A stretch of 64,000 bases of DNA from Paucisalibacillus globulus (GTDB lineage Bacteria > Bacillota > Bacilli > Bacillales > Amphibacillaceae). Of the stretch, positions 1 through 64,000 are shown one piece after another. A program made the position numbers and the translations under genes. The DNA is taken from positions 1 through 64,000 of the forward strand of contig NZ_LT855399.1 in assembly GCF_900184735.1 (NCBI RefSeq), given 5' to 3'. A model generated the notes under the pieces. The model did not search any database, had not been told where the DNA came from, and was given only the letters and a program-made list of their open reading frames with translations. Within the stretch, counting starts at the first letter, position 1, and every line of letters starts with the position of its first letter.

Positions 1-116
1 AGGTATTTGTTTTGGTGTGGTTACCTCACTAATACCCTAAATTCGAGGGGGTGGCAAGTTTTTTTGTATAAAAACGCATGAAATAGGGAATACTAATAGA
101 TTTTTTATAAAAACTT

Positions 117-147
117 TTGACAATACGTATTAATTAATGGGGATAAT
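117..147 (+). promoter_or_regulatory. Candidate sigma-A promoter for the first small operon
   Basis: A perfect TTGACA lies at 117-122 and GATAAT at 142-147, separated by 19 nt, which is longer than ideal. It sits just upstream of the DUF4177 gene, whose ribosome site (AGGGGGAT) follows within about 25 nt. The spacing makes this a moderate-confidence call. Confidence 0.5.
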
Positions 148-173
148 GATATGAAAAACAAGGGGGATAAACA

Positions 174-374
174 ATGTATGAGTATAAATTTGTAGAAACG
201 TCACTTGGTGGACTCTTTTCTCCTTCTACATATAAGGAAACCATTAACTCTTATGCAGTTGATGGTTGGAAATTAGTTCAGGTGTTGCCATTAGAATATA
301 ATGGATACGGAAAGCCGAAGTCATATGAAATAATCTTTGAGAGGCCAGTACTAGAAGGAAAGAGTGAAGTATGA
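174..374 (+). CDS. DUF4177 domain protein, 66 aa
   Basis: This small soluble protein matches the DUF4177 pattern: an N-terminal MYEYKFV strand, a helix with YAVDGWKLVQ around residues 27-37, and a C-terminal SYEIIFERP strand. The family is widespread in Firmicutes and has no established function. The ATG at 174 has an AGGGGGAT ribosome site 5 nt upstream. Its stop overlaps the start of the next small membrane gene (ATGA), so the two are translationally coupled and probably co-transcribed from the promoter at 117-147. Confidence 0.85.
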   Translation: MYEYKFVETSLGGLFSPSTYKETINSYAVDGWKLVQVLPLEYNGYGKPKSYEIIFERPVLEGKSEV

Positions 375-553
375 TGTTCAAGTACTTTATGTTAAGGGTT
401 TTATATACTCTAATCATTTTGTCTGGCGTGTTGTTAATTTCCAATGATTATTTCCTTTACGGATATTTATTAATAACATTTGGAACTATTTTTATGATTG
501 TAAGTTCATATTTTGAGATAAAGGCTAGAAAAAAGCTTGTAAAATCTTCATAA
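371..553 (+). CDS. Small membrane protein, 60 aa
   Basis: Two predicted transmembrane helices (about residues 5-24 and 27-48) are followed by a short basic tail ending KARKKLVKSS, so the C-terminus is probably cytoplasmic. I do not recognise a family. The start overlaps the stop of the DUF4177 gene by 4 bp, and a second ATG follows immediately at 374. Coupling suggests it works with, or is merely co-expressed with, the DUF4177 protein. Confidence 0.65.
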   Translation: MMFKYFMLRVLYTLIILSGVLLISNDYFLYGYLLITFGTIFMIVSSYFEIKARKKLVKSS

Positions 554-620
554 GGAGATTTATCTTTAAGAATCCGTTTAGTGGGAATAGTTTAGGACTA
601 ACTTGATGGGGGAGAAATAG

Positions 621-1076
621 ATGCAACTGGAATTTAAGGGAATTGATAAAAATAATTATGAACAATGCGTTGAATTAACTGTAAATAAAGAGCAAGAAGA
701 TTTCGTTGCTCCAAATTGGTATTCGTTACTTGAGGAGAAATACGAAGGGGGAGAGAAGCATCCATTGGCGATTTACGATCACGAAAAGATGGTTGGATTT
801 ATTATGTATTGTTATTATCCTGCAGATGATGATTACCCTCTAGATTCATGGTGGATTGAAAGATTTATGATAGATAAAGAGTTTCAGAACAAAGGATATG
901 GTAAGGCAGCATTAAGGAAGTTCATAGACTACTTTAGAAGTGAGTATGGAAATATTGACCTAAGAATCACAACGGTTCCTGAGAATGAAGTAGCTTCAAA
1001 GTTATACGAAAAGATTGGTTTTTCTAAAACGGGTGAAATTGCAGCAGGAGAAGTTGTCTTACATATGAAATTATAA
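621..1076 (+). CDS. GNAT family N-acetyltransferase, BltD-like
   Basis: At 151 aa it has the size and order of a single GNAT domain. The acetyl-CoA-binding motif A is visible as FMIDKEFQNKGYGKAALRKF around residues 87-106 (the Q/R-x-x-G-x-G/A type), and the C-terminal strand carries ASKLYEKIGFSKTG. The overall pattern resembles Bacillus BltD/PaiA-type spermine/spermidine acetyltransferases, but the substrate cannot be read from the sequence. A GGGGGAG ribosome site precedes the ATG. It lies 22 bp before a methyltransferase gene and may share its transcript. Confidence 0.85.
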   Translation: MQLEFKGIDKNNYEQCVELTVNKEQEDFVAPNWYSLLEEKYEGGEKHPLAIYDHEKMVGFIMYCYYPADDDYPLDSWWIERFMIDKEFQNKGYGKAALRKFIDYFRSEYGNIDLRITTVPENEVASKLYEKIGFSKTGEIAAGEVVLHMKL

Positions 1077-1098
1077 TCTAATTAGAGGAGAAAAACGA

Positions 1099-1860
1099 AT
1101 GCAATGGTTCTATAATAAGCTTTCTTCTGAAGTATATGACATAGATAAATATATTGGTTTATCATATGGGGATGTAGAGTTTTATAGTGAACGATTGGCT
1201 AATTGCAAAGGGAAAATCCTTGAACCTGGTGTAGGAACGGGTAGAATCCTCATCCCACTATTGGAAAATGGACTTCATGTTGACGGTTTTGATGTTTCGG
1301 ATGAGATGTTAACCATTTGCCGACATCATTGTGAGTCTAGAGGATTAAAACCTAAGTTATTTAATGGGGAAATGCAATCGGTTTTTTTGGATGAAAACTA
1401 TGAAGCTATTATTGTACCTACTGGAACTTTTCTGGTTTTGCATAAAAGAGAGGATTCGATACAAGCATTAACAAATTTTTATGACCATCTGGAAAATGGT
1501 GGCAGGCTAATTTTGGATATCTTTTTACAAACCGACTTTTCAATGGCCAATGTAACCACGAGGAAATGGGAAACTAGCCGTGGGGAGATTATTACATTAG
1601 ATAGTAAGCTTGTTGAAGTGGACCACATTAATCAATACACAGTCTCGCATCATCGGTATGAGAAGTGGCGTAACGGTGAATTAATTCAGACAGAATTAGA
1701 AAGATTCCCATTAAGATGGTATGGGATTGAAGAATTTAAAATGGTTCTAGAACAAGTTGGATTTAGAGATATTCAGATTTCTGCAGATTACAAGTATGGT
1801 GAGTATCCAACGAAAACTAGTGAAATTATTACATTTGAAGCGGTTGCGTTTAAGGGGTGA
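1099..1860 (+). CDS. Class I SAM-dependent methyltransferase
   Basis: The 253-aa protein has SAM motif I as ILEPGVGTGRILIPLLENG near residues 40-58, then an acidic residue at the end of the second strand (VDGFDVSDEM), the arrangement of a Rossmann-fold methyltransferase. A later IIVPTGTF segment corresponds to motif IV. The family methylates small molecules or, less often, proteins; the substrate is unknown. An AGAGGAG ribosome site precedes ATG 1099. The next gene starts 7 bp after its stop, suggesting an operon. Confidence 0.85.
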   Translation: MQWFYNKLSSEVYDIDKYIGLSYGDVEFYSERLANCKGKILEPGVGTGRILIPLLENGLHVDGFDVSDEMLTICRHHCESRGLKPKLFNGEMQSVFLDENYEAIIVPTGTFLVLHKREDSIQALTNFYDHLENGGRLILDIFLQTDFSMANVTTRKWETSRGEIITLDSKLVEVDHINQYTVSHHRYEKWRNGELIQTELERFPLRWYGIEEFKMVLEQVGFRDIQISADYKYGEYPTKTSEIITFEAVAFKG

Positions 1861-1867
1861 TGTCATC

Positions 1868-2146
1868 ATGAATAAAAGAAAAGTTATAGCCCTCATTAAC
1901 CTTGTCATAAGTGGCTTTGCTGCATTGATGATAACCTTATTCTTTGCTGAAGGGGCAATTGGTGAAAATTACACAGACAAAACTTTTGTTGCACCAGAGT
2001 TTTTTATTATTCTGGTAGTATGGGGGATTTCTGCAATTATTGCTTCCATTCAGTTCTTCAAAGATACATTACCTTTTCTTTTTCTCTCAATATTTATTAC
2101 TTGGGCTTCTATTCCAGTAGGTATCATGATTTCCTTTTCGTTTTAA
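1868..2146 (+). CDS. Small integral membrane protein, 92 aa
   Basis: Three hydrophobic helices are visible (about residues 6-25, 42-60 and 66-88). I chose the ATG at 1868, just after the methyltransferase stop and behind GGGGTGATG, rather than an upstream in-frame ATG at 1757 that lies deep inside the methyltransferase gene. No family recognised. Its position implies co-transcription with the methyltransferase. Confidence 0.6.
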   Translation: MNKRKVIALINLVISGFAALMITLFFAEGAIGENYTDKTFVAPEFFIILVVWGISAIIASIQFFKDTLPFLFLSIFITWASIPVGIMISFSF

Positions 2147-2249
2147 CACGAGTTAATGGTTCTAAAGTGAATTAAATCTATTCACATAAGAGGGAATGTA
2201 TTTTAGTGAGGTAAGAGTGCAATAACAATATGAACAACATAGAGGTGTA

Positions 2250-2852
2250 ATGGTGAATTATAGAATTAAAAGGTTAGTAATCAGTTTTATTGCTATCATT
2301 ATTATCATTATTTTATTTATGACGTGGTTCTATCCGTTTTCCAATTACAGTATTTATCAAAGCTATAACTATAAACCAGATTCTGTAATGGTTGCTGGAT
2401 ATTTAGAGGATCTAAATGAATTTAAGATTTCTTTAGAAAAAGACTTGGAACACGAAAATCAAGAAAAAGATGGATATATTAATTTTACAGTTGATAGAAC
2501 ACAATATATCCTTTCGTTATTTGATCAAGATTGGCTTGTAAGTAAAGAACCGGTCCGAATTAGTAAAAGAGATATAGAAGATATGTTATTTAAAGTGGGG
2601 AATGTAAGAGAAACTCTATTGGACCTGATTGCAAGAGAGGATTATACCGTAGAGCAGCGAGACTATTTAGTCTCTACGATTAAAAACATTCTATATATAG
2701 AAGACCAACTCCATGTTTTAAAAGAAGGAAAAGGAACATCTAGATCATCATTAAGAATCCAGATACATAACCTCCATGGTGAGTTCATGGGAGCTTTTAT
2801 GATGTACAGTAGCTTTTATAATCTAATTAGAAATCCTATAGAGAATGAATAA
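2250..2852 (+). CDS. Membrane-anchored hypothetical protein, 200 aa
   Basis: An N-terminal signal anchor (about residues 8-26, IleIle-rich) is followed by an extracytoplasmic, mostly helical domain rich in Glu, Asp and Lys. No conserved catalytic motif is evident and I do not recognise the family. The ATG at 2250 has a GAGGTG site 4 nt upstream. It is followed 9 bp later by a 48-aa membrane peptide, so the two are probably co-transcribed. Confidence 0.65.
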   Translation: MVNYRIKRLVISFIAIIIIIILFMTWFYPFSNYSIYQSYNYKPDSVMVAGYLEDLNEFKISLEKDLEHENQEKDGYINFTVDRTQYILSLFDQDWLVSKEPVRISKRDIEDMLFKVGNVRETLLDLIAREDYTVEQRDYLVSTIKNILYIEDQLHVLKEGKGTSRSSLRIQIHNLHGEFMGAFMMYSSFYNLIRNPIENE

Positions 2853-2861
2853 GGAGTGGCT

Positions 2862-3008
2862 ATGAGAGGTTTTGTAGATGATTTAGCTGGTGCAATTTAC
2901 GATTTCATCAAATTTATTATCAAAGGTTTCTCTTATCTCTTAACTGGAATGTTAATTGTGGGTATACCAATCTTTTTATTTATATGGTTAATTAATATTT
3001 TTAATTAA
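2862..3008 (+). CDS. 48-aa single-pass membrane peptide
   Basis: An ATG at 2862, behind AAGGAG (2851-2856), opens a 48-codon frame ending TAA at 3006-3008. The peptide has an amphipathic N-terminal part (MRGFVDDLAGAIYDFIKF) and a strongly hydrophobic C-terminal helix (about residues 25-45). Such short membrane peptides are often missed. The ribosome site, the tight spacing to the previous gene and the clean hydrophobic pattern support it; its role is unknown. Confidence 0.5.
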   Translation: MRGFVDDLAGAIYDFIKFIIKGFSYLLTGMLIVGIPIFLFIWLINIFN

Positions 3009-3138
3009 AGTGTGGTTTCGATCTTTTTATGATGTACATTTAAGTATGACAGTTAAGGTGATTTCATGAGATTTGAATATAAGCAATGACCTACTTGATA
3101 AAAGTAAAAATGAAAGATAGAAAGGGAGTAGAGATGAT

Positions 3139-3255
3139 ATGGAGATATTTGCATTTTCCATTGCAGCAGGGGCATTAGGGCTTGCGTTGTTTGCATTTTC
3201 TAAACTAGAAAACATAGAAAATAGAGTAAAGGAACTAGAAAATAATGATAAATGA
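3139..3255 (+). CDS. 38-aa membrane/coiled-coil peptide
   Basis: The ATG at 3139 lies 10 nt after AAAGGGAG and opens 38 codons. Residues 3-20 form an Ala/Phe/Leu membrane helix and residues 21-36 a charged helix with Leu-Ile-Val spacing (KLENIENRVKELEN), typical of a short coiled coil. Similar tiny proteins with an N-terminal membrane helix and a coiled tail occur in Bacilli, without known function. The overlapping ATG at 3134 gives only a few codons. Confidence 0.55.
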   Translation: MEIFAFSIAAGALGLALFAFSKLENIENRVKELENNDK

Positions 3256-3293
3256 TTTATAACCTACTATTTAATTGAAAATAGGTGAGGATT

Positions 3294-3749
3294 TTGCCAG
3301 TTATCATCCATAAGCAATTTATCGAAGCACCGATAAGATTATGCTTTGATCTAGCTAGAAACGTAGACATACATACTAAAACGACCGAATCTACAAAAGA
3401 AAAAGCTGTGGCGGGCACTACACATGGACTGCTAGAAAAAGGTGATTCGGTTACTTGGGAAGCAACTCACTTCGGAATAAAACAAAGATTAACAGCTAAG
3501 GTCATTTATATGGAAAAGCCTGTGAAGTTCATCGATATAATGGTGAAGGGAGCATTTCACTCGTTTATGCATACACACGAATTTGTTGAAGAAGCTGATG
3601 GTACTTTTATGATCGATACTTTTGAATACAAGTCACCCTTTGGCTTTTTTGGGGTTATTGCAGATAAGTTGTTTTTAGAAAAGTATATGACTGTTTTTCT
3701 AGCAAACAGGGCTAGGGAATTAAAGAAGATTGCAGAAGGTATGTGTTAA
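3294..3749 (+). CDS. SRPBCC superfamily (START-like) protein
   Basis: The 151-aa protein starts MPVIIHKQFIEAPIRLCFDLARNVDIHT, the usual opening of the SRPBCC polyketide-cyclase/cell-division-inhibitor-like family, then alternates strands and ends in a long helix (KYMTVFLANRARELKKI) that closes the hydrophobic pocket. I chose TTG 3294 because AGGTGAGG (3283-3290) would be its ribosome site and the family normally begins MPVI; an in-frame GTG at 3285 overlaps that site. The ligand is unknown. A GyrI-like gene follows 22 bp later. Confidence 0.75.
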   Translation: MPVIIHKQFIEAPIRLCFDLARNVDIHTKTTESTKEKAVAGTTHGLLEKGDSVTWEATHFGIKQRLTAKVIYMEKPVKFIDIMVKGAFHSFMHTHEFVEEADGTFMIDTFEYKSPFGFFGVIADKLFLEKYMTVFLANRARELKKIAEGMC

Positions 3750-3771
3750 TTAGAAACATGGGGGGATAAGG

Positions 3772-4218
3772 ATGAAGTTTAACAAGGTAATAAAAGATTT
3801 TAAGGCAGTGGGTATGAAAGGTTATGGAGCTTTCTCTAACTTCGCTAACGATGTACCCTCACTTGCTCAACAAGTAATGCTTCGCTCTAATGAAATTCAA
3901 AGTCAGACCGGTGTTGAGGTAGCATTTTTTGAGCCTAAGAAAGACGAGAACCATCTTGAAGGACAATACTATGTAGGATTAATCGTTCCAAATCCGGTTA
4001 AAGAAGTCCCTGTTGCTATGGATTATATTGAAACAGAGCAACATTATGTAACGACTAGAGGTAAGATTACTAGAATCGGAGAACTTCATTCAAGTTTGTT
4101 AGGATGGGCAAATGAACAAGGGTATAAAAGAGATCTTGACTCGTATATAGTTGAAACCTATCATCCTATAGAAGGTGGCGAAGAAGAGGTAGAGATTTAC
4201 TTACCAATCTGCGAATAG
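3772..4218 (+). CDS. GyrI-like small-molecule-binding domain protein
   Basis: The 148-aa protein resembles stand-alone GyrI/AraC effector-binding domains: a V(K)GYGAFSNF opening, GQYYVGLIVPNPVKEVPVAMDY in the middle, and a C-terminal YIVETYHPI...VEIYLPI strand pair with a conserved acidic residue. Such proteins bind small hydrophobic or amphiphilic compounds; some are hydrolases. It has no DNA-binding domain. A GGGGGAT ribosome site precedes the ATG, and it follows the SRPBCC gene closely, so two ligand-binding proteins may be co-expressed. Confidence 0.7.
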   Translation: MKFNKVIKDFKAVGMKGYGAFSNFANDVPSLAQQVMLRSNEIQSQTGVEVAFFEPKKDENHLEGQYYVGLIVPNPVKEVPVAMDYIETEQHYVTTRGKITRIGELHSSLLGWANEQGYKRDLDSYIVETYHPIEGGEEEVEIYLPICE

Positions 4219-4335
4219 TTAATCCGGTGTTTGTGTTTGAATTATTGTAAATATCTTAAGGAGAAAATACATTGGTAAAATCATTAATCTAACCTGGAAT
4301 CATTCGGACATTTTCTTCCTGAAAGGATGTAAATA

Positions 4336-4758
4336 ATGAAAAGGATGTTCGCTATATCTATTTTGTTCATAACAATTGTAATTGCAGGATGCCAAGATAA
4401 GGTTTCTAAATACAAACCCTCGTCGGAGGATGTGATAAATAGGTATGTAGAAGTGGAGAATGTGGAAAGATTTCAGGAATTCTACCATAACGTTTTAAAT
4501 GGTAAGGAAGATACTGTCCGCGTGGTAAATTATACAACAGAAGGCGACCCATTACTTCATGATTTGGAATACAATGGAGACGTTATTAAATCGACTTTTG
4601 ATACAAGAAGCGATAAGTTTGGTGAAGGAAACTTACATACTGCGACATGTAACGCCATTGAAGTGATTGAACTGTCTCAAAGAACGGAATACTATCTTGA
4701 AGGTTGTGGGGATTATGATTATGATGAGATAATAACTATTTTGCATGAGTCAGAATGA
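4336..4758 (+). CDS. DUF4362 lipoprotein
   Basis: A lipoprotein signal peptide with lipobox VIAGC places the mature N-terminal Cys at residue 19. The rest matches DUF4362: a NVERFQEFYHNVLNGKEDTVRVVNYTTEGDPLLHDLEYNG-type segment in the first half and paired cysteines (ATCNAIE and LEGCGDY) near the C-terminus that could form a disulfide. These are surface-anchored proteins of unknown function common in Bacillaceae. GAAAGGATG lies just ahead of the ATG at 4336. Confidence 0.8.
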   Translation: MKRMFAISILFITIVIAGCQDKVSKYKPSSEDVINRYVEVENVERFQEFYHNVLNGKEDTVRVVNYTTEGDPLLHDLEYNGDVIKSTFDTRSDKFGEGNLHTATCNAIEVIELSQRTEYYLEGCGDYDYDEIITILHESE

Positions 4759-4824
4759 TTGTGCAGGAAGTACAAAAAGTATCGAGACAGCATTGTTATT
4801 AAAAGTAGTTATTGGAGGTAAGTC

Positions 4825-5106
4825 ATGGTGAATGAAAAATCAGACTTAACACAACCAAATGGTGTTAAAGAAAAGAAATTAGAAATAATTGATGGATACA
4901 CGATAAAGTACCATGCAAATGGTAAAACCATGTGGTCAAAAGGAAAGATAATGGATGATAAACCAGAAGGCTATTGGGAATGGTATCGTGTAGATGGAAC
5001 AATCAAGCGGTCAGGATATTTTGACAAGGGTGAACCAGTTGGGGAATGGATCACCTATGATAGTAAAGGTGAAAAATACAAAATTACTAATCGTGATAAA
5101 AAGTAA
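4825..5106 (+). CDS. MORN-repeat / YwqK-family protein, 93 aa
   Basis: Two to three MORN-like repeats are visible: YHANGKTMWSKGKIMDDKPEG, WEWYRVDGTIKRSGYFDKGEP and EWITYDSKGEKY. Each has the aromatic-x-x-(D/N)-G-x-x-x-x-x-G pattern. The YwqK family is often labelled as the antitoxin part of a toxin-antitoxin system, but no partner toxin is encoded next to it here, so that label should not be taken as function. A GGAGG ribosome site precedes the ATG. A terminator follows 40 bp after the stop. Confidence 0.75.
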   Translation: MVNEKSDLTQPNGVKEKKLEIIDGYTIKYHANGKTMWSKGKIMDDKPEGYWEWYRVDGTIKRSGYFDKGEPVGEWITYDSKGEKYKITNRDKK

Positions 5107-5147
5107 ATCAGACTTTCAAGATATGCTTAATGTAATAAATATAGTGT

Positions 5148-5177
5148 AAGGACTTGGGATTTGCCAAGTCCTTTTTT
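5148..5177 (+). terminator. Rho-independent terminator
   Basis: A perfect 10-bp stem (AAGGACTTGG / CCAAGTCCTT) with a 6-nt loop is followed by a T run. It ends the run of small genes at 0.1-5.1 kb. Confidence 0.9.
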
Positions 5178-5220
5178 GTGTTCTGTGGATATTAACAATA
5201 AAAAAACAGTAATAATCAAT

Positions 5221-5258
5221 AACTTTTTATTGTAAAACGATAAAAGTTGTTTTATAAT
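5221..5258 (+). promoter_or_regulatory. Promoter with inverted-repeat operator for the DUF817 gene
   Basis: TTGTAA (5230-5235) and TATAAT (5253-5258) are 17 nt apart. An imperfect inverted repeat, AACTTTTTAT at 5221-5230 and ATAAAAGTT at 5240-5248, straddles the -35 element, a usual place for a repressor. The regulator is unknown. Confidence 0.6.
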
Positions 5259-5321
5259 CAATATAGAAATTATATCCTGATGATATTTATGAAGCGGAAT
5301 GGACTGAAAGGATGATATAGT

Positions 5322-6158
5322 ATGGGTTTAGCTATCCAACATGAAGTAGAAAAAAATACAAGGAAGAGTCAGCCTTTGAGACCACTAAAGCAGCTCTTTC
5401 ATTTTGGATGGGAGCTTGCCCTTTCCTGTGTATTTCCTGTTGTAATATTTGCCTCATTAGCAATTACACAAACCATCTCCATGCCACTCTTACCTCGGTA
5501 TGACTGGTTACTCATTATCTTTCTTCTCATGCAGGTATGGATGGTCCGTTCTGGTCTGGAAACGAAGGATGAATTAAAGGTCATTACACTATTCCACTTA
5601 ATTGGGCTTGCACTTGAAATCTTTAAGGTACATATGGGATCGTGGTCTTATCCGGAGGACGGTATCGCAAAAGTTTTCGGTGTACCGTTGTATAGTGGAT
5701 TCATGTATGCGAGTGTAGCCAGTTTCCTTTGCCAAGCATGGAGGAGACTACAGGTTGAATTAATAAAGTGGCCCCCGTTTTGGCTAGTAGTTCCACTTGC
5801 TGCTGCCATCTATTTAAATTTTTTCACCCACCATTATTGGATTGATATTCGGTACTGGTTGGCTGGGTTAGTCATCATTGTTTTTTGGAAATCATGGGTC
5901 TCTTACGATGTAAATGGAACTAGATACAGAATGCCTCTGGCGCTATCTTTTGTCCTTATCGGATTTTTTATTTGGATTGCAGAGAATATTGCAACATTCT
6001 TTGGAGCATGGAAATATCCAAACCAAACGGATGCCTGGAGTCTGGTTTCTCTCGGAAAAGTAAGTTCTTGGGTCTTATTAGTCATTGTTAGTTTTCTTAT
6101 TGTAGCAACGTTGAAAAGAGTAAAAGGGAGAACTTCTAGAATAAATAAAACAAGATAA
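5322..6158 (+). CDS. DUF817 family integral membrane protein
   Basis: The 278-aa protein has about eight hydrophobic segments and the DUF817 signature features: FGWELALSCVFPVVIF near the N-terminus, FKVHMGSWSYPEDG in the middle, FTHHYWIDIRYWLAG, and ENIATFFGAWKYPNQ near the C-terminus. The conserved His, Trp and Tyr residues at membrane edges suggest an enzymatic or transport role, but none is established for the family. It is a single-gene unit between its own promoter and a bidirectional terminator. Confidence 0.85.
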   Translation: MGLAIQHEVEKNTRKSQPLRPLKQLFHFGWELALSCVFPVVIFASLAITQTISMPLLPRYDWLLIIFLLMQVWMVRSGLETKDELKVITLFHLIGLALEIFKVHMGSWSYPEDGIAKVFGVPLYSGFMYASVASFLCQAWRRLQVELIKWPPFWLVVPLAAAIYLNFFTHHYWIDIRYWLAGLVIIVFWKSWVSYDVNGTRYRMPLALSFVLIGFFIWIAENIATFFGAWKYPNQTDAWSLVSLGKVSSWVLLVIVSFLIVATLKRVKGRTSRINKTR

Positions 6159-6160
6159 GT

Positions 6161-6207
6161 AATTAGAAAAGGAACATGAATAAATCTCATGTTCCCTTTT
6201 TCTAATT
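6161..6207. terminator. Bidirectional terminator between convergent genes
   Basis: GGAACATGA (6171-6179) pairs with TCATGTTCC (6187-6195). The stem is extended by AATTAGAAAA and TTTTCTAATT arms, which provide a T run on either strand. It separates the DUF817 gene and the convergent GNAT gene. Confidence 0.85.
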
Positions 6208-6213
6208 AAGCAT

Positions 6214-6690
6214 TCAAGTTATAATTCTCTTCTTGAAATAAACGAGGGTAGCGTGATTGTTTAATCGCTTAGTAACACCGGTTTTCTGATAGCCCATTTT
6301 CTCGTATAAATAACAATTTCTTTCTTCCTCCAATATGGTCGCCAGTTCCCATGTAATTGCCTGAGGAAACATTTCTTCTATTAAGGTAATAGCCTTCTGC
6401 GCTATTCCATTCCCTTGATAAGTTGGTAGGATGAACATCGGGCTTATCCAAAACCGTGTGTCCTCTTTACGATTAATACAGATAGCTCCAACCAAGGTAT
6501 TTTCTGCTATGATCTTATAAAATCCACCATGTGGGTAATTGATTCTAGTTAGTACCCTTTCAATCGTTTCATTAGCTGGATTTGAATCATGGTCGTTATA
6601 TTTATCCAATAATGGTTGGAAAGCCTCTTTTTGTATTTCTAATATAGATTGTGCATCTTTTACTGTTGCTTTTTCTAATTGTATCTCCAT
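6214..6690 (-). CDS. GNAT family N-acetyltransferase
   Basis: A single GNAT domain of 158 aa. Motif A appears as MFILPTYQGNGIAQKAITLIEEMF, and the C-terminal NCYLYEKMGYQKTGVTKRLN segment is the usual motif B region. I chose ATG 6690 (MEIQLEKATVKDA) because GAGGGTGAG lies at the right distance; an in-frame TTG at 6711 would itself overlap that site. The substrate is unknown. It lies 50 bp downstream of the EamA transporter gene on the same strand and may share its transcript. Confidence 0.8.
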   Translation of the reverse strand: MEIQLEKATVKDAQSILEIQKEAFQPLLDKYNDHDSNPANETIERVLTRINYPHGGFYKIIAENTLVGAICINRKEDTRFWISPMFILPTYQGNGIAQKAITLIEEMFPQAITWELATILEEERNCYLYEKMGYQKTGVTKRLNNHATLVYFKKRIIT

Positions 6691-6740
6691 TATCTCACCC
6701 TCATTATCCAATCTTGATACCTCTTAATTAGGTTAGCAGT

Positions 6741-7616
6741 TTAAACATTCCTTAATCGTTTCCTGTGAAAACTTGGCTTTAATTCAGCAATTAGAATTGC
6801 CATTAGAATTAACACAGCTCCTGTAATCATGCGGCCAGTCAAAATTTCATGTAAGAATATTACCGATAAGACCATCCCGAAAAATGATTCCATGGAAAGA
6901 ATAATCGCACCCTTGGTAGCCGTTGTATAGCGGAAGGCAACATTCTGACAAACATAGGCTATCGTTGTTGAGAACACTGCTAAATAGACAATCGAATAAA
7001 TAGCTTCTTTTTCAAATGTTGTTGGAATATCTCCTTGAATCAATACGGCAACAATCCCAATGAAAGATGCCGTAATAAATTGCATGATGGTAAGTGAAAT
7101 TGCATCTTCTTTCTTTACAAAATGATTCGTGTAAAAAATATCGAACGCAAAGGCCACGGCACAAGCTAAAGACAGTGCATCTCCAATATTGATTGTTAGT
7201 GAGCCTTGTAAGGATAAGAATCCAATACCAATAATGGCAATGATAGAACCCCAAATTTCGTAACGATCAATCTTCCGTTTATAAATAAGGTAGGCAATAA
7301 TTGGGACAATAACAACATTTACCGCTGTTAAAAAGGCATTCTTAGATGGTGTTGTGTATTCTAACCCAACCGTTTGTAAGGCGAATCCAATATATAATAT
7401 CGTTCCTAATATGGCGCCCTTCCAGATAATAGATTTAGTGAATGTTTTAAACTTCTTTCCAAATAATAGAACCAGTATGATGGTAGCTAATACAAATCTA
7501 CCGGCCATGACTTGATAAGCAGATAAATATTCTAATGCAATCGCAGTGACGACAAATCCACTGCCCCAAACAATTGCGGTAATAAGGAGCATTCCATCCC
7601 CAATATATTGTTTCAT
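6741..7616 (-). CDS. EamA/DMT-family permease
   Basis: Ten hydrophobic helices arranged as two EamA repeats mark this as a drug/metabolite transporter. Characteristic pieces are AIVWGSGFVVTAIALEYLSAYQVMAGRF near the start, TTPSKNAFLTAVNVVIVPI at the repeat 1 end, and YTTATKGAIILSMESFFGMVLSVIFLHE in repeat 2. It probably exports a small metabolite. I chose ATG 7616 (MKQYIGDGML) behind AGGAGAG, giving 291 aa, rather than an in-frame start at 7670 that adds 18 charged residues. Confidence 0.85.
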   Translation of the reverse strand: MKQYIGDGMLLITAIVWGSGFVVTAIALEYLSAYQVMAGRFVLATIILVLLFGKKFKTFTKSIIWKGAILGTILYIGFALQTVGLEYTTPSKNAFLTAVNVVIVPIIAYLIYKRKIDRYEIWGSIIAIIGIGFLSLQGSLTINIGDALSLACAVAFAFDIFYTNHFVKKEDAISLTIMQFITASFIGIVAVLIQGDIPTTFEKEAIYSIVYLAVFSTTIAYVCQNVAFRYTTATKGAIILSMESFFGMVLSVIFLHEILTGRMITGAVLILMAILIAELKPSFHRKRLRNV

Positions 7617-7758
7617 CTTTACTCTCCTACTCTCTAACTCTCCTAGTTCTTTCCTATCCATTCCTATCAATAGGGATGTAATCAGAAGAAGACATGTTCA
7701 ATTAGTATGATTATAAAGCATGGATGAGAAAAATTGTTAACTTTTATATCGAATGTTA

Positions 7759-7787
7759 TTGACACTTTATTACAGTATTTTTATAAT
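7759..7787 (+). promoter_or_regulatory. Near-consensus sigma-A promoter before the broken amidohydrolase gene
   Basis: TTGACA (7759-7764) and TATAAT (7782-7787) with exactly 17 nt between them. This strong promoter reads into the truncated amidohydrolase/transporter remnant, so the remnant may still be transcribed. Confidence 0.85.
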
Positions 7788-7845
7788 TATACATTATAAT
7801 GAATTATTATGTGTATTTGATTTTACATAAATGGGAGTGTATGAC

Positions 7846-8832
7846 GTGCATCACACTATAAAGATAGATGAGATTATTGAAAGAAAACGAGATTTATATA
7901 TTGATATAAGCGAAAAAATATGGGACTTTGCTGAGATGAGTTACGAGGAAAAAGAATCAGCTGAACTGCTTTGTAAAGCTCTAGAAGAACAAGGGTTTGA
8001 AGTAGAACGAGGGGTAGCTGGGATAGACACGGCTTTTATCGGGAGTTTTGGAAACAGTGGTCCCGTTATGGCTATTCTTGGTGAATTTGATGCACTAGCA
8101 GGTTTGAGTCAGGAAAAAGGGCTAGCGGAGTATAAGCCTCTTTTGAAAAATGGTAGTGGGCATGGTTGTGGTCATAATTTGCTAGGAACAGGAGCACTTG
8201 CAGCTGCTGTTGCAGTAAAAGAATATCTGGAGGAGAATGGCCTTCCAGGAACAGTACGGTACTACGGGTGTCCAGCAGAAGAAAGTGGTGATGGTAAAAC
8301 CTATATGGTACGGGAAGGCTTATTTGATGATGTTGACTTTGCCTTAACCTGGCATCCGATGTCAGTTAATGCGGTAAGTTTAATGAATGCTCTAGCAACC
8401 TATCAAGTGTATTTCCGTTTCAAGGGTCGCGCTTCCCATGCAGCAGCGTCACCACATCTAGGTAGAAGTGCGCTGGATGCCGTGGAGTTAATGAATGTCG
8501 GTGTGAATTATTTACGTGAACATATTATTGACGATGCAAGAATTCATTATGCCATTACCAATACCGGTGGATTTTCTCCCAATGTGGTACAGGCGGAAGC
8601 CGAGGTATTGTATTTAATCCGTGCACCAAAGGTTGGAGAAGTAGAGAAAATCTATCAACGAGTTTGTAAAATTGCTGAAGGAGCAGCTCTAATGACAGAG
8701 ACAGAGCTAGAAATGGAGTTTGATAGCGGCACCTCGGATTTGATTCGTAACGCCACATTAGACAAAGTAATGATGGAAAATTTTCATCAGTGGTTCCCAT
8801 TGCCATTAAATTGGGGTTTGATTCTATTGTAG
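7846..8832 (+). pseudogene. 3'-truncated AbgB-like M20 amidohydrolase
   Basis: The product closely resembles the N-terminal two thirds of M20 amidohydrolases of the AbgB (p-aminobenzoyl-glutamate hydrolase subunit) type. GEFDALAGLSQ, GHGCGHNLLGTGA (metal ligand His), CPAEESGDGKTYMVREG and ASHAAASPHLGRSALDAVELM are all present. Homology runs to about NATLDKVMMENFH (near 8785), then a foreign tail of about ten residues leads to a stop. About 480 aa is usual, so roughly 150 C-terminal residues, including late metal ligands, are lost. The GTG at 7846 has GGGAG at the right distance; an ATG at 7831 is also in frame. Confidence 0.85.
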
Positions 8833-9746
8833 GAACTGCAATGGTTTTAGTTGGTGTTTCGGCAGGATTTACGGCAGCTTTCTCCAATCCATTTACTATT
8901 GGCGTTGCCCAAGGGATAGCAGAATTACCAATTTTCTCTGGGATGACACTACGAATTATTTACTGGTTATTATTTATGGCGGTAAGTATTGCGTTTGTCA
9001 TGAGGTATGCACATAAGGTGAAGAAAGATCCGACGAAAAGTATCATGTACGAGGAAGGACAAGTTACGTCTACTGTAACGAAAGTGAAAAAACAAGAGAA
9101 ATTAACCAAGATACAGGCTATAACATTAGGTGTCTTATTACTGACATTAGTCGTTCTTGCTTATGGTGTACTTGAATATGGGTGGTATATTATCGAGATT
9201 GCTGCGTTATTTTTGATTTTTGGTATTATAGTCGGTCTTATTAATAATATGAAAATCAATGAGATAGCAGAGAACTTTGTAAAAGGGTGTAAGGAGCTTG
9301 TTGTCGGTGCACTTGTTGTTGGGTTCGCATATGGTGTTCTAGTTTTACTACAAGATTCCAACACTATCGATACGATTTTAAATGGTATTACAAAAGCTAT
9401 TTCAGGAATGCCTAGTGAATTAGCAGCACTTGGAATGTATGTAATGCAAGGGTTAATGAACTTTATTGTAACATCAGGAAGCGGTCAGGCAGCGTTAACC
9501 ATGCCCATCATGACACCTCTTGCGGATTTACTAGATGTAAATCGACAGACAGCAGTTCTCGCTTTCCAAATGGGAGATGGAATATCGAATATTTTTGCCC
9601 CGACAAGTGGATTATTATTAGCCGGAATTGCAATGGCGGGGATTTCGTATGGTAAGTGGTTTAAATGGATTTGGCCATTGATATTAATTCATTATGTGTT
9701 GGGTGCTATTTTTGTGACGATTGCACATATGTTTGTTTGGGTTTAA
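8790..9746 (+). pseudogene. 5'-truncated YfcC-family (DcuC-like) transporter
   Basis: The frame carries the C-terminal two thirds of a YfcC-type carrier: IAIKLGFDSIVGTAMVLVG, FSNPFTIGVAQGIAELPIFSG, RYAHKVKKDP, SGMPSELAALGMYVMQGLMNFIVTSGSGQAA and MGDGISNIFAPTSG. Full-length relatives are about 460-500 aa; only about 316 residues remain and the first few membrane helices are missing. Homology begins at about 8793, exactly where amidohydrolase homology ends, so one deletion probably removed both ends. It lacks its own ribosome site. It could only be translated by re-initiation inside the upstream remnant. Confidence 0.85.
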
Positions 9747-9750
9747 AAGA

Positions 9751-9788
9751 AATAGAACTTCCAATTATTTGGAGGTTCTATTTTTCTA
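9751..9788 (+). terminator. Rho-independent terminator
   Basis: AATAGAACTTCC (9751-9762) pairs with GGAGGTTCTATT (9771-9782), with one G-T pair and an 8-nt loop, followed by a T run. It closes the amidohydrolase/transporter unit. Confidence 0.85.
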
Positions 9789-9806
9789 GTTTAACGTTTA
9801 TACCCA

Positions 9807-10142
9807 TTAAATGGAAAGTTTGTTTTTAGTATAGTCTCTTGGTGTAATGATGTATTTAGCGATAATAATTGCCGTTAGGAATACCAGGCAGAAAATATTT
9901 GTGCTATTACTTGTAATGAAGTGTGAATGAATAAGTTGCAAGTGTACCAACATGTTTAAAAGAAAGGATATTAAAAAACCTGCAATAGAAAAGCACCTTA
10001 AGCAACTGCATAACCACAATCTACTAGATTTTGTATTTGTTTTATTCTTTTTCATGTTTAGCAGATGCTTTGTTTGAAGTAATAGACCATACGAAACTCC
10101 TAAAACAAAGATAGTCACTACTAAATATCCAATTACATCCAT
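9807..10142 (-). CDS. Small integral membrane protein, 111 aa
   Basis: Three hydrophobic helices are visible (about residues 3-23, 48-70 and 80-98), with a basic, Lys/Asn-rich loop between the first two (HLLNMKKNKTNTKSSRLW). The ATG has AGGTGGAG about 7 nt upstream, which supports expression. No family recognised. It is convergent with the transporter remnant and divergent from the serine hydrolase gene. Confidence 0.6.
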   Translation of the reverse strand: MDVIGYLVVTIFVLGVSYGLLLQTKHLLNMKKNKTNTKSSRLWLCSCLRCFSIAGFLISFLLNMLVHLQLIHSHFITSNSTNIFCLVFLTAIIIAKYIITPRDYTKNKLSI

Positions 10143-10217
10143 ATCTTATCTCCACCTATTGTCGTTACATTTCATTATTATACTATCATATTATTATAAT
10201 ATATTATAAATTTTCAT

Positions 10218-10246
10218 TTAATAGGAACATATATTCGTGATATAAT
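10218..10246 (+). promoter_or_regulatory. Candidate promoter for the serine hydrolase gene
   Basis: TATAAT at 10241-10246 is a perfect -10. The best -35 at 17 nt is TTAATA (10218-10223), a weak match. It lies 24 nt before the ATG at 10270. Confidence 0.45.
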
Positions 10247-10269
10247 CTTGTAAAAGGTGGCGATGAAGA

Positions 10270-11298
10270 ATGAATAAAGAAATCATAAACATACAAGAGC
10301 GGATGGATTATTATAAGGTACAAGGATTAACAATCGCTTTAATGAATAATGGCCGGGTTGATGCCATAGAAAACTACGGAGTGCTAGAAGCAGGAACTAA
10401 TAGAAAAGTAGAAAATGGAACTGTATTTAGTGCTTGTTCTATTAGTAAATTTGTAACGGGAATGCTTGTGATGAAGCTAAAGGAAGCTGGCGTTCTTGAT
10501 TTGGATGAGGACGTGAATATAAAGTTGCAAGGTTGGAAAGTCCAGGAACATCAATTTAGTAGTCCGGTAACTTTACGACATTTACTCAGTCATCAGTCAG
10601 GTATTGTGGATCCGGAAGGTAGTTTTATAGAATTAGATTCTCGGTTTGGTAATCCTTCCATGATAGAGATTTTAGAAGGGAAAACCCCTTATTGTGTTTC
10701 GCCTATACAGGTAACGCATGAACCAGGAAGTGAATTTCATTATGCAGATGCAGGATACTGTATTATTCAACAACTAATAGAAGATGTGACCGGAGCCTCC
10801 TTTGAACAGGTAATGAAGGAACAGATTTTTCAACCATTAGAAATGGAAAGTAGTACATATTTGGTAGATACTTCAGAACTTGGAAATGGGAGCTTTTCTT
10901 GCGGTCATAACAAGAACGGTGAAATCGTTACTGGGAAATATCCAATATATCCCTACCCTGCGGCATCGGGATTATGGACAACTTCCTCTGATTTAGCCAA
11001 ATTAGTTCTTGAATTATTGCATGCAGTCCATGGGAATAGCACGTTGGGCATTTCAGTAAATAGTGTAAATGAAATGATTAGCCCACAGGGAGGGAAAGAT
11101 TGGACTGGATTAGGGGTTTTCCTAGGCGAATCCGGTAATGGTTTAGAAGTGTCATCACTAGGTTGGGGAGTAGGATTCCAGTGTATGATGGTTGCTAAGC
11201 CACATATAGGGATAGGCACTGTGATCATGACTAATGCAGAATTAGGTGTACATCAGATGGAAGGGTTAATTGGCGAGATTTACAGAGAAATCATGTAA
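10270..11298 (+). CDS. Class C beta-lactamase-like serine hydrolase
   Basis: The 342-aa protein has the serine beta-lactamase/transpeptidase fold. The S-x-x-K nucleophile motif is S57-I-S-K60 (ACSISKFVTG), followed by LRHLLSHQSGI and by HYADAGYCIIQQLIEDVTG, where Tyr of the Y-x-N motif is kept but the third position is Asp. There is no signal peptide, so it is probably a cytoplasmic esterase or peptidase-like enzyme rather than a resistance enzyme. AGGTGG precedes the ATG. A GNAT gene follows 38 bp downstream. Confidence 0.85.
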   Translation: MNKEIINIQERMDYYKVQGLTIALMNNGRVDAIENYGVLEAGTNRKVENGTVFSACSISKFVTGMLVMKLKEAGVLDLDEDVNIKLQGWKVQEHQFSSPVTLRHLLSHQSGIVDPEGSFIELDSRFGNPSMIEILEGKTPYCVSPIQVTHEPGSEFHYADAGYCIIQQLIEDVTGASFEQVMKEQIFQPLEMESSTYLVDTSELGNGSFSCGHNKNGEIVTGKYPIYPYPAASGLWTTSSDLAKLVLELLHAVHGNSTLGISVNSVNEMISPQGGKDWTGLGVFLGESGNGLEVSSLGWGVGFQCMMVAKPHIGIGTVIMTNAELGVHQMEGLIGEIYREIM

Positions 11299-11336
11299 AA
11301 TAATCCTAACCGTGTTATTTTGAGAGGAAGATTTAT

Positions 11337-11891
11337 TTGGACGTATTTAGCGATATGATAGAGACAGAAAGATTGGTTATCCGCCCACTTAATAATGAAG
11401 ATTATACTACCTGGTACACTCAATTTGAGAATAGGCTTCCGTCACAACATAGATATGATGAGGGGAAATTAGATATGGGAGTCTGTACGAAAAAGTGGTT
11501 TCAACAATTGGTAGATAATCATCGTAGCTTGGCATTGGAAGACAAAATCTATGTTTTTGGCATTTTTCGTAAAGCTGACAATGCCCATCTAGGTGCAATC
11601 GACTTCTCTACTTTATTAAGAGATGATTTCCAGTGGGCAAGGGTAGGGTATACCATACATAATCAATTTTGGAGAAAAGGTTATGCGAAGGAAGCTGTGA
11701 AAGCAGCCATTCATTTTGCTTTTGAGAAACTAAATTACCACCGTATTGAAGCACATATTAATCTTGATAATTTTCCTTCCATTAAGCTAGCTGAAAGTGT
11801 TGGAATGGAATTTGAATGTGTTCGTAAAGGCTTTATCTATGAATTTGAAGAATGGACTGATAATCTAGTATATTACATCAATCGAAGTTAG
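11337..11891 (+). CDS. GNAT acetyltransferase, RimJ/RimL type
   Basis: The 184-aa protein begins with the ETERLVIRPLNNEDY strand typical of the RimJ/RimL (Acetyltransf_3) group. It carries motif A as GYTIHNQFWRKGYAKEAVKAAIHFAFEKLNYHRIEAHI and ends FIYEFEEWTDNLVYYI. The substrate could be a ribosomal protein N-terminus or a small amine. I accept TTG 11337 as start because AGAGGAAG sits 6 nt upstream and no ATG is as well placed. It shares a likely transcript with the serine hydrolase. Confidence 0.85.
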   Translation: MDVFSDMIETERLVIRPLNNEDYTTWYTQFENRLPSQHRYDEGKLDMGVCTKKWFQQLVDNHRSLALEDKIYVFGIFRKADNAHLGAIDFSTLLRDDFQWARVGYTIHNQFWRKGYAKEAVKAAIHFAFEKLNYHRIEAHINLDNFPSIKLAESVGMEFECVRKGFIYEFEEWTDNLVYYINRS

Positions 11892-11910
11892 TTATTACTT
11901 GTAACGATTA

Positions 11911-11949
11911 AAAAATCTGTAAAACCCTATTAGGATTTTACAGATTTTT
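11911..11949. terminator. Bidirectional terminator
   Basis: A perfect 14-bp stem, AAAAATCTGTAAAA (11911-11924) and TTTTACAGATTTTT (11936-11949), gives a U run on both strands. It separates the GNAT gene from the convergent DsbA-family gene. Confidence 0.9.
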
Positions 11950-11956
11950 ATGTCTG

Positions 11957-12877
11957 TTATCTATTTACAAAGTATTTTTCACCAAGAAGTTCCTTTTCCT
12001 GGTACGTATCACTAGCCAATTGCTCTTTCACATAATTAGTAAGCTCGGATGGAGCGACATCATACATCACTTCAATCTCTTTAGCAAATAGCAACTTTTC
12101 TTCTTTTATCAAATCAGAAAGAGATGGTTGTTTTTTAGGCTCCGGAGTATCATCTAAGGCTTGTGCTAAACCTGATACATAATATTCAAATGGGCGGCCT
12201 CCAACAATTTTTACCCCTTTATTATCTTCGTTAACCATGATAATCGTTGGAAAACCTCTAGCACCAAGTTTTCTAGTTAGAGCAAAGTCTTCCATGAGCA
12301 AATCATGTCCGGCTTTTTCGTTTGCTTCTTTTACAATTGCTTCTCCATCTAGCCCCATCTTATTAACAACCGCAATCATAACCGCATTTTCACCAATGTT
12401 CTCATTGAAAGCAAATAGTGCTTCTCTTGCACGACGTAAGTATTCAGATGCTTTTTCATTACCGTGCAGTTTTTGAATGATTTTAAATACACGAGATGGA
12501 GGGAAAGATGATTGAACAGGATTGTCAATCATCAGTGAACCATCAATTGGCATACGTGTATGCTCCCCAACTTCTCTCCAGTGACCAGCAACATCTGCAG
12601 GTTTATAGATGCCATTAGCAGGATCAATTGGCCCGTCATGCCATTTTTCCAATAGTCCACCCATTACAGTGTGGAAGTTGAAATAGTGACCATATTGTTC
12701 TGTGAAGCGGCGAAGTGTAGGCTCAATCGCCCAGCAATGGGAACAAATTGGGTCGGTAACATAGTATAAATCTACTTTTTTAGTAGGTTGGTTTAAATCA
12801 ATGATTTCCATTTCGTCGTCACCAGCTTCCCCACAAATTCCAGTTTCTAAGTCACAAATCATATTTTGGTTACTCAT
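11957..12877 (-). CDS. DsbA-family protein, SpxH/YjbH-like
   Basis: The 306-aa protein has a thioredoxin-fold start with a CxxC motif (YYVTDPICSHCWAIEP, Cys near residues 45 and 48) and an inserted helical domain. The later RKLGARGFPTIIMV segment contains the cis-Pro of the DsbA fold. The C-terminal FAKEIEVMYDVAPSELTNYVKE resembles the tail of YjbH/SpxH, the adaptor that brings Spx to ClpXP, but an oxidoreductase role is equally possible. It has no signal peptide. Its ATG overlaps the stop of the FMN reductase gene (ATGA), so the two form one operon. Confidence 0.75.
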   Translation of the reverse strand: MSNQNMICDLETGICGEAGDDEMEIIDLNQPTKKVDLYYVTDPICSHCWAIEPTLRRFTEQYGHYFNFHTVMGGLLEKWHDGPIDPANGIYKPADVAGHWREVGEHTRMPIDGSLMIDNPVQSSFPPSRVFKIIQKLHGNEKASEYLRRAREALFAFNENIGENAVMIAVVNKMGLDGEAIVKEANEKAGHDLLMEDFALTRKLGARGFPTIIMVNEDNKGVKIVGGRPFEYYVSGLAQALDDTPEPKKQPSLSDLIKEEKLLFAKEIEVMYDVAPSELTNYVKEQLASDTYQEKELLGEKYFVNR

Positions 12878-13452
12878 ACAGTAACTTCCTCCTTTACACG
12901 AATCGTTTTAAGTGCGGTAGACCATTCAATCACTTCATCTAGTAACTTTTCAACTGTATCCTTATGGAATGGCGCTGGATTGAATTTGCTCATCTCCTCA
13001 AAGTCGGTGAATAAACTCATTCCAACATGCGTTCCTACGGTTGCTACTTTTGGAACCGATAAGATCAGGCGTAATTCATTTGCAGCTGAAACACCAAGTG
13101 TTGATCCGTAACTGACAATCCCTGCAGCTTTGTTATTCCACTCTTGGTATAGATAATCGATTGCATCCTTTAATCCGGAAGTTATGCCTTTATTGTATTC
13201 TGCTAGTACAAATATAAATCCATCCAGTGAGTCAATTTTTTCCGACCAAGGTTTTGCTTCAGGTGTTTGATAATCTCGCGTAAAGACTGCAGGTACAGAT
13301 TCATTATATCTTGGTAAGTTGTAATCCTTAATGTCCACTAGTTCAAATTCTGCATCGGTTCTTTGGTCTGCGATGGATTTCACCCATTCTGCAACCTGTG
13401 TATTAACACGGGAATCTCTTGTACTCCCTGTGATAATTCCAATTCTAACCAT
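12874..13452 (-). CDS. NAD(P)H-dependent FMN reductase
   Basis: This 192-aa flavodoxin-fold reductase shows GIITGSTRDSRVN (phosphate loop for FMN) at the N-terminus, LPRYNESVPAVF, and FVLAEYNKGITSGLKDAIDYLYQEWNNKAAGIVSYG, the conserved flavin-binding and dimer region of the NADPH-dependent FMN reductase family. It probably reduces quinones, azo compounds or free flavin. AGGAGG precedes the ATG. It is divergent from a TetR regulator and coupled to the SpxH-like gene. Confidence 0.9.
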   Translation of the reverse strand: MVRIGIITGSTRDSRVNTQVAEWVKSIADQRTDAEFELVDIKDYNLPRYNESVPAVFTRDYQTPEAKPWSEKIDSLDGFIFVLAEYNKGITSGLKDAIDYLYQEWNNKAAGIVSYGSTLGVSAANELRLILSVPKVATVGTHVGMSLFTDFEEMSKFNPAPFHKDTVEKLLDEVIEWSTALKTIRVKEEVTV

Positions 13453-13588
13453 AATCGAATACCTCCTAATATTGTGTAATAAGTGCTACTTAGAAAGCCT
13501 TTATTTTCAAAATATTAAGCCTTCCGTTTGCTTCTAAGGCTAGTTTATAAGATAATCGAAACTAGGAACACCAATAGTTTGACGGAAA

Positions 13589-13604
13589 TGTTGGATATCC
13601 AACA
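13589..13604. promoter_or_regulatory. 16-bp perfect palindrome, likely TetR operator
   Basis: The sequence TGTTGGATATCCAACA is fully self-complementary and lies 40 bp before the TetR start, between that gene and the divergent FMN reductase gene. A related half site, CTGTTGGA, recurs at 13617-13624. TetR proteins normally bind such palindromes in their own intergenic region. Confidence 0.75.
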
Positions 13605-13643
13605 CATCGGGAAAACTGTTGGAAAAATAGGAGGGTTTTCGAG

Positions 13644-14201
13644 TTGACTGAGGCAAAAACTGATCCGCGTATTCTTCGTACTCGTAAATTAATAATGGAT
13701 TCTTTTATTGACCTTTCCAGTAAAAAGGAATTTAAGGATATTACGATAAAAGATATCACCACAGAGGCGATGATTAATCGGGCAACGTTTTATTATCATT
13801 TTATGGATATCTATGATCTTCTCGATAAGGCATTAACAGAAGTATTACTAGTCAATTTAAATGGGAAAGAATATGAAAATAGCGAGCTCAATGAAGAGAC
13901 TCTCATAAGTCTATTCACTGCGATTACCGATTTTCAGACTTCCTTATCGACTCGCTGTCATCGAGGTTATGAAGATACCATTGCACGAATCATTCGGGAC
14001 CAGTTAGAAGTAATATTCTTTAGAATGCTTGAACTTCAGCATCCAGAAGAAGTAGAGGAAGGACTAAAGCTTTCCGCAACCATGTTAAGTTGGGGGCTTT
14101 ACGGGGCTTCGATGGAGTGGAGAAGAAGTAGTGATTCTGTTTCTCCAGAGGAATTTATTAAAACAGCCATTCCTTATATACAGAATGGAATTGGTAACTA
14201 G
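13644..14201 (+). CDS. TetR/AcrR-family transcriptional regulator
   Basis: The 185-aa protein has the N-terminal TetR helix-turn-helix (residues about 9-56: RILRTRKLIMDSFIDL, FKDITIKDITTEAMINRATFYYHF) and a C-terminal ligand-binding domain of the TetR_C_7 kind. TTG 13644 is the likely start, 8 nt after AGGAGGG. Divergent placement and the palindrome at 13589-13604 suggest that it represses itself and the FMN reductase/SpxH-like operon, relieved by an electrophile, quinone or similar inducer (inference). Confidence 0.9.
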   Translation: MTEAKTDPRILRTRKLIMDSFIDLSSKKEFKDITIKDITTEAMINRATFYYHFMDIYDLLDKALTEVLLVNLNGKEYENSELNEETLISLFTAITDFQTSLSTRCHRGYEDTIARIIRDQLEVIFFRMLELQHPEEVEEGLKLSATMLSWGLYGASMEWRRSSDSVSPEEFIKTAIPYIQNGIGN

Positions 14202-14238
14202 TTCATTAGAATAGCTTAATAGGTACGTTTGTGAAATT

Positions 14239-14284
14239 TAAAAGCACCTTAAATGCTATTTCCGTAGCATTTAAGGTGCTTTTA
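14239..14284. terminator. Strong bidirectional terminator
   Basis: A perfect 20-bp stem (14239-14258 with 14265-14284, containing AGCACCTTAAATGCTA) with a 6-nt loop, and A/T tracts at both ends. It serves the TetR gene and the convergent CueP-like gene. Confidence 0.92.
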
Positions 14285-14293
14285 TCGTTTATT

Positions 14294-14815
14294 TTATACT
14301 AGCTGCATGGTCGTAATACAAGTATTATCTCCTTTAAAAGTTGAGATTATAGACTCAGCAACTTTACCATTATGTTCAATGGTTACGTTAAATTTCTGAT
14401 CACGAGGTAACCATAAATCTATGAAGCCATTTTCGAATGTAGTCATTGTTTTATCCACCACAACATTCCCGTCTTCATCTTCAATATGGACTTGGAAATC
14501 TTTTTCCACTAATTCTCCTTGGCAACCAGTCAAGCTATGGATGGCACATTCATGGGTTGTGGTTTCAAAAGGTGCTATGGAGACAAAAAATTCATCCTCC
14601 GGTAGGTCATAAGTTGTTTCCTTATTATTTTGATCCATTACAATTAGTTCATGTGATGTAATAGAGGCTGTGATGTCTTCAAAATCACCAACACTATAGT
14701 CATGAACCATTTCTTTAATGTCTTTCTCTTGATTGTTCTCTGAAGTCTCATTATTACAAGCAGCCATGATGGAAATAAGTAGTACTGCTAGAAAGGTTAA
14801 TCGTAGTATTTTCAT
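14294..14815 (-). CDS. CueP-family metal-binding lipoprotein
   Basis: A lipobox (SIMAAC) puts the lipid-modified Cys at residue 20. The mature part matches CueP: LPEDEFFVSIAPFETTTHECAIHSLTGCQGEL with conserved Cys and His, then TMTTFENGFIDLWLPRD and a C-terminal DNTCITTMQLV with the last conserved Cys. In Salmonella, CueP binds and reduces periplasmic copper; in Gram-positives it is membrane-anchored outside the cell. No copper exporter or regulator is adjacent, so it appears to stand alone. GGAGCG precedes the ATG. Confidence 0.85.
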   Translation of the reverse strand: MKILRLTFLAVLLISIMAACNNETSENNQEKDIKEMVHDYSVGDFEDITASITSHELIVMDQNNKETTYDLPEDEFFVSIAPFETTTHECAIHSLTGCQGELVEKDFQVHIEDEDGNVVVDKTMTTFENGFIDLWLPRDQKFNVTIEHNGKVAESIISTFKGDNTCITTMQLV

Positions 14816-14935
14816 TTAAAGTCGCTCCAATACTATGTATAATACCTAGTATTTTACCATAATAAGCGCTTTTATAACCTAATGTCACGAAAAGTTCATA
14901 AGGAAACAATTACTCCTCAATGCCTATCTAGGAGT

Positions 14936-16213
14936 TCATTTAATACTTTCATGAAGTAGACTTAGGGCTTTTTCCATGTCGATGTCCTTTTCAAGATGCT
15001 CTGGTGTCCACGGTATATAGATATGTGGTTTTATTCCTTGTTCGTGATTTGGGTCACGATTATCTAGTTGGTCCAATCTAGATGTTGGGTAGAGAAAGTT
15101 AAACTGGTTGTTCAATTTAATTTCATTTAAGTTCGCATAATCATTGATTCCCATAGTAGGACGACCAACCACGGTGACTTTTGAAGATTGTTTGCATAAG
15201 TAAACAAAAATATCGCCCGCGCTGCCACAGTAATTATCTGTTAAGATAATAATAATCTTCGGGTATTCACAGCCATCGATTTCGAATTCAGAACCACTTG
15301 TTTCATCTCTGAAACTAATAAATCCTTTACCACGATTCTTTACCCAAGGTTCTTTCCATTGTTGCAGTCCTTCTAGATATTGTTCATTATCAGCCTTCTC
15401 TAATTCTTCATTTATAGATTTAATAGTTAGATCTGCATTTCTTTCTGTGCAGTTAAATTTCATGTTGTAGAAACTACTATCAATCCTATTTGTACCAGCA
15501 GGGAAGATGTACTTGGTTAGATTCATAAATGATAAGTCTCTACCACCGTTATTTGTACGAACATCGATTATTAAATTATTTATGCTTTCTAATTCTTCCT
15601 TATGTTCATCTATTAAATTATCTATAGGTGTAGGCTCGAAAAAGTCAGAAAGAGTCATAAACAAAGTATCCTCGTTTAGTTTTTTCATAGAATGAACGGG
15701 CTGGTATGGTGATTTTTCGTATTGCTTTAATTCAAGAAGACGAATGTTTCCACTCGAATCTATTATCTCTGCCACATTGTATTTTGATATAATACTTCTC
15801 CAATCTTCTCTTTCTGCTTTTGTTTCCATTAATTCACGTTGATGTTTTTCGACTAACTGAGGTATAGAAATTTGGTCTAACGAAATGATTGCTTCACCAA
15901 TCTCAACACGGGTTTCTGAAGAAAGTTTTGTGATGTAAAGCTTGTCCTCATAACGTCTTACTCGAAAACCATTATCAAATTCTTTTTGTGTTTCAGATTC
16001 AATAAGGTTGAACAATATGTGAGGATCCTTAAAATCTAGTATGTAATCTTGTACAATTTCAGTAAACCGATTCGCAGTTAGCTCTCCATTACTTTCTAAA
16101 TCTACTATCTTTTTCTCAAATTCTTCAGGATTATCCCAACCTCTTTTGTCTATGTAGCCAGCATAGTCATGATGCATGATGTCAACAATTTCTCGAAATA
16201 TATTAGTATACAT
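14936..16213 (-). CDS. S41-family peptidase
   Basis: The 425-aa protein has the C-terminal processing peptidase (S41) core. NNLIIDVRTNNGGRDLSFMN carries the substrate-carboxylate binding strand, and IIILTDNYCGSAGDIFVYL holds the catalytic Ser (in GSAGD); a PDZ-like region precedes them. There is no signal peptide, so the protein is probably cytoplasmic, unlike CtpA. GGGGGA precedes the ATG at 16213. The upstream 21-bp repeat array lies between it and the S1C protease gene. Confidence 0.85.
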   Translation of the reverse strand: MYTNIFREIVDIMHHDYAGYIDKRGWDNPEEFEKKIVDLESNGELTANRFTEIVQDYILDFKDPHILFNLIESETQKEFDNGFRVRRYEDKLYITKLSSETRVEIGEAIISLDQISIPQLVEKHQRELMETKAEREDWRSIISKYNVAEIIDSSGNIRLLELKQYEKSPYQPVHSMKKLNEDTLFMTLSDFFEPTPIDNLIDEHKEELESINNLIIDVRTNNGGRDLSFMNLTKYIFPAGTNRIDSSFYNMKFNCTERNADLTIKSINEELEKADNEQYLEGLQQWKEPWVKNRGKGFISFRDETSGSEFEIDGCEYPKIIIILTDNYCGSAGDIFVYLCKQSSKVTVVGRPTMGINDYANLNEIKLNNQFNFLYPTSRLDQLDNRDPNHEQGIKPHIYIPWTPEHLEKDIDMEKALSLLHESIK

Positions 16214-16389
16214 GATGGTCCCCCTTGTTTAACTATTCTAAATTAATTGTAATGTATGGAGTGTTTATTAACAATGCCGCTCGGGGATGATTTGTTCTCG
16301 GTCTTGAGTTGGAGAAGAAAAGGGGCTTGACCTAGGCAATTAAAAGCATGGGCCCTTTTTGAGAGAGCATCGTACTGAGAGTGAGGAGG

Positions 16390-16728
16390 ATGAGCCCGAA
16401 CCCAAACTAGTATCGTCCCTAGTGTGGGGAGGATGCACCCAAACCTAACTAACATGCACCCAATCTCGGCAAGCATGATCCCGAGTCCAGCAAGTATCGT
16501 CCCAAGCCGAGTGACCATGCACCCAAGTCTAGCAAGTATCGCCCCAAGCCGAGTGAGCATGAGCCTAAGTCCAGCAAGTATCGTCCCAAGCCCAGTGACC
16601 ATGCGCCCAAGTCCAGCAAGTATCGTCCCATGCCTAGCAACCATGAGCCCAAGTCTAGCAACCATCAACCCAGTCCCACCAACCATCAGCCCAAACCTAG
16701 CAATCATCAACCCAAGCCCAGCACAACC
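16390..16728. repeat. Array of sixteen 21-bp degenerate repeats abutting the S1C protease stop
   Basis: Unit starts fall at 16390, 16412, 16433 and then every 21 bp to 16706. A typical plus-strand pair is ATCGTCCCAAGCCGAGTGAC(C) followed by ATGCACCCAAGTCTAGCAAG(T). Units differ by substitutions but, after the first, not in length. The array ends at the stop codon of the S1C protease gene (16731-16729 on the minus strand). It leaves open frames on both strands with a seven-residue period; these lack ribosome sites and I do not count them as genes. The rest of 16214-16389 holds nothing I can identify. Confidence 0.9.
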
Positions 16729-17505
16729 CTAATCCACCCCTGGTAAATCTACCATCGGGGCATCAGACCACCCTTTAATCATCGACAACACATTCATTAT
16801 AGGGATGCTAAACCCGATAGTCCCAACATCGGATGCAGCTGAATTTATACCAATCACTTCGCCTGTTTTACCATGGAGGAGTGGGCCGCCACTATTTCCT
16901 GGGGCAATTGGTGCAGAGATTTGATAGAGGTCTTTGTAAGAATATGGTTCAATTTCTAAATCGCGGTTTATTCCACTAATGATTCCTGTTGTAACCGTAT
17001 TGTCTAGCCCGAGGGGACTACCTAATGCGAGTATTTCATCCCCGATTTCTGCCTTTTCAATCCGTATTTTCAATGGCTCTATATCACGTAAGCCATCCAC
17101 TCTTACAACTGCAATATCAATATCAGTGCTAATACCTATAACCGTCCCAATGAAACGTTGTTCGTCTGAAGTTATGATGGTAACCTCTTTAACACCACTA
17201 ACGACATGGGCATTCGTAATGATGTCGCCCATATCGTTATATAAAAAACCAGAACCGATAGACCCATTCTCGAGTTCAATTTTTACCACTTTCTTTTGCG
17301 CTTCTTGAATTATATCTTTGACTTCTTTTGTTTCTACTTCGACCGCTGTTTCATCCTTTTCCGGGACAACAGAACCTTCCGCTAAGATAGTGGAAGGTTC
17401 ATCTAATTTATTGGACATATGTCCTTTAATGAAAAATACCCCAAATATGCCAACACACACCAGTACAAGGGTAATCAACAAACTGATTAACCAGCGTTTA
17501 TTCAT
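16729..17505 (-). CDS. Membrane-anchored S1C (HtrA-like) serine protease without PDZ domain
   Basis: An N-terminal signal anchor (residues about 7-28) precedes a trypsin-like domain. The triad is seen in GDIITNAHVVSGV (His), STDIDIAVVRVDG (Asp) and ISAPIAPGNSGGPLLHG (Ser). At 258 aa it ends soon after the protease domain and lacks the C-terminal PDZ domain of HtrA/HtrB, so substrate selection must differ. It starts 20 bp after the zinc-ribbon/TPR gene on the same strand, so the two are probably one operon acting at the outer face of the membrane. Confidence 0.85.
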   Translation of the reverse strand: MNKRWLISLLITLVLVCVGIFGVFFIKGHMSNKLDEPSTILAEGSVVPEKDETAVEVETKEVKDIIQEAQKKVVKIELENGSIGSGFLYNDMGDIITNAHVVSGVKEVTIITSDEQRFIGTVIGISTDIDIAVVRVDGLRDIEPLKIRIEKAEIGDEILALGSPLGLDNTVTTGIISGINRDLEIEPYSYKDLYQISAPIAPGNSGGPLLHGKTGEVIGINSAASDVGTIGFSIPIMNVLSMIKGWSDAPMVDLPGVD

Positions 17506-17525
17506 TGCAGTTTACCATCCTTTCC

Positions 17526-18773
17526 TTATTCATCGAAATACCAAGTTGCATGGTACATTTCTACTGTTGCTTCTTGGTCCACACCGGATATTATGGCAGA
17601 GAAAGTCCCCTCATCGCCTGGTTCTAATTGGTTTGGTTCGACATTAACGCTTCCCTCTAGTAGAAACTCGCCATTTGTGTCGTATACCGCATAATAAAGA
17701 ACGATAGTGTAAATTGGGATGGTTGCATTACTTTTAATAGTACCTTCGATCGAAATATCCCCGTTATCTTCCAGATTTGCTGTAAACGTAAGTAGTTCCA
17801 CTGCAGCGGTCCGATTATGCAAATCCTCTTCAGCTGCTTGTTCTTCCATTGCAACTTTTTCTTGTTCTATTTTTTCTTTCAACTGAAGGAGTCCTTCATC
17901 ATCTGACTTATAGCTTAGCCCTTTATTTACTACATTTAAAGCCTCAGCAAATTGTCCATTTGCTAGAAAATCCGTAGCTTCCGTGTTCGTAATTTGAACA
18001 ATTTTATTTAAAATCTCTGAACGAACACTTTCTGCCTCAGGTGATGACATAGTTTCAAGCTCACTTAATTTACTAGCCAATTCATCGATAGTGTTGATAC
18101 TGGCAACTTCTTGCATTAACTTACCTATTGATATCCGTTCTTCTTCTTTCGTAATGTTAGCTTGAAAATTGGTGAATAGTGGGCCATTGTTCGTATTAAT
18201 CTGTTCTTTTAGAGTTGCTAGCACTTGTTCTGCTCCTGCAAAGTCCTGTGAGGAAATGGACTTACTTACAGAATCTAGTTGGGCAGAGAATTCTTTTGCT
18301 TTATTGGTTTCCTCTTTATTCAACTGTAGTGTCTCATAATCGGGTCTTAAATCAATTGCTTCATCAAATGCCTTTATTGCCGCATCATAGTTTCCGGCTA
18401 GAGCTTCACTTTCACCACTTTTTTGAAGATCTAGAACCGTATTGTTTTTCTTTTGTTCGGTTGTAAAAGAGATTATTAATACAACCGTAACGATAATCAA
18501 GCTTAGTAATGGGACAAGAAATGGTAGAAAAGATTTAAAGGTTGATTTTTTTTTCGGGGGTTGTTCGGGTTGATAAGTATGTTGGCTAATTTGTGGTGAT
18601 GGCTGAATATTAGTAGGTTGTGGTTGTACATCATTTGATACGATAGGTTGCTCGGGAACATGTTCTTCAAGTTGGGTAGAAGCTTCCTTAACCGGTTCGA
18701 CTTTAGAGCCACAAGTATTACAAAAGCTCGAACCCTCTAATAATTTTTCTCCACACTGGTGACAAAACAACAA
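17526..18773 (-). CDS. Zinc-ribbon, membrane-anchored TPR-like protein with FxLYD-type C-terminus
   Basis: Order of parts: a double-CxxC zinc ribbon (FCHQCGEKLLEGSSFCNTCGSK) at the cytoplasmic N-terminus, a Pro/Gln-rich linker, a membrane helix near residues 90-112, an extracellular helical TPR-like region (AGNYDAAIKAFDEAIDLRPDY), and a C-terminal beta domain resembling FxLYD. I place the start at TTG 18773, which gives AGGAGG a 6-nt spacing. The ATG at 18779 touches that site, and the ATG at 18821 lies just downstream of a TATAAT (18832-18827) and is probably at or before the transcript start. Confidence 0.75.
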   Translation of the reverse strand: MLFCHQCGEKLLEGSSFCNTCGSKVEPVKEASTQLEEHVPEQPIVSNDVQPQPTNIQPSPQISQHTYQPEQPPKKKSTFKSFLPFLVPLLSLIIVTVVLIISFTTEQKKNNTVLDLQKSGESEALAGNYDAAIKAFDEAIDLRPDYETLQLNKEETNKAKEFSAQLDSVSKSISSQDFAGAEQVLATLKEQINTNNGPLFTNFQANITKEEERISIGKLMQEVASINTIDELASKLSELETMSSPEAESVRSEILNKIVQITNTEATDFLANGQFAEALNVVNKGLSYKSDDEGLLQLKEKIEQEKVAMEEQAAEEDLHNRTAAVELLTFTANLEDNGDISIEGTIKSNATIPIYTIVLYYAVYDTNGEFLLEGSVNVEPNQLEPGDEGTFSAIISGVDQEATVEMYHATWYFDE

Positions 18774-19030
18774 CGTCATCCTCCTAATCTCATGTTTTTT
18801 TGAAAAGAATTTAAACAACATAACTTATTATATGAGTGGGTGGGCAATAAGTTCCATGAAATTTGTAGGACAATGGAGTTTTTAATCAGTTGATTATCAA
18901 AGAGTATGACTCTAGACTTAAATTTAACCTCCTACTCATAGGAGGTAAGCATTTTCTGTTATAATAAAGAGAAATATTTATTACATAGTTAATCTCTTTT
19001 CAAAGGGCTTACACATAATGGAGGAGAAAA

Positions 19031-20314
19031 ATGGATTTTATAGTGGAACAGCTTAACAATTTTGGAATTGAAAATCCCAAAGCAGTTAAAGCACTTTCTG
19101 TAACGATAATGATTCTGTTTATTGCTATTCTTTGTATTATCGCCAACTTTATTGCAAAGCATATTGTGATCAGGATCATCACACATATTGTAAAAAGGAA
19201 CAAATTTCAGTGGGATGATATTCTGTTAGAGAGAAAGGTCTTCAGGAAGTTATCACATATTGTTCCAGCAGTTATTATATTCTCATTTGCCGAGGCAGAG
19301 ACATTTCCGAATTATACGGATTTAATTAAACAGTTAGCCGTTGCTTATATAATTATTGTTGGGATTACGATTATCAATAGCTTTCTAAATGCAATTAATG
19401 ATATTTACCAAACATATGAAATATCTAAGATTAGACCAATAAAAGGATATATTCAAGTTGTTAAAATTGTCGTCATCATCATTGGTGTTATTTTAGTTAT
19501 CGCAAGCTTAATAGGGGAAAGCCCTCTTGTATTCTTGAGTGGAATCGGTGCACTATCCGCCATATTTATGTTAGTGTTTAAAGATTCAATTCTAGGACTT
19601 GTTGCAGGAGTTCAGTTGACTGCGAATGATATGGTTCGAGTCGGGGATTGGATCGAAATGCCGAAATATGATGCAGATGGTGACATTATTGATATCTCGT
19701 TAAATACTGTTAAAGTACAGAACTGGGATAAAACGATAACCATGATTCCAGCCTATGCCCTTATTTCAGACTCCTTTAAAAACTGGAGAGGCATGCAAAA
19801 TGCTGGTGGAAGAAGAATTAAACGATCAATTTATATTGATACAACTAGTATCGCTTTCTGTACGGAAGAGATGGTAGAGAAGTTTAAACAGATTCAAATA
19901 TTAACGGACTATATTAGTAAGCGAGAACATGAGATTGTCGAGTATAATGAAAAGAATCATGTGAATCGTAATAATCCTGTTAACGGAAGAGCAATGACAA
20001 ATATCGGTGTGTTTCGGTCGTATATCAGTAATTACATTCAACGCCATCCCGGTATTAATAAGAATATGACCTTAATGGTAAGACAACTTGCACCAACCGA
20101 ACTTGGTTTACCAATAGAAATTTATGCATTTACAAGCGATATTAGATGGGATGTTTATGAATCCATTCAGGCTGATATTTTTGATCATCTATTTGCCGTT
20201 GCATCCCAATTTGAATTGAGAATCTTCCAGAGTCCATCAGGAAATGATATGAGAAGCATGGTGGAGGGAATAGGTGAAAGTGAACAAAAGAGAGGGATTG
20301 ATGGTGCTCACTAG
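19031..20314 (+). CDS. Mechanosensitive ion channel, MscS family (YbdG-like)
   Basis: The 427-aa protein has four to five membrane helices and then the MscS core: GIGALSAIFMLVFKDSILGLVAGVQL forms the pore-lining helix, and NDMVRVGDWIEMPKYDADGDIIDISLNTVKVQNWDKTI the beta domain. The C-terminal cytoplasmic region (FKNWRGMQNAGGRRIKRSIYID) matches the YbdG/YnaI-like branch. It should open under membrane tension during osmotic downshift. AGGAG precedes the ATG. It is a single-gene unit ended by a terminator. Confidence 0.9.
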   Translation: MDFIVEQLNNFGIENPKAVKALSVTIMILFIAILCIIANFIAKHIVIRIITHIVKRNKFQWDDILLERKVFRKLSHIVPAVIIFSFAEAETFPNYTDLIKQLAVAYIIIVGITIINSFLNAINDIYQTYEISKIRPIKGYIQVVKIVVIIIGVILVIASLIGESPLVFLSGIGALSAIFMLVFKDSILGLVAGVQLTANDMVRVGDWIEMPKYDADGDIIDISLNTVKVQNWDKTITMIPAYALISDSFKNWRGMQNAGGRRIKRSIYIDTTSIAFCTEEMVEKFKQIQILTDYISKREHEIVEYNEKNHVNRNNPVNGRAMTNIGVFRSYISNYIQRHPGINKNMTLMVRQLAPTELGLPIEIYAFTSDIRWDVYESIQADIFDHLFAVASQFELRIFQSPSGNDMRSMVEGIGESEQKRGIDGAH

Positions 20315-20366
20315 TCTTGGTGACTGAGCATGGAACACCCCTTGCTAATTAGCTTTAATGTGGAAA

Positions 20367-20396
20367 GAAGAATGGTATGCTGCCATTCTTCTTTTT
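20367..20396 (+). terminator. Rho-independent terminator after mscS-like gene
   Basis: GAAGAATGG (20367-20375) pairs with CCATTCTTC (20383-20391) with a 7-nt loop, followed by TTTTT. Its 5' arm resembles the AAAGAAGAATG start of the repeat units that follow. Confidence 0.9.
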
Positions 20397-20412
20397 GTAT
20401 TCAATTTGGTTT

Positions 20413-20828
20413 AAGTTGAAGAATGCTGCGCTCTCATACATCAATTCATCATCAAATCATATTCAAAAAGAAGAATGATGCACTCTCATACATCATTTCA
20501 CAACTAAATCCTGTTCAAAAAGAAGAATGCCTCACCTTCATACATCAATTCATCATCAAATCTTATTCAAAAAGAAGAATGATGCACTCTCATACATCAT
20601 TTCACAACTAATTCATGTTTAATAAGAAGAATGTCGCACCTTCATACATCAATTCATCATCAAATCATATTCAAAAAGAAGAATGATGCACTCTCATACA
20701 TCATTTTACAACTAAATCCTGTTTAAAAAGAAAAATGCCGCACCCCCATACATCAATTCACAACTAAATCCTGATTAAAAAGAAAGATGGCACACTCCCA
20801 TACATCATTTCACCATTAAACCCCAACT
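20413..20828 (+). repeat. Tandem array of eight 52-bp repeats
   Basis: Units start at 20413, 20465, 20517 and so on to 20777, each exactly 52 bp. The shared core is AAGAAGAATG, then CTCATACATCATTTCA and ACTAAATCCTGTTCAAA. Two subtypes alternate through most of the array (GATGCACTC type and GCCTCACCTTC type), giving a 104-bp higher-order period. The AATGATG and CATCATT blocks can pair as a short hairpin in several units. The array lies between the convergent MscS and mrpG genes. No spacer/repeat structure of CRISPR type is present. Confidence 0.9.
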
Positions 20829-20869
20829 GAAATGATATATCTTGGAAGCGCGCCATCCCACTACTAAAG

Positions 20870-21232
20870 TTATCCTCTTTCTTTTTCATGTTCTTGAAAA
20901 TAATCTTTCAACTCATCTTCAACACTAGACTTCGTTAACGGAACATTAGCACGGTACGCAGCACGACTAATAACATGTGCTCCAACAGGTGCTGTTAAGA
21001 ATACGAAGATAATTCCCAGTATTAGTCGAATGCTAAAATACCCTTCTGAAATTAAGAAATAAAGTAAGGTACCAATTAGGATGAATAACACACCAACTGT
21101 GGAACTCTTTGATGCAGCATGTGACCTTGTGTAGACATCTGGCAGACGAACTAAACCAATTGCACTAATTAAACTAATGATGGTTCCAAATAATATGAGT
21201 ACCCCGGCAATGACCTCAGCGCTTTCTTTCAA
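20870..21232 (-). CDS. mrpG: Na+/H+ antiporter subunit MrpG
   Basis: About 120 aa with three membrane helices and the MrpG signature IGLVRLPDVYTRSHAASKSSTVGVLFILIGT. It is the last subunit of the Mrp complex, in which all seven subunits are needed for Na+(Li+)/H+ exchange. I chose TTG 21232, behind GAGGTG, which overlaps the mrpF end by 17 bp; a TTG at 21268 is in frame but deeper in mrpF. The charged tail (DELKDYFQEHEKERG) is cytoplasmic. The 52-bp array lies just beyond its stop. Confidence 0.92.
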   Translation of the reverse strand: MKESAEVIAGVLILFGTIISLISAIGLVRLPDVYTRSHAASKSSTVGVLFILIGTLLYFLISEGYFSIRLILGIIFVFLTAPVGAHVISRAAYRANVPLTKSSVEDELKDYFQEHEKERG

Positions 21233-21494
21233 TGACGACACCTCTTTCAATAAACCGTGCAAATGCAATTGTTCCTATAAAGGATAGGATGCCGATTAAT
21301 AAGATTAATTCAAAGAACGCGTGTGTATCAAGGTATACGGAGAAAATAGCAGTACCGGCAATTAAATTTATACCAATTGCATCTAATGCTTGAACTCTGT
21401 CCACGCTTGAGGGGCCTTTAACTACCCGGTAAAAATTAAACAGAATGGTTATTGTTAAAATAACTAAGGATAAAATCATTAAAATCTCAAACAT
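21216..21494 (-). CDS. mrpF: Na+/H+ antiporter subunit MrpF
   Basis: 92 aa with three membrane helices and the conserved GPSSVDRVQALDAIGINLIAG segment, whose Asp is a family hallmark. It is a small structural subunit of the Mrp antiporter. Its ATG overlaps the end of mrpE (TATGTTTGA) and its stop overlaps mrpG, which shows translational coupling through the operon. Confidence 0.93.
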   Translation of the reverse strand: MFEILMILSLVILTITILFNFYRVVKGPSSVDRVQALDAIGINLIAGTAIFSVYLDTHAFFELILLIGILSFIGTIAFARFIERGVVIERKR

Positions 21495-21969
21495 ATTTTC
21501 TAGTCACATCCTTTATAGCCCGTTCAAATATAATTTGGGATTTGAGTACGGACTCTTTTGAATCGGGAATATCCATCGCGTGAACGTACAAGCTTTTCCC
21601 ATCTGGGGTTACTTCCATTACAACCGATCCAGGAGTTAAACAGATGAGAAGAGAGAGTAGGGTGATCTCTACATCGCCCTCTAAGTCTGTATCAATCTTG
21701 AAAATGCCAGGAGTAATATTTTTTGGGCGAAGTATTTGACCAATCACTACAATTGCAGAACTCATTAACTCCCTTGCAAAAACGAATAATAGTTTTAAAG
21801 CTGCCCAGACAAAGAATAAATAAAAGGGCTTTTGGAAGAATCTTCGCATAAAGAATAGAATTATCAATCCAACGATATAACCACTCAAAAAGGAAAGGAA
21901 ATTCCACTCATCCTGGAAAAACATCCAAAGAAAAGCAATAAATATATTAACTAATATTTGAAAAGGCAT
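21487..21969 (-). CDS. mrpE: Na+/H+ antiporter subunit MrpE
   Basis: 160 aa with two N-terminal membrane helices, then a cytoplasmic domain including ILRPKNITPGIFKIDTDLEGDVEITLLSLLICLTPGSVVMEVTPDGKSLYVHAMD, the strongly conserved MrpE part. It is required for assembly or activity of the antiporter. AAGGAAGAG precedes the ATG. It sits 26 bp after mrpD. Confidence 0.93.
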   Translation of the reverse strand: MPFQILVNIFIAFLWMFFQDEWNFLSFLSGYIVGLIILFFMRRFFQKPFYLFFVWAALKLLFVFARELMSSAIVVIGQILRPKNITPGIFKIDTDLEGDVEITLLSLLICLTPGSVVMEVTPDGKSLYVHAMDIPDSKESVLKSQIIFERAIKDVTRKYV

Positions 21970-21995
21970 TACTGCTCTTCCTTTCTACAATAAAT

Positions 21996-23492
21996 TTAAG
22001 GAATCTCATTCCCACCAAAAACAGCATCAATATAAATCTGTGGGTTCATCAGACCTTCAACCGCAGTCTCCACATAAGAATTGATAATTTCAGGTCCGAT
22101 TCCAAGAGCAATGGTTAAAGCAGTTAACAAGGCAATCGGAACCATAACCCCTTTTGTGGTTCCTTTTTCTTCTTCCTCACTCAATACCGTCTCACCCCAG
22201 AAGGCATTCATGAAAATCTTCATGACGGAGTAGAGAATCATAAGACTCGCGATCAAACCAATAAACCCTAACCAGTAATAACCAGCTTCAAACGTACCTC
22301 TAGTCACAAAAACCTTACCAATAAAGCCACTTAATGGTGGAATTCCGATTAAAGACAATGATCCAATAAAGAACATCCATCCTAGATATGGATGGTTTCT
22401 GATTAATCCACTCATCTCTTTTAGAGTGGTTGTTCCTGTTAAATAAACAATAACACCACCGATTAGAAAAATAAGTGCTTTTACAATCATGTCGTGAATT
22501 AAATAATAAATAGAACCGAGTGCACCATTTTCTGTAAAGGCTGCAATTCCTGCTAATATAAAGCCTGCTCCTATAATAACGTTATAAGTTAAGATCTTGT
22601 TGATGTCTGAATAGGCGACTGCGCCAATCCCGCCGAGAATCATGGTCAATGCGGCTAAGATACCAAGTAATAAATGGGTTATTTGTGGTTCATGATAGAA
22701 TACCAGTGTGTACATACGAATAATGGCATATATACCCACCTTTGTCAGAAGGGCTGCAAATAGGGCAGAGACTGCTGTTGGTGGTGCACTGTATGAGCCT
22801 GGTAGCCAGTAGAATAGAAAGAGCCCCGCCTTTATACCAAATACAAGTAAAAATAATATGGCAATAGTGGTGATAAATCCATCTTGTCCAGCTTCTGCGA
22901 TTCTAACGGAGATATGAGCCAGGTTTAATGTTCCTGTTATCGAATAGATATAAGCGATTCCTACTAAGAAAAATGCAGAAGATAGAACATTAATAATGAC
23001 ATATTTCATGGTCTCTCTTAACTGTATCTTCGTCCCACCTAATGAAACTAATACATACGAAGCAAGTAGAAGTACTTCAAAGAATACATATAAATTAAAT
23101 AAGTCCCCTGTCATAAATGAACCATTTACACCTGTTATGAGAAATAAGAATAGAGAATAAAAATAATGTCTTTCTCGTTCTTTTCCAATAGTTCGAAAAG
23201 AAAAGATAACACAACAAAATGCGATAATACTGGTAGTTAAGACAAGTAGCATCGAGAACATATCTGCTACTAAGCCAATTCCAAATGGTGCTTGCCAGCC
23301 GCCAAGCTGCAAGGTTTGAATACCATTTACCGAAATTTGATTCATAATCGCTATGGAAATCCCAGCAACCACACCAAGTACAACGACACTAATAACTCGT
23401 TGTAGGCGAATATGATTACGTAATAGGATAAATAATAGTCCAGCTATTAAGGGTAATATAACTGGCCAGATTAATAGGTTATTCATGTTCAT
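21996..23492 (-). CDS. mrpD: Na+/H+ antiporter subunit MrpD
   Basis: 498 aa, about 14 membrane helices, homologous to the proton-pumping NuoM/N subunits of complex I. The conserved FEVLLLASYVLVSLGGTK (with the buried Glu) and GLFLFYWLPGSYSAPPTAVSALFAALLTKVG (with the Lys) give the proton path. MrpD and MrpA are the two large ion-translocating subunits. Its start overlaps mrpC by 14 bp. Confidence 0.95.
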   Translation of the reverse strand: MNMNNLLIWPVILPLIAGLLFILLRNHIRLQRVISVVVLGVVAGISIAIMNQISVNGIQTLQLGGWQAPFGIGLVADMFSMLLVLTTSIIAFCCVIFSFRTIGKERERHYFYSLFLFLITGVNGSFMTGDLFNLYVFFEVLLLASYVLVSLGGTKIQLRETMKYVIINVLSSAFFLVGIAYIYSITGTLNLAHISVRIAEAGQDGFITTIAILFLLVFGIKAGLFLFYWLPGSYSAPPTAVSALFAALLTKVGIYAIIRMYTLVFYHEPQITHLLLGILAALTMILGGIGAVAYSDINKILTYNVIIGAGFILAGIAAFTENGALGSIYYLIHDMIVKALIFLIGGVIVYLTGTTTLKEMSGLIRNHPYLGWMFFIGSLSLIGIPPLSGFIGKVFVTRGTFEAGYYWLGFIGLIASLMILYSVMKIFMNAFWGETVLSEEEEKGTTKGVMVPIALLTALTIALGIGPEIINSYVETAVEGLMNPQIYIDAVFGGNEIP

Positions 23493-23817
23493 GTCCCCTT
23501 AGTTGGTTCATATCATCTGTGCCATGCTTTTTATAGGTGCGGTAGCTTAACACGAGTAAAAATGCAGTAACAGCAAAGTTAATTACGATTGCTGTTAGAA
23601 TCAGAGCCTGTGGAATAGCATCTGTAAAGCTTTGGAAAGTCTCTGATAGTAATGGGGGACCACCGGTTTTGAGTCCACCCATCACCATAATCATCAGATT
23701 AATTCCGTGACTAATTAATGAAAGTCCAAGGATAATCCGTAGCATCTGATTGGATAAGATTAAATAAGTGCCAATGGAAAACAGAATTCCAATTACAATT
23801 GCTATTAGTGTTTCCAT
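23479..23817 (-). CDS. mrpC: Na+/H+ antiporter subunit MrpC
   Basis: 112 aa, three membrane helices, homologous to NuoK. ILSNQMLRIILGLSLISHGINLMIMVMGG and DAIPQALILTAIVINFAVTAFLLVLSYR are the conserved MrpC/NuoK parts. The start overlaps the mrpB stop (TAATG), a typical coupled junction. Confidence 0.95.
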   Translation of the reverse strand: METLIAIVIGILFSIGTYLILSNQMLRIILGLSLISHGINLMIMVMGGLKTGGPPLLSETFQSFTDAIPQALILTAIVINFAVTAFLLVLSYRTYKKHGTDDMNQLRGHEHE

Positions 23818-24251
23818 TACAATTCATCCTCACTTATGCTTGTTATGATGGTGATAGCAGTTCCGATAACCGCGAATGCTACGCCAATATCAAATAGTAC
23901 TGCTGTTGCAAGCTCTGTTTCACCAAATACTGGTAAGTCAAAATAACCAAATGCTTGCTCCAAGAAATTATCTCCATATATCATGCCCCCCATCCCTGTA
24001 GCAACAGAGATTAACACACCGAGGGCTGCCATCTTTTTATAATCAATCGGCAAATTGGTCTGTATTCGTTCAATATCAAATGATAAATAGAGCAAGACAA
24101 TTCCTGCAGCTGTCGTCAACCCACCGATAAACCCTCCACCAGGAAAATGGTGTCCTGCCCAAAACAGATCAATGGAAAAAGTGAAGATGATGACAGCGGC
24201 TAGTTTGGTGACAGTATGCAAAACGACATCATTAGGTTCAGGCTTCATCAT
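23817..24251 (-). CDS. mrpB: Na+/H+ antiporter subunit MrpB
   Basis: About 144 aa with four membrane helices. The segment DLFWAGHHFPGGGFIGGLTTAAGIVLLYLSF is the MrpB signature. I chose ATG 24251 because AAGGAAG is then well spaced; an in-frame GTG at 24257 overlaps it, and a further ATG follows at 24248. It overlaps the end of mrpA by about 14 bp. Confidence 0.93.
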   Translation of the reverse strand: MMKPEPNDVVLHTVTKLAAVIIFTFSIDLFWAGHHFPGGGFIGGLTTAAGIVLLYLSFDIERIQTNLPIDYKKMAALGVLISVATGMGGMIYGDNFLEQAFGYFDLPVFGETELATAVLFDIGVAFAVIGTAITIITSISEDEL

Positions 24252-26658
24252 GATCACTTCCTTTTGGTCTAAGCTTAATTAAGGTATAGACTCCTAAACC
24301 AGCAATTAGTAATACAGCTATTTCTAACATGGTATCAAAGCCTCTAAAATCTACTAGTATGGCATTCACGATATTCTTTGCACCTGCGAGTTCATAAGCA
24401 TTTTCAAAGAATTTCGTAATCGGTACATTGATCTTATGGCCAGTTGCAATTAATGTCATGACCGTTACGGTTAGCCCAACACTAATAGAAATGATTAAAT
24501 TTGTTACTTTAAACTTCATTTTTTCTAATCTTTTCCCTAGTTTCGGAAGATGGTAAAAACAGAGTAAGAATAGTACAGTTGTTACGGTCTCCACTACCAT
24601 CTGAGTTAACGCTAGGTCAGGAGCACGGAAAATAACAAATAACATTACCATTAAATAGCCAACGGCTCCAAGGGATACAATGGCAGTAATCCGATTCTTC
24701 GTTAACAGAGTTGCCATAGCCGCAGCAACCATCGCAACCAATATACCAATATCGTAAACAGAAATTTCTCCTTGATTTGAGAAATTAAAGGAAAGTGCAT
24801 CTAACCCAACTAAAGAACCAATCATGATAACCGTAATAAATATAAAGATATAAAGTAAATAGTGACGTATGTTTCCTGTCATATATCGGTTAGTGAAGGA
24901 TTCTGAATGTTTTTCCATCGCTTCTAAGCTGGTATTATATAAGTGATTTAAACTAAGTTTGTCCGGATATACTCGGAGAACAATGCTCCATTTCTTAATT
25001 GATAAGAAAAGTAGCAATCCGAGTATGACCACACCAATTGTCATCCAAAGTTCTGTACCAAATCCATGCCAGGCTTTAATTTCAAATAATTTACTATCAG
25101 TAGAAATAGTAGGTACAACAGATACTAAAGCGGGTTTTAAAATATAGGTTGCAAGTAAATTTGGAAAAAAGAAAATGAATACAACTAAAGAACCAAGAAT
25201 AGCTGGTGGAACCAGCATCCCGATTGGTGCTTCATGTACATTTTCTTTAGGGAGTCTCTCACGATGAAGCGCTCCTAAAAACGGCTTAATCAACAATATC
25301 AAACAATAAATAAAGGTGAAAATACTTGCCACCCAAGCAATGATAGGGAAGATCATGGTGATCCCTTCTAGTCCAAATACACTAACTTCTGAAGCGTTAA
25401 GCATTCCGGTAAAGAACATTTCTTTACTCAAGAAACCGTTAAACGGTGGTAATCCCGCCATGGAAAGACTTCCGATTAATGCAATGGTAAAAGTAACAGG
25501 CATAATGGCCATTAATCCACCAAGTCTCCTAATATCACGGGTTCCTGTTTCATGGTCAATAATCCCTACGACCATGAAAAGCGCTCCTTTAAAAGTAGCA
25601 TGATTAAAAAGATGGAAGAGAGCAGCAAAAACTGCAAAAGCATAAATCTCTTGTGCTTGCCCGATATTAAAATATAGGGCAGCAGAACCTACTCCGAGTA
25701 GACTCATAATGAGACCAAGTTGACTGATGGTTGAATATGCCAGTAATGCTTTTAGGTCAGTTTGTCTTACGGCTCGAACAGAACCGTATATTAATGTGAT
25801 AATTCCAATCCCACCAACTATCCAAAACCAACTTGCATCCCCACCGAAAATCGGCGTCATACGGGCTACTAAGTAGATTCCTGCTTTTACCATAGTTGCC
25901 GAGTGTAAATAAGCACTGACTGGTGTTGGTGCTTCCATTGCATCTGGCAGCCAGATACTGAATGGGAATTGTGCAGATTTAGTAAACGCACCTATCAATA
26001 CAAGTAGCATGGCTGGTATGAATAAGGAACTTCCCGTGATAAGGTCAACATTTGCTACCATCTCACGTATGCTATACGTATCGGTAATCATGGCTAACAT
26101 TATTAATCCAGCAAGCATTGCAAGGCCACCGAACACGGTAATAATCATTGATTTTAACGCACCAGAGCGAGATCGTTTACGTTCATACCAATAAGCAATT
26201 AGTAGGAAAGAAGATACACTGGTTAATTCCCATAGTGTATAAAGAACTAATACATTATCTGAGCTTACAAGGCCTAACATTGCCCCCATAAACATGAGAA
26301 GGTAAATATAGAAGTTATGAAGCGCCTCACGATCTTTGGCCATATAAAAGATGGAATATAGCACGACTAATGTACCGACTCCACTAATGATTAGGGCAAA
26401 CATCAGTGCTAAGCCATCTAAATAAATGTCAAAATTAATACCTAAAGATGGAATCCACTCCATTGTAATGGAAATAGTTTCACCATTTGAGATAGCAGGT
26501 ATTTGTAATAATAGGTTGATAAAAATAAAAAGGGGAACAATGATAACGAACCATCCTGTATGAAGAGAGGTGTTCCACTTTTTATAAATAATGGGCACGA
26601 ATAATGCCGCGATAAAAGGTAATAAAATAATAAAGTGCATAAAACTCAAAACTTCCAA
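24238..26658 (-). CDS. mrpA: Na+/H+ antiporter subunit MrpA
   Basis: About 800 aa with some 20 membrane helices. It is homologous to NuoL in its first two thirds (LWELTSVSSFLLIAYWYERKRSRSGALKSM, FPFSIWLPDAMEAPTPVSAYLHSATMVKAGIYLVARM), with an MrpA C-terminal extension and an MrpB-like domain. It is the largest ion-translocating subunit. The start is uncertain: TTG 26658 touches GGGAG, TTG 26649 is better spaced, and ATG 26640 (MHFIILLPF) aligns best with relatives. A 19-bp palindrome lies just upstream. Confidence 0.95.
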   Translation of the reverse strand: MEVLSFMHFIILLPFIAALFVPIIYKKWNTSLHTGWFVIIVPLFIFINLLLQIPAISNGETISITMEWIPSLGINFDIYLDGLALMFALIISGVGTLVVLYSIFYMAKDREALHNFYIYLLMFMGAMLGLVSSDNVLVLYTLWELTSVSSFLLIAYWYERKRSRSGALKSMIITVFGGLAMLAGLIMLAMITDTYSIREMVANVDLITGSSLFIPAMLLVLIGAFTKSAQFPFSIWLPDAMEAPTPVSAYLHSATMVKAGIYLVARMTPIFGGDASWFWIVGGIGIITLIYGSVRAVRQTDLKALLAYSTISQLGLIMSLLGVGSAALYFNIGQAQEIYAFAVFAALFHLFNHATFKGALFMVVGIIDHETGTRDIRRLGGLMAIMPVTFTIALIGSLSMAGLPPFNGFLSKEMFFTGMLNASEVSVFGLEGITMIFPIIAWVASIFTFIYCLILLIKPFLGALHRERLPKENVHEAPIGMLVPPAILGSLVVFIFFFPNLLATYILKPALVSVVPTISTDSKLFEIKAWHGFGTELWMTIGVVILGLLLFLSIKKWSIVLRVYPDKLSLNHLYNTSLEAMEKHSESFTNRYMTGNIRHYLLYIFIFITVIMIGSLVGLDALSFNFSNQGEISVYDIGILVAMVAAAMATLLTKNRITAIVSLGAVGYLMVMLFVIFRAPDLALTQMVVETVTTVLFLLCFYHLPKLGKRLEKMKFKVTNLIISISVGLTVTVMTLIATGHKINVPITKFFENAYELAGAKNIVNAILVDFRGFDTMLEIAVLLIAGLGVYTLIKLRPKGSDHDEA

Positions 26659-26667
26659 CTCCCTGTA

Positions 26668-26686
26668 TGAAAAAAGACTTTTTTCA
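26668..26686. promoter_or_regulatory. 19-bp palindrome just upstream of mrpA
   Basis: TGAAAAAAG and CTTTTTTCA flank one central base, forming a perfect inverted repeat 9 bp upstream of the outermost mrpA start. On the mrpA transcript it would be a weak hairpin next to the ribosome site. It may be an operator or a translational control element. Confidence 0.5.
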
Positions 26687-26712
26687 CAAAATTACTGATT
26701 TCCATTATTTCA

Positions 26713-26740
26713 TTGACATTTAACAACAACATGATATAGT
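26713..26740 (+). promoter_or_regulatory. Sigma-A promoter for the universal stress protein gene
   Basis: TTGACA (26713-26718) and TATAGT (26735-26740) with 16 nt between. It reads away from the mrp operon toward the gene at 26845. Confidence 0.75.
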
Positions 26741-26844
26741 CATACATAGTTTAATTATAAAGTCATATTTTATTTATGTTTATAAGCATATTCTAAGAAA
26801 ACTAATGGAAGCTTTTATAAAACTTTTTACGAGGTGAATATATC

Positions 26845-27534
26845 ATGGAAAATAAAAATGGTCGTTTGGACGAAAGCATACTAGTCTGTGTACACTATGG
26901 TCCAAATGGCGAACGTCTAATTAGAAGAGGCCTCAAAATAGCTAATATGCTAGGCTGTCCGTTATATATTCTTACAATTGACTCGAAGCCATTTGATGAA
27001 ATGGATGCAGAGAAGACATTTTATATTGAACATTGGAAACAGCTAGCAGAAGAGCATGAAGCTTCCGAATTTATGATGTTAGATAATGAGAAACGATCGG
27101 TTTCAAAGGTTATCGCACAAGTCGCCAGAGATAAACATGTTACACAAATCATACTTGGTCAAACAGCACAAAGTAGATGGGAACAAATTACAAAAGGTTC
27201 GTTAATTAACACATTACTTCATGAAATTCCATTTGTAGATTTGCATATAATTTCTGTTACTCGTTATATCCGCAATGAAAATGGACAATTCCAAAGAGGT
27301 TGTCGAGCATATTTATCGAAGGAAGAAGATCATTACCGTTTAACATTTAAACATTCCAATTCCGTTGATTATGAGGGAATTTTCTTTAAAGAACAAGGCA
27401 CTGATTTTGATAATGGTATCTTCAAGTTTATGAGAGATAAGGAAATGTTTAAGGTTCAAGTAACAGATGGTACGGTAAAAGAACTAAAGAAAGTTGAAAT
27501 GAACGTAGATTACGAACAGGAAAGCAAGTCATAG
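26845..27534 (+). CDS. Universal stress protein-like protein (KdpD-type USP domain)
   Basis: Residues about 8-140 form a USP-like Rossmann domain resembling that of the KdpD sensor: ESILVCVHYGPNGERLIRRGLKIANMLGCPLYILTIDS, then VTQIILGQTAQSRWEQITKGSLINTLLHEIPFVDLHII with the GxTxxSRWE...GS nucleotide-site pattern. The C-terminal 80 residues are not recognised. Divergent placement from the mrp operon suggests a role in ion or osmotic stress (inference). GAGGTGAA precedes the ATG; a terminator follows. Confidence 0.75.
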   Translation: MENKNGRLDESILVCVHYGPNGERLIRRGLKIANMLGCPLYILTIDSKPFDEMDAEKTFYIEHWKQLAEEHEASEFMMLDNEKRSVSKVIAQVARDKHVTQIILGQTAQSRWEQITKGSLINTLLHEIPFVDLHIISVTRYIRNENGQFQRGCRAYLSKEEDHYRLTFKHSNSVDYEGIFFKEQGTDFDNGIFKFMRDKEMFKVQVTDGTVKELKKVEMNVDYEQESKS

Positions 27535-27538
27535 GGAT

Positions 27539-27569
27539 GACTCTCCAACTGATTGGAGAGTCTTTTTTT
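27539..27569 (+). terminator. Rho-independent terminator
   Basis: GACTCTCCAA pairs with TTGGAGAGTC around a CTGA tetraloop, followed by seven T residues. It ends the stress-protein gene. Confidence 0.93.
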
Positions 27570-28131
27570 ATAAATTCACATCTACTCTAACCTGATTTTT
27601 TTCTTCAGTTGTAATTCCGATATAGTTTAAGGTTTCTGTTCTAGAATTGTGGTGAAACATTTTCATTAAGATGGAGATGGTAACACCTTTTCGGTAGGCA
27701 TGATAGCCAAAAGTCTTCCGTATCGAATGTAAACCGACCTTTTCTTCAATTCCCGCCTTTTTTGCTGCATTATTAATGATTCGATAAGCTTGTTGGCGTG
27801 TAATGGGCTTTTCGTTCTTTTTTGACTTAAACAAAAAATCCTTCTGTTCTAGCTTATATTTCTCTAAGTATTTATCCAAAGCACTATGTACTTGGTTGTT
27901 GAGAAAATGTTCACTGACCTCAGAAGTTTTTTCATCTCGGACATAGAGAAACTCTTTCGTCTTTTGTCCATCCCACACATCTTCCACTTTTAGATTCAAT
28001 AAAACCTGTGCACTGATACCGGTATTAATACCAATCACAAATAGCACGAAATCTCTCAAAGAAGACGATTCTAGTATATTTTTCATTGCATTTATTTTTG
28101 AAATATCCTTTATAGGGACAACAAATTCCAT
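27568..28131 (-). CDS. Tyrosine recombinase/integrase-like protein, YoeC-like
   Basis: A 187-aa protein consisting almost only of the catalytic domain. HSIRKTFGYH holds the His and second Arg, MFHHNSRTETLNYIG holds the second His and the nucleophile Tyr. Where the first catalytic Arg is expected (TGLRISELL in relatives) the sequence reads TGISAQVLL, so that Arg is missing. I chose ATG 28131 (MEFVVPIKD), with GGAG 9 nt upstream; ATG 28146 is in frame but lacks a ribosome site. A 12-bp inverted repeat lies just upstream. It is not next to other phage genes. Confidence 0.8.
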   Translation of the reverse strand: MEFVVPIKDISKINAMKNILESSSLRDFVLFVIGINTGISAQVLLNLKVEDVWDGQKTKEFLYVRDEKTSEVSEHFLNNQVHSALDKYLEKYKLEQKDFLFKSKKNEKPITRQQAYRIINNAAKKAGIEEKVGLHSIRKTFGYHAYRKGVTISILMKMFHHNSRTETLNYIGITTEEKNQVRVDVNL

Positions 28132-28148
28132 AGTTTTATTCTCCATTA

Positions 28149-28187
28149 ATGTTACATAACTTTATACTAACATAGGTTATGTAACAT
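28149..28187. promoter_or_regulatory. 12-bp inverted repeat next to the integrase-like gene
   Basis: ATGTTACATAAC (28149-28160) and GTTATGTAACAT (28176-28187) are perfect inverted copies separated by 15 bp. They could be an operator for the gene on the minus strand or a recombinase recognition site. The remaining intergenic sequence to 28381 shows no other clear element. Confidence 0.6.
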
Positions 28188-28381
28188 CGACAATTGTGAG
28201 GTATGTGACAGAATTGTGAACAAGATTTGTATTTTTTCACTATATACTATTGTTATCCTTAAAATGGTTTTTATGAATTAAGCTCCGTGTGGCACAATGT
28301 TAATTAAATAATTATTCAAAATTTTTAACTTACAATATGGTACACTTGTTAATAGATATGTATTGGATCTTTGGGGGGCTT

Positions 28382-28694
28382 ATGAGGAAAATATCTTTAG
28401 ATAAGGGGATAGCTGGACTTTTAATTATTATAATTGCGATTGTGGTTTTATTTTGGATTGGTCAAAGGGCTAACCTCTGGATTAATGGAATCGGTATTAT
28501 TGCAAATGATGTGGAAGACATTCAATCTATGGAATGCTAGTTTATCTAGTTTGAATTATCGGGATGGGGACAGTTTTGGTTATTATTTAATTCCAGAGGA
28601 AGCAGAAATTGAATTAGATTTGGAGAAAGAATCTGTGATGACGGTGACCGTTTCTAATTTGCATATGAATTTATGGGCAAAGAAAAGCTTTTAG
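28382..28694 (+). pseudogene. Frameshifted small membrane protein gene
   Basis: ATG 28382, behind GGGGGG, encodes MRKISLDKG followed by a membrane helix and a periplasmic stretch to DIQSMEC, then stops at 28540. The overlapping next frame continues as LSSLNYRDGDSFGYYLIPEEAEIELDLEKESVMTVTVSN to 28694, an apparently natural continuation. The joined length is 3n+1, so one extra base between about 28434 and 28540 would explain it. It may be a real frameshift mutation or a sequencing error. No family recognised. Confidence 0.55.
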
Positions 28695-28710
28695 GGGGAG
28701 TGTATGTTAG

Positions 28711-28980
28711 ATGAAGAGATCTGATTTTATTGGGGCAACTTTTTTCATTTCAGGGGTTTTATTGTTTGCGCTTATGAGACTTGCCATGGCGAATTATTTT
28801 ACGGAACGTGGAGGGTTTGGGGAATTTAGTCCTTCAGATTTGGATGAGTTGGTACGTCATGAATTGATGATTGAATTTCCTTATAATGTGAGTTTGGTGT
28901 TTATCGTATTGGGGTTGATTTTTTTGTTTTTTCAAGATGTAAAAAGATTGTTTACGAGATTGTTTGTGGATGAAACCTAA
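28711..28980 (+). CDS. Small membrane protein, 89 aa
   Basis: Two membrane helices (about residues 8-27 and 59-77) flank an acidic loop containing FSPSDLDELVRHELMIE. GGGGGAG lies 11 nt before the ATG. It directly follows the frameshifted gene, from which it may have been co-transcribed. Function unknown. Confidence 0.6.
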   Translation: MKRSDFIGATFFISGVLLFALMRLAMANYFTERGGFGEFSPSDLDELVRHELMIEFPYNVSLVFIVLGLIFLFFQDVKRLFTRLFVDET

Positions 28981-29013
28981 TGGTGCCATATTTACTTTAA
29001 GGATTCAAGTACA

Positions 29014-29055
29014 GGCCAGCTTCTCCTGATCGATTGGAGTTGCTGGCCTAGTTTT
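29014..29055 (+). terminator. Hairpin terminator
   Basis: GGCCAGC (29014-29020) pairs with GCTGGCC (29042-29048); an inner CTCC/GGAG pairing extends the stem. A short T-rich stretch follows. It ends the small membrane protein gene. Confidence 0.65.
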
Positions 29056-29143
29056 GCTATTAATGGAGTGCCAGACACCAATACTTTAGTAGATGATGTT
29101 ATACTTACGATATGATAAATCGACAGAAAAAGGAGTGTTTGGG

Positions 29144-30121
29144 ATGAAAGCGGTCCTGATTGATGAAATCACAAAAGATTTATATATTGGGCAGGCCACT
29201 GATTCTGTATGTGGTGAAAATGAGTTATTGGTACGTGTAAAAGCAACTTCATTGAACCGTGCAGATTTATTGCAACGGGAAGGTAAATACCCACCACCCA
29301 AAGGGGAAAGTACTATACTAGGATTAGAAATGGCAGGTATTGTGGAACAGGTTGGGGAGCAGGTAACCGGCTGGGAAATTGGGGAACGGGTCTTTGCATT
29401 ATTACCAGGAGGAGGCTATGCAGAAAAGGTAGTTATTCCTAGTAAGATGGCCATGAGAATTCCGAACAATATATCGTATACGGATGCTGCTGCTATACCA
29501 GAAGCATTTTTAACGGCTTACTTAAACCTTGTTACGTTAGGGGATCTGAAAGAAAAGGAATATGTTCTCATTCATGCAGGCGCGAGTGGGGTGGGAACTG
29601 CAGCAATTCAACTTGCTAAAGAGATAGGTGCCGCGGTTATTGTTACAGCTGGATCTAAGGAGAAATTGGATTACTGTTTATCTCTCGGTGCGGACTTTGC
29701 CATTAACTATAAAGATGGTGACTTCAGCGATAAAGTCATGGAAATCACGAATAATCAAGGTGTTGATCTCATACTAGACTTTATTGGAGCTTCTTTCTGG
29801 CAATATAATGTGAACTCTATTTCAATTGATGGAAGATGGGTATTGATTGGAACTTTAGGCGGAAACAAAGTGAGCGATGTTAATATTGGTGCTTTCTTAG
29901 CAAAGCGAATAAAATATATGGGCTCTACCCTAAGAACAAGAACACCTGAATTTAAGATAGAACTAACAGAGGCCTTTTCACAGTTTGCTCTAGATAAAAT
30001 AAAGGTAGGTACAATTAGACCAGTTATTGACAAGGTATATAATTGGACTGATGTGGAGGAAGCTCATAACCGTATGAAGGAAAACCGTAATATTGGAAAA
30101 TTAGTCTTAGAGATTGATTGA
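29144..30121 (+). CDS. NAD(P)H-dependent quinone oxidoreductase (PIG3/zeta-crystallin type)
   Basis: The 325-aa protein is a zinc-free medium-chain dehydrogenase. The N-terminal catalytic domain includes LNRADLLQREGKYPPPKGESTILGLEMAGIVEQVG, and the Rossmann motif is HAGASGVGTAAIQLAKEIGA. The C-terminal AHNRMKENRNIGKLVLEI ends the fold as in PIG3-like quinone oxidoreductases. It probably reduces quinones with NADPH. ATG 29144 is the start, with AAGGAG upstream; an in-frame ATG at 29093 would add 17 unrelated residues. Confidence 0.9.
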   Translation: MKAVLIDEITKDLYIGQATDSVCGENELLVRVKATSLNRADLLQREGKYPPPKGESTILGLEMAGIVEQVGEQVTGWEIGERVFALLPGGGYAEKVVIPSKMAMRIPNNISYTDAAAIPEAFLTAYLNLVTLGDLKEKEYVLIHAGASGVGTAAIQLAKEIGAAVIVTAGSKEKLDYCLSLGADFAINYKDGDFSDKVMEITNNQGVDLILDFIGASFWQYNVNSISIDGRWVLIGTLGGNKVSDVNIGAFLAKRIKYMGSTLRTRTPEFKIELTEAFSQFALDKIKVGTIRPVIDKVYNWTDVEEAHNRMKENRNIGKLVLEID

Positions 30122-30142
30122 GCTTTTTAGAAAGATTTAAAG

Positions 30143-30183
30143 GAATGCATAACGGGTGGAAGTGCTCTCTTCGTTGTGCATTC
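30143..30183 (+). terminator. Hairpin, probable terminator of the quinone oxidoreductase gene
   Basis: GAATGCATAACG and CGTTGTGCATTC pair over about 11 bp with a 17-nt loop. The T run that follows is broken (CTCCTTATTTTTA), so termination may be partial. Confidence 0.55.
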
Positions 30184-30251
30184 TCCTTATTTTTATGAAT
30201 GAACACACCCCTAGTGTTTTATTGATTTCGACATAATTAGCTAAAATTCGG

Positions 30252-30266
30252 GTAGTGACAGGCACC
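30252..30266 (+). repeat. Dispersed GTGACAGGCACC repeat
   Basis: GTAGTGACAGGCACC is preceded by a TTCGACAT...CGGG context that is also seen before the copy at 31791-31807 (GGGGAGTGACAGGCACT). A degenerate copy, GTGCCAGACACC, is at 29068-29079. Similar short motifs are dispersed between genes in many Bacillaceae genomes. Function unknown. Confidence 0.55.
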
Positions 30267-30314
30267 GCTATACAGCCAGGTAGGCACCACCATATAGTAG
30301 AAAGAAGGAATATG

Positions 30315-30959
30315 ATGATACGTTCGATTCGTTGGTTATTTTATTTTGCGGGGTTAGTTATCTTTAGTTATGGGATAACGATTGCGTTGAAGATGCAGTA
30401 TCTTGGGGTGCATCCTTGGGATGTGTTAAATGTAGCTTTATTTGAAAAGTTTGGCTTAACGATTGGTTCTTGGGCCATTATTATCTCGATACTGCTTATT
30501 TGTGTATCACTGGTATTGGATAAAAGTTATGTGAAATTAGGCACGTTTTTAAATGCTATTCTTGTTGGGGCTTTTGTTGATTTATTTTTATGGATCGATT
30601 TTTTACCTAGTGCAAGTCATACATGGACGGATTATCTAATCATGATAATTGGAATTATTACTATGGGCTTTGGTGGAGGGCTGTATAACTCTGGTGAAAT
30701 CGGAGCGGGACCACGTGATGGTTTCATGTTATCAATATCAGATAAACTGGGAAAATCGGTTGGCTTGGTACGGATTGTCGTGGAGACGTTGGTACTATTA
30801 ATTGGATTAGTATTGGGTGGTCCAGTGTTCTTATTCACCTTTATCTTTACGTTTGTACAAAGTCCTGTATTTGCTTTTACGTTAAAGAAATTTAAAGAGC
30901 TAATTAATTTAATAGAGAACCGAACTAATAGAAAACAATACTCAAGTGAAAGTGCCTAA
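30315..30959 (+). CDS. YczE/YitT-like membrane protein
   Basis: Six membrane helices. The motifs fit the YczE family: GITIALKMQYLGVHPWDVLNVALFEKFGLTIGSW near the start and GFGGGLYNSGEIGAGPRDGFMLSISDKLG in the middle, followed by VRIVVETLVLLIGLVLGG. YczE of Bacillus subtilis affects surfactin production by an unknown mechanism; the family role is unsettled. AAGGA lies 5 nt before ATG 30315; the adjacent ATG 30312 is also possible. Confidence 0.8.
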   Translation: MIRSIRWLFYFAGLVIFSYGITIALKMQYLGVHPWDVLNVALFEKFGLTIGSWAIIISILLICVSLVLDKSYVKLGTFLNAILVGAFVDLFLWIDFLPSASHTWTDYLIMIIGIITMGFGGGLYNSGEIGAGPRDGFMLSISDKLGKSVGLVRIVVETLVLLIGLVLGGPVFLFTFIFTFVQSPVFAFTLKKFKELINLIENRTNRKQYSSESA

Positions 30960-30981
30960 TGTTTTTATGGTTATAATAAAA

Positions 30982-31014
30982 AGTTCTATCTTATTATGAG
31001 ATGGGGCTTTTTTG
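30982..31014 (+). terminator. Probable terminator
   Basis: AGTTCTATCT and AGATGGGGCT pair through several G-U pairs, followed by a T6 run. It ends the YczE-like gene. Confidence 0.7.
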
Positions 31015-31042
31015 TTTTTTTAAGATTAAATGAGAAAAAAGT

Positions 31043-31102
31043 GTAAAGATGTCTTTACATGTTTTTTATTATTCTCTATATTTAATGTAAAGATATCTTT
31101 AC
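31043..31102 (+). promoter_or_regulatory. Autoregulated promoter with two palindromic operators
   Basis: A near-perfect palindrome GTAAAGATGTCTTTAC (31043-31058) and a perfect one GTAAAGATATCTTTAC (31087-31102) lie 44 bp apart. Between them is TTTACA (31054-31059), 17 nt, then TATATT (31077-31082). The first operator thus covers the -35 and the second the expected transcription start. This is the layout of an autorepressed regulator gene; the XRE protein encoded just downstream is the obvious binder. Confidence 0.8.
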
Positions 31103-31125
31103 CATTTAAAGAAGGTGTTTATTTA

Positions 31126-31347
31126 TTGAAAGTAATCAATCATATTAAAGAAATTAGAATGAAGCGAGGCATTACGCAAGTTAAAATGGCAGAGGACTTA
31201 CAGATTACGAGACAAACGATCAATGCCATAGAGAAAAATAAATACAATCCTAGCCTAGAACTTGCATTAAAACTGATTGCGTATTTCGATGTACCAATAG
31301 AAGAAATGTTTTATTTAGAAGAAGAATTTAAACCTAAGGGGGAGTAG
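31126..31347 (+). CDS. XRE-family transcriptional regulator, 73 aa
   Basis: A single helix-turn-helix domain of the Cro/C1 type: IKEIRMKRGITQVKMAEDLQITRQTINAIEKNKYNPSLELALKLIAYFDVPIEEMFYLE, the usual YozG/YgzD-like arrangement of short repressors paired with a membrane protein. TTG 31126 is the start, 8 nt after GAAGGTG; earlier in-frame codons would lie on the operators. It is translated just before a three- to four-helix membrane protein, the common two-gene unit of this regulator group. Confidence 0.88.
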   Translation: MKVINHIKEIRMKRGITQVKMAEDLQITRQTINAIEKNKYNPSLELALKLIAYFDVPIEEMFYLEEEFKPKGE

Positions 31348-31350
31348 GGT

Positions 31351-31758
31351 GTGAAAAGGCGTTATGAAATCTTGATTTATCTCTTTATTGTGATGATGTT
31401 TATTGTGGGTGGATTATTAGGAGTTTATTTAATTGGAAAAGAAGAAGGTGTATTTGACTTTGGTTTAGCAGCTTCTGTGATAGGTGGTTCTGTTGGAGGA
31501 ATCCTAATAAGCCTATTTGTTACCAGATGGCTTAAGAAAAGAAGAGGCAATATACCTGAAGTGGATGAGCGAAGTTTAGTATTGATGCGAAGGTATTTCT
31601 TAGGTGTCCTATATGTGGTTCTGATTGGAAGTGGTGCTCTATTACTTGTCCTATTTGGAATGGGTATTCAATACATAGAAACAGGGATGCTTATTGTATA
31701 CATGATGATTTTATATGTGTTAATTGGTATAGGGGCAGTGGTAGTGAAGCGGTTCTAA
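31351..31758 (+). CDS. Membrane protein co-encoded with the XRE regulator, 135 aa
   Basis: Four membrane helices, with a basic loop VTRWLKKRRGNIPEVDERSLVLMRRYF between the second and third. This loop, with its DER motif, is common to DUF2178-like proteins paired with XRE regulators. The GTG at 31351 has GGGGGAG upstream and lies 3 bp after the regulator stop. It probably senses or modulates the same signal as the regulator, but no function is established. Confidence 0.7.
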   Translation: MKRRYEILIYLFIVMMFIVGGLLGVYLIGKEEGVFDFGLAASVIGGSVGGILISLFVTRWLKKRRGNIPEVDERSLVLMRRYFLGVLYVVLIGSGALLLVLFGMGIQYIETGMLIVYMMILYVLIGIGAVVVKRF

Positions 31759-31828
31759 CGGGTTAGCGCCTAAGTCATTCGACAAAATCCGGGGAGTGAC
31801 AGGCACTAGAAAAACAGGCACTAGAAAA

Positions 31829-31865
31829 AAGAAACAGGCTCCAGCAAAGCGGGTGCCTGTTTCTT
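31829..31865. terminator. Terminator between convergent genes
   Basis: AAGAAACAGGC (31829-31839) pairs perfectly with GCCTGTTTCTT (31855-31865). A and T tracts on each side make it usable on both strands. It includes part of the dispersed ACAGGCAC repeat. Confidence 0.85.
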
Positions 31866-31866
31866 C

Positions 31867-33486
31867 TTATTTAAAGACTATTTTCCATAGTACTGCGGTT
31901 AGGGTGATTAGTAGTACTAGATAGATATATATGGCAAATGGTATGAAGGAGACGATGAGATGTATAATGGTAAATGCTGCGACAAAGAGCATTAATATGA
32001 TTATCTTTCCTGTTGCGCCTCCACCTTGTTGTGCGGATTCTATTGGTTCTGTAAATGGATATTTCCCGTTGTTAAATATCTTATAAGCAATGAGTATATT
32101 CAATAGAGCACTAGTCATGACCACCATCAAATCTAGAACAATACGGAATGAAAAGATCCAAATGTATAGGATGGATAAAAGTAATAGCAAAGGTAAATAT
32201 AGCTTCATAAAGAAAGCCTTTAATGTGGCGCTATATACAATGGATTGTTTTTGGATTGGTGTGGTTTGAAAGATCCATGCACCTTTATATTTTGCAGAAA
32301 ACTGGACCATATAAACTACTGTCCCAATCATTACATTGGCAAAATATATTGTTAAAAATGATCTCCCTTGCCCCAGTTCTTCAAAAGACTGAAAGCTTAA
32401 GTTATTAAATAAAAAGATTAAAGGGAAAACAAAGGCCATTCCGAGTGAAGGATAAACTTTTAACTTAAAGTCCCTCTCACGACTAATCATTATTGAAGCA
32501 AATCGGTAAAATAATCTCTCTTCCCGACTAAAGCAGACAACCTTTTCGAAAAAGTCTTGGAGACTACGTTTCTTCTTTTTCTTTGTACTAGATTCTTCCA
32601 TTAGCTTTTGTAAATTACGTTCAAAGGATGGCATCAGTACATAATATAGAATAATAGATAAAATTGGTCCGAACACGGCAAACAAGGAAAGGATAATCAT
32701 CTCACTTGAGAAAGTTTGATTTAATAACATCTCAAATGGTGCCCCAAACCATACTGGTGGAATTAGTGCATGCCACCAACTAAAGTCATAAACATATTCT
32801 AAATCTACTACATCAAATAAACGGATAATAATTTGATAACCAACTACTACAGCAACTGCTAGTAAGATTTGTACGTAATTAATAATATCCTTCAGCTTTT
32901 CCCCATCAAAAAATTGTAAGACAAACATGTAAATGAGTGCGGTGAAAGCTAATACAAATAAATCGATTAGAAGGATTGTTAGGATAAAAAGTAGAAAGTA
33001 AGAAAATCCTTCTACAACTAGAGAAACGATCGCCGGTATCGCGACAAATGCACCTGTGAGCAAGGTTAAATAAATCGCGATATGAATTATTTTTGCAGCG
33101 CTTATGGTTCTTGAATTCACTGGTTTGGTATGTAATATTACTTTATCTCGTACATCTAGAAGTACGGAAGAAAAGTCAGAAATCATCGATGTCATTAGAA
33201 TGAACATGGCAATACCAGCCATAATGCTAACTTGGAATAAATAATTATCTCCCAAAAATACAAATGGGACTAAGAGGAGACCGTATAGAGCATAAATCCA
33301 TAATGATTTAAGAAATTGATTTCCTTCCTTTTTCTTAGCATTTTGACTGAGAATGGTTGGGACCCGTCGTTGGTCCATGGTAAGTTTTACTTCCAGAATT
33401 TTGCGCATCACACTATAATCAATATTCATTTTACGAAAGACAGATTGGAACGGATCAAGAATTCTTAGAATACGAATTTCACTCAT
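31867..33486 (-). CDS. ABC exporter permease subunit
   Basis: A 539-aa membrane protein with about twelve hydrophobic segments in two blocks and a charged central loop (LMEESSTKKKKKRSLQDFFEKVVCFSREERLFYRF). It has the features of ABC-2-type exporter permeases of Firmicutes. It overlaps the ATPase gene by 8 bp, so the two are coupled. I chose ATG 33486 (MSEIRIL), with AGGGGATGG upstream, over ATG 33495. The exported substrate is unknown; peptide or bacteriocin export is possible but not shown. Confidence 0.8.
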   Translation of the reverse strand: MSEIRILRILDPFQSVFRKMNIDYSVMRKILEVKLTMDQRRVPTILSQNAKKKEGNQFLKSLWIYALYGLLLVPFVFLGDNYLFQVSIMAGIAMFILMTSMISDFSSVLLDVRDKVILHTKPVNSRTISAAKIIHIAIYLTLLTGAFVAIPAIVSLVVEGFSYFLLFILTILLIDLFVLAFTALIYMFVLQFFDGEKLKDIINYVQILLAVAVVVGYQIIIRLFDVVDLEYVYDFSWWHALIPPVWFGAPFEMLLNQTFSSEMIILSLFAVFGPILSIILYYVLMPSFERNLQKLMEESSTKKKKKRSLQDFFEKVVCFSREERLFYRFASIMISRERDFKLKVYPSLGMAFVFPLIFLFNNLSFQSFEELGQGRSFLTIYFANVMIGTVVYMVQFSAKYKGAWIFQTTPIQKQSIVYSATLKAFFMKLYLPLLLLLSILYIWIFSFRIVLDLMVVMTSALLNILIAYKIFNNGKYPFTEPIESAQQGGGATGKIIILMLFVAAFTIIHLIVSFIPFAIYIYLVLLITLTAVLWKIVFK

Positions 33487-34270
33487 CTTGACCATCCCCT
33501 GTTACAATGGAGACTATTTTATTTGCGGTTTCTTTATGTTCATCAAATCCAGTTAGTTGGTTGAAGATACTTTCCAGTGAACCTGCTTTACTTTGCTCTT
33601 TCAACTCATCAAAAGAGCCATCTGCAGCTATTTGTCCATTGACTAGAAGAACGATTCGATTACTTATCTTTTCCACCACATCCATAATGTGAGAAGAATA
33701 GAAAATCGTTTTTCCTTGATTAGCTAGAGCTTCTAACATGTCTTTAATTACCATGACACTATTAGCGTCTAGGCCACTTAATGGTTCATCAAGAAAAATT
33801 AAGTCTGGATTGTGGAGCAGACTGGAAATAATCAGGACTTTTTGACGCATTCCTTTGGAGAAAGATGAGATTCTGGAATGAAAAACATCCCCCATATCAA
33901 ATTCGTCTAGAAGCTTTAATGTTTTCGTAGTCGCCTCTTCTCGCGTCAAACCGTAAAGTTCCCCAATAAAGGTAAGATACTCAGCGGCAGTTAGGTTGTC
34001 ATATATCTCTGCGTTTTCTGGTACATAGCCAATTTTTTGTTTATATGTATAGTCATTCGTTGCAATATCATGTCCAAGAATTTCTACTGTTCCCCCGTAT
34101 CCATCCACTAATCCAAGCATGATCTTTAATGTGGTACTTTTTCCAGCACCGTTCGGCCCGATGTAGCCAATGATTTGTCCACGATAGACATCTAGGTTAA
34201 TCCCGTTTAAAACAGCCTTACTTGCATAACTCATAGTTAGATTTTGTAATGATAATACTTTCTCGTTCAT
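33479..34270 (-). CDS. ABC exporter ATP-binding subunit
   Basis: 263 aa with all ABC motifs: Walker A GPNGAGKST, signature SSFSKGMRQK (a variant of LSGGQ common in ABC-2 exporters), Walker B LIFLDEPLSGLD and the His switch YSSHIMDVVE. It energises the permease encoded immediately downstream. A second half resembling the usual EcsA/NatA-type C-terminus follows. AAGGGG precedes the ATG. Confidence 0.93.
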   Translation of the reverse strand: MNEKVLSLQNLTMSYASKAVLNGINLDVYRGQIIGYIGPNGAGKSTTLKIMLGLVDGYGGTVEILGHDIATNDYTYKQKIGYVPENAEIYDNLTAAEYLTFIGELYGLTREEATTKTLKLLDEFDMGDVFHSRISSFSKGMRQKVLIISSLLHNPDLIFLDEPLSGLDANSVMVIKDMLEALANQGKTIFYSSHIMDVVEKISNRIVLLVNGQIAADGSFDELKEQSKAGSLESIFNQLTGFDEHKETANKIVSIVTGDGQDE

Positions 34271-34352
34271 CCCCTTGTAACACCCTTTCTATCAATCTCT
34301 CTTCTTCTAACATAACAATGTGTCATGGCTAATGCAATGGAATTTAAGATAA

Positions 34353-34383
34353 AAAAATCCCCACTCAGGAAGGAGTAGGGATG
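34353..34383 (-). terminator. Terminator of the aldo/keto reductase gene
   Basis: Read on the minus strand, ATCCCTACTCC pairs with GAGTGGGGAT (one mismatch) and is followed by a T7 run. It lies 14 bp beyond the reductase stop. Confidence 0.8.
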
Positions 34384-34396
34384 TTAAACTTTCAAA

Positions 34397-35239
34397 TTAA
34401 AACTCTTCATAGACTGCAGGGTCTTGACCTTTCATTCTTCCATTAGGTCGGGAAAGTGAAGCTATTGCCTGCATGGCTTGATCATCTAATGAAAAGTCAA
34501 AGATTGAAATATTTTCTAGTTGTCTAGTAGGGGTTGCAGATTTAGGGATTGCAACCGCGCCAAGTTGGTAATGCCAGCGCAAAATGATTTGAGAAACTGT
34601 TTTATTATAAGTTGTTGCAATCTCTTGTAGTACGTTGTTTTGGAACACATCATTTGCTCTAGCAAGTGGGCTCCAAGATTCTGTCACAACACCATTTTCT
34701 TCATGCCATTTTCGTTGTTCTTCTTGGTTGAAAAATGGGTGTAGTTCGATTTGGTTGAGAGCAGGCATTACCCCAGTTTCATCTTGAAGGCGTTGTAGAT
34801 GCTCCGGTAAGAAGTTACAAACACCTATGGAGCGAATTAATCCCCATTTTTTTGCGTCGATTAATGCTTGCCATGCCTCCAGATATAGATCACGATTTGG
34901 GTTTGGCCAGTGGATAAGATAAATATCATAGTAATCCAAGTTGGCACGGTATAGTGATTCTTGAATCGTAACGACAGCATCGTTATAGCGATGATAACGA
35001 CCTGGGAGTTTAGAGGTAATAATTAATTCTTCTCTAGGTATAGAAGTTCGGCGAATTGCTGTGCCGACTGTTCCTTCATTTTCATAGTTATAAGCAGAGT
35101 CTAATAGTCGGTAACCCTGATTGATGGCACTTTCGATTGCTGTAGCACCTTCATTACCTTTAAGTTTATATGTACCAAAGCCTACTGCGGGAATTTTATT
35201 ACCATCGTTTAGGATGATTTCTGGAATTGAAGTAGTCAT
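34397..35239 (-). CDS. Aldo/keto reductase
   Basis: The 280-aa protein is a TIM-barrel NADPH oxidoreductase of the YvgN/2,5-diketogluconate reductase type. The catalytic tetrad is seen in LLDSAYNYENE (Asp, Tyr), IITSKLPG (Lys) and DIYLIHWPNP (His); cofactor binding in VAIPKSATPTRQLENISIFDF. It reduces aldehydes such as methylglyoxal. AGGAGGGG precedes the ATG. A perfect inverted repeat at 35317-35336 lies in its promoter region. Confidence 0.93.
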   Translation of the reverse strand: MTTSIPEIILNDGNKIPAVGFGTYKLKGNEGATAIESAINQGYRLLDSAYNYENEGTVGTAIRRTSIPREELIITSKLPGRYHRYNDAVVTIQESLYRANLDYYDIYLIHWPNPNRDLYLEAWQALIDAKKWGLIRSIGVCNFLPEHLQRLQDETGVMPALNQIELHPFFNQEEQRKWHEENGVVTESWSPLARANDVFQNNVLQEIATTYNKTVSQIILRWHYQLGAVAIPKSATPTRQLENISIFDFSLDDQAMQAIASLSRPNGRMKGQDPAVYEEF

Positions 35240-35316
35240 TATTTCCCCTCCTAAAGTTATTTATTTGCATACTAGAAGTTTACCATATTGATTCCATTTT
35301 GTTACCTTTGATAGCT

Positions 35317-35336
35317 TGGAAGTTCTATAACTTCCA
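35317..35336. promoter_or_regulatory. Inverted repeat between the reductase and exopolysaccharide genes
   Basis: TGGAAGTT and AACTTCCA flank CTAT, a perfect 8-bp inverted repeat about 80 bp upstream of the reductase start. A second inverted pair, GATTGT (35544-35549) and ACAATC (35554-35559), lies nearer the polysaccharide cluster, and its TAGCGACAAT core recurs at 36363-36372. No clear sigma-A promoter stands out in the remaining sequence of 35240-35635. Confidence 0.5.
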
Positions 35337-35635
35337 TAAATATAGTTTCCATTTTTGCCATTGTCCATCAAATGGAGAAAAATGTCATTAATAGAACTGT
35401 CAGGAATACAATAGGGATAAGGTAATAGAAATCTATTCACAAAGGAATTTATTAGTAAAAGAATAAGTATAACGACATGGATTTTTTACATTTACTAGAA
35501 AGTTTAATATGCCAGTATTTAAACATTTAACAGATTGTGAATGGATTGTAGCGACAATCTCCATTAATCTCTCCCAGTATCCGAACTAACCATTTAGATT
35601 AAGCACATCTAAATTAAGAAGGGGGGGTGATAAGG

Positions 35636-36292
35636 TTGAAAAGCATTTCAAGTGCAGACCGATATATGGAAGAATATGCTGGAGCTATTACTCACGCAAA
35701 ACATGACCATATCACGTACTATCGTATAGTGAAGAGAATGATGGATATTTTCTTTGTACTCATAAGTCTTCCTATTGTACTTTTTATCATCATGGTCTTT
35801 GTCATTCTAATAAAAATAGAAACATCCGGTCCAGCATTTTATTTTCAGAGGAGGGTTGGACTTTATGGACGGGATTTTAATGTATGCAAACTGAGGTCTA
35901 TGATTGTCGATGCGGAAAAAGAAGGAGCTAGATGGGCCATTAAAAATGATCCAAGAGTTACTAGGATTGGTGCCTTTATGAGGAAAACCAGGATTGACGA
36001 GATTCCCCAAGTGTTCAATATATTAAAAGGGGAGATGTCTCTAGTTGGCCCACGTCCAGAACGGCCTATGTTTACAGAGGAATTCGAAGTATTATATCCA
36101 GGGTTTAAAAAGAGATTATTGGTTAAACCTGGACTCACTGGATTGGCACAAGTAAATGGGGGATACAACCTGTCACCAAATAAGAAACTAGAATTAGATA
36201 TATACTATATTGAAAAACAAGGAATAAAAATGGATTTAAAGATTATCTTGAATACTATAAAAATCGTGTTTTCAGGAGAAGGTGCTAGATGA
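35636..36292 (+). CDS. Polyprenyl-phosphate phosphoglycosyl transferase (initiating sugar transferase)
   Basis: One N-terminal membrane helix (FFVLISLPIVLFIIMVFVILI) precedes the bacterial sugar transferase domain: GPAFYFQRRVGLYGRDFNVCKLRSM, DPRVTRIGAFMRKTRIDEIPQVFNILKGEMSLVGPRPERP and KPGLTGLAQVNGGYN. It is a monotopic phosphoglycosyl transferase (WbaP/EpsL type) that loads the first sugar phosphate on undecaprenyl phosphate. TTG 35636 suits the G-rich ribosome site; GTG 35627 overlaps it. First gene of the exopolysaccharide cluster. Confidence 0.9.
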   Translation: MKSISSADRYMEEYAGAITHAKHDHITYYRIVKRMMDIFFVLISLPIVLFIIMVFVILIKIETSGPAFYFQRRVGLYGRDFNVCKLRSMIVDAEKEGARWAIKNDPRVTRIGAFMRKTRIDEIPQVFNILKGEMSLVGPRPERPMFTEEFEVLYPGFKKRLLVKPGLTGLAQVNGGYNLSPNKKLELDIYYIEKQGIKMDLKIILNTIKIVFSGEGAR

Positions 36293-36304
36293 TTTTTTTT
36301 TAGG

Positions 36305-36334
36305 AATTATCGTTCTTTAATCAGAACGATAATT
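36305..36334. terminator. Intergenic hairpin within the polysaccharide cluster
   Basis: AATTATCGTTCT (36305-36316) and AGAACGATAATT (36323-36334) form a perfect 12-bp stem with a 6-nt loop. The following T run is short (TTTG), so it may act as an attenuator rather than a full terminator between the first and second genes. Confidence 0.55.
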
Positions 36335-36391
36335 GGAATTTGTTCGTTAAATAGCTAGTATTTAGCGACAATACAAACAAGGGGGAAGTCT

Positions 36392-37567
36392 ATGAAATGC
36401 CTTATCGTGACAACCTTGCAAAGGCAAGTGCAGCTATTTTTAATACCACATATCCGCATGCTTCAAGAAATGGGCTATCAGGTTACTATTGCTACCTCTC
36501 TTACTGATAAACATCAATTAACAAAACTCCTACCAGATATCACTCTATTACATCTGCCATTTTCAAGAAAAGTCTATAGCCTTTCTAATCTAAAAGCCTT
36601 TCAAATGTTGAGAAAGTTGTTCAAAAGAGAATCATTTTCACTAGTTCATGTTCATTCCCCTATTGCATCATTCTTTACCAGAGTAGCTGTGCCAGAAACG
36701 ACAAAAGTAGTCTATACAGCACATGGATTTCATTTTAATGAAAATGGATCAAAAATTAGTAATCGCATCTTTTATTTAGCCGAGAGACTTGCTGCTAAAA
36801 AAACAGATGGATTGATCGTAATTAATCAGGATGATTACGAGAAAGCAAAAGGACTATTACCTGAGGATAAAATTCATTATATTCATGGGATTGGAGTGGA
36901 TGCGACTTATTTTAATCCTGAAAATTATTCCGTTAAAGAGAAAGAGAGGCTTCGATATTCATTAACTATACCAGATAACAAAATAGTCATTACCCATGTG
37001 GCGGAATTTAACGGGAACAAAAGACAAATGGATATTATCCATGCTGCAGAGAAGTTACAGAAAATTAATCCGGATTTTTTCATCCTCTTAGTTGGTGATG
37101 GAGTCCTACTAGAGGAAATCCAATCCGAAATAATGAACCGGAATCTGATTGATCATGTTCGGTGTTTAGGGTTTAGAACAGATATTAAAGATTTATTAAG
37201 TATTACCGATATTGGCTTATTAGTATCGCTAAGGGAAGGTCTTCCCAAGTCAGTAATGGAAATGATGGCCATGCAAATACCTGTAGTCGTTACCGATATA
37301 CGTGGAAATCGTGAACTGGTGAAAGACGGGAAAACAGGGTTTGTCATTCCCGTAAGAAATCCAGATGAACTAATGAATGCATTAAACAAACTAATTCAGA
37401 ACAATTTGCTTAGAAACATAATGGGGGAGAACGGTAGGAGGGACATCTTAGAAAGATATGAGTTATCGATCATACTAAAAGAAACAAGGAACGTATATGA
37501 AACGATTGGTCTAAAGGTTAACCGGGACGATCATCATACAGTTCATCGAGACATGGTTAATATTTGA
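36392..37567 (+). CDS. Glycosyltransferase family 4
   Basis: The 391-aa protein has the GT-B fold: an N-terminal domain with FSLVHVHSPIASFFTRVA and VVYTAHGFHFNENG, and a C-terminal domain with VAEFNGNKRQMDIIHAAEKL and LLVSLREGLPKSVMEMMAMQIPVVVTDIRGNRELV, including the E-x7-E motif typical of retaining GT4 enzymes. It resembles EpsD/EpsF-like enzymes and should extend the lipid-linked sugar. GGGGGA precedes the ATG. The stop region overlaps an upstream extension of the next frame. Confidence 0.92.
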   Translation: MKCLIVTTLQRQVQLFLIPHIRMLQEMGYQVTIATSLTDKHQLTKLLPDITLLHLPFSRKVYSLSNLKAFQMLRKLFKRESFSLVHVHSPIASFFTRVAVPETTKVVYTAHGFHFNENGSKISNRIFYLAERLAAKKTDGLIVINQDDYEKAKGLLPEDKIHYIHGIGVDATYFNPENYSVKEKERLRYSLTIPDNKIVITHVAEFNGNKRQMDIIHAAEKLQKINPDFFILLVGDGVLLEEIQSEIMNRNLIDHVRCLGFRTDIKDLLSITDIGLLVSLREGLPKSVMEMMAMQIPVVVTDIRGNRELVKDGKTGFVIPVRNPDELMNALNKLIQNNLLRNIMGENGRRDILERYELSIILKETRNVYETIGLKVNRDDHHTVHRDMVNI

Positions 37568-37599
37568 AATGGAATAATGAAAATAAGTGGTGGTGCATT

Positions 37600-38655
37600 A
37601 TGAACCTGAAGGAAACCGGTAAATTTGTGATATCCCTAGATTTGGAATTGAATTGGGGCGTTTTTGACGTATTTACCATCCAGCAGTACAGGAATAATCT
37701 ATTAGGTGCTCGTGAAGTAGTACCTGAGTTGCTGAAGAAATTTAACCAAGATAACATTCATGCAACATGGGGAATTGTAGGATTCTTATTTTTCAGTAAT
37801 AAAGATGATTTATTAAAAGAAGTACCAGATAAAGTACCATCTTATGATGATATGACCTTGTCTGCATACCAACATATTCAACAAATCGGGGAAAATGAGA
37901 TAGAGGATCCATTTCATTATGGAAGCCAACTGATTCATCTTATCAAGCAATTTCCTAATCAAGAAATCGCAACACACACATTTAGTCACTATTATTGTTT
38001 AGCCAAAGGTCAGTGTGCGGATAACTTTGAGACGGATTTAAGTAAAGCTATCACAGTCGCTAAAAAACATCATCTATCTATCCAAACGATTATATTCCCG
38101 CGAAATCAGATCAATCAAAATTACTTAACTATCTGTAAAAAACATGGGGTAACCAGATACAGAGGGTGCGAGAATCATTGGTTGTATAAGATAACCGGGA
38201 AACAGGATAACCCCATCAAACGATTAATGAGATTACTAGATAGTTATATGAATCTCTCTGGCCAACATATTTATGATTTGGATGAACTAATCCAGAAGGA
38301 TGATGTCATCAACATACCATCCAGTCGATTTCTACGACCGTATAGTAAAAGATTGCGTGGACTGGAACCTTTGAAATTAAGAAGAATCAAAATCGCGATG
38401 GAAAAGGCAGCAAAAGAAAGAAAATTATATCACCTCTGGTGGCATCCACATAATTTTGGTGCCGACTTGGAAGAAAGCATGAAAATGCTCGATAAGATTA
38501 TCACACATTATCAAATGTTGAATGATCGGTATGGGATGGAAAGTGTTCATATGGGTGAACTTGCGAATACCTTACTTAACGATTCAAGTAAAAAGAAGGA
38601 TGAAGATTTTAGAGAAAATCGTGGTGTTTCCCATGCTATCTACCAGAAGGCTTGA
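37600..38655 (+). CDS. Polysaccharide deacetylase-like protein
   Basis: The 351-aa protein has a NodB-like core: VISLDLELNWGVFD (first Asp motif), NIHATWGIVGFLFF, EIATHTFSHYYCL (His-x3-His metal site) and a later LWWHPHNFG (catalytic His motif). There is no signal peptide, unlike secreted deacetylases. It may de-N-acetylate a lipid-linked intermediate in the cytoplasm, or have lost activity. ATG 37600 follows GGTGGTG. Confidence 0.82.
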   Translation: MNLKETGKFVISLDLELNWGVFDVFTIQQYRNNLLGAREVVPELLKKFNQDNIHATWGIVGFLFFSNKDDLLKEVPDKVPSYDDMTLSAYQHIQQIGENEIEDPFHYGSQLIHLIKQFPNQEIATHTFSHYYCLAKGQCADNFETDLSKAITVAKKHHLSIQTIIFPRNQINQNYLTICKKHGVTRYRGCENHWLYKITGKQDNPIKRLMRLLDSYMNLSGQHIYDLDELIQKDDVINIPSSRFLRPYSKRLRGLEPLKLRRIKIAMEKAAKERKLYHLWWHPHNFGADLEESMKMLDKIITHYQMLNDRYGMESVHMGELANTLLNDSSKKKDEDFRENRGVSHAIYQKA

Positions 38656-39919
38656 TTTTACTCTCGTTTCATTTGTGATTCTATGTTTACCTTTTATGTT
38701 TCATTTAGATGTCATGATTACATTGAATGTTTCTTTTTCCGATATTCTCATGGTTTTGGTGATGTTTTGGTTAATCGCCCATCAGGAAAATAGAGAATAC
38801 ATGGCGATTGCTCTACGAAAATATTATCTAATCATTCTATATATGCTTCTTTTTATCTATTTTTGTATTGTCAGTATGGTTAATTATGTAACAAATATTT
38901 TCATCGATTTTCCCTATGGGGTATCAGCTATATTAAAGCTCTCGGTTAACTTTGTTTATATCATTGTATTTTTAATCTTCTTTGAAAAATATAAGGAAGA
39001 ATTATTAGTTCTGGTATTACGATGGTGGAAGATTGCGGCACTGATCATATCGTTTCAATGTATTGGCAGTGTTATTTTATATCAGATGGGAATGGATAAT
39101 CCCTTTAACTTGCAAGGTCGTGCCCAGGCAACATTAAATGATCCTAATTTAGCTGCTTTATATCTGATTATTTCCCTTTCTCTAGTGATTGTATTTAGCA
39201 TTCTATCCGGTAAAAAAATGATTATTAACCTACCTGTTTTAATTATATTACTAGCACTTACTCTGACAGCATCACGCGGTGGAATCTTGAGTCTGATTAT
39301 AAGTGTATCCATTGTCCTTTTTATTAGTTTGATTTCAGCACGGATAAAGGAACTGATTCTGTTTTTATTCATTGGCTCTTTTGTTTTTTTTATTATTTTA
39401 TGGATTAATCAGTCTACTGATATCTTAAACTTTGCTCTAGAACGAGTAGTAAGAATAGGGACGGAAGGGGATGGAACATCATACCGTATATTCTTATGGC
39501 AATCAGCATTGGAGATGTGGGCTAGTAATCCTTTCCTTGGCATTGGGATAGGACAATTTATACCATATTCAACAGAAATGTATGGGGATACGTTTACGAA
39601 TATCCCCCATAATACGTATTTATCCTTTTTGACGGAAACAGGTGCTTTTGGTTTCATAGCCTTTATCTGGTTTCCTGTCTTAATCCTAGGTAGTTTAATA
39701 ATTGGGTTAATAAGTAGAGGGGAAAAGATTTATTTTTATTTATTGATAGGCTTAATAGCTCTATCGATTCAGGCATTATCCATCAATATTGAAAATATCC
39801 GGTTCGTTTGGCTGTACCTTACGATTGCTTTTGTAGTGTTAAAGGGCTTCCCTACTCAACATGAGGCTACTCCAATCGTCTACTCAGGAAATGAAATAAA
39901 TGGAGGTGACAAAAGTTGA
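38600..39919 (+). CDS. O-antigen ligase/Wzy-like polymerase
   Basis: About 440 aa with eleven or twelve membrane helices and a large external loop between late helices. The Wzy_C/O-antigen ligase motif is visible as ASNPFLGIGIGQFIPYS...NIPHNTYLSFLTETGAFGFIAF. It should polymerise or transfer the repeat unit outside the membrane. ATG 38600 is my choice, although AGAAGG touches it; ATG 38633 is the alternative. It overlaps the deacetylase gene by 56 bp. Confidence 0.82.
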   Translation: MKILEKIVVFPMLSTRRLDFTLVSFVILCLPFMFHLDVMITLNVSFSDILMVLVMFWLIAHQENREYMAIALRKYYLIILYMLLFIYFCIVSMVNYVTNIFIDFPYGVSAILKLSVNFVYIIVFLIFFEKYKEELLVLVLRWWKIAALIISFQCIGSVILYQMGMDNPFNLQGRAQATLNDPNLAALYLIISLSLVIVFSILSGKKMIINLPVLIILLALTLTASRGGILSLIISVSIVLFISLISARIKELILFLFIGSFVFFIILWINQSTDILNFALERVVRIGTEGDGTSYRIFLWQSALEMWASNPFLGIGIGQFIPYSTEMYGDTFTNIPHNTYLSFLTETGAFGFIAFIWFPVLILGSLIIGLISRGEKIYFYLLIGLIALSIQALSINIENIRFVWLYLTIAFVVLKGFPTQHEATPIVYSGNEINGGDKS

Positions 39920-40659
39920 AGGATATGCTGTCCATCCAAGACATCCTATTAAACTTAAAAAAGAGGCTGTTACTTATTCTTACTTTAACCATTGGACTCG
40001 TAATTATTGCAGGGTTAATTAGTTATTATTTGTTAGAACCTACGTATCAATCCACCTCTCAATTTATTGTCATTCAACAACAAAACGATAATATGCAAGT
40101 TAATGTTTCAGAGATTGAAACTCAGCTAGAGTTTATGAATACATATAAAGAAATATTGAAGAGTCCATCCATTTTAGAGCAAGTCATTGGAGAAATGCGG
40201 TTATCCATAACACCAGAGGAATTAGGGAAACAAGTGCAAGTAAGTAGTGGTGAAAATTCTCAAGTTATCACCGTATCAGCAACTGGCGCGAGCCCTGTGT
40301 TTGCTGCAGAGCTTGCCAATTTAGTAGTAGAAAAATTTCAAAGTACTATTGTTTCTATCATGAGGGTTGAAAATATTTATATATTATCGAAGGCAAATCC
40401 GTCCTTATCGGAAGAACCAATCCAACCAAGACCAGTAATTAATATGATTGTAGCAGGGTTTATTGGGTTAGCTACTGGAATTGGCTTAGCGTTATTACTT
40501 GAGTTTATGAATACTAAAGTGAAAACCGAAGCCGATATCGAAGCGTTAGGGATAACGGTATTAGGATCGATTACGGTATTCGGGAAAAAGGCAGGTAAGA
40601 GAACGAAGAAAAGGAGAAAGGGGGGAGTGAACTATGAGGCGAAAACGGAAGAAGCTTGA
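39916..40659 (+). CDS. Wzz-like chain-length/kinase modulator (YveK/TkmA type)
   Basis: Two membrane helices (about residues 15-35 and 175-195) enclose an extracellular Wzz domain. The Pro-rich segment PSLSEEPIQPRPVINMIVAG before the second helix is the typical Wzz C-terminal motif. The cytoplasmic tail contacts the BY-kinase in this family. TTG 39916 follows GGAGGTGA at the right distance. It overlaps the kinase gene by 26 bp. Confidence 0.9.
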   Translation: MKDMLSIQDILLNLKKRLLLILTLTIGLVIIAGLISYYLLEPTYQSTSQFIVIQQQNDNMQVNVSEIETQLEFMNTYKEILKSPSILEQVIGEMRLSITPEELGKQVQVSSGENSQVITVSATGASPVFAAELANLVVEKFQSTIVSIMRVENIYILSKANPSLSEEPIQPRPVINMIVAGFIGLATGIGLALLLEFMNTKVKTEADIEALGITVLGSITVFGKKAGKRTKKRRKGGVNYEAKTEEA

Positions 40660-41311
40660 ACGAGGAACACTAATCACGATTGAACGAAATAATACCATTG
40701 CCGCAGAGCAATTTCGCTCCATTCGCTCCAATATAAACTTTGCATCTGTTGATAGACGGTTAAGGAGTATTGTCGTGACATCTTCTAGTGCAGGAGATGG
40801 AAAAACGATGACAGCTACTAATCTAGCAATTGTATTTAATCAAGAAGGTAAAAAGGTTTTATTAGTAGATGCCGATTTAAGAAGGCCAAAAGTCCATCAT
40901 GCCTTTAGACTAGAAAATCATGTGGGATTGAGTAATTATTTGATTGGACAAAAAGCATTAGAGGATATAATAATGCGAACTTATCGGCCAGATTTGGATC
41001 TTATCACAAGTGGTATTATCCCACCAAATCCGGCAGAATTACTGGGGTCGAGACAAATGAGCATATTCATTTCACAAGTAATGAATCTCTATGATGTGGT
41101 CATCTTTGATACCCCACCTGTTTTAGTTGTGACAGATTCCACGTTGATTGCCAATCAATGTGATGGCACTTTATTAGTAGTTCGGGCGAAGAAGAACGAG
41201 GTAAAGGATGTTAAAAAGGCTAAAGAACAGCTTAGTTTTGCTGGTGCTAATCTAATCGGTGCAGTATTTAATGGGAAAAAGCAACTTAAGAAAAATTTGT
41301 ATTACTACTAA
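40634..41311 (+). CDS. Tyrosine kinase of the CpsD/CapB (BY-kinase) family
   Basis: The 225-aa protein shows Walker A SSSAGDGKTM, Walker A' VLLVDADLRRP and Walker B VVIFDTPP, the three nucleotide motifs of BY-kinases. It ends in a small Tyr cluster (NLYYY) for autophosphorylation, shorter than in many relatives. With its Wzz-like partner it controls polymer length and export. No cognate YwqE/CpsB phosphatase is in the window. Confidence 0.92.
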   Translation: MRRKRKKLERGTLITIERNNTIAAEQFRSIRSNINFASVDRRLRSIVVTSSSAGDGKTMTATNLAIVFNQEGKKVLLVDADLRRPKVHHAFRLENHVGLSNYLIGQKALEDIIMRTYRPDLDLITSGIIPPNPAELLGSRQMSIFISQVMNLYDVVIFDTPPVLVVTDSTLIANQCDGTLLVVRAKKNEVKDVKKAKEQLSFAGANLIGAVFNGKKQLKKNLYYY

Positions 41312-41329
41312 CCATAAGGAGTGGAGGGA

Positions 41330-42172
41330 ATGGTCGAGGTTCGTTATAAGCGAGGACTAGTAAAAATGATGGATATCTATGGTTCTACGAAAAAGGTTTC
41401 TAGTAAAAACGTAGATGTGATGATTACCTCAAAGGTGCTTTTTCCTAATGAAAAGCCAGATGAAATCCTATCAAATAAGCAATTTATCCATAGCTTTGGA
41501 AAGACGTTAATTATAGACTTGGATCAACCTGAAAATAACATCTTTGCAAGTATTCACAAGAATGCCAGGTATAAAATTAACCGTGCAAGTAAACGGGACC
41601 CAATCTATTATCATGAACTCACACAACCAACGGATGACGAAATAAATGATTTCATCCGATTTTTTGATCAATTTGCCAAACATAAAAAGCTACCAAAAGG
41701 GAATACGGAACGATTACAACGTTTACGAGACCAAGAAGCGTTGATTATTTCTTATATGACAGATGAGGAAGGCAATGCCTTATGCTACCATGCCTATGTA
41801 AATACAGGGACCTATTGTTCACTACTTTTCTCTGCTTCTGCTCGATTTGAGAATTCGACGATTCGTAACCTGATTGGTCGCGCTAATCGATATCTTCATT
41901 GGCAGGATATAAAAAGCTTCCGAAACATGGGGCATAAATGGTTCGATTTTGGAGGATTATTCGTAGAAACACTGGGAGATGAGGAAGAACATATCAACCG
42001 GTTTAAACGGGAGTTCGGAGGAAAAGAAGTTGATGTCGACAAGAGAATTTATCCGTTAACATTGGTAGGTAGAGTAACAGCCTTAATATTTTGGTTCAAA
42101 ATGCGCAAGAGACCTGAGTTCTTACGTGCACGAACACTCCAAGGAAAGAAATGGGATTTATCGAAGAGTTAG
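41330..42172 (+). CDS. GNAT-fold/FemX-like transferase of the polysaccharide cluster
   Basis: The 280-aa protein fits the group of GNAT-like proteins related to FemABX: IHKNARYKINRASKRDPIYYHEL in the N-terminal part, ALCYHAYVNTGTYCSLLFSASARFEN (central strands), then GRANRYLHWQDIKSFRNMGHKWFDFGG and KREFGGKEVDV near the end. Members add amino acids or acyl groups to cell-wall or polysaccharide acceptors. AAGGAG is 8 nt before ATG 41330; GTG 41321 is in frame but overlaps that site. Confidence 0.75.
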   Translation: MVEVRYKRGLVKMMDIYGSTKKVSSKNVDVMITSKVLFPNEKPDEILSNKQFIHSFGKTLIIDLDQPENNIFASIHKNARYKINRASKRDPIYYHELTQPTDDEINDFIRFFDQFAKHKKLPKGNTERLQRLRDQEALIISYMTDEEGNALCYHAYVNTGTYCSLLFSASARFENSTIRNLIGRANRYLHWQDIKSFRNMGHKWFDFGGLFVETLGDEEEHINRFKREFGGKEVDVDKRIYPLTLVGRVTALIFWFKMRKRPEFLRARTLQGKKWDLSKS

Positions 42173-42223
42173 TATTCGCTGTCATAGATCATTTTATCCT
42201 AAGAACAAAATGAGGGGTACACC

Positions 42224-43507
42224 GTGGTGTTAAAAAAACTATCACTCAAAACAAATATGACCTGGACCTTAGCAGGTACCATTATTTATTCCTTTACCCA
42301 ATGGTTATTATTAATCGTTATTGCTAAGCTTGGGACCCCTGAAATGGTTGGGCAGTATGCTCTAGGCTTAGCGGTAACAGCACCCATTATAATGTTGACC
42401 GAGATGAGGCTTCGGTTATCCCTTGTTACCGATGCTAAAGGTAGTTTCGGGTTTAATCATTATCTAGGTACTAGAATCTTATCTGTACTCTTATCTTTAC
42501 TACTTATATTGGCAGTTGTTCTTATCATTGGTTATGAATATCAAACATCTATCATTATTATTTTAATAGGGATTGCCAAACTACCAGAATCTTTAAGCGA
42601 TATTTTGCTAGGGAAACTACATAAATATGAACGAATGGATTACATTACCATTTCTAGTATTTTGAAAGGCGTAGTGACGGTAATCGTATTTTCGTGGATT
42701 CTATTCACGACAAACAGCTTAATCATGGCAATCATTGGTCAAATTGTAGTTTGGACTATGACACTAGTATTCTATGACTGCCTAATTGTGAAACGGTATG
42801 GAACGATCAAACCAAGTTTTAATATGATGAAAGTGAAACAATTAGTAAAGTTAACCTTTCCATTAGGAATTATGGGACTGTTGACTACGCTAAACACCAA
42901 TCTTCCAAGCTATCTGGTGGAGTATTTTCTCGGAAAGGAAGAACTGGGTTATTTTGTTGCCCTTCTCTATATTCTACTTGCGGGAAGTCGTGTAGTGAAC
43001 GCCTTAAGACAACCTGCAGCCCCGATACTTGCATCCCTTTATGAAGAAGGGAATATTAAAGGTTTCAATAAACTGTTATACACATTACTTGGAATTGGGG
43101 CCATTATCGGTGCTTTAGGTCTATTATTTACCTATATATTTGGTGAACTCTTACTAACTATTATTTATACTCCTTCCTATGCGATGTATTCAGGACTATT
43201 TGTTGCTATTATGTTTTCGGGATTATTTAGTTATCCAGCGGCATTTTTGGGAAATGGTGTTCTAGCAACCCGGCATTTTAAATCACAACCATATCTTGCC
43301 GCATTATGGGTGTTGACCAGTGTAATTGGATGTATACTATTTATTCCAATATATGGAGTTTATGGTGCAGCAATTGCAGTGATTCTTTCTTCGTTTGTGA
43401 AGTTACTTAGTTTATATCTAGTATTATTACGAATCATGAAGAAAGAACGTAAATCTACGGAGGACTATGAAGAGAATTCCAATCTAATAAAGGAGGTAAT
43501 GTATTGA
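42224..43507 (+). CDS. Oligosaccharide flippase (Wzx-like, MOP superfamily)
   Basis: 427 aa with twelve to fourteen membrane helices and the polysaccharide synthase pattern: TWTLAGTIIYSFTQWLLLIVIAKLGTPEMVGQYALGLAV at the N-terminus and LLTTLNTNLPSYLVEYFLGKEELGYFVALLYILLAG in the middle. It should flip the lipid-linked repeat unit across the membrane. GTG 42224 follows GAGGGG by 6 nt. Its end overlaps the next gene's start by 4 bp. Confidence 0.9.
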   Translation: MVLKKLSLKTNMTWTLAGTIIYSFTQWLLLIVIAKLGTPEMVGQYALGLAVTAPIIMLTEMRLRLSLVTDAKGSFGFNHYLGTRILSVLLSLLLILAVVLIIGYEYQTSIIIILIGIAKLPESLSDILLGKLHKYERMDYITISSILKGVVTVIVFSWILFTTNSLIMAIIGQIVVWTMTLVFYDCLIVKRYGTIKPSFNMMKVKQLVKLTFPLGIMGLLTTLNTNLPSYLVEYFLGKEELGYFVALLYILLAGSRVVNALRQPAAPILASLYEEGNIKGFNKLLYTLLGIGAIIGALGLLFTYIFGELLLTIIYTPSYAMYSGLFVAIMFSGLFSYPAAFLGNGVLATRHFKSQPYLAALWVLTSVIGCILFIPIYGVYGAAIAVILSSFVKLLSLYLVLLRIMKKERKSTEDYEENSNLIKEVMY

Positions 43508-44310
43508 ACCATCAGGAGATCAAACGATATGTAAAGCAAGATGAAGCCACATCATATTATACTTCATTGAAGAGAAAAGCTGGCGTGATTCTAACTTGGC
43601 TCATTTTAAAGACATATCCCTCCATCTCCGCAAACTTCATTACGCTTACTATGCTACCTCTAAATGTTCTTTCAGCGGGAGTGATGTACTATGCAATCGT
43701 CACTAGTCAACCGATATTCTTATTGGCTGCCTTTATCATTTCATTTGTAACGCTTGCACTTGATTCCGTAGACGGTAATATTGCTCGAATAAAAAAAACC
43801 AGATCGATCAGAGGAGTGTACTTTGATAGACTAGTACATAATATATCCCATCCCATGTTTTTCATCGTTATGGGGTTTGCGCTCTATTCAAATACCAATC
43901 ATATTGGATACCTCATCGTGATGTTAGTTGTCGGGATTTTAAGTGAGCTTTCCCCTTTAGATGTTTCTCAAAAGGATGTGGAGGCACTATTTATTAGGCA
44001 AATTTTATTCGAGAGAACCGTTAACTACGATTTTATGAAGCATCAGGAAAGCCAGATGCATGTAAGAGAACAACAAAAGGCACCATCAATGCTCCGAAAG
44101 ATTATTAAAACGATTCTCATGAATGATGTCTATTACCTTGTTATTCTATTTGATTTAGTATTTTTGGAGCATCAATTTTACTTTACTATTATGTTTTCAT
44201 TAATTGATTTGGTTGCCATGATCTATGTCAGGGCTAATATCTCGATGTGGGAGATTAGGTTGAATGAAGTATTGAAAGAGTTGTATCGTCAACAATCGAA
44301 GAAGCGGTAG
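43504..44310 (+). CDS. CDP-alcohol phosphatidyltransferase-family protein with altered last Asp
   Basis: The 268-aa protein has six or more membrane helices and the family motif in LDSVDGNIARIKKTRSIRGVYFDRLVHN, but the fourth Asp of the D-x2-D-G-x2-A-R-x8-G-x3-D-x3-D signature is His. That Asp is the proposed catalytic base. TTG 43504 follows AGGAGG. Location inside the cluster suggests that it attaches an alcohol phosphate, for example phosphoglycerol-like, to the polymer or its lipid carrier, rather than making bulk phospholipid (inference). Confidence 0.78.
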   Translation: MNHQEIKRYVKQDEATSYYTSLKRKAGVILTWLILKTYPSISANFITLTMLPLNVLSAGVMYYAIVTSQPIFLLAAFIISFVTLALDSVDGNIARIKKTRSIRGVYFDRLVHNISHPMFFIVMGFALYSNTNHIGYLIVMLVVGILSELSPLDVSQKDVEALFIRQILFERTVNYDFMKHQESQMHVREQQKAPSMLRKIIKTILMNDVYYLVILFDLVFLEHQFYFTIMFSLIDLVAMIYVRANISMWEIRLNEVLKELYRQQSKKR

Positions 44311-44321
44311 GGGGTGTTGGT

Positions 44322-45371
44322 TTGGCAGTGCTAGTTACTGGCGGCGGGGGATATATTGGGACACATGTATGTGTGGAATTATTAAATCATGGCTATGACA
44401 TTGTCGTTGTAGATAATTTTTCAAACTCCAGTGTAGAAGGAATTAATCGGGTAAAGACCATTACAGGTAAAACCTTTAAAATATACCAGACCGATTTACT
44501 TCATAAACGTAAGTTAATAGATATATTCGAACAGAACTCTATCAATTCCGTTATCCATTTAGCAGGATACAAATCAGTTGGGGAATCAACCGAAAAGCCA
44601 ATTAAATATTATGCCAATAACATTATAAGTACCATTAACATATGTGAAATAATGAAAAAATTTGATGTAAAAAAAATCGTCTTCAGCTCATCTGCAACCG
44701 TATATGCACCTTCCAACAATCACCAACCTATCTCTGAAAACTTTCCACTCGGGGCTACTAATCCATATGGTCGTACGAAGCTAATAATTGAACATTTTTT
44801 ATCTGATTTAAGCCAATCTGATTCAGATTGGAGTATTGGTATTTTAAGATATTTTAACCCAGTTGGAGCTCATTCTAGTGGTTTGATTGGGGAAGATCCG
44901 AAAGGGGTTCCTAATAATCTAGTTCCCTATTTAGCTCGAGTCGCCATTGGTAAATTACCGGTACTTTCTATTTTTGGGAATGATTATCCAACTATGGACG
45001 GGACAGGTGTCCGTGATTACATCCATGTTGTTGATTTGGCTCAAGGGCATGTATATGCACTTCAAAAAGTAGAATCAACTACTGGAATAGATAGGTATAA
45101 TTTAGGCACCGGTAAAGGATATAGTGTTTTGGAGATGGTTCACAGTTATGAAAAGGCATCAGGGAGAAAAATTCCATATGAGATAGCACCACGCCGAAAA
45201 GGAGATGTTGCTATCTGTTATGCGGACCCATCAAAAGCAAGAAACGAATTGGGTTGGGTGGCAAAAATAGGCTTAAAAGAAATGTGCCAAGATTCATGGA
45301 ACTGGCAACAAAATAATCCAAACGGCTATGAGGGTGACCATCCTTCACCACTTAATGCGTTAAAGAGGTGA
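44322..45371 (+). CDS. galE: UDP-glucose 4-epimerase
   Basis: The 349-aa short-chain dehydrogenase-type epimerase starts LVTGGGGYIGTHVCVELLNHGYDIVVVDNFSNSS (NAD site). It carries FSSSATVYAP and NPYGRTKLIIEHFL (Tyr-x3-Lys) and the GalE-specific LRYFNPVGAHSSGLIGEDP. It interconverts UDP-glucose and UDP-galactose, or the N-acetyl forms, to supply sugar to the cluster. TTG 44322 follows AGGGGGTG. The gene's 3' end forms one arm of a hairpin. Confidence 0.93.
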   Translation: MAVLVTGGGGYIGTHVCVELLNHGYDIVVVDNFSNSSVEGINRVKTITGKTFKIYQTDLLHKRKLIDIFEQNSINSVIHLAGYKSVGESTEKPIKYYANNIISTINICEIMKKFDVKKIVFSSSATVYAPSNNHQPISENFPLGATNPYGRTKLIIEHFLSDLSQSDSDWSIGILRYFNPVGAHSSGLIGEDPKGVPNNLVPYLARVAIGKLPVLSIFGNDYPTMDGTGVRDYIHVVDLAQGHVYALQKVESTTGIDRYNLGTGKGYSVLEMVHSYEKASGRKIPYEIAPRRKGDVAICYADPSKARNELGWVAKIGLKEMCQDSWNWQQNNPNGYEGDHPSPLNALKR

Positions 45372-45385
45372 GGGATGGTCACCCT
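45331..45385 (+). terminator. Long hairpin over the galE stop
   Basis: AGGGTGACCATCC (45331-45343) pairs perfectly with GGATGGTCACCCT (45373-45385), and inner TTCACC/GGTGA blocks extend it. The 5' arm is inside galE. A strong T run is missing, so this may be a terminator with a weak tail or an mRNA-stabilising 3' hairpin. Confidence 0.6.
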
Positions 45386-45394
45386 TCCTTGACT

Positions 45395-46503
45395 TTATTT
45401 TCTAAATAGAAGTTTGATTAATTTTGCTCCAATCATGGAGCAGGTCCATAATATCAGGTTAAAGAAATTCAGTAGGAATATGGAGCCATACATGGAAGGG
45501 AAATCCAAAAAGAACGAGACAAGAAATATCCCGAACATGTTCCCCATAGTTACAATCAAGAAAAAGAAAATAGGATTATACCATTTGGAAAATTGTCTAA
45601 AAAATACGAGTATACATGGTATTAGTAGATTCACACCTAAGTACCCTAAAAGAATAGCATCGGTAAATTCAATGAGTCCATCCGCATCTAGAGGAGTACC
45701 AGGTAATATCAAGGCTGCAGAAATAATAGCATAGAAAAATAAAATAAAAATGGTCCATTTCTCAGCTTTCTTTGTATTAGAACGAATGATGGCAGCCTTT
45801 GTCTTCTCAACGTCTTCTTGAACCCCCATGGGCATCCATGCGGGAAAAGGGTTATCAGACAGTTCTTTTCCTACATGTTCGCTAACAATATTATTAGATG
45901 ACCCCTCTACTTCTGAAAAATCAATATCTACATATCCTCTTGAACGAAGTGCCTGGCTAAGATCTTGTTGCGTGTAGGTGATACTCACTTTGTCTTCTAA
46001 CCTGTCTATCCAGTTTTGGAGATCCTTAGCACTTGAAAATGTTTCGGTGAACATCCCATCCCCGTGCAAAATAAAAAGGATTGCTTCCAATCGACAATAA
46101 CGTAAAGACCCGTTCATACTCGAGTTCCGTACAATAATGTGAACTGGATTTATCCCGATTATGACTTTATTCACTTGAGTGTATGGAATGATTTTTTGTT
46201 TGGTTTCACCAGTTTTTGTATTTTCCCATTGCTCGAGAATTCGTTCATCATCGAGCTCATATCGATAGATTACCTTCCTCTGAATAGGCAAACCTGTATA
46301 TGCAAAGAACCCTAGGATTACTGCCACCGGGACAAAAAAGGCAAGAACCCACCAATCACCATCATCGAAGCTAAATAAATCCCTAGAATGACGGAACCGA
46401 TAGCAGGTACACCAAACAATGCGGAAAATAGATAGCCTGTAGTAGTTGGTTTAACTTCATTTGAATATGTAATGGGCATATGTTTTTGGACTAGCTTTTC
46501 CAT
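45395..46503 (-). pseudogene. Frameshifted PH-domain-like membrane protein gene
   Basis: ATG 46503, behind AGAGGTG, encodes MEKLVQKHMPITYSNEVKP and a first membrane helix, and stops at 46318. The next frame continues from 46327 with AVILGFFAYTGLPIQRKVIYRYELDDERI, a bacterial PH-like region and three C-terminal helices, to 45395. Adding one T to the T6 run on the coding strand (plus 46334-46339) joins them as GGFLPFFVPVAVILG, a complete second helix. The repaired protein would be about 370 aa. It is a real mutation, a phase-variable tract or a sequencing error. Confidence 0.7.
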
Positions 46504-46687
46504 TGTTAAATTCACCTCTCGCTACAAACGCGTTTATAGTAAATACGCATAACGTTTTAAAAAGTTTCACCTTCAGGAAGAAAGACCTAAATACTTGGAA
46601 TTTTCTTTAAATGTATGTTACTGATGTTGTGGAACTGATATGATAGATATGTGATTATCAATTCCTAATAAATGGGGGAATGTATGG

Positions 46688-47073
46688 ATGAAATGGACTG
46701 TGAGGGTTGCTGAAATTGTATTAGGGGCAATTTTCTTGGAGCTGGCTTAAATGGGTATGCAGTACTGTTTGGGTTTGAACCATTTGCACCGACAAGCCCA
46801 GCTGCAACAGAGTTTCTCGGAGATGGGTATTTGCTTGCGATGGAAAAAGGGGTGGAGATAATAGCCGGGGTGTTATTATTAATTCGTCGGTTTATTCCAT
46901 TAGTACTGGTTGTTCTTGCAGGTGTTGTCATTAACATATTAGCATTTCACATTTTTGTTGATTCCGAATTGATTCTGCTAGCAATATTTGTTGTGGCATT
47001 AGAAGGGTATCTAGCTTGGCAATATAGGGAAAACTTTAAAGGGTTATTGGAAAGTAGGCCACATCAAAACTAA
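46688..47073 (+). pseudogene. Frameshifted DoxX-like membrane protein gene
   Basis: ATG 46688 encodes MKWTVRVAEIVLGAIF and then stops. The neighbouring frame continues GAGLNGYAVLFGFEPFAP...GDGYLLAMEKGVEIIAGVLLLI and on to 47073. A one-base gain near 46731-46740 (ATTTTCTTGGA) would restore one four-helix protein of about 128 aa resembling small DoxX-family proteins. The joined length is 3n+2, as expected for a single-base loss. GGGGGAAT lies upstream of the ATG. Confidence 0.7.
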
Positions 47074-47108
47074 CCATAGCCTAAGCTTAACAGTAAAGGT
47101 TTGAGCCC

Positions 47109-47978
47109 ATGGAATATATAAATCTTACAGCAAAAGATGGACTGGAGTTATCCGTGGTACTTTTTGAAGCACATGAAACCAAAGGCTTATTACAGATCAT
47201 TCACGGTGCTCAGGAACATAAAGAACGCTATTATCATTTTATAAACTACTTAAATACTAACGGATTTACGGTAATCATATCAGATAATCGTGGACACGGG
47301 GCCTCCGTCAATGAGCAGTATCCTTTGGGGTATATGAATGGTGTGGAGGAAATCATCGAGGATCAGGTCATGATAACAGACTATATCAAGAGTCGATTTC
47401 CTGGTAAGGAACTATACTTGTTTGGTCATTCTTTGGGCTCACTATTTGCAAGATGTTATTTACAAAAGCATGATTATAAAATTAAGAAGCTTGTGATGAG
47501 TGGTACAGCTAATTATGTATCCCTAGTTGGTGTAGGTATCTTTCTAGGCAAGATAATTACTTTTTTCTCAGGTAAACATGGTTATAGTAAAGTACTGCGT
47601 AATCTAAATGGAAATAGTAAGGACGATTCATGGCTAAGTGCGAGTCAAGAGAATCTTATAGCCTATCGTAATGATCCACTATGCCAATTCAATTATCAAA
47701 ATAATGGGATGTTAACGGTATTTGAAGCAGATTGGAATTTACATCAATACCAGAAGTATTCATGTCATAATCCAGAATTAGAGATTTTAAGTGTAGTTGG
47801 GGAAGATGATCCGGTAACTGGTGGGGAAAAGGGGTTACAAGATTCATTTGATGCACTTAGAAAAATAGGTTACAAGCATGTGAGTAGTAAGGTGTATACT
47901 GGGATGAGACATGAGGTGTTGAATGAAGTTGATAACCAGAGAGTTTATGAGGACATTGTTCAATTTCTAAAGCGGTGA
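47109..47978 (+). CDS. Alpha/beta hydrolase, lysophospholipase-like
   Basis: The 289-aa protein has the Hydrolase_4 (serine aminopeptidase S33/monoacylglycerol lipase) layout: LLQIIHGAQEHKERYYHFINYL (oxyanion region), VIISDNRGHGASV, the nucleophile elbow LFGHSLGSLFAR, VVGEDDPVTGG (acid) and GMRHEVLNEV (His). It probably cleaves lysophospholipids or monoacylglycerols in the cytoplasm. It starts 36 bp after the frameshifted DoxX-like gene. Confidence 0.88.
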   Translation: MEYINLTAKDGLELSVVLFEAHETKGLLQIIHGAQEHKERYYHFINYLNTNGFTVIISDNRGHGASVNEQYPLGYMNGVEEIIEDQVMITDYIKSRFPGKELYLFGHSLGSLFARCYLQKHDYKIKKLVMSGTANYVSLVGVGIFLGKIITFFSGKHGYSKVLRNLNGNSKDDSWLSASQENLIAYRNDPLCQFNYQNNGMLTVFEADWNLHQYQKYSCHNPELEILSVVGEDDPVTGGEKGLQDSFDALRKIGYKHVSSKVYTGMRHEVLNEVDNQRVYEDIVQFLKR

Positions 47979-48001
47979 GGATAAGATTTGTATAGAATAG
48001 T

Positions 48002-48030
48002 TTGACTGTATAATAATAAAATTCTATACT
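48002..48030 (+). promoter_or_regulatory. Promoter of the candidate antitoxin RNA
   Basis: TTGACT (48002-48007) and TATACT (48025-48030) are separated by 17 nt. Transcription would start near 48037 and run toward the 3' end of the holin-like toxin gene on the other strand. Confidence 0.7.
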
Positions 48031-48036
48031 AATAAT

Positions 48037-48170
48037 AGAAAAAGGTACTTAGTAGCGGGTAACTACTAAGTACCACAACTTCAAACCGCATAAAGAGCGG
48101 ATGACCAATTGAAGACTTTCTAAAAAGAAGTAACGCACACTATGGTCTAGGGGCGGTTACTTCTTTTTGT
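48037..48170 (+). ncRNA. Candidate antisense RNA (type I antitoxin) opposing the holin-like toxin
   Basis: From the promoter at 48002-48030 an RNA of about 130 nt would form a perfect hairpin (GGTACTTAGTAG 48043-48054 with CTACTAAGTACC), then a CCGC/GCGG stem, and end at GAAGTAAC...GTTACTTC followed by TTTTTG. No ribosome site or frame is seen. Its last part is complementary to the end of the toxin mRNA. This is the convergent layout of TxpA/RatA-type loci. The RNA itself is inferred from sequence. Confidence 0.6.
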
Positions 48171-48267
48171 TTGTTAGAAAGACGACAATAGTTACAATGC
48201 ATGTTATTCCTGCTGTTAATGAGAGACTAAATTGTACTAGTATACTCAAAGCTTCGTATGTCGTCAT
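48157..48267 (-). CDS. Putative holin-like toxin (Hol-Tox), 36 aa
   Basis: The frame MTTYEALSIL... followed by one membrane helix and the basic end NKKK matches the putative holin-like toxin family, which typically begins MTTYEALSLM. AGGAGG (plus 48277-48282) lies 9 nt upstream. The leader contains CCACTTCC and GGAGGTGG, which can form an 8-bp hairpin burying the ribosome site. Its 3' end is within the terminator stem shared with the opposing RNA. It should be a membrane-depolarising peptide of a type I toxin-antitoxin unit. Confidence 0.82.
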   Translation of the reverse strand: MTTYEALSILVQFSLSLTAGITCIVTIVVFLTNKKK

Positions 48268-48526
48268 TCATACCACCTCCTTCAAAGGAAGTGGCCAACC
48301 GCCCACTATATTATGTAGTTGTTAATGATATTCTATCAGATAATAGAAGGAAATAATACATAATAGTAGAACAAATGTTTGGTTTTAGTTTAAATATACT
48401 AATAAATCTATTGCGTAAACCAACTATTCGTAATACTATATTCTTAATACTACATTACATTAAAACCATTACAAAGAGATTCTATTGTAGTGGTTTTCTT
48501 TTTTATATTCTAAGTAGGGGGAGAGC

Positions 48527-49435
48527 ATGGAAAATAGAAAAACTAAACAATATTTTACTATATTTGTAGTTGCTGCATTAACAATTTGTTTAATTTCCAT
48601 TTTTTTATTAACGAACAAAGTATCTAATTTAGAGAATCAGATGAGTGATATGGTAAGTTTACAGCATAATGTGTTAAACAGTGTAGATGGCCAAAGTCAC
48701 CAGATTCAGAGTGCCTTGGATGATTTTCAGAAGCAACAAAGTTGGTTAGGGGAAGTGGAAGTGGAAGCAAGTTCAATTGAAAATGACGAAGGGGAGATTA
48801 GTTTTACCTGGCAGGTCAAAGAGCTAGAAGGTGGGTCTAACGTACACTTCAATTATTCTTTTCGGAAGGAAGGGGACTTTACTGAAGTGCTGGCCGAAGA
48901 GAAAGATAAGGGACTATACCAAATATCGATTCCACTAGAACTTAACCTTGGGCCAGCCTGGAATCCTGTTATCATTAATTATACACCGAATAGTGAGATG
49001 GAAACGGCAGATAGTGGAATAGAGTATGAATTTAAAAAGGAAGAATATGAAGAAACAGCATTTTACTATTTTGTTTCTGTTACCAATGAGGATGGTACTT
49101 TTAAAAATGGAGATATACAAAAGATTTTCTTACAGGATTTTAATGTACAACAATATGGAATTATAGAGACAGAGGTCCAAATTATGGATGAAAAAGTAGA
49201 CATAACATTACATCATGGAGCAGTAGAAAATTATAATTACTTAATTGAAGAAGTATATCTTTTGGAGTATTCGGGACAAGAATTAATCGATGAAGTAAAA
49301 CTAGATTATGTTGAGGGTACGGAATACACTAGTCTTTTTCGAATTGAAGATGTAGAGAAGCGTGATAATATAAATCATGCAATAAAGGTTATCTATCCAA
49401 ATGGAGAGGTATTTGAGGAAGAGTTAACATTCTAA
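48527..49435 (+). CDS. Membrane-anchored hypothetical protein, 302 aa
   Basis: An N-terminal membrane helix (residues about 8-27) is followed by a coiled-coil region (KVSNLENQMSDMVSLQHNVLNSVDGQSHQIQ) and two acidic beta-rich domains outside the cell (for example GEISFTWQVKELEGGSNVHFNYSF). I do not recognise a named family; similar anchored proteins occur in Bacillaceae. GGGGGAGAG precedes the ATG. A repeat element begins 3 bp after its stop. Confidence 0.7.
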   Translation: MENRKTKQYFTIFVVAALTICLISIFLLTNKVSNLENQMSDMVSLQHNVLNSVDGQSHQIQSALDDFQKQQSWLGEVEVEASSIENDEGEISFTWQVKELEGGSNVHFNYSFRKEGDFTEVLAEEKDKGLYQISIPLELNLGPAWNPVIINYTPNSEMETADSGIEYEFKKEEYEETAFYYFVSVTNEDGTFKNGDIQKIFLQDFNVQQYGIIETEVQIMDEKVDITLHHGAVENYNYLIEEVYLLEYSGQELIDEVKLDYVEGTEYTSLFRIEDVEKRDNINHAIKVIYPNGEVFEEELTF

Positions 49436-49438
49436 ACA

Positions 49439-49731
49439 GAGGCTGGGACAAAAGAGTTTTAGTTGATTAATATCCGAACGAACATGAAAGGCGCATAGAC
49501 CCGCTCCGGAAATATACTACGCTTTTACTGCCAGCATAGGGGCGACATCTGTTCGAAAAGACCTCACAGTGTCTTCCTTGCCGCGGGCGGCTGGTGAGCC
49601 TCCTCAGAGCTAAAGCTCTTCCGGGGTCTCACCGATGCCTATCCTCCTGCAGGAGTCTCCGTATATTTCCGGAGCTGATGTGGCGTTTCGTTCAGGTTCT
49701 CAACTTATACTTTTAGTTATGTCTCAGCCTC
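49439..49731. repeat. 293-bp non-coding element with terminal inverted repeats
   Basis: The ends GAGGCTGGGACA (49439-49450) and TGTCTCAGCCTC (49720-49731) are inverted copies with one mismatch. The interior is markedly GC-richer than the neighbourhood and contains several internal inverted blocks (TCCGG...CCGGA, AGAGCT...AGCTCT, CTCCTGCAGGAG). It contains no credible gene. Elements beginning GAGGCTGGGACA are common between genes in Bacillaceae and staphylococci. It may be a MITE-like element or a structured RNA. Confidence 0.65.
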
Positions 49732-49737
49732 CCTTCA

Positions 49738-50064
49738 TTAGCGGAATACATACGTTAAATAATTTCCACCATATTCACCATATTTCACCCCTTTTTCTTT
49801 TAACTTCCTCCAGATAAATCTATCTAATGCATAAGGGGAACGGGATTGTAGGTTAACTAGTTCATTCTTGGAAATGGTTAGATTACATATAACGTTATTA
49901 TTTTTAATGACGATTTCGTAGTTTGCTAGATGGATTACTTGTACTTGATAGTTAGGATCCCATTCCTGTAATTGTTGTTCAATACAAGTTGCAACATGCT
50001 CTATAAATTTTTCCCCTTTCAAATTTTTAGACATGTAACCTCTAATAAAGCCAGTAGTGTTCAT
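49738..50064 (-). CDS. Hypothetical protein under SAM riboswitch control, 108 aa
   Basis: ATG 50064 has GGAGG upstream and encodes MNTTGFIRGYMSKNLKG, then an alternating strand pattern (YQVQVIHLANYEIVIKNNNVICNLTISKNEL) and a C-terminal helix with ALDRFIWRKLKEKGVKYGEYGGNYLTYVF. I do not recognise a family. The SAM-I riboswitch and terminator 45 bp upstream on the same strand imply repression when SAM is plentiful, so a link to methionine, cysteine or SAM supply is likely (inference). In-frame codons extending upstream to 50208 would lie in the riboswitch and are not used. Confidence 0.7.
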   Translation of the reverse strand: MNTTGFIRGYMSKNLKGEKFIEHVATCIEQQLQEWDPNYQVQVIHLANYEIVIKNNNVICNLTISKNELVNLQSRSPYALDRFIWRKLKEKGVKYGEYGGNYLTYVFR

Positions 50065-50108
50065 ATGATTACCTCCAATGTTTTTTTCAAATAGGTTATA
50101 AGAACAAA

Positions 50109-50263
50109 ATAAAAAAGCCCTTTGTTGCAATTGAATGCGGACAAAGAGCTTATAGCACCGTTCGTTATCATTCAAAGCAAGCTTTGCTGGTTGGAGCACC
50201 TTACTCATCTTGAGCAGGTTGCTGTGAAGTCATAGAGCCAGTGCTCTCATTCACTCTTGATAA
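50109..50263 (-). ncRNA. SAM-I (S-box) riboswitch with terminator
   Basis: Read on the minus strand, P1 is TTATCA (from 50263) pairing with TGATAA (to 50165). P2 is GTGAA/TTCAC plus AGAGC/GCTCT with a kink-turn, and the conserved CAGCAACC and AAGGTGCT blocks follow. P4 is CAAAG/CTTTG. Downstream, AGCTCTTTGT pairs with ACAAAGGGCT and is followed by T6, an intrinsic terminator (50150-50109). Helices are kept by compensating changes relative to the usual S-box sequence, which supports the call. Confidence 0.88.
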
Positions 50264-50433
50264 CCATATTGAATTATCCATATCATATCATGATTCTGGG
50301 TTGGAGTGTTAGGTTTTTGCTTTAGTTTATCCGTCTCTAGGCGGAGAACAATTACACCTAGAGATACTTGTTTCCCTTTTTATTTCTCGTAAACTAGTAG
50401 GTAATAACAAAATAAAGATCGGAGTTGAATTGG

Positions 50434-51531
50434 ATGAGAATAGAGAAGACAGTTGAAACAGTAGTTAATCGAGTTATCAGAAATGCGAAGCGTTCTATTG
50501 TCAAAGAAGAAGTCATTCAAAAGGAACGAATCGATTATGCTAGTTTAAAGGAAATACATATCATTACATCAAGTATTAATGTTGAAGTTACTAGTCATGA
50601 TCAACCTCATATTGATATTGTATTGAAAACCTATAAAGATGGACCAGAAATGAAGCTGAATTTAGAAAATCATGTATTGGAAATAACAGCTTTTAAACCA
50701 AATCAACAACAGACATTTTTCGGTCTTTTTCCATCAACAAAAATGCAACTCGTCGTACCAACTGCAGTAGCGGAGAAGTGGGACGTGCGAACAGGATCTG
50801 GTGATGTTAGATTTTCAAAGGTTATCATGGATCAGCTTACGGTTAATGTCGGTTCTGGTGATATTAATTTGTCGGATATGGAAGCTGGACAACTTAATCT
50901 TCGATGTGCATCAGGCGATGTTAAGGCTAAAAATATGAAGTCAGACACGCTTTATGTAAACTCATCTTCTGGAGATATGGTGTTACGAAAACTTGCTGTT
51001 AGTAATGTTAAGACAGAGATGAGTTCTGGTGATATTCTAATTGCTGACCTACAAGGAGAAGACCTTGAGGTTAAGATAGCTTCAGGTGACGTAGATTTGA
51101 AAAAAATTAATATCGTAAAAGGAACCGTCGTATCTCGTACTGGTGTTGTTAAAGCTAATCATGTTCAAGCGGAAATGTTAACGATAAACACTAAAACGGG
51201 TGACATGAACATTAAAGAATTCTCAGGGAGCTTAAATGGTTCCATTGGAGCCGGTGATTTAAAACTCGATGTTAGGGAAGAGTGTATAGTTAATCTAGAA
51301 GCAAACAGTGGAGATATCACGGTTAAATTAGATCATGAAATAGGATTAAATGCTACAGTTGATATCACGAGCGATTCAGAAGAAATATCAACGAATCTTC
51401 CACTACAAGTTCAGAACGATTCTTCTAGGTTAATAGGTGTTACTGGAGAAGGGGAAAATGCTATTCGCATTAACTCTAAATCTGGTGATGTAAAAGTATT
51501 AATGCAAGAAGTAGAAAACGTGCAGGGCTAG
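50434..51531 (+). CDS. DUF4097 beta-repeat protein (LiaG-like)
   Basis: The 365-aa protein is a right-handed beta-helix-like repeat of the DUF4097/adhesin family. The short phrase SGD recurs about every 18-22 residues (GSGDVRFSK, GSGDINLSD, ASGDVKAKN, SSGDMVLRK, SSGDILIAD, ASGDVDLKK). Relatives include LiaG of the envelope-stress operon. No signal peptide is seen. ATG 50434 is preferred with GGAG upstream; TTG 50425 overlaps that site. A GGCT-like gene follows. Confidence 0.85.
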   Translation: MRIEKTVETVVNRVIRNAKRSIVKEEVIQKERIDYASLKEIHIITSSINVEVTSHDQPHIDIVLKTYKDGPEMKLNLENHVLEITAFKPNQQQTFFGLFPSTKMQLVVPTAVAEKWDVRTGSGDVRFSKVIMDQLTVNVGSGDINLSDMEAGQLNLRCASGDVKAKNMKSDTLYVNSSSGDMVLRKLAVSNVKTEMSSGDILIADLQGEDLEVKIASGDVDLKKINIVKGTVVSRTGVVKANHVQAEMLTINTKTGDMNIKEFSGSLNGSIGAGDLKLDVREECIVNLEANSGDITVKLDHEIGLNATVDITSDSEEISTNLPLQVQNDSSRLIGVTGEGENAIRINSKSGDVKVLMQEVENVQG

Positions 51532-51543
51532 GAGATGAAAAGC

Positions 51544-51915
51544 ATGCATAACGTCTTTGTTTATGGCACCTTGTTAAAAGGGGAACGAAATGACTTTTTA
51601 TTGAAAAATGCGACCTGTATTGCAGAACATTGTACGACCCTAGGCGAACTATATGATACTGGATACGGTTATCCGGCTATTAAACTTTCAAACGAAGCCC
51701 GAGTGTATGGAGAACTATACCAAGTATCAGATGATGAATTAATAGAGTTAGACCGGTTAGAAGGATATACAGATGGTGCAAGTGATAATCTATATGAGCG
51801 TGTGATTCAATCAGTTGAAACAGGGGCAGGGACTACTACAGCTTTTGTGTATGTAGCTGCTAGTGAGAATCTATTAAATGAAAGGATCGTTAGTGGGGAT
51901 TGGCGAGTAAAATGA
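51544..51915 (+). CDS. Gamma-glutamylcyclotransferase-like (AIG2/YtfP) protein
   Basis: The 123-aa protein has the GGCT-fold signature VFVYGTLLKGERNDFLL at the N-terminus, GELYDTGYGYPAIKLS, GELYQVSDDELIELDRLEGY (with the catalytic Glu region) and a final VYVAAS. Such enzymes release 5-oxoproline from gamma-glutamyl amines. ATG 51544 has AGGAG 9 nt upstream; ATG 51535 touches that site. It lies just after the DUF4097 gene and ends at a terminator. Confidence 0.88.
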   Translation: MHNVFVYGTLLKGERNDFLLKNATCIAEHCTTLGELYDTGYGYPAIKLSNEARVYGELYQVSDDELIELDRLEGYTDGASDNLYERVIQSVETGAGTTTAFVYVAASENLLNERIVSGDWRVK

Positions 51916-51927
51916 TAGAGTGTTAGT

Positions 51928-51958
51928 GGGCATGTTCTGGGAGAACATGTCCTGTTTT
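51928..51958 (+). terminator. Rho-independent terminator
   Basis: GGGCATGTTCT pairs with AGAACATGTCC around a GGG loop, followed by TGTTTTTG. It ends the DUF4097/GGCT unit. Confidence 0.88.
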
Positions 51959-52030
51959 TGTATTGCGGACTTTTATAGATCAATTAAATGCTAATTCTTG
52001 GTAGAATTGATGTATTGTGGCCTCTCATTC

Positions 52031-52758
52031 TTCGTTTCAATCTTATTCTTGAGTCACACTGAAGTATGGCAACTGGTCTTTCTTCATTTCAAACAAAAAC
52101 TCAGGTCGAATTGAAGTATAGAAGCATCTTATTCTTCATTTCAAACAAAAACTCAGGTCGAATTGAAGTATAGAAGCATCTTATTCTTCATTTCAAACAA
52201 AAACTCAGGTCGAACTGAAGTATAGAAGCATCTTATTCTTCATTTTAAAGAAAAATTCAGGTCGAACTAAAGTATAGAAGCATCTTATTCTTCATTTCAA
52301 ACAAAAATTCAGGTCGAACTAAAGTATAGAAGCTTCATATTCTTCATTTCAAACAAAAACTCAGGTCGAACTAAAGTATAGATGCATCTTATTCTTCATT
52401 TCAAACAAAAACTCAGATCGAAATGAAGCATAGAAGCTTCTTATTCTTCATTTTAAACAAAAACTTAGGTCGAAATGAAGCATAGAAGCTTCTCATTCTT
52501 CATTTTAAACAAAAACTTAGGTCGAACTAAAGTATAGAAGTCTCACATTCTTCATTTCAATTAATAAAACGGTTTGAAATGATGTATAGCAAACCCTCAT
52601 ACATCATCTCAAACAAAAAAAGACATTGAAATGATGTGTAACAAGCCCTCATACATCATTTCAATCCAAATCTAGGATTAAACTGATAAGTATTAACCAC
52701 TCACACATCATCCCAAAATCCCGATTAAATAAAGAATAACACCGCCAACACAACACCA
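52031..52758 (-). repeat. Tandem array of fourteen 52-bp repeats, same family as the array at 20.4 kb but inverted
   Basis: Units begin at 52031, 52083, 52135 and so on to 52707, always 52 bp apart. Typical plus-strand content is TTCATTTCAAACAAAAACTC, AGGTCGAATTGAAGTATAG and AAGCATCTTATTC; a diverged unit may precede at 51979. The last units carry TGAAATGATGTAT and ATACATCAT blocks. Aligned by hand without gaps, its reverse complement matches the unit of the 20.4-kb array at 29 of 52 positions. No gene is seen between 51916 and 52878. Confidence 0.9.
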
Positions 52759-52878
52759 ACGAGGACCTTATACCCATCTTACTAAAATACCTTTACATTC
52801 AAACTTATATTCGATATTTTAGAATTAATATAATTAATGGATTTTTTAAATAAATCAATTCTAGTTGGGAGAATAGAG

Positions 52879-53154
52879 ATGGATGAACGTGTATTGCACT
52901 TGATTCGATCGAAAAGGCGATTACTGGTACCAGCTATTATATTAGTATTATTGTTTTATTTTATGCTTCCTTTGTCGCTAATCTTTATTCCTAATGCCAT
53001 GAACAAGACAAGCTTTATCCCTGGAGTGACCTGGGCATGGGCTTATGGTTTCTTGCAAATCCCGATGACTTGGGTGGTCGGATGGGTATATCATATGAAG
53101 GCTAAAAAATTTGACCAGCAGGTTGATGCGATAATGCGGGAGGGGCAGTCGTGA
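52879..53154 (+). CDS. DUF485 domain membrane protein
   Basis: 91 aa with two membrane helices and the DUF485 pattern: VLHLIRSKRRLLVPAIILVLLFYFMLPLSLIF, then GVTWAWAYGFLQIPMTWVVGWVYHMKAKKFD. These proteins are encoded next to acetate-type SSS symporters (as YjcH with ActP in Escherichia coli). ATG 52879 follows GGGAG; an ATG at 52837 lies next to a TATAAT (52829-52834) and is probably upstream of the transcript start. The stop overlaps the symporter start. Confidence 0.85.
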   Translation: MDERVLHLIRSKRRLLVPAIILVLLFYFMLPLSLIFIPNAMNKTSFIPGVTWAWAYGFLQIPMTWVVGWVYHMKAKKFDQQVDAIMREGQS

Positions 53155-54695
53155 ATCTAACGTATTTTTTATTTTTCATTTGTATCATAGTCTGTACGTT
53201 GATTATTACCTATTGGGCAGCTAAACGTAGTAATACAACAAATCGCTTTTACACGGCAGCTGGTAGTTTGACAGGTTTTCAGAACGGAATGGCCATTGCT
53301 GGTGATTTTATTAGTGCGGCCTCTTTTCTTGGAATTGTTGGGATGATTTCGATTAATGGTTATGATGGGTTTCTTTATTCTATTGGATTTTTAGTTTCTT
53401 ATTTGGTGGTGTTGTTTCTAGTGGCAGAGCCTGTCCATCGCTTAGGGAAATACTCACTTGGTGATGTCATTTGTTCCCGTTTCCCGAGTAATAAGATGCG
53501 CTGGATAATGGCTTTTGGTGCTTTTACTATTTCTATTCTTTATATGATTCCCCAGCTAGTAGCATCCGGCTATTTGTTACGACTATTACTTGATATTGAT
53601 TACTCCATTTCTGTTTTAGTTATTGGGGGATTGATGACAATCTATGTTGTGTTCGGTGGAATGGTTGCGACTTCTTGGGTGCAAATTGTCAAAACCGTTG
53701 TGCTGATGTCGGGAACATTTTTACTTTCGTTAATCGTTTTTTCTAATTTCGATTGGAATGTGTCCGCTCTAATTGACAAGGTAAAAGAAGGGACACCGTT
53801 AGGAGAGGACTTTTTCCTTCCTGGACATTTATTCGGAAACCCACTGGAGTTCTTCTCACTACAGCTTGCGTTAGTACTTGGGACAGCTGGTTTGCCTCAT
53901 ATCTTAATACGACTTTTTACTGTTCGAAATACGTTGGAAGTTAGGCGTTCATTAATTAGTTCAACTTGGATTATTGGCGTTTTTTATGTCATGACATTAG
54001 TGCTAGGGTTTGGAACAGTAGCATTATTAGGTTATCAATCTCTGACAGCAACAGATCCAACTGGTAATCTAGCGGCACCACTACTTGCTAGAGAAGTTGG
54101 GGGAGATTTCCTGTTGGCTTTTGTCTCGGCAATTGCCTTTACGACGATTGTTGCCGTGGTAGCGGGACTGGTCATATCTGCAACAACTGCATTTTCGCAT
54201 GATATTTACCATCATATTATTAAAAAAGGGAAGTCAACGGAAAAGGAGCAATTGAAAGCAGCGCGTTGGACTGCTTTAGGAATAGGGTTGATTTCTACCT
54301 TATTTGCCTTGCGACTAGAGACCATTAATGTGACTTTTTTAGTTTCCATGACATTTATCGTGGCGGCTGCTAGTAATTTTCCAGTATTACTTTTAACGAT
54401 TTATTGGAAGCGCTTTACCCAAGTCGGAGCAATAGCAGGTATGGTCAGTGGACTTGTTGCCTCCTTAGTATTGGTAATGTTGGGGCCACATATTATGAAT
54501 CCGGACAGTGGTTGGATAGCAAGAGAAGCAGTGATTTCGTTACATAACCCAGGTATTATTGCGATTCCAATTGGATTTCTGGGAGCAATTCTAGGAACGT
54601 TATTTTCGTCAAAACAAGCTCAACCAATAGAAGAGTTTAGTCGATTTTATATCCGGTCACAAACAGGGATTGATTCAAGGAGAGAGGGCGCATGA
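53151..54695 (+). CDS. Sodium:solute symporter, acetate/monocarboxylate (ActP-like) type
   Basis: 514 aa with about thirteen membrane helices and the SSS-family signature: FYTAAGSLTGFQNGMAIAGDFISAASFLGIVGMISINGYDG, and GLPHILIRLFTVRNTLEVRRS further on. It is a Na+-coupled carrier, probably for a short carboxylate. GTG 53151 overlaps the DUF485 stop (GTGA), and its own stop overlaps the LytS-like kinase. It is about the same type as the partial symporter at the window end. Confidence 0.9.
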   Translation: MNLTYFLFFICIIVCTLIITYWAAKRSNTTNRFYTAAGSLTGFQNGMAIAGDFISAASFLGIVGMISINGYDGFLYSIGFLVSYLVVLFLVAEPVHRLGKYSLGDVICSRFPSNKMRWIMAFGAFTISILYMIPQLVASGYLLRLLLDIDYSISVLVIGGLMTIYVVFGGMVATSWVQIVKTVVLMSGTFLLSLIVFSNFDWNVSALIDKVKEGTPLGEDFFLPGHLFGNPLEFFSLQLALVLGTAGLPHILIRLFTVRNTLEVRRSLISSTWIIGVFYVMTLVLGFGTVALLGYQSLTATDPTGNLAAPLLAREVGGDFLLAFVSAIAFTTIVAVVAGLVISATTAFSHDIYHHIIKKGKSTEKEQLKAARWTALGIGLISTLFALRLETINVTFLVSMTFIVAAASNFPVLLLTIYWKRFTQVGAIAGMVSGLVASLVLVMLGPHIMNPDSGWIAREAVISLHNPGIIAIPIGFLGAILGTLFSSKQAQPIEEFSRFYIRSQTGIDSRREGA

Positions 54696-56461
54696 GAGAT
54701 TTAACCATCATGTTATTTGAACGATTGGGCTTGCTTCTTGTGATTGCCTTTGTGTTGACAAGAACACCTGGGTTCAAGTCGCTTCTGTATCGGGAGTTTA
54801 GTTGGAGAATGTCTTTAGTTCATGCTGTTGTATTTGGAATCTTTGGGATTGCCAGTACGGTAACTGGAATTATTATTACGGAAGAAGCGGAAATACTTCG
54901 TGCATTTGTTATTTTTCCTGTTGAAGATAGTCAATTAATTGTTAGCTTAAGTCTTGTAGCAATTGTAATTGCTGGTTTGCTTGGTGGTCCCATTGTGGGT
55001 CTTGGCGCAGGGCTGATTGCTGGAATCCATCTAATGTTTCTGGGTGGAGTTGGTTGGTTAGCTAATGGCCTTGTTAATCCATTGACTGGGTTATTAGCTG
55101 GAATGACGGCAAGATTCTTTTCCAATGAGCGGGTTATATCTCCATTGAAGGCATTATTTATTGGGGTTTTTCCGCCGATTTTGCAAATGCAACTCTTTCT
55201 TATTCTCTATACGGATGGGGAAGGGATGGTAGACATTGTGGATCAAATTGGATTGCCGCTTGTGCTTTCGAATAGTCTCGCAATTGCTATCTTTACCACG
55301 ATGATTGGGGTTGTGATGAAGGAACAGGAAAATGAGGCTGCACTAGCGACAAGACAGGCTCTGAAGATTGCAGAGGAAGCTTTACCTTTCTTGAAAAAAG
55401 ACTCGACGATTGATGTGGCAGATGGACTTGCTGATTTACTTTATGAACGGTTGAAACTTGCTGCTGTCTCGGTTACGAATAAACAGGAAGTATTAGCACA
55501 TAAAGGATTAGGGGATAAGCATCATAGAAAAGGCGACCGTGTTATTTCGCCGCTTGCCCTAAAGGCGATTGAATCGAAGAAAATACAAGTCAGTTACGCA
55601 AAGTCGGATATTCCTTGCGAACATGAGAGATGTCCCTTAGAGGCTGGTATCATGATTCCGGTTACAGAAGCGGAGGATGTTTCCTATTTAATCACCTTTT
55701 ATTTCCGTAAATCTCAGCATATCTCACCGGTTGAGTTGATGATGGCAGAGGGGTTCGGACAATATATTTCTAATCAATTAACGGTTCTGACAACGGAAAA
55801 ATTAAAAGCCAATATTCGTGATGCGGAACTACGTAATCTTCAAGCGCAGATTAATCCGCATTTCTTATTTAATACGCTTCAGCTGATTGCATCACTTTTC
55901 CGGGAAGATCCAAAATTAGCACGTCACCTGACCTTGCAGTTGGCTAGTTATATGCGATTTAATTTAAGGTTAGTGTCAAAGTCCCTTGTGGAGCTTGAGA
56001 AAGAATGTGAACATGTACTGGCATATACGACGATTATTCAGGAGCGGTTCCGCAACAGACTACAAATTGACTTTCACGTACCGGAGGATGTTTCTAATAT
56101 CTATATTCCACCGTCTACCATCCAGCCCTTGGTTGAAAACGCTGTGCAACACGGACTGAAAAATGTTGCCGACCATGCTAAGGTGGAGATTAGCATGGAA
56201 AAATTTGAAGGCGAGTTATTCATAACGATTTGCGACAATGGTATTGGGTTTCCCAAGCATATTTTACCCATTGTTAGTCATAAGCCTTTAGTAGGGGATC
56301 AAAGTGGTGGGACTGGTATTTATAATGTTAATCAGCGGTTAATTCAACTAATTGGGGAGTCTGCTCGTTTACATATACGCAATATACCTAGTGGCGGTAG
56401 TGAAGTTAGCTTCTCGATTCCAATTTCGATTGAAAAAGTAGAAGGTCTGGTGATGGGATGA
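54692..56461 (+). CDS. LytS-family sensor histidine kinase
   Basis: Order: five or six membrane helices of the 5TM-5TMR_LYT domain (GLLGGPIVGLGAGLIAGIHLMFLGGVGWLANGLVNPLTGLLAGM), a GAF-like domain (residues about 220-360), a His-kinase domain with the phospho-acceptor His390 in NPHFLFNTLQL, and an ATPase domain with PLVENAVQHGLKN, DNGIGF and GGTGIYNVNQRL. It resembles the pyruvate-sensing BtsS/YpdA kinases, whose targets are transporters. It is coupled to the symporter and the regulator by 4-bp overlaps. Confidence 0.92.
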   Translation: MRDLTIMLFERLGLLLVIAFVLTRTPGFKSLLYREFSWRMSLVHAVVFGIFGIASTVTGIIITEEAEILRAFVIFPVEDSQLIVSLSLVAIVIAGLLGGPIVGLGAGLIAGIHLMFLGGVGWLANGLVNPLTGLLAGMTARFFSNERVISPLKALFIGVFPPILQMQLFLILYTDGEGMVDIVDQIGLPLVLSNSLAIAIFTTMIGVVMKEQENEAALATRQALKIAEEALPFLKKDSTIDVADGLADLLYERLKLAAVSVTNKQEVLAHKGLGDKHHRKGDRVISPLALKAIESKKIQVSYAKSDIPCEHERCPLEAGIMIPVTEAEDVSYLITFYFRKSQHISPVELMMAEGFGQYISNQLTVLTTEKLKANIRDAELRNLQAQINPHFLFNTLQLIASLFREDPKLARHLTLQLASYMRFNLRLVSKSLVELEKECEHVLAYTTIIQERFRNRLQIDFHVPEDVSNIYIPPSTIQPLVENAVQHGLKNVADHAKVEISMEKFEGELFITICDNGIGFPKHILPIVSHKPLVGDQSGGTGIYNVNQRLIQLIGESARLHIRNIPSGGSEVSFSIPISIEKVEGLVMG

Positions 56462-57210
56462 ATATCCGAACGATGATAGCAGAAGATGAAATGATGGCAA
56501 GAAGGGAATTACTCTATTTATTACGAGATGAGAAGGATATAATATTGACACCTCATGCGGAAAATGGAGAACAATTAATTCAATTATATTCTGAGCATCA
56601 GCCTGACTTAATTTTTCTAGATGTGGAAATGCCAGGATTTACGGGGATGGAGGCAGCAAGGTATATTACGGAGCAATCAGATGGTAATGCGCCTATGTTT
56701 GTGTTTACAACGGCCTATGATGAATATGCACTGGATGCTTTCGAGATTGAGGCAGTGGATTATTTATTGAAGCCCTATGATGAAGTGCGGTTTAAGAAGG
56801 CGATGACACGAATCCGGAAAAGTTTTATGAACAAGGAAATATCACAAGATATTAAGAAAGAGCAAGAGACGCCAACTACAGCCAAGCTCTTAGTAGATGA
56901 TGGAGATCGAATGGTTGTCCTATCGCCTGATTCTATATATTATGCTGTCCCGAATAATCGATTATTAGAAATACATACAGAGGATAAAGTCATTATGAGT
57001 AGGATGACGTTACAAGAGCTAGAGGATAAGCTCTCGGGTCATATGTTCTTCCGAGCACACAGAAGTTATTTAGTAAATTTAAATCATATTTTAGAAATTA
57101 CGCCGTGGTTTAATGGTACAAGTAATTTAACCATGAAAAATAAGGAAAAGACAGTTATTCCAGTTAGCCGGTCAGCTAGTAAAACGATATTGAAGACATT
57201 TCAGGTGTAA
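56458..57210 (+). CDS. LytTR-family response regulator
   Basis: 250 aa: a receiver domain with phospho-acceptor Asp55 (LIFLDVEMPGF) and switch Thr in FVFTTAYDEYALDAF, then a LytTR DNA-binding domain (ILLVDDGDRMVVLSPDSIYYAV..., FFRAHRSYLVNLNHI). LytTR proteins bind paired 9-bp direct repeats about 21 bp apart. Such repeats are found at 62680-62730, before the second symporter operon, the likely target. Fourth gene of the DUF485-symporter-LytS-LytR operon. Confidence 0.93.
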   Translation: MNIRTMIAEDEMMARRELLYLLRDEKDIILTPHAENGEQLIQLYSEHQPDLIFLDVEMPGFTGMEAARYITEQSDGNAPMFVFTTAYDEYALDAFEIEAVDYLLKPYDEVRFKKAMTRIRKSFMNKEISQDIKKEQETPTTAKLLVDDGDRMVVLSPDSIYYAVPNNRLLEIHTEDKVIMSRMTLQELEDKLSGHMFFRAHRSYLVNLNHILEITPWFNGTSNLTMKNKEKTVIPVSRSASKTILKTFQV

Positions 57211-57226
57211 CGAGGGAGGTCTATTA

Positions 57227-57892
57227 TTGAAAAAGTTTAACTTAGTTGATAAGTCTAATTGTATTAACCCTAATTATGACATTAGCGAGAAAGAGATATC
57301 GATTAATATTTACGTCAGTCATGAGCGAGAAGTATGTATTGTTGGAACGATAGACAATAATTATATTGGTTGGGCTTCAATTACTCGTTTTGAAGATCGG
57401 GAAAAGAATATGGCTATCCTAAAGGAGATATTACGTGGCAAATTTGACTTCATATCGAATTTATATAATGCTCTAGGTTCACGTTATGATGAGGTGTTGA
57501 ATTGGCATAGATTTAGTATCTATAGAAAGTTACATCCGGATGGAAAGAATCTCTATTACTCACAAGCTAGCAATGTGTACTTAGGGGATGAGGAGAAGTA
57601 CCTTGCAAAATTTATGGTAGGGGAGATTAGTAGTTTTTATAGTAAGGAGTTATTAAAATGTGAGTTCCGATTATTAAATGATTCTTATTTGAGAATATTA
57701 AAGGGGTATTTGGAACTCTTAAAACGAGATGAAAGTTATGATTATTATGTAGAAATGAAGCCTTTGATAGGGATATTGGAAAATGAAAGTTATTTGAAAT
57801 TATGTCCGGATGATGGGATTCGGAAATTGTATTTGGCGTGTTTGGGTGAAGCTTCGGGTTTGTATAATAGGTATATGTCGGCGGTGAGGTAG
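57227..57892 (+). CDS. Hypothetical protein, 221 aa
   Basis: A soluble, mixed alpha/beta protein with no recognised motif. The first half is beta-rich (ISINIYVSHEREVCIVGTIDNNYIGWASI) and the second helical with many Tyr and Glu residues (YLRILKGYLELLKRDESYDYYVEMKPLIG). TTG 57227 follows GGGAGG well. It starts 16 bp after the LytTR gene, so it could be read from the same promoter. Function unknown. Confidence 0.65.
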   Translation: MKKFNLVDKSNCINPNYDISEKEISINIYVSHEREVCIVGTIDNNYIGWASITRFEDREKNMAILKEILRGKFDFISNLYNALGSRYDEVLNWHRFSIYRKLHPDGKNLYYSQASNVYLGDEEKYLAKFMVGEISSFYSKELLKCEFRLLNDSYLRILKGYLELLKRDESYDYYVEMKPLIGILENESYLKLCPDDGIRKLYLACLGEASGLYNRYMSAVR

Positions 57893-57930
57893 GGCTACAT
57901 TGATTACATGTACGATTAAGTTGTGAAAAG

Positions 57931-57972
57931 GGAAGAGCCAGCAGTGAATGCTTGCTGACTCTTCCTTTTTTT
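57931..57972 (+). terminator. Rho-independent terminator
   Basis: GGAAGAGCCAGCA (57931-57943) pairs with TGCTGACTCTTCC (57953-57965), one mismatch, followed by T7. It ends the unknown gene. Confidence 0.9.
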
Positions 57973-57986
57973 ATAAGGTTACGACC

Positions 57987-58133
57987 TTTACTGGGGAGCT
58001 TGTGACCGTTTGGGTGAAGCTTGTTCCCTTTGCTGGGGAGCTTGTGACCATTTGGGTGAAACTTATGCCCTTTGCTGGGGAGCTTGTACCCGTTTGGGTA
58101 GAACTTCTTCCCATTTTGGAGTAACATGCGACC
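57987..58133. repeat. Array of seven 21-bp repeats abutting the Vpr-like protease stop
   Basis: Units start every 21 bp from 57987. Two types alternate: TTTGCTGGGGAGCTTGTGAC(C) and GTTTGGGTGAAGCTTGTTCC(C). A diverged unit precedes, and the last unit ends one base from the stop codon of the protease gene (58137-58135 on the minus strand). As with the array at 16.4 kb, the unit is 21 bp and TTGCTGG and TTGGG blocks occur, but overall homology between the two arrays is not certain. Confidence 0.88.
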
Positions 58134-58134
58134 A

Positions 58135-61100
58135 TTATCTGATTGGTCTAGGTGGTCTAACGCTTTCATTACTTGCTACTGCAACGTAGATATCTACAGA
58201 TTTTCCACCATACGTGGCTGTTACTACAGTAATACCAGGATTTTTTCCTGTGATAATGCCTGTATCAACGGATGCGATGTTTTCGTTTGCTACTTCGTAA
58301 GTTGCTGATGCAGTTACATCGATTTCATCGCCATTTGATGTTATTGCATTGATGGTAACATTGCCGGTATCGCCTGCGGTTACCATCATGATCTCTGGAT
58401 CAGCTTCAAGTGACACAACTTCAGGTTCTGTGCCATCTTCTTCCGATACAGTCACATCCACCGTTACAGAATTATCACCGTAAGTTATGGTAACTGTTGT
58501 TTCACCAGAACCAACTGCGGTAATGACGCCTGCTTCTACAGTTGCTACGGATTCGTCTGCAACTGTGTACTCAGCTAGAGCTGTTACATCTTCTTCTGTA
58601 GACTCGTCACCAACTGTAGTAGTTTCTGTTACTACTACTGAAGCTGTTTCTCCTACTTCAAGGTCAACAGCATCTGGATTAACTTCTAGACTTACAACTG
58701 GTTCTGGGTCTTCACCTTGTTCAATTTCAAACTCTGCTTCGCCTCTATTACCAGCAGCATCCTCTACAGTAACAGTAACCATTTCAGCACCTTCAGGAAC
58801 ATCAATTTCGAATGAACCATCTTGGTTTAGTGTAAGAGGAACTTCATCTCCAGCTTCACCATTGCTTGTGACTACATAAGATGCATTTAACTTATCATTT
58901 AAGTCAAAATCCCAACCATAATCTACTAAAACATCGTTAAATTCCATATACTGGTCGTCAACATTACCTGAAAGTTTGTCGCCATCAACACTTCCAGAAA
59001 TTTCAGGATTAGTAGACTTTACAAATATTGGGCCAACCCATTCACTAATAACGTCACCAGGTGGTGTCAGAGCAGTATAGTCAATTGAATATACTCCATC
59101 TGGAATTGTTGTTAATTCTTGTGGTGGAGCCCAAGGTGTATAATCCCCAGTAATATTTAGATAGTAAGATCCAGCACCTAAGGAATTCCCAGCGTGTAGG
59201 TATCCAATGTAACCATCACCATAGTATCCACCATTTGGATTAGCGAAATCCCAAATTTCAAGGTAGTTTGTTAAAACATCCCCTGTAATTGTGAAATCAA
59301 GTCTTGCTACATCATTTACTCCATCACCATTGAAGGATAAATCAGTTTCAGAGATACTCATATCTCTTATTTCGTAAACTACCTCTTCCTCAGGACTAAA
59401 ATCAGCAGCAAATGGTAGAGATATTTGATTTTCTCCTCCATTGATATGGATATATCCTAAGAACTCGTCACCTCTTTGGGTTTCTTGTCCTCCAACTAAT
59501 AATTTTACTTCAATTAATTCTTCTCCATTTGGTTCTAATGTGAAGGACTGTATAGTAGACAGATAGGCATCATTAAATGGCTTTGTGACTTCTACATCTA
59601 CTTCGAACTCTCCACCTAATCCTTTTAGATCTTTCACACGAATAAATTTCGAGACAGAAATCTCTTCGCTTAGATCCTGTGGACCGAATGTAACGGTACC
59701 TTTATCATGCTGTACCCATTCACCACTTGCATCAAGTATTGCTTCATCCTCAGCATAAGCAAGTACACTTGGGAATGCAGCAGCATAAGCATCTACACGA
59801 CCTGCACCTTGATCAAAGACATCATATTGATCCTTATCAAGTAATTTTGCAGTATTAGATAGCGCTACTTTTACATCAAATGGGCCCCATTCTGGGTTTG
59901 CTTGTAAGATTAGGGCAGAGATTCCGGTAATATGTGGTGCTGACATAGATGTTCCAGTAAAACGGTCATATGACTCTGCATAGCTTGCATCTGGGAAATC
60001 CCATTTGTAAGCCGGTATGGAAGACATGATATTGGTTCCAGGTGCTAATACATCTGGTTTAATATCAAAGTTTGGTGTAGAAGGTCCACGTGAGCTCGAA
60101 TCATTGATCTCATCACCTTCAGATTGTGTAGAACTAAATTCTGCGAATGAGACAGTCCCTGGTCCTACTTCAAGTGCACTGCGAATTGCCTCACCGTCTG
60201 TTACAGACATATCAATTGTCGGTATAAAAGCAAATGAATCACCAAGGAAGATATCTGAAACATCTGGTGCATTTGTTCCTCCGGAGAAGTTATGGATAAT
60301 AGTTGCAATGGCACCATTCGCTTTTGCGTTTGCAATTTTATCCACAAAGGCAAGTTCTCCACGAGAGATTAATGCAACTTTTCCTTCAACATCTATTCCT
60401 TCATAGTCATTCACACTTCCAACTCCAGGAACCGCAACAAGCTCATACTCTCCGTCAAGTTGTGTAGCTAAATCCTGACCGAAAGTTGTTCCCATAAATT
60501 TTAATTCTTTAGAGTAACCGTAATCATTACTAGGAACAGAGACAGTTACTTCGGCACTATGTTGTGTTTCTGGATTTGTTGTATTACCTACAGTAATCCC
60601 TAAACGAGACGTTGCAGGTGTTGTTAAGGAACCACGATTAGGTCCAGAGTTACCGGAAGAAAGAACAGAAGTTACCCCAGCCATCATCGCATTATTAATC
60701 GCATAAGCTAAACTATCATTCTCAGAGTTACTTCCCCCACCAAGTGATAGGTTAATAACATCCATATCTTGAATAACAGCTTCTTCTACTGCTGCTATAA
60801 TACCAGCTGTAGAACCACTACCATACGCACCTAGCACACGATATGCATATAAATCAATCTCTGGAGCAATCCCTTTAATACCATATTCATTCGCACCAAT
60901 TGCAGCAATTGTTCCCGCTACGTGCGTTCCGTGATCTGTCCAGAATGTACGTCCGCTTGCATTTACTTCTGGCATATGTGCAGGTCGCTCTGCTGGAGAT
61001 GTTTCACGAGCATCATCATCTGCACGTTCACGATTATAATCTGAACTACTTTGTATAAAGTTCTTTCCACCTTTATAAATTCCTTGGAATTCAGGGTGGT

Positions 61101-61821
61101 CAGGATCAATACCAGTATCAAGTACTGCTACCTTGATTCCAGCACCTTTATAGCCTGCTTCCCAAATAGGTTCAATTCCTAAGTGATCGATACTAGTATT
61201 CATTTGAATACCAAATTCTGCATCTTTTTCAAGCTTAGAATCCAAATCTACTGGCTTCTTATTAGACACGTCTCTAGATTTGCGAACATCTTCTGCATAA
61301 ACAATTGTGTCTGGTTCTACTAGAGTTACGCCCTTAATACTTAATAGTTTGTAAAGGTCGTCCGCTTTTACTTCAGCAGAAAACCCGTTAAGTACTGTAT
61401 CGTATTCAAATCCTTTATTGAATAGGATATTTTTAGCATTCATTTCACTAAGTACACGGCCATGTTGTATATTAATTTTTTCACGAATTTCATTTGCTTT
61501 AGAACTTGATAAGGATTTCCCTTTTAAATCGGCAATCCCTTGTTCCAAAGCTACAGGTTTCTCTGAAAGATGGACAATAACGGGAACCATTTCATCGCCA
61601 GATAACCCGCTTAAATCCTTGTGTAACTTTGACTTCCCCTTTGATGTAGCTAGTTGCTCAGAAATTGCTTGTGCCTTTTCTACCATGGAGTCACTATTTT
61701 GCAAATCGTTTAATGATTGAGGACCATTCGCTTCTGTAGCAGATACAGGCAATACAAGCGAAAGCACCATCATAAAGGCTAGGAAACTACTAAGTAGTTT
61801 TGTAAGCTTTCTTTTCTTCAA
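58135..61821 (-). CDS. Secreted Vpr-like S8 serine protease with Big_2 repeats
   Basis: 1228 aa. Order: signal peptide (residues 1-28, ending LPVSA), an I9 inhibitor propeptide, and a subtilisin domain with Asp235 (VLDTGIDPDHP), His297 (DHGTHVAGT) and Ser625 (GTSMSAPH). A PA domain is inserted between His and Ser. Fn3-like C5a-peptidase domains follow, then two Big_2 Ig-like domains near residues 1060-1215 (VSLEVNPDAVDLEVGETASV, VSLEADPEIMMVTAGDTGNV). TTG 61821 follows a GGAGAAGGGAG site. It is an extracellular protease related to Vpr, which has no Big_2 tail. Confidence 0.93.
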   Translation of the reverse strand: MKKRKLTKLLSSFLAFMMVLSLVLPVSATEANGPQSLNDLQNSDSMVEKAQAISEQLATSKGKSKLHKDLSGLSGDEMVPVIVHLSEKPVALEQGIADLKGKSLSSSKANEIREKINIQHGRVLSEMNAKNILFNKGFEYDTVLNGFSAEVKADDLYKLLSIKGVTLVEPDTIVYAEDVRKSRDVSNKKPVDLDSKLEKDAEFGIQMNTSIDHLGIEPIWEAGYKGAGIKVAVLDTGIDPDHPEFQGIYKGGKNFIQSSSDYNRERADDDARETSPAERPAHMPEVNASGRTFWTDHGTHVAGTIAAIGANEYGIKGIAPEIDLYAYRVLGAYGSGSTAGIIAAVEEAVIQDMDVINLSLGGGSNSENDSLAYAINNAMMAGVTSVLSSGNSGPNRGSLTTPATSRLGITVGNTTNPETQHSAEVTVSVPSNDYGYSKELKFMGTTFGQDLATQLDGEYELVAVPGVGSVNDYEGIDVEGKVALISRGELAFVDKIANAKANGAIATIIHNFSGGTNAPDVSDIFLGDSFAFIPTIDMSVTDGEAIRSALEVGPGTVSFAEFSSTQSEGDEINDSSSRGPSTPNFDIKPDVLAPGTNIMSSIPAYKWDFPDASYAESYDRFTGTSMSAPHITGISALILQANPEWGPFDVKVALSNTAKLLDKDQYDVFDQGAGRVDAYAAAFPSVLAYAEDEAILDASGEWVQHDKGTVTFGPQDLSEEISVSKFIRVKDLKGLGGEFEVDVEVTKPFNDAYLSTIQSFTLEPNGEELIEVKLLVGGQETQRGDEFLGYIHINGGENQISLPFAADFSPEEEVVYEIRDMSISETDLSFNGDGVNDVARLDFTITGDVLTNYLEIWDFANPNGGYYGDGYIGYLHAGNSLGAGSYYLNITGDYTPWAPPQELTTIPDGVYSIDYTALTPPGDVISEWVGPIFVKSTNPEISGSVDGDKLSGNVDDQYMEFNDVLVDYGWDFDLNDKLNASYVVTSNGEAGDEVPLTLNQDGSFEIDVPEGAEMVTVTVEDAAGNRGEAEFEIEQGEDPEPVVSLEVNPDAVDLEVGETASVVVTETTTVGDESTEEDVTALAEYTVADESVATVEAGVITAVGSGETTVTITYGDNSVTVDVTVSEEDGTEPEVVSLEADPEIMMVTAGDTGNVTINAITSNGDEIDVTASATYEVANENIASVDTGIITGKNPGITVVTATYGGKSVDIYVAVASNESVRPPRPIR

Positions 61822-62007
61822 TTAAATTTCTCCCTTCTCCTCTTTTCCGTGTCATGACAAAGTAACGGAAATAAATACTTTTTACTACTTAAGTATGAAA
61901 ATCTATTAATCCCAATAAATGAATAATCATCCTTGATTAATAGATTCGATGTGCTGGAATCATCCCCCTTCCGTTTATTTTGATAGGTACAGATTTTTCA
62001 CTCTAAC

Positions 62008-62033
62008 ATTTTGTTCTTTATAAAGAACAAAAT
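62008..62033. promoter_or_regulatory. 26-bp perfect palindrome upstream of the protease gene
   Basis: The centre GTTCTTTATAAAGAAC (62013-62028) extends 5 bp further on each side as ATTTT/AAAAT-type arms, giving a perfect palindrome. A diverged copy, ATTCTTTATTGAGAAC, lies at about 62109-62124. Two copies upstream of a secreted protease suggest a repressor. The rest of 61822-62260 is AT-rich, with another inverted pair (AAATGAAAT/ATTTCATTT at 62042-62066). Confidence 0.6.
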
Positions 62034-62082
62034 AAGTAAAAAAATGAAATGAAAATTATTTCATTTAATTGAATTATACAAT

Positions 62083-62097
62083 AATATTAAGAAAATT
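62083..62097. promoter_or_regulatory. CodY-box-like site upstream of the protease gene
   Basis: AATATTAAGAAAATT matches the known CodY consensus AATTTTCWGAAAATT at 13 of 15 positions. CodY represses secreted proteases, including Vpr in Bacillus subtilis, when branched-chain amino acids and GTP are plentiful. Its distance from the start (about 260 bp) makes direct control uncertain. Confidence 0.45.
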
Positions 62098-62260
62098 CAA
62101 TAGAAAGTATTCTTTATTGAGAACATTTAATCTAATTGTAAAATTAAATCGTGTCATATAGTTAAGTGGGATTTATAAAAGAGGATAGTTTTGTACAAAT
62201 AGCTATGTTAAAATTATGAAAAGTGTAATAATTATTATTTTTAATGGGGAGGAGGGACTT

Positions 62261-62650
62261 TTGTTTAAAAACAAGATTTTTTCAATCATCTTCCTAGTAG
62301 GCACCATCATTACATGTATTGGAATCCTGCTACCTTGGATTGATACGATTTTTATGCCTTTCTTAGGCATTGGAACTTGGGGTGGCATGATTGTTTTCGC
62401 ATTGTTAATCAGTAATGTCTGCTGTTTTTTCTTCGTTAGGAAGAGAGTGAAGCTCAGTTCCGTTTTGTTTATTTTGTCTGGCATAATAACGATCGTAATT
62501 GTCTATCCACCAAAAGCGCTAGTTTCTGATCCTTTTGTAAGATATGGAATAGGTACATACGTTACGGCTATAGGGTACTCTTTTATCATTCTTTCTGGTA
62601 TTGGTGGATTGTTACAGTCCGAAAAGAGTGGTCCATTTGAGGACCATTAA
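62261..62650 (+). CDS. Four-helix membrane protein, 129 aa
   Basis: TTG 62261, behind GGGGAGGAGGG, begins FKNKIFSIIFLVGTIITCIGILLPWIDTIF; four membrane helices follow with a conserved-looking FVRYGIGTYVTAIGYSFIILSGIGGLLQS end. An in-frame ATG at 62216 lies ahead of the ribosome site and is not used. No family recognised. It stands alone between the protease promoter region and the second symporter operon. Confidence 0.65.
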   Translation: MFKNKIFSIIFLVGTIITCIGILLPWIDTIFMPFLGIGTWGGMIVFALLISNVCCFFFVRKRVKLSSVLFILSGIITIVIVYPPKALVSDPFVRYGIGTYVTAIGYSFIILSGIGGLLQSEKSGPFEDH

Positions 62651-62679
62651 AGAAAGTACAAAGCTATAAAAAGATATTT

Positions 62680-62730
62680 AACCATTCACTCGCCAAACAA
62701 AACCATTCAAACATAAAATCCAACCGTTTA
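62680..62730 (+). promoter_or_regulatory. Three direct repeats 21 bp apart, candidate LytTR regulator site
   Basis: AACCATTCAC (62680-62689), AACCATTCAA (62701-62710) and AACCGTTTAC (62722-62731) repeat at an exact 21-bp step, just upstream of the expected -35 of the second DUF485/symporter operon. Paired direct repeats at this spacing are how LytTR regulators bind. The regulator encoded at 56458-57210 is the obvious candidate. Confidence 0.65.
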
Positions 62731-62763
62731 CCCTGAATCAATATTATGAATGTCCAAAATTAT

Positions 62764-62788
62764 TATACTAATTAGTAAGCGCTTACAA
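62764..62788 (+). promoter_or_regulatory. -10 element and overlapping cre site for the second symporter operon
   Basis: TATACT (62764-62769) has no good -35 partner (ATATTA at 17 nt), as expected of an activator-dependent promoter. Just downstream, AGTAAGCGCTTACAA (62774-62788) read on the minus strand fits the CcpA cre consensus WTGNAANCGNWNNCW completely. CcpA bound over the transcription start would repress on glucose. Confidence 0.7.
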
Positions 62789-62825
62789 ATTAGGTTTAAT
62801 TTTTGGATATTAGGGGGATGGATTT

Positions 62826-63170
62826 ATGGCTCAACCAAAGCTTTCGAGTGAAAAGGACAATCGAGTTGATTTTGAACGAGTGGAGAGTAGTCCGCAGTTT
62901 AAGAAATTAATGGAGAACAAAAAGAAGTTTATTGTACCGATGACCATTTTCTTCTTGGTATTTTACTTTTTATTACCCATCTCAACATCCTATGGAACGT
63001 TTCTGAACACACCAGTCTTTGGTGACATTACTTGGGCTTGGGTATTTGCAGTTGCACAATTTGTGATGACCTGGGTTATTTGTTCGATCTATGTGAAAAA
63101 GGCTAATACCTTCGATAAAGATGCTGATCAAATTGTAAATGAGCAGATTGAAAAAGGAGGTAATGCCTAA
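62826..63170 (+). CDS. DUF485 domain membrane protein (second copy)
   Basis: 114 aa, paralogue of the protein at 52879: VESSPQFKKLMENKKKFIVPMTIFFLVFYFLLPISTSYG, then FGDITWAWVFAVAQFVMTWVICSIYVKKANTFDKDADQIV. Two membrane helices. AGGGGG precedes the ATG. Its stop overlaps the start of the symporter gene by one base, so the pair is coupled like the first one. Confidence 0.88.
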   Translation: MAQPKLSSEKDNRVDFERVESSPQFKKLMENKKKFIVPMTIFFLVFYFLLPISTSYGTFLNTPVFGDITWAWVFAVAQFVMTWVICSIYVKKANTFDKDADQIVNEQIEKGGNA

Positions 63171-64000
63171 TGGATCCGGTTGTTATTGTTCTATTTCTTG
63201 CAATCGTATTGCTAACCCTTGTCATTACGTATTATGCGGCTAAACGTACTAAGTCTACAGGTGATTTCTATACGGCTGGTGGGGGACTTACTGGATGGCA
63301 AAATGGACTCGCGATTGCTGGTGATTATTTATCCGCAGCATCCTTCTTGGGGATTGCAGGGGCGATTGCGCTAAATGGTTTTGATGGGTTTTTCTATAGT
63401 ATAGGATTTTTAATTGCGTACTTAGTGGTGTTGCTTCTGGTTGCAGAACCACTTCGTAACCTTGGGAAATACACCCTTGCAGATATGATTAACTCCCGAT
63501 TTAATGCAAAGAGAGTAAGGGGAGCGGCAGCACTTAGTACTATTACTATTGTACTTTTTTACATGATTGCACAATTAGTTGGTGCTGGTGCACTTATTCA
63601 ACTTTTATTTGATATTCCATACTGGATTGCTGTTTTAATCGTTGGAGTCATGATGACGATTTACGTTTTATTCGGTGGGATGATTGCAACAAGCTGGGTA
63701 CAGATAACTAAAGCAGTTCTGTTGATGGCTGGTATGGTGATTATTTCCTTTATTGTACTCATGAAGTTTAACTTCAATATTGGGGCAATGTTTTCTGAAG
63801 TAAAAACGGCAACAAGTCATGGTGCAGATTACTTAAACCCTGGAATTAAGTATGATGACCCATTAGGTACCATTTCCTTGATGTTGGCGTTAGTCCTTGG
63901 TACTGCTGGATTACCACATATTCTGATGCGTTTCTTTACGGTTAAGGATGCGAAGACAGCTAGGAGTTCTGTTATTACGGCAACATGGACCATTGGGATC
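63170..64000 (+). CDS. Sodium:solute symporter (ActP-like), partial at window end
   Basis: 277 codons are visible, open at the end. The sequence parallels the first symporter: DFYTAGGGLTGWQNGLAIAGDYLSAASFLGIAGAIALNGFDG and GTAGLPHILMRFFTVKDAKTARSS. It is the SSS-family carrier partner of the DUF485 protein. AAAGGAGG lies 8 nt before ATG 63170. About 230 residues should lie beyond the window. Confidence 0.9.
   Translation, partial: MDPVVIVLFLAIVLLTLVITYYAAKRTKSTGDFYTAGGGLTGWQNGLAIAGDYLSAASFLGIAGAIALNGFDGFFYSIGFLIAYLVVLLLVAEPLRNLGKYTLADMINSRFNAKRVRGAAALSTITIVLFYMIAQLVGAGALIQLLFDIPYWIAVLIVGVMMTIYVLFGGMIATSWVQITKAVLLMAGMVIISFIVLMKFNFNIGAMFSEVKTATSHGADYLNPGIKYDDPLGTISLMLALVLGTAGLPHILMRFFTVKDAKTARSSVITATWTIGI

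Follow-up and report, generated by a model that had tools for sequence, protein, structure and literature searches.

Two 52-bp tandem arrays of Paucisalibacillus globulus are dispersed members of a satellite family whose home adjoins one clade of NERD genes

What are the two tandem arrays of 52-bp units that lie far apart in a 64,000-nt stretch of the Paucisalibacillus globulus genome (the window), and what holds their units at one length? Array A (20413..20828, + strand) consists of eight 52-bp units in the gap between convergent genes, and array B (52003..52758, + strand) lies in a tandem-gene gap and contains 14 dyads at 52-bp steps (52003-52715), with the unit register continuing to 52758. 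Both are of alpha type, the orientation of array A being model-based with a modest margin. These places, and the period of 52 with 8 + 14 units, agree with an earlier reading of the window (the sequence-only reading). Every dyad-to-dyad step within the two arrays was 52 bp, the sole exception being a 51-bp step from a hairpin at 20361..20399 (+ strand) to the first dyad of array A. This hairpin, which is terminator-like by sequence and lies 3' of the gene at 19031-20314, shares the AAGAAGAATG motif with array A and scored as a weak unit against the profile. No ORF of at least 80 aa was found over either array using simple ORF calls, in line with the earlier claim that they are non-coding. The intergenic site of array B holds about seven units in the compared P. 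globulus genome, and about two in EB02.

The sequence-only reading had also proposed that the two arrays are mutually inverted. The match of 29 out of 52 positions that it reported was reproduced and was above chance (3 of 2000 shuffles reached 29, taking the best of 104 placements), and the imperfect hairpin blocks that it described are real, i.e., the unit is an inverted repeat. However, the direct orientation also gave 29/52, and the unit model scored both strands nearly equally. Because the unit is near-palindromic and the match is the same either way, the arrays are not demonstrably inverted, and this relation was dropped. With the model oriented by adjacent NERD genes, both arrays were assigned to the + strand, by modest margins of 3.9 bits per unit for array A and 5.9 for array B.

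A search of relatives, suggested as a check on the original observation, located the window's family in six of 11 genus genomes, the other five being without it, and 61 arrays of the family were examined. (The genomes are drafts, and gene calls were simple.) Dyads were scored by profile. Of 61 array loci fetched by place, six (L156, L160, L164, L165, L168 and L169) lacked two consecutive scored dyads and were excluded; the 61 arrays counted here include the two window arrays and the named locus L034. The unit length was indeed fixed despite sequence drift, with 335 of 347 steps being exactly 52, seven 51 and five 53; there was also one of 104. Units were 0.72-0.96 identical to the consensus of their own array, whereas the mean identity between arrays was 0.55 (profile measure). 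There is thus evidence for each of the two causes put forward earlier, i.e., selection on spacing (length is kept in 61 arrays) and homogenization (units are similar within arrays).

The claim that no family with such a unit had been described did not survive, because 52-nt satellites of constant size are already in print (PMC8161180). Such satellites, with variable sequence, are known in Bacillus, where they have no known function or partner (Subirana & Messeguer, PMC8161180, on 176 Bacillus genomes); together with a 20-21-nt class, they have been described as enigmatic (PMC8161180). The window's family has the same properties: its arrays are tandem, with at least four units and a period of 51-53, they are non-coding and intergenic by simple ORF calls, and there are many per genome, of constant size and differing sequence, with short signals and their reverse within one unit. 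In their accessible portions, the satellite papers (PMC8161180, PMC6749651, PMC8625621) mention no partner for the repeats and say that there is no sign of a Cas-like protein.

A candidate partner emerged when genes flanking the arrays were compared by blastp and then matched to profiles: the recurrent neighbors were stand-alone NERD-domain (PF08378) nuclease genes, scoring above the curated cut-off. All PF08378 matches with E<=1e-5 in 24 genomes yielded a set of 118 genes; B. spizizenii, a relative of B. subtilis 168, gave no NERD match. At a TRF score of at least 100, 62 of the 81 NERD genes encoding 290-362 aa had an array of the 20-21- or 51-52-nt class within 1.5 kb, compared with 0/65, 4/58 and 2/166 in three sets of control genes; at a score of at least 60 the figures were 77/81 versus 9/65, 4/58 and 2/166. 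As would be expected of a satellite-specific nuclease, arrays therefore adjoin NERD genes more often than other genes, and their length and sequence class match the NERD. We are highly confident of this pairing of NERD genes with satellite arrays. Arrays were mostly or always absent beside NERDs of ~260-275 aa and >600 aa. Of 30 NERD loci sampled throughout the phylum, none had an array at a score of at least 100; two carried a two-copy 22-nt repeat (score 60-67).

The repeats also follow the NERD tree, which was built from 105 of the 118 genes (190-400 aa). One clade of 48 NERDs (SH-aLRT 98) contained 44 with 52-class arrays, and the array-class label changed 15 times on the tree versus 44.3 times in shuffles. 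Repeat length (51-52 or 20-21 nt) can be read from the NERD clade, repeat sequence from the subclade. In the genus, 21 NERDs have 52-class arrays, and the R1 score was computed for these; the window's family adjoined eight of them, which form one clade (support 100), and was not found beside the other 13. Protein identity and unit identity were correlated over 45 homes, although the correlation was modest (r=0.24, p=0.001); this test, like that for inverted repeats below, used genes with a 50-53-nt TRF array scoring at least 100, and TRF consensus units rather than raw copies. In the window's genome the probable partner is a chromosomal 311-aa NERD gene (contig C5:66095-67027) with arrays on either side, and a relative of this gene is present on contig C22. 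Both window arrays belong to this family as dispersed members, the home of the family adjoining exactly one NERD clade of the genus. Home and dispersed arrays were likewise seen for three families in N. mesonae, and another NERD in the window's genome has a 42-nt repeat with both kinds of array.

Could the arrays be ordinary VNTR noise, with NERD adjacency a coincidence or the result of a shared hot spot? Array sites are retained between species and copy number at shared sites changes, as would be expected of VNTRs, but the strict unit length, the control-gene comparison and the co-inheritance of repeats with the NERD tree make this explanation hardly credible. Since NERD genes adjoin arrays and each gene has a repeat that matches it, the satellites look like the DNA component of a system whose other component is the nuclease. 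What we rate as new is this nuclease pairing, the repeats themselves being a known class; no link between NERD and satellites was found in the open-access literature searched.

The symmetry of the unit bears on what might recognize it. Of the 45 home units, 22 contained an inverted repeat (p<=0.05), as would suit a published hypothesis in which the arrays are transcribed into structured RNA (hairpins or a sponge), and 52-nt satellites of B. coagulans, the best-studied case, are transcribed, according to the accessible part of PMC8625621. However, in 27 array consensuses no pair of arm positions covaried above expectation and three fell below it (p<0.04); within arrays, one of 11 arm positions reached p=0.026. 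Covarying base pairs, the mark of a structured RNA, were thus lacking in the unit, no Rfam match was found at the arrays, and the arrays occupy gaps of every gene orientation. The lack of covariation argues against an RNA hairpin, a reading of the unit that we rejected, and for protein half-sites; a structured RNA is very improbable.

On balance we lean towards a mechanism, based on the sequences, in which each NERD nuclease would bind its own repeat, spacing would set the unit length and cutting would drive array turnover. A NERD dimer may bind each unit at its pair of inverted half-sites, using the C-terminal zinc ribbon and helical part of the protein, and the 52-bp step (about five helical turns) would hold neighboring dimers in register. 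The nuclease would break or nick the array, and repair, as gain or loss of whole units, would keep unit length equal and units similar within an array, occasionally seeding arrays at new intergenic places. The active-site residues E42, D75, E/D88 and K90 are kept in 82-84 of 84 NERDs (280-362 aa); no solved relative was found, the best match (E 0.27) being a ribosomal protein.

This conservation speaks against a rival explanation that accepts the pairing but assigns it a host function, i.e., that NERD polymerizes on the arrays, organizing the chromosome or separating gene ends, with the nuclease fold mainly binding DNA. It recasts the published nucleoid hypothesis in terms of a protein and would account for the unit length being held at 52. 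It also fits the preference of arrays for convergent gaps and avoidance of divergent ones (convergent/tandem/divergent 18/35/7 versus 23/97/40; p=0.011 and 0.041, for the 60 of 61 arrays with genes called on both flanks), and the position of one N. mesonae family, with 11 of 12 loci at 1.92-3.15 Mb, around the inferred origin. However, the loci of two further N. mesonae families are scattered, and the window's family is absent from five of 11 genus genomes, so that a host function seems rather unlikely. Spreading around the home gene was also considered as a pattern and rejected, one N. mesonae family showing it and the two others not.

A third explanation, that NERD nucleases attack foreign DNA and that the arrays serve as decoys, retaining or marking the nucleases on the chromosome, draws on weak matches of the NERD part to the MAD6 profile (E 1e-4 to 8e-4, far under the cut-off) and to PglW (E 0.005). 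Against it, blastp of flanking genes revealed no second family recurring with NERD beside arrays apart from ordinary paralogues, and the two other neighbors identified were a catalase and an FAD oxidoreductase; we consider it improbable.

More ambitiously, a NERD gene and its cognate satellite might form an undescribed, self-propagating chromosomal element, in which the array lies mostly 3' of the gene and nuclease activity amplifies and disperses its own target arrays in step with replication. Arrays at 23 of 26 N. mesonae loci (merged from 39 BLAST rows, one weak opposite-strand row being merged into a stronger one) had a sense head-on to the fork, as did all eight 52-type NERD genes of that species; over 24 genomes, 37 of 47 such genes were head-on, judged by local skew. 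However, the dispersed arrays of the window's family showed no polarity (35/60 head-on, p=0.25; 27/48 for the clearer cases), which argues against this reading. Polarity was for this reason rejected as a general rule and kept out of our best explanation, and we regard the self-propagating element as a tentative possibility.

Gene content follows array content in part. A matching NERD was present in five of the six genus genomes with family arrays and in none of the five without. The exception, G003, has family arrays of 3-11 units, with no NERD of the matching clade detected in its assembly. Typing of dispersed arrays as alpha or beta fits gene content in the window's genome (18/18 alpha) and G006 (6/6 typed arrays beta), but not in EB02, which has only a beta-type NERD and whose five typed arrays are all alpha, nor fully in the compared P. 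globulus genome, which has only an alpha gene and where 5 of 15 arrays lean beta. EB02 lacks the alpha gene, and at five shared sites it has 2-4 units versus 5-16 in the window's genome, but its beta home array is longer (8 units versus 6), and G003 retains its arrays; these counts point both ways on whether loss of a NERD gene causes array decay, and draft assemblies may shorten arrays.

Two unknowns meet here, the enigmatic 52- and 20-21-nt satellites and the function of NERD, on which the accessible text of a 2022 paper reports no earlier experimental study (PMC9040797). If each NERD recognizes its own satellite, the puzzle of constant length and variable sequence could be tested using a single protein and a single array, and a recognition code could be read from the dozens of protein/target pairs that occur naturally. 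Were the self-propagating element real, its many paralogues with their own targets would form a natural nuclease/target set.

How does the pairing compare with known systems? The partner proteins belong with the NERD family PF08378, scoring above its cut-off and keeping its conserved acidic and lysine residues. The arrays resemble CRISPR arrays in having tandem units of constant length, but the satellite unit repeats in full, with no unique spacers, and the earlier statement that they are not CRISPR holds. REP/REPIN sequences with RAYT transposases also combine a gene for a nuclease-type protein with its own palindromic repeats, many copies of which are dispersed between genes. Here, however, the recurrent neighbor is not a RAYT (Y1 transposase) but a PF08378 protein, PD-(D/E)XK-like, and its repeats form long arrays in tandem with one fixed period rather than single or paired palindromes. 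Closest are the 52- and 20-21-nt satellites as described in the accessible text of the published reports: they too are constant in size (52 nt) but variable in sequence and copy number, are intergenic, occur as several families per genome, and have short signals together with their reverse within one unit. Unlike in those descriptions, arrays of either size class here have NERD genes beside them, and the NERD tree is mirrored in the length and sequence of the units.

Two tandem arrays lie in the window, array A (20413-20828) in a gap between convergent genes and array B (dyads at 52003-52715, unit register up to 52758) in a gap between tandem genes. Both have a period of exactly 52 bp, and no ORF of at least 80 aa covers either in our ORF calls for the window. 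Unit alignments show that the 52-bp unit is a near-palindrome, in which two inverted half-sites, approximately TGAAATGAWGNATRR, stand on either side of a centre roughly 11 bp long; the rest is a linker of some 15 bp, also weakly palindromic. The sequence-only reading had taken A and B for one inverted family with a fixed unit length. The arrays and their 52-bp period stand, but the inversion does not: identity is 29 of 52 positions in either orientation, direct or inverted (at least 29 in 3 of 2000 shuffles), and the match is equal in both because the unit is near-palindromic. A model made from sequence only (76 units) matched either strand nearly equally; in a model oriented by adjoining genes for nuclease-related domain proteins (NERD, PF08378; see below), both A and B were '+', with modest margins.

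There was no sign of a selected hairpin in the arrays. Pairing between arm positions in 27 array consensuses never exceeded that with shuffled partners and was lower for three position pairs (p < 0.04); when 222 units were compared within their arrays, one of 11 tested positions was above expectation (p = 0.026). Each arm follows the half-site consensus independently, as would be expected of two protein half-sites. Rfam gave no match at A or B, its sole match in the window at gathering score being a SAM riboswitch (50162-50266, minus strand), 1.7 kb from array B.

With array A as BLAST query there were 16 matches within its own genome, and a unit model gave 207 at E ≤ 0.1, both strands counted. 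The 52-nt satellite family holding A and B (the window's family) was matched at E ≤ 1e-4 in 6 of 11 genomes of the genus and had no such match in the other 5; the genomes were mostly drafts, with ORFs called by a simple script. Dyad-to-dyad steps in 61 arrays of the fetched loci were 52 (335 times), 51 (7), 53 (5) or 104 (once), and none was of 48-50 or 54-56, although chaining permitted them, while unit identity between different arrays was about 55% by a profile measure. Sixty arrays had a called gene on each side; their gaps were tandem in 35 cases, convergent in 18 and divergent in 7, as against 97, 23 and 40, respectively, for comparison gaps of at least 50 bp at the same loci, i.e., arrays were enriched in convergent gaps (Fisher p = 0.011) and depleted in divergent ones (p = 0.041). 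Array sites are kept across species with shifting copy number: site B has 14 dyads in the window, about 7 units in the P. globulus genome G001 and about 2 in Paucisalibacillus sp. EB02.

One family was prominent among array-adjoining genes, encoding a protein of about 310 aa with a Pfam NERD match (E values of 1e-16 and 2e-15); the other genes seen repeatedly came from orthologous loci or were remote relatives within large families. In this genome, the NERD gene on contig C5 (66095-67027, 311 aa) is flanked by arrays at either end and a relative on contig C22 by an array at one end, and their orthologues adjoin arrays in G001, O. californiensis and EB02. We assembled NERD genes (PF08378, E ≤ 1e-5) from the 11 genus genomes (50 genes) and from 13 others reached through named loci (68 genes), and scored arrays found by TRF within 1.5 kb, contig ends cutting some flanks, as 52-class (51-52-nt-type repeat) or 21-class (20-21-nt-type). 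At TRF ≥60, the 38 genes of 290-315 aa had 52-class arrays in 33 cases, 21-class in 3, both in 1 and none in 1; for the 43 of 316-362 aa these numbers were 7, 31, 2 and 3, and among 28 shorter genes 7 had 52-class arrays, 9 had 21-class and 12 had none. None of the 6 genes of more than 600 aa had an array within 1.5 kb, and one of 3 other NERD genes had a 21-class array. Thus scored, 77 of 81 genes of 290-362 aa were positive (62 at TRF ≥100), compared with 9 of 65 genes (0 at TRF ≥100) in 120 kb sampled from N. mesonae. Among genes at symporter loci, 4 of 58 in those 13 further genomes and 2 of 166 at other such loci were positive at both thresholds. In N. mesonae itself, 13 of 14 NERD genes were array-flanked at TRF ≥60 and 10 at TRF ≥100. 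At two loci, L292 (O. bavariensis, C3:7128-8036) and L255 (N. mesonae), a NERD gene with an internal stop adjoins an intact-looking array; these are possibly decaying homes, a home being a NERD gene with its adjoining array.

PF08378 had no match in B. spizizenii or in one of three Paenibacillus genomes, and a phylum-wide draw found NERD in 57 of 149 genomes. Because 30 NERD loci from that draw had no array at TRF ≥100 (two had a two-copy 22-nt repeat), the pairing is a trait of a subfamily rather than of NERD at large.

In a tree built quickly from 105 NERD proteins, a branch of 48 genes (SH-aLRT 98) comprised 44 with 52-class arrays, 3 without arrays and 1 with a weak 21-class array at a contig end; three genes with 52-class calls fell outside it. 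The three array labels required 15 changes on the tree against 44.3 when shuffled (0 of 200 as low). Some subclades have 51-nt rather than 52-nt arrays (L302, L304, L310, L296, L309 and others), so one base of unit length seems to be linked with the protein too. Repeat sequence is also co-inherited with NERD, within limits. The window's family adjoins 8 genus NERD genes, which form one clade (support 100), and is not beside the other 13 genus NERD genes with 52-class arrays. A NERD of the matching clade is present in 5 of 6 genus genomes with family arrays and in 0 of 5 without; in the sixth, G003, no partner was detected. Over 45 homes, protein identity correlated with unit identity read in the NERD sense (r = 0.24, p = 0.001; antisense r = 0.05), unit identity being 76% for protein pairs more than 80% alike (n = 3), 54% at 60-80% (n = 22) and about 41% below 50%.

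The window's family has two types of home and array, alpha and beta, and we typed arrays by likeness to these homes. A, B and all 18 typed dispersed arrays (those elsewhere in the genome) are alpha in this genome, and 6 of 6 typed arrays are beta in O. bavariensis, which has only a beta gene. EB02 (beta gene only; 5 of 5 typed arrays alpha) and G001 (alpha gene only; 5 of 15 arrays leaning beta) do not fit a simple matching of gene and array. EB02, whose assembly has no alpha-type NERD, carries 2-4 units at five sites (L163, L166, L167, L171 and site B in L048), and the matching sites in this genome (L019, L145, L023, L024 and the window) carry 5-16; draft assembly effects may shorten the EB02 arrays. 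A home with dispersed arrays is also seen in N. mesonae, where three families show it (12, 9 and 5 loci), and in this genome for a 343-aa NERD and its 42-nt repeat (19 match rows). Two more window arrays, at 16458-16723 and 57983-58112, have a period of 42 (21) nt and are absent from the BLAST matches of that 42-nt array; small ORFs overlap the former, which might be coding.

Relative to the NERD gene, 47 of the 52-class arrays are on the 3' side and 8 on the 5' side. In N. mesonae, whose GC skew puts the origin at about 2.63 Mb and the terminus at 5.2-5.4 Mb, 8 of 8 NERD genes with 52-class arrays and 2 of 5 with 21-class arrays are head-on to the fork; for array loci the count is 23 of 26 (p = 9e-5). 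By local skew in 24 genomes, a measure not independent of gene direction, the proportions for the two groups of NERD genes were 37/47 and 17/43, with 5/15 for NERD genes without arrays. Dispersed arrays of the window's family had no polarity (35 of 60 head-on). Such polarity may stem from spread through a strand that the fork exposes or from a polar function; the case for the pairing does not depend on it. In N. mesonae, 11 of 12 array loci of the L253 family lie at 1.92-3.15 Mb, around the inferred origin, and two other families are not so placed.

Residues E42, D75, E/D88, K90 and Q119, and four zinc-ribbon cysteines, are conserved in 82-84 of 84 NERDs of 280-362 aa, some of them without arrays; the zinc-ribbon pattern (proteins of 190-400 aa) occurs in 79 of 90 array-linked NERDs versus 4 of 15 without arrays. 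The C-terminal part is probably a small helix-turn-helix with a wing. Plasmids (E ≤ 1e-8) and phages (E ≤ 1e-5) gave no homologue of the window-type NERD, nor did viral contigs scanned for close relatives, and two other NERD types had no match in plasmids. The comparisons show co-location of NERD and satellite, co-inheritance of repeat length and, within limits, of repeat sequence, dispersed array copies, and a conserved active site in the protein. A NERD dimer might sit at each dyad of an array, the 52-bp step holding neighbouring dimers in register; nuclease-driven gain and loss of whole units would provide array turnover, and rare seeding would create arrays at new sites. The main rival, that the arrays function in nucleoid organisation, is compatible with the NERD pairing.

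Within one open-access library, our searches did not find the satellite-NERD link in print, and PMC9040797 states that NERD function had no earlier experimental study. Satellites of fixed size, either 20-21 or 52 nt, with variable sequence and unknown function were described by Subirana and Messeguer, who suggested that they might act with a nucleoid protein or as small RNA and saw no evidence that a Cas-like protein interacts with the 52-nt repeats (PMC8161180); bacterial satellites are also the subject of PMC6749651 and PMC8625621. The tables consulted list only Bacillus species; for N. mesonae, PMC8161180 gives 95 tandem repeats, 88.4% of them of 52 nt. Arrays A and B are members of this published 52-nt satellite class.
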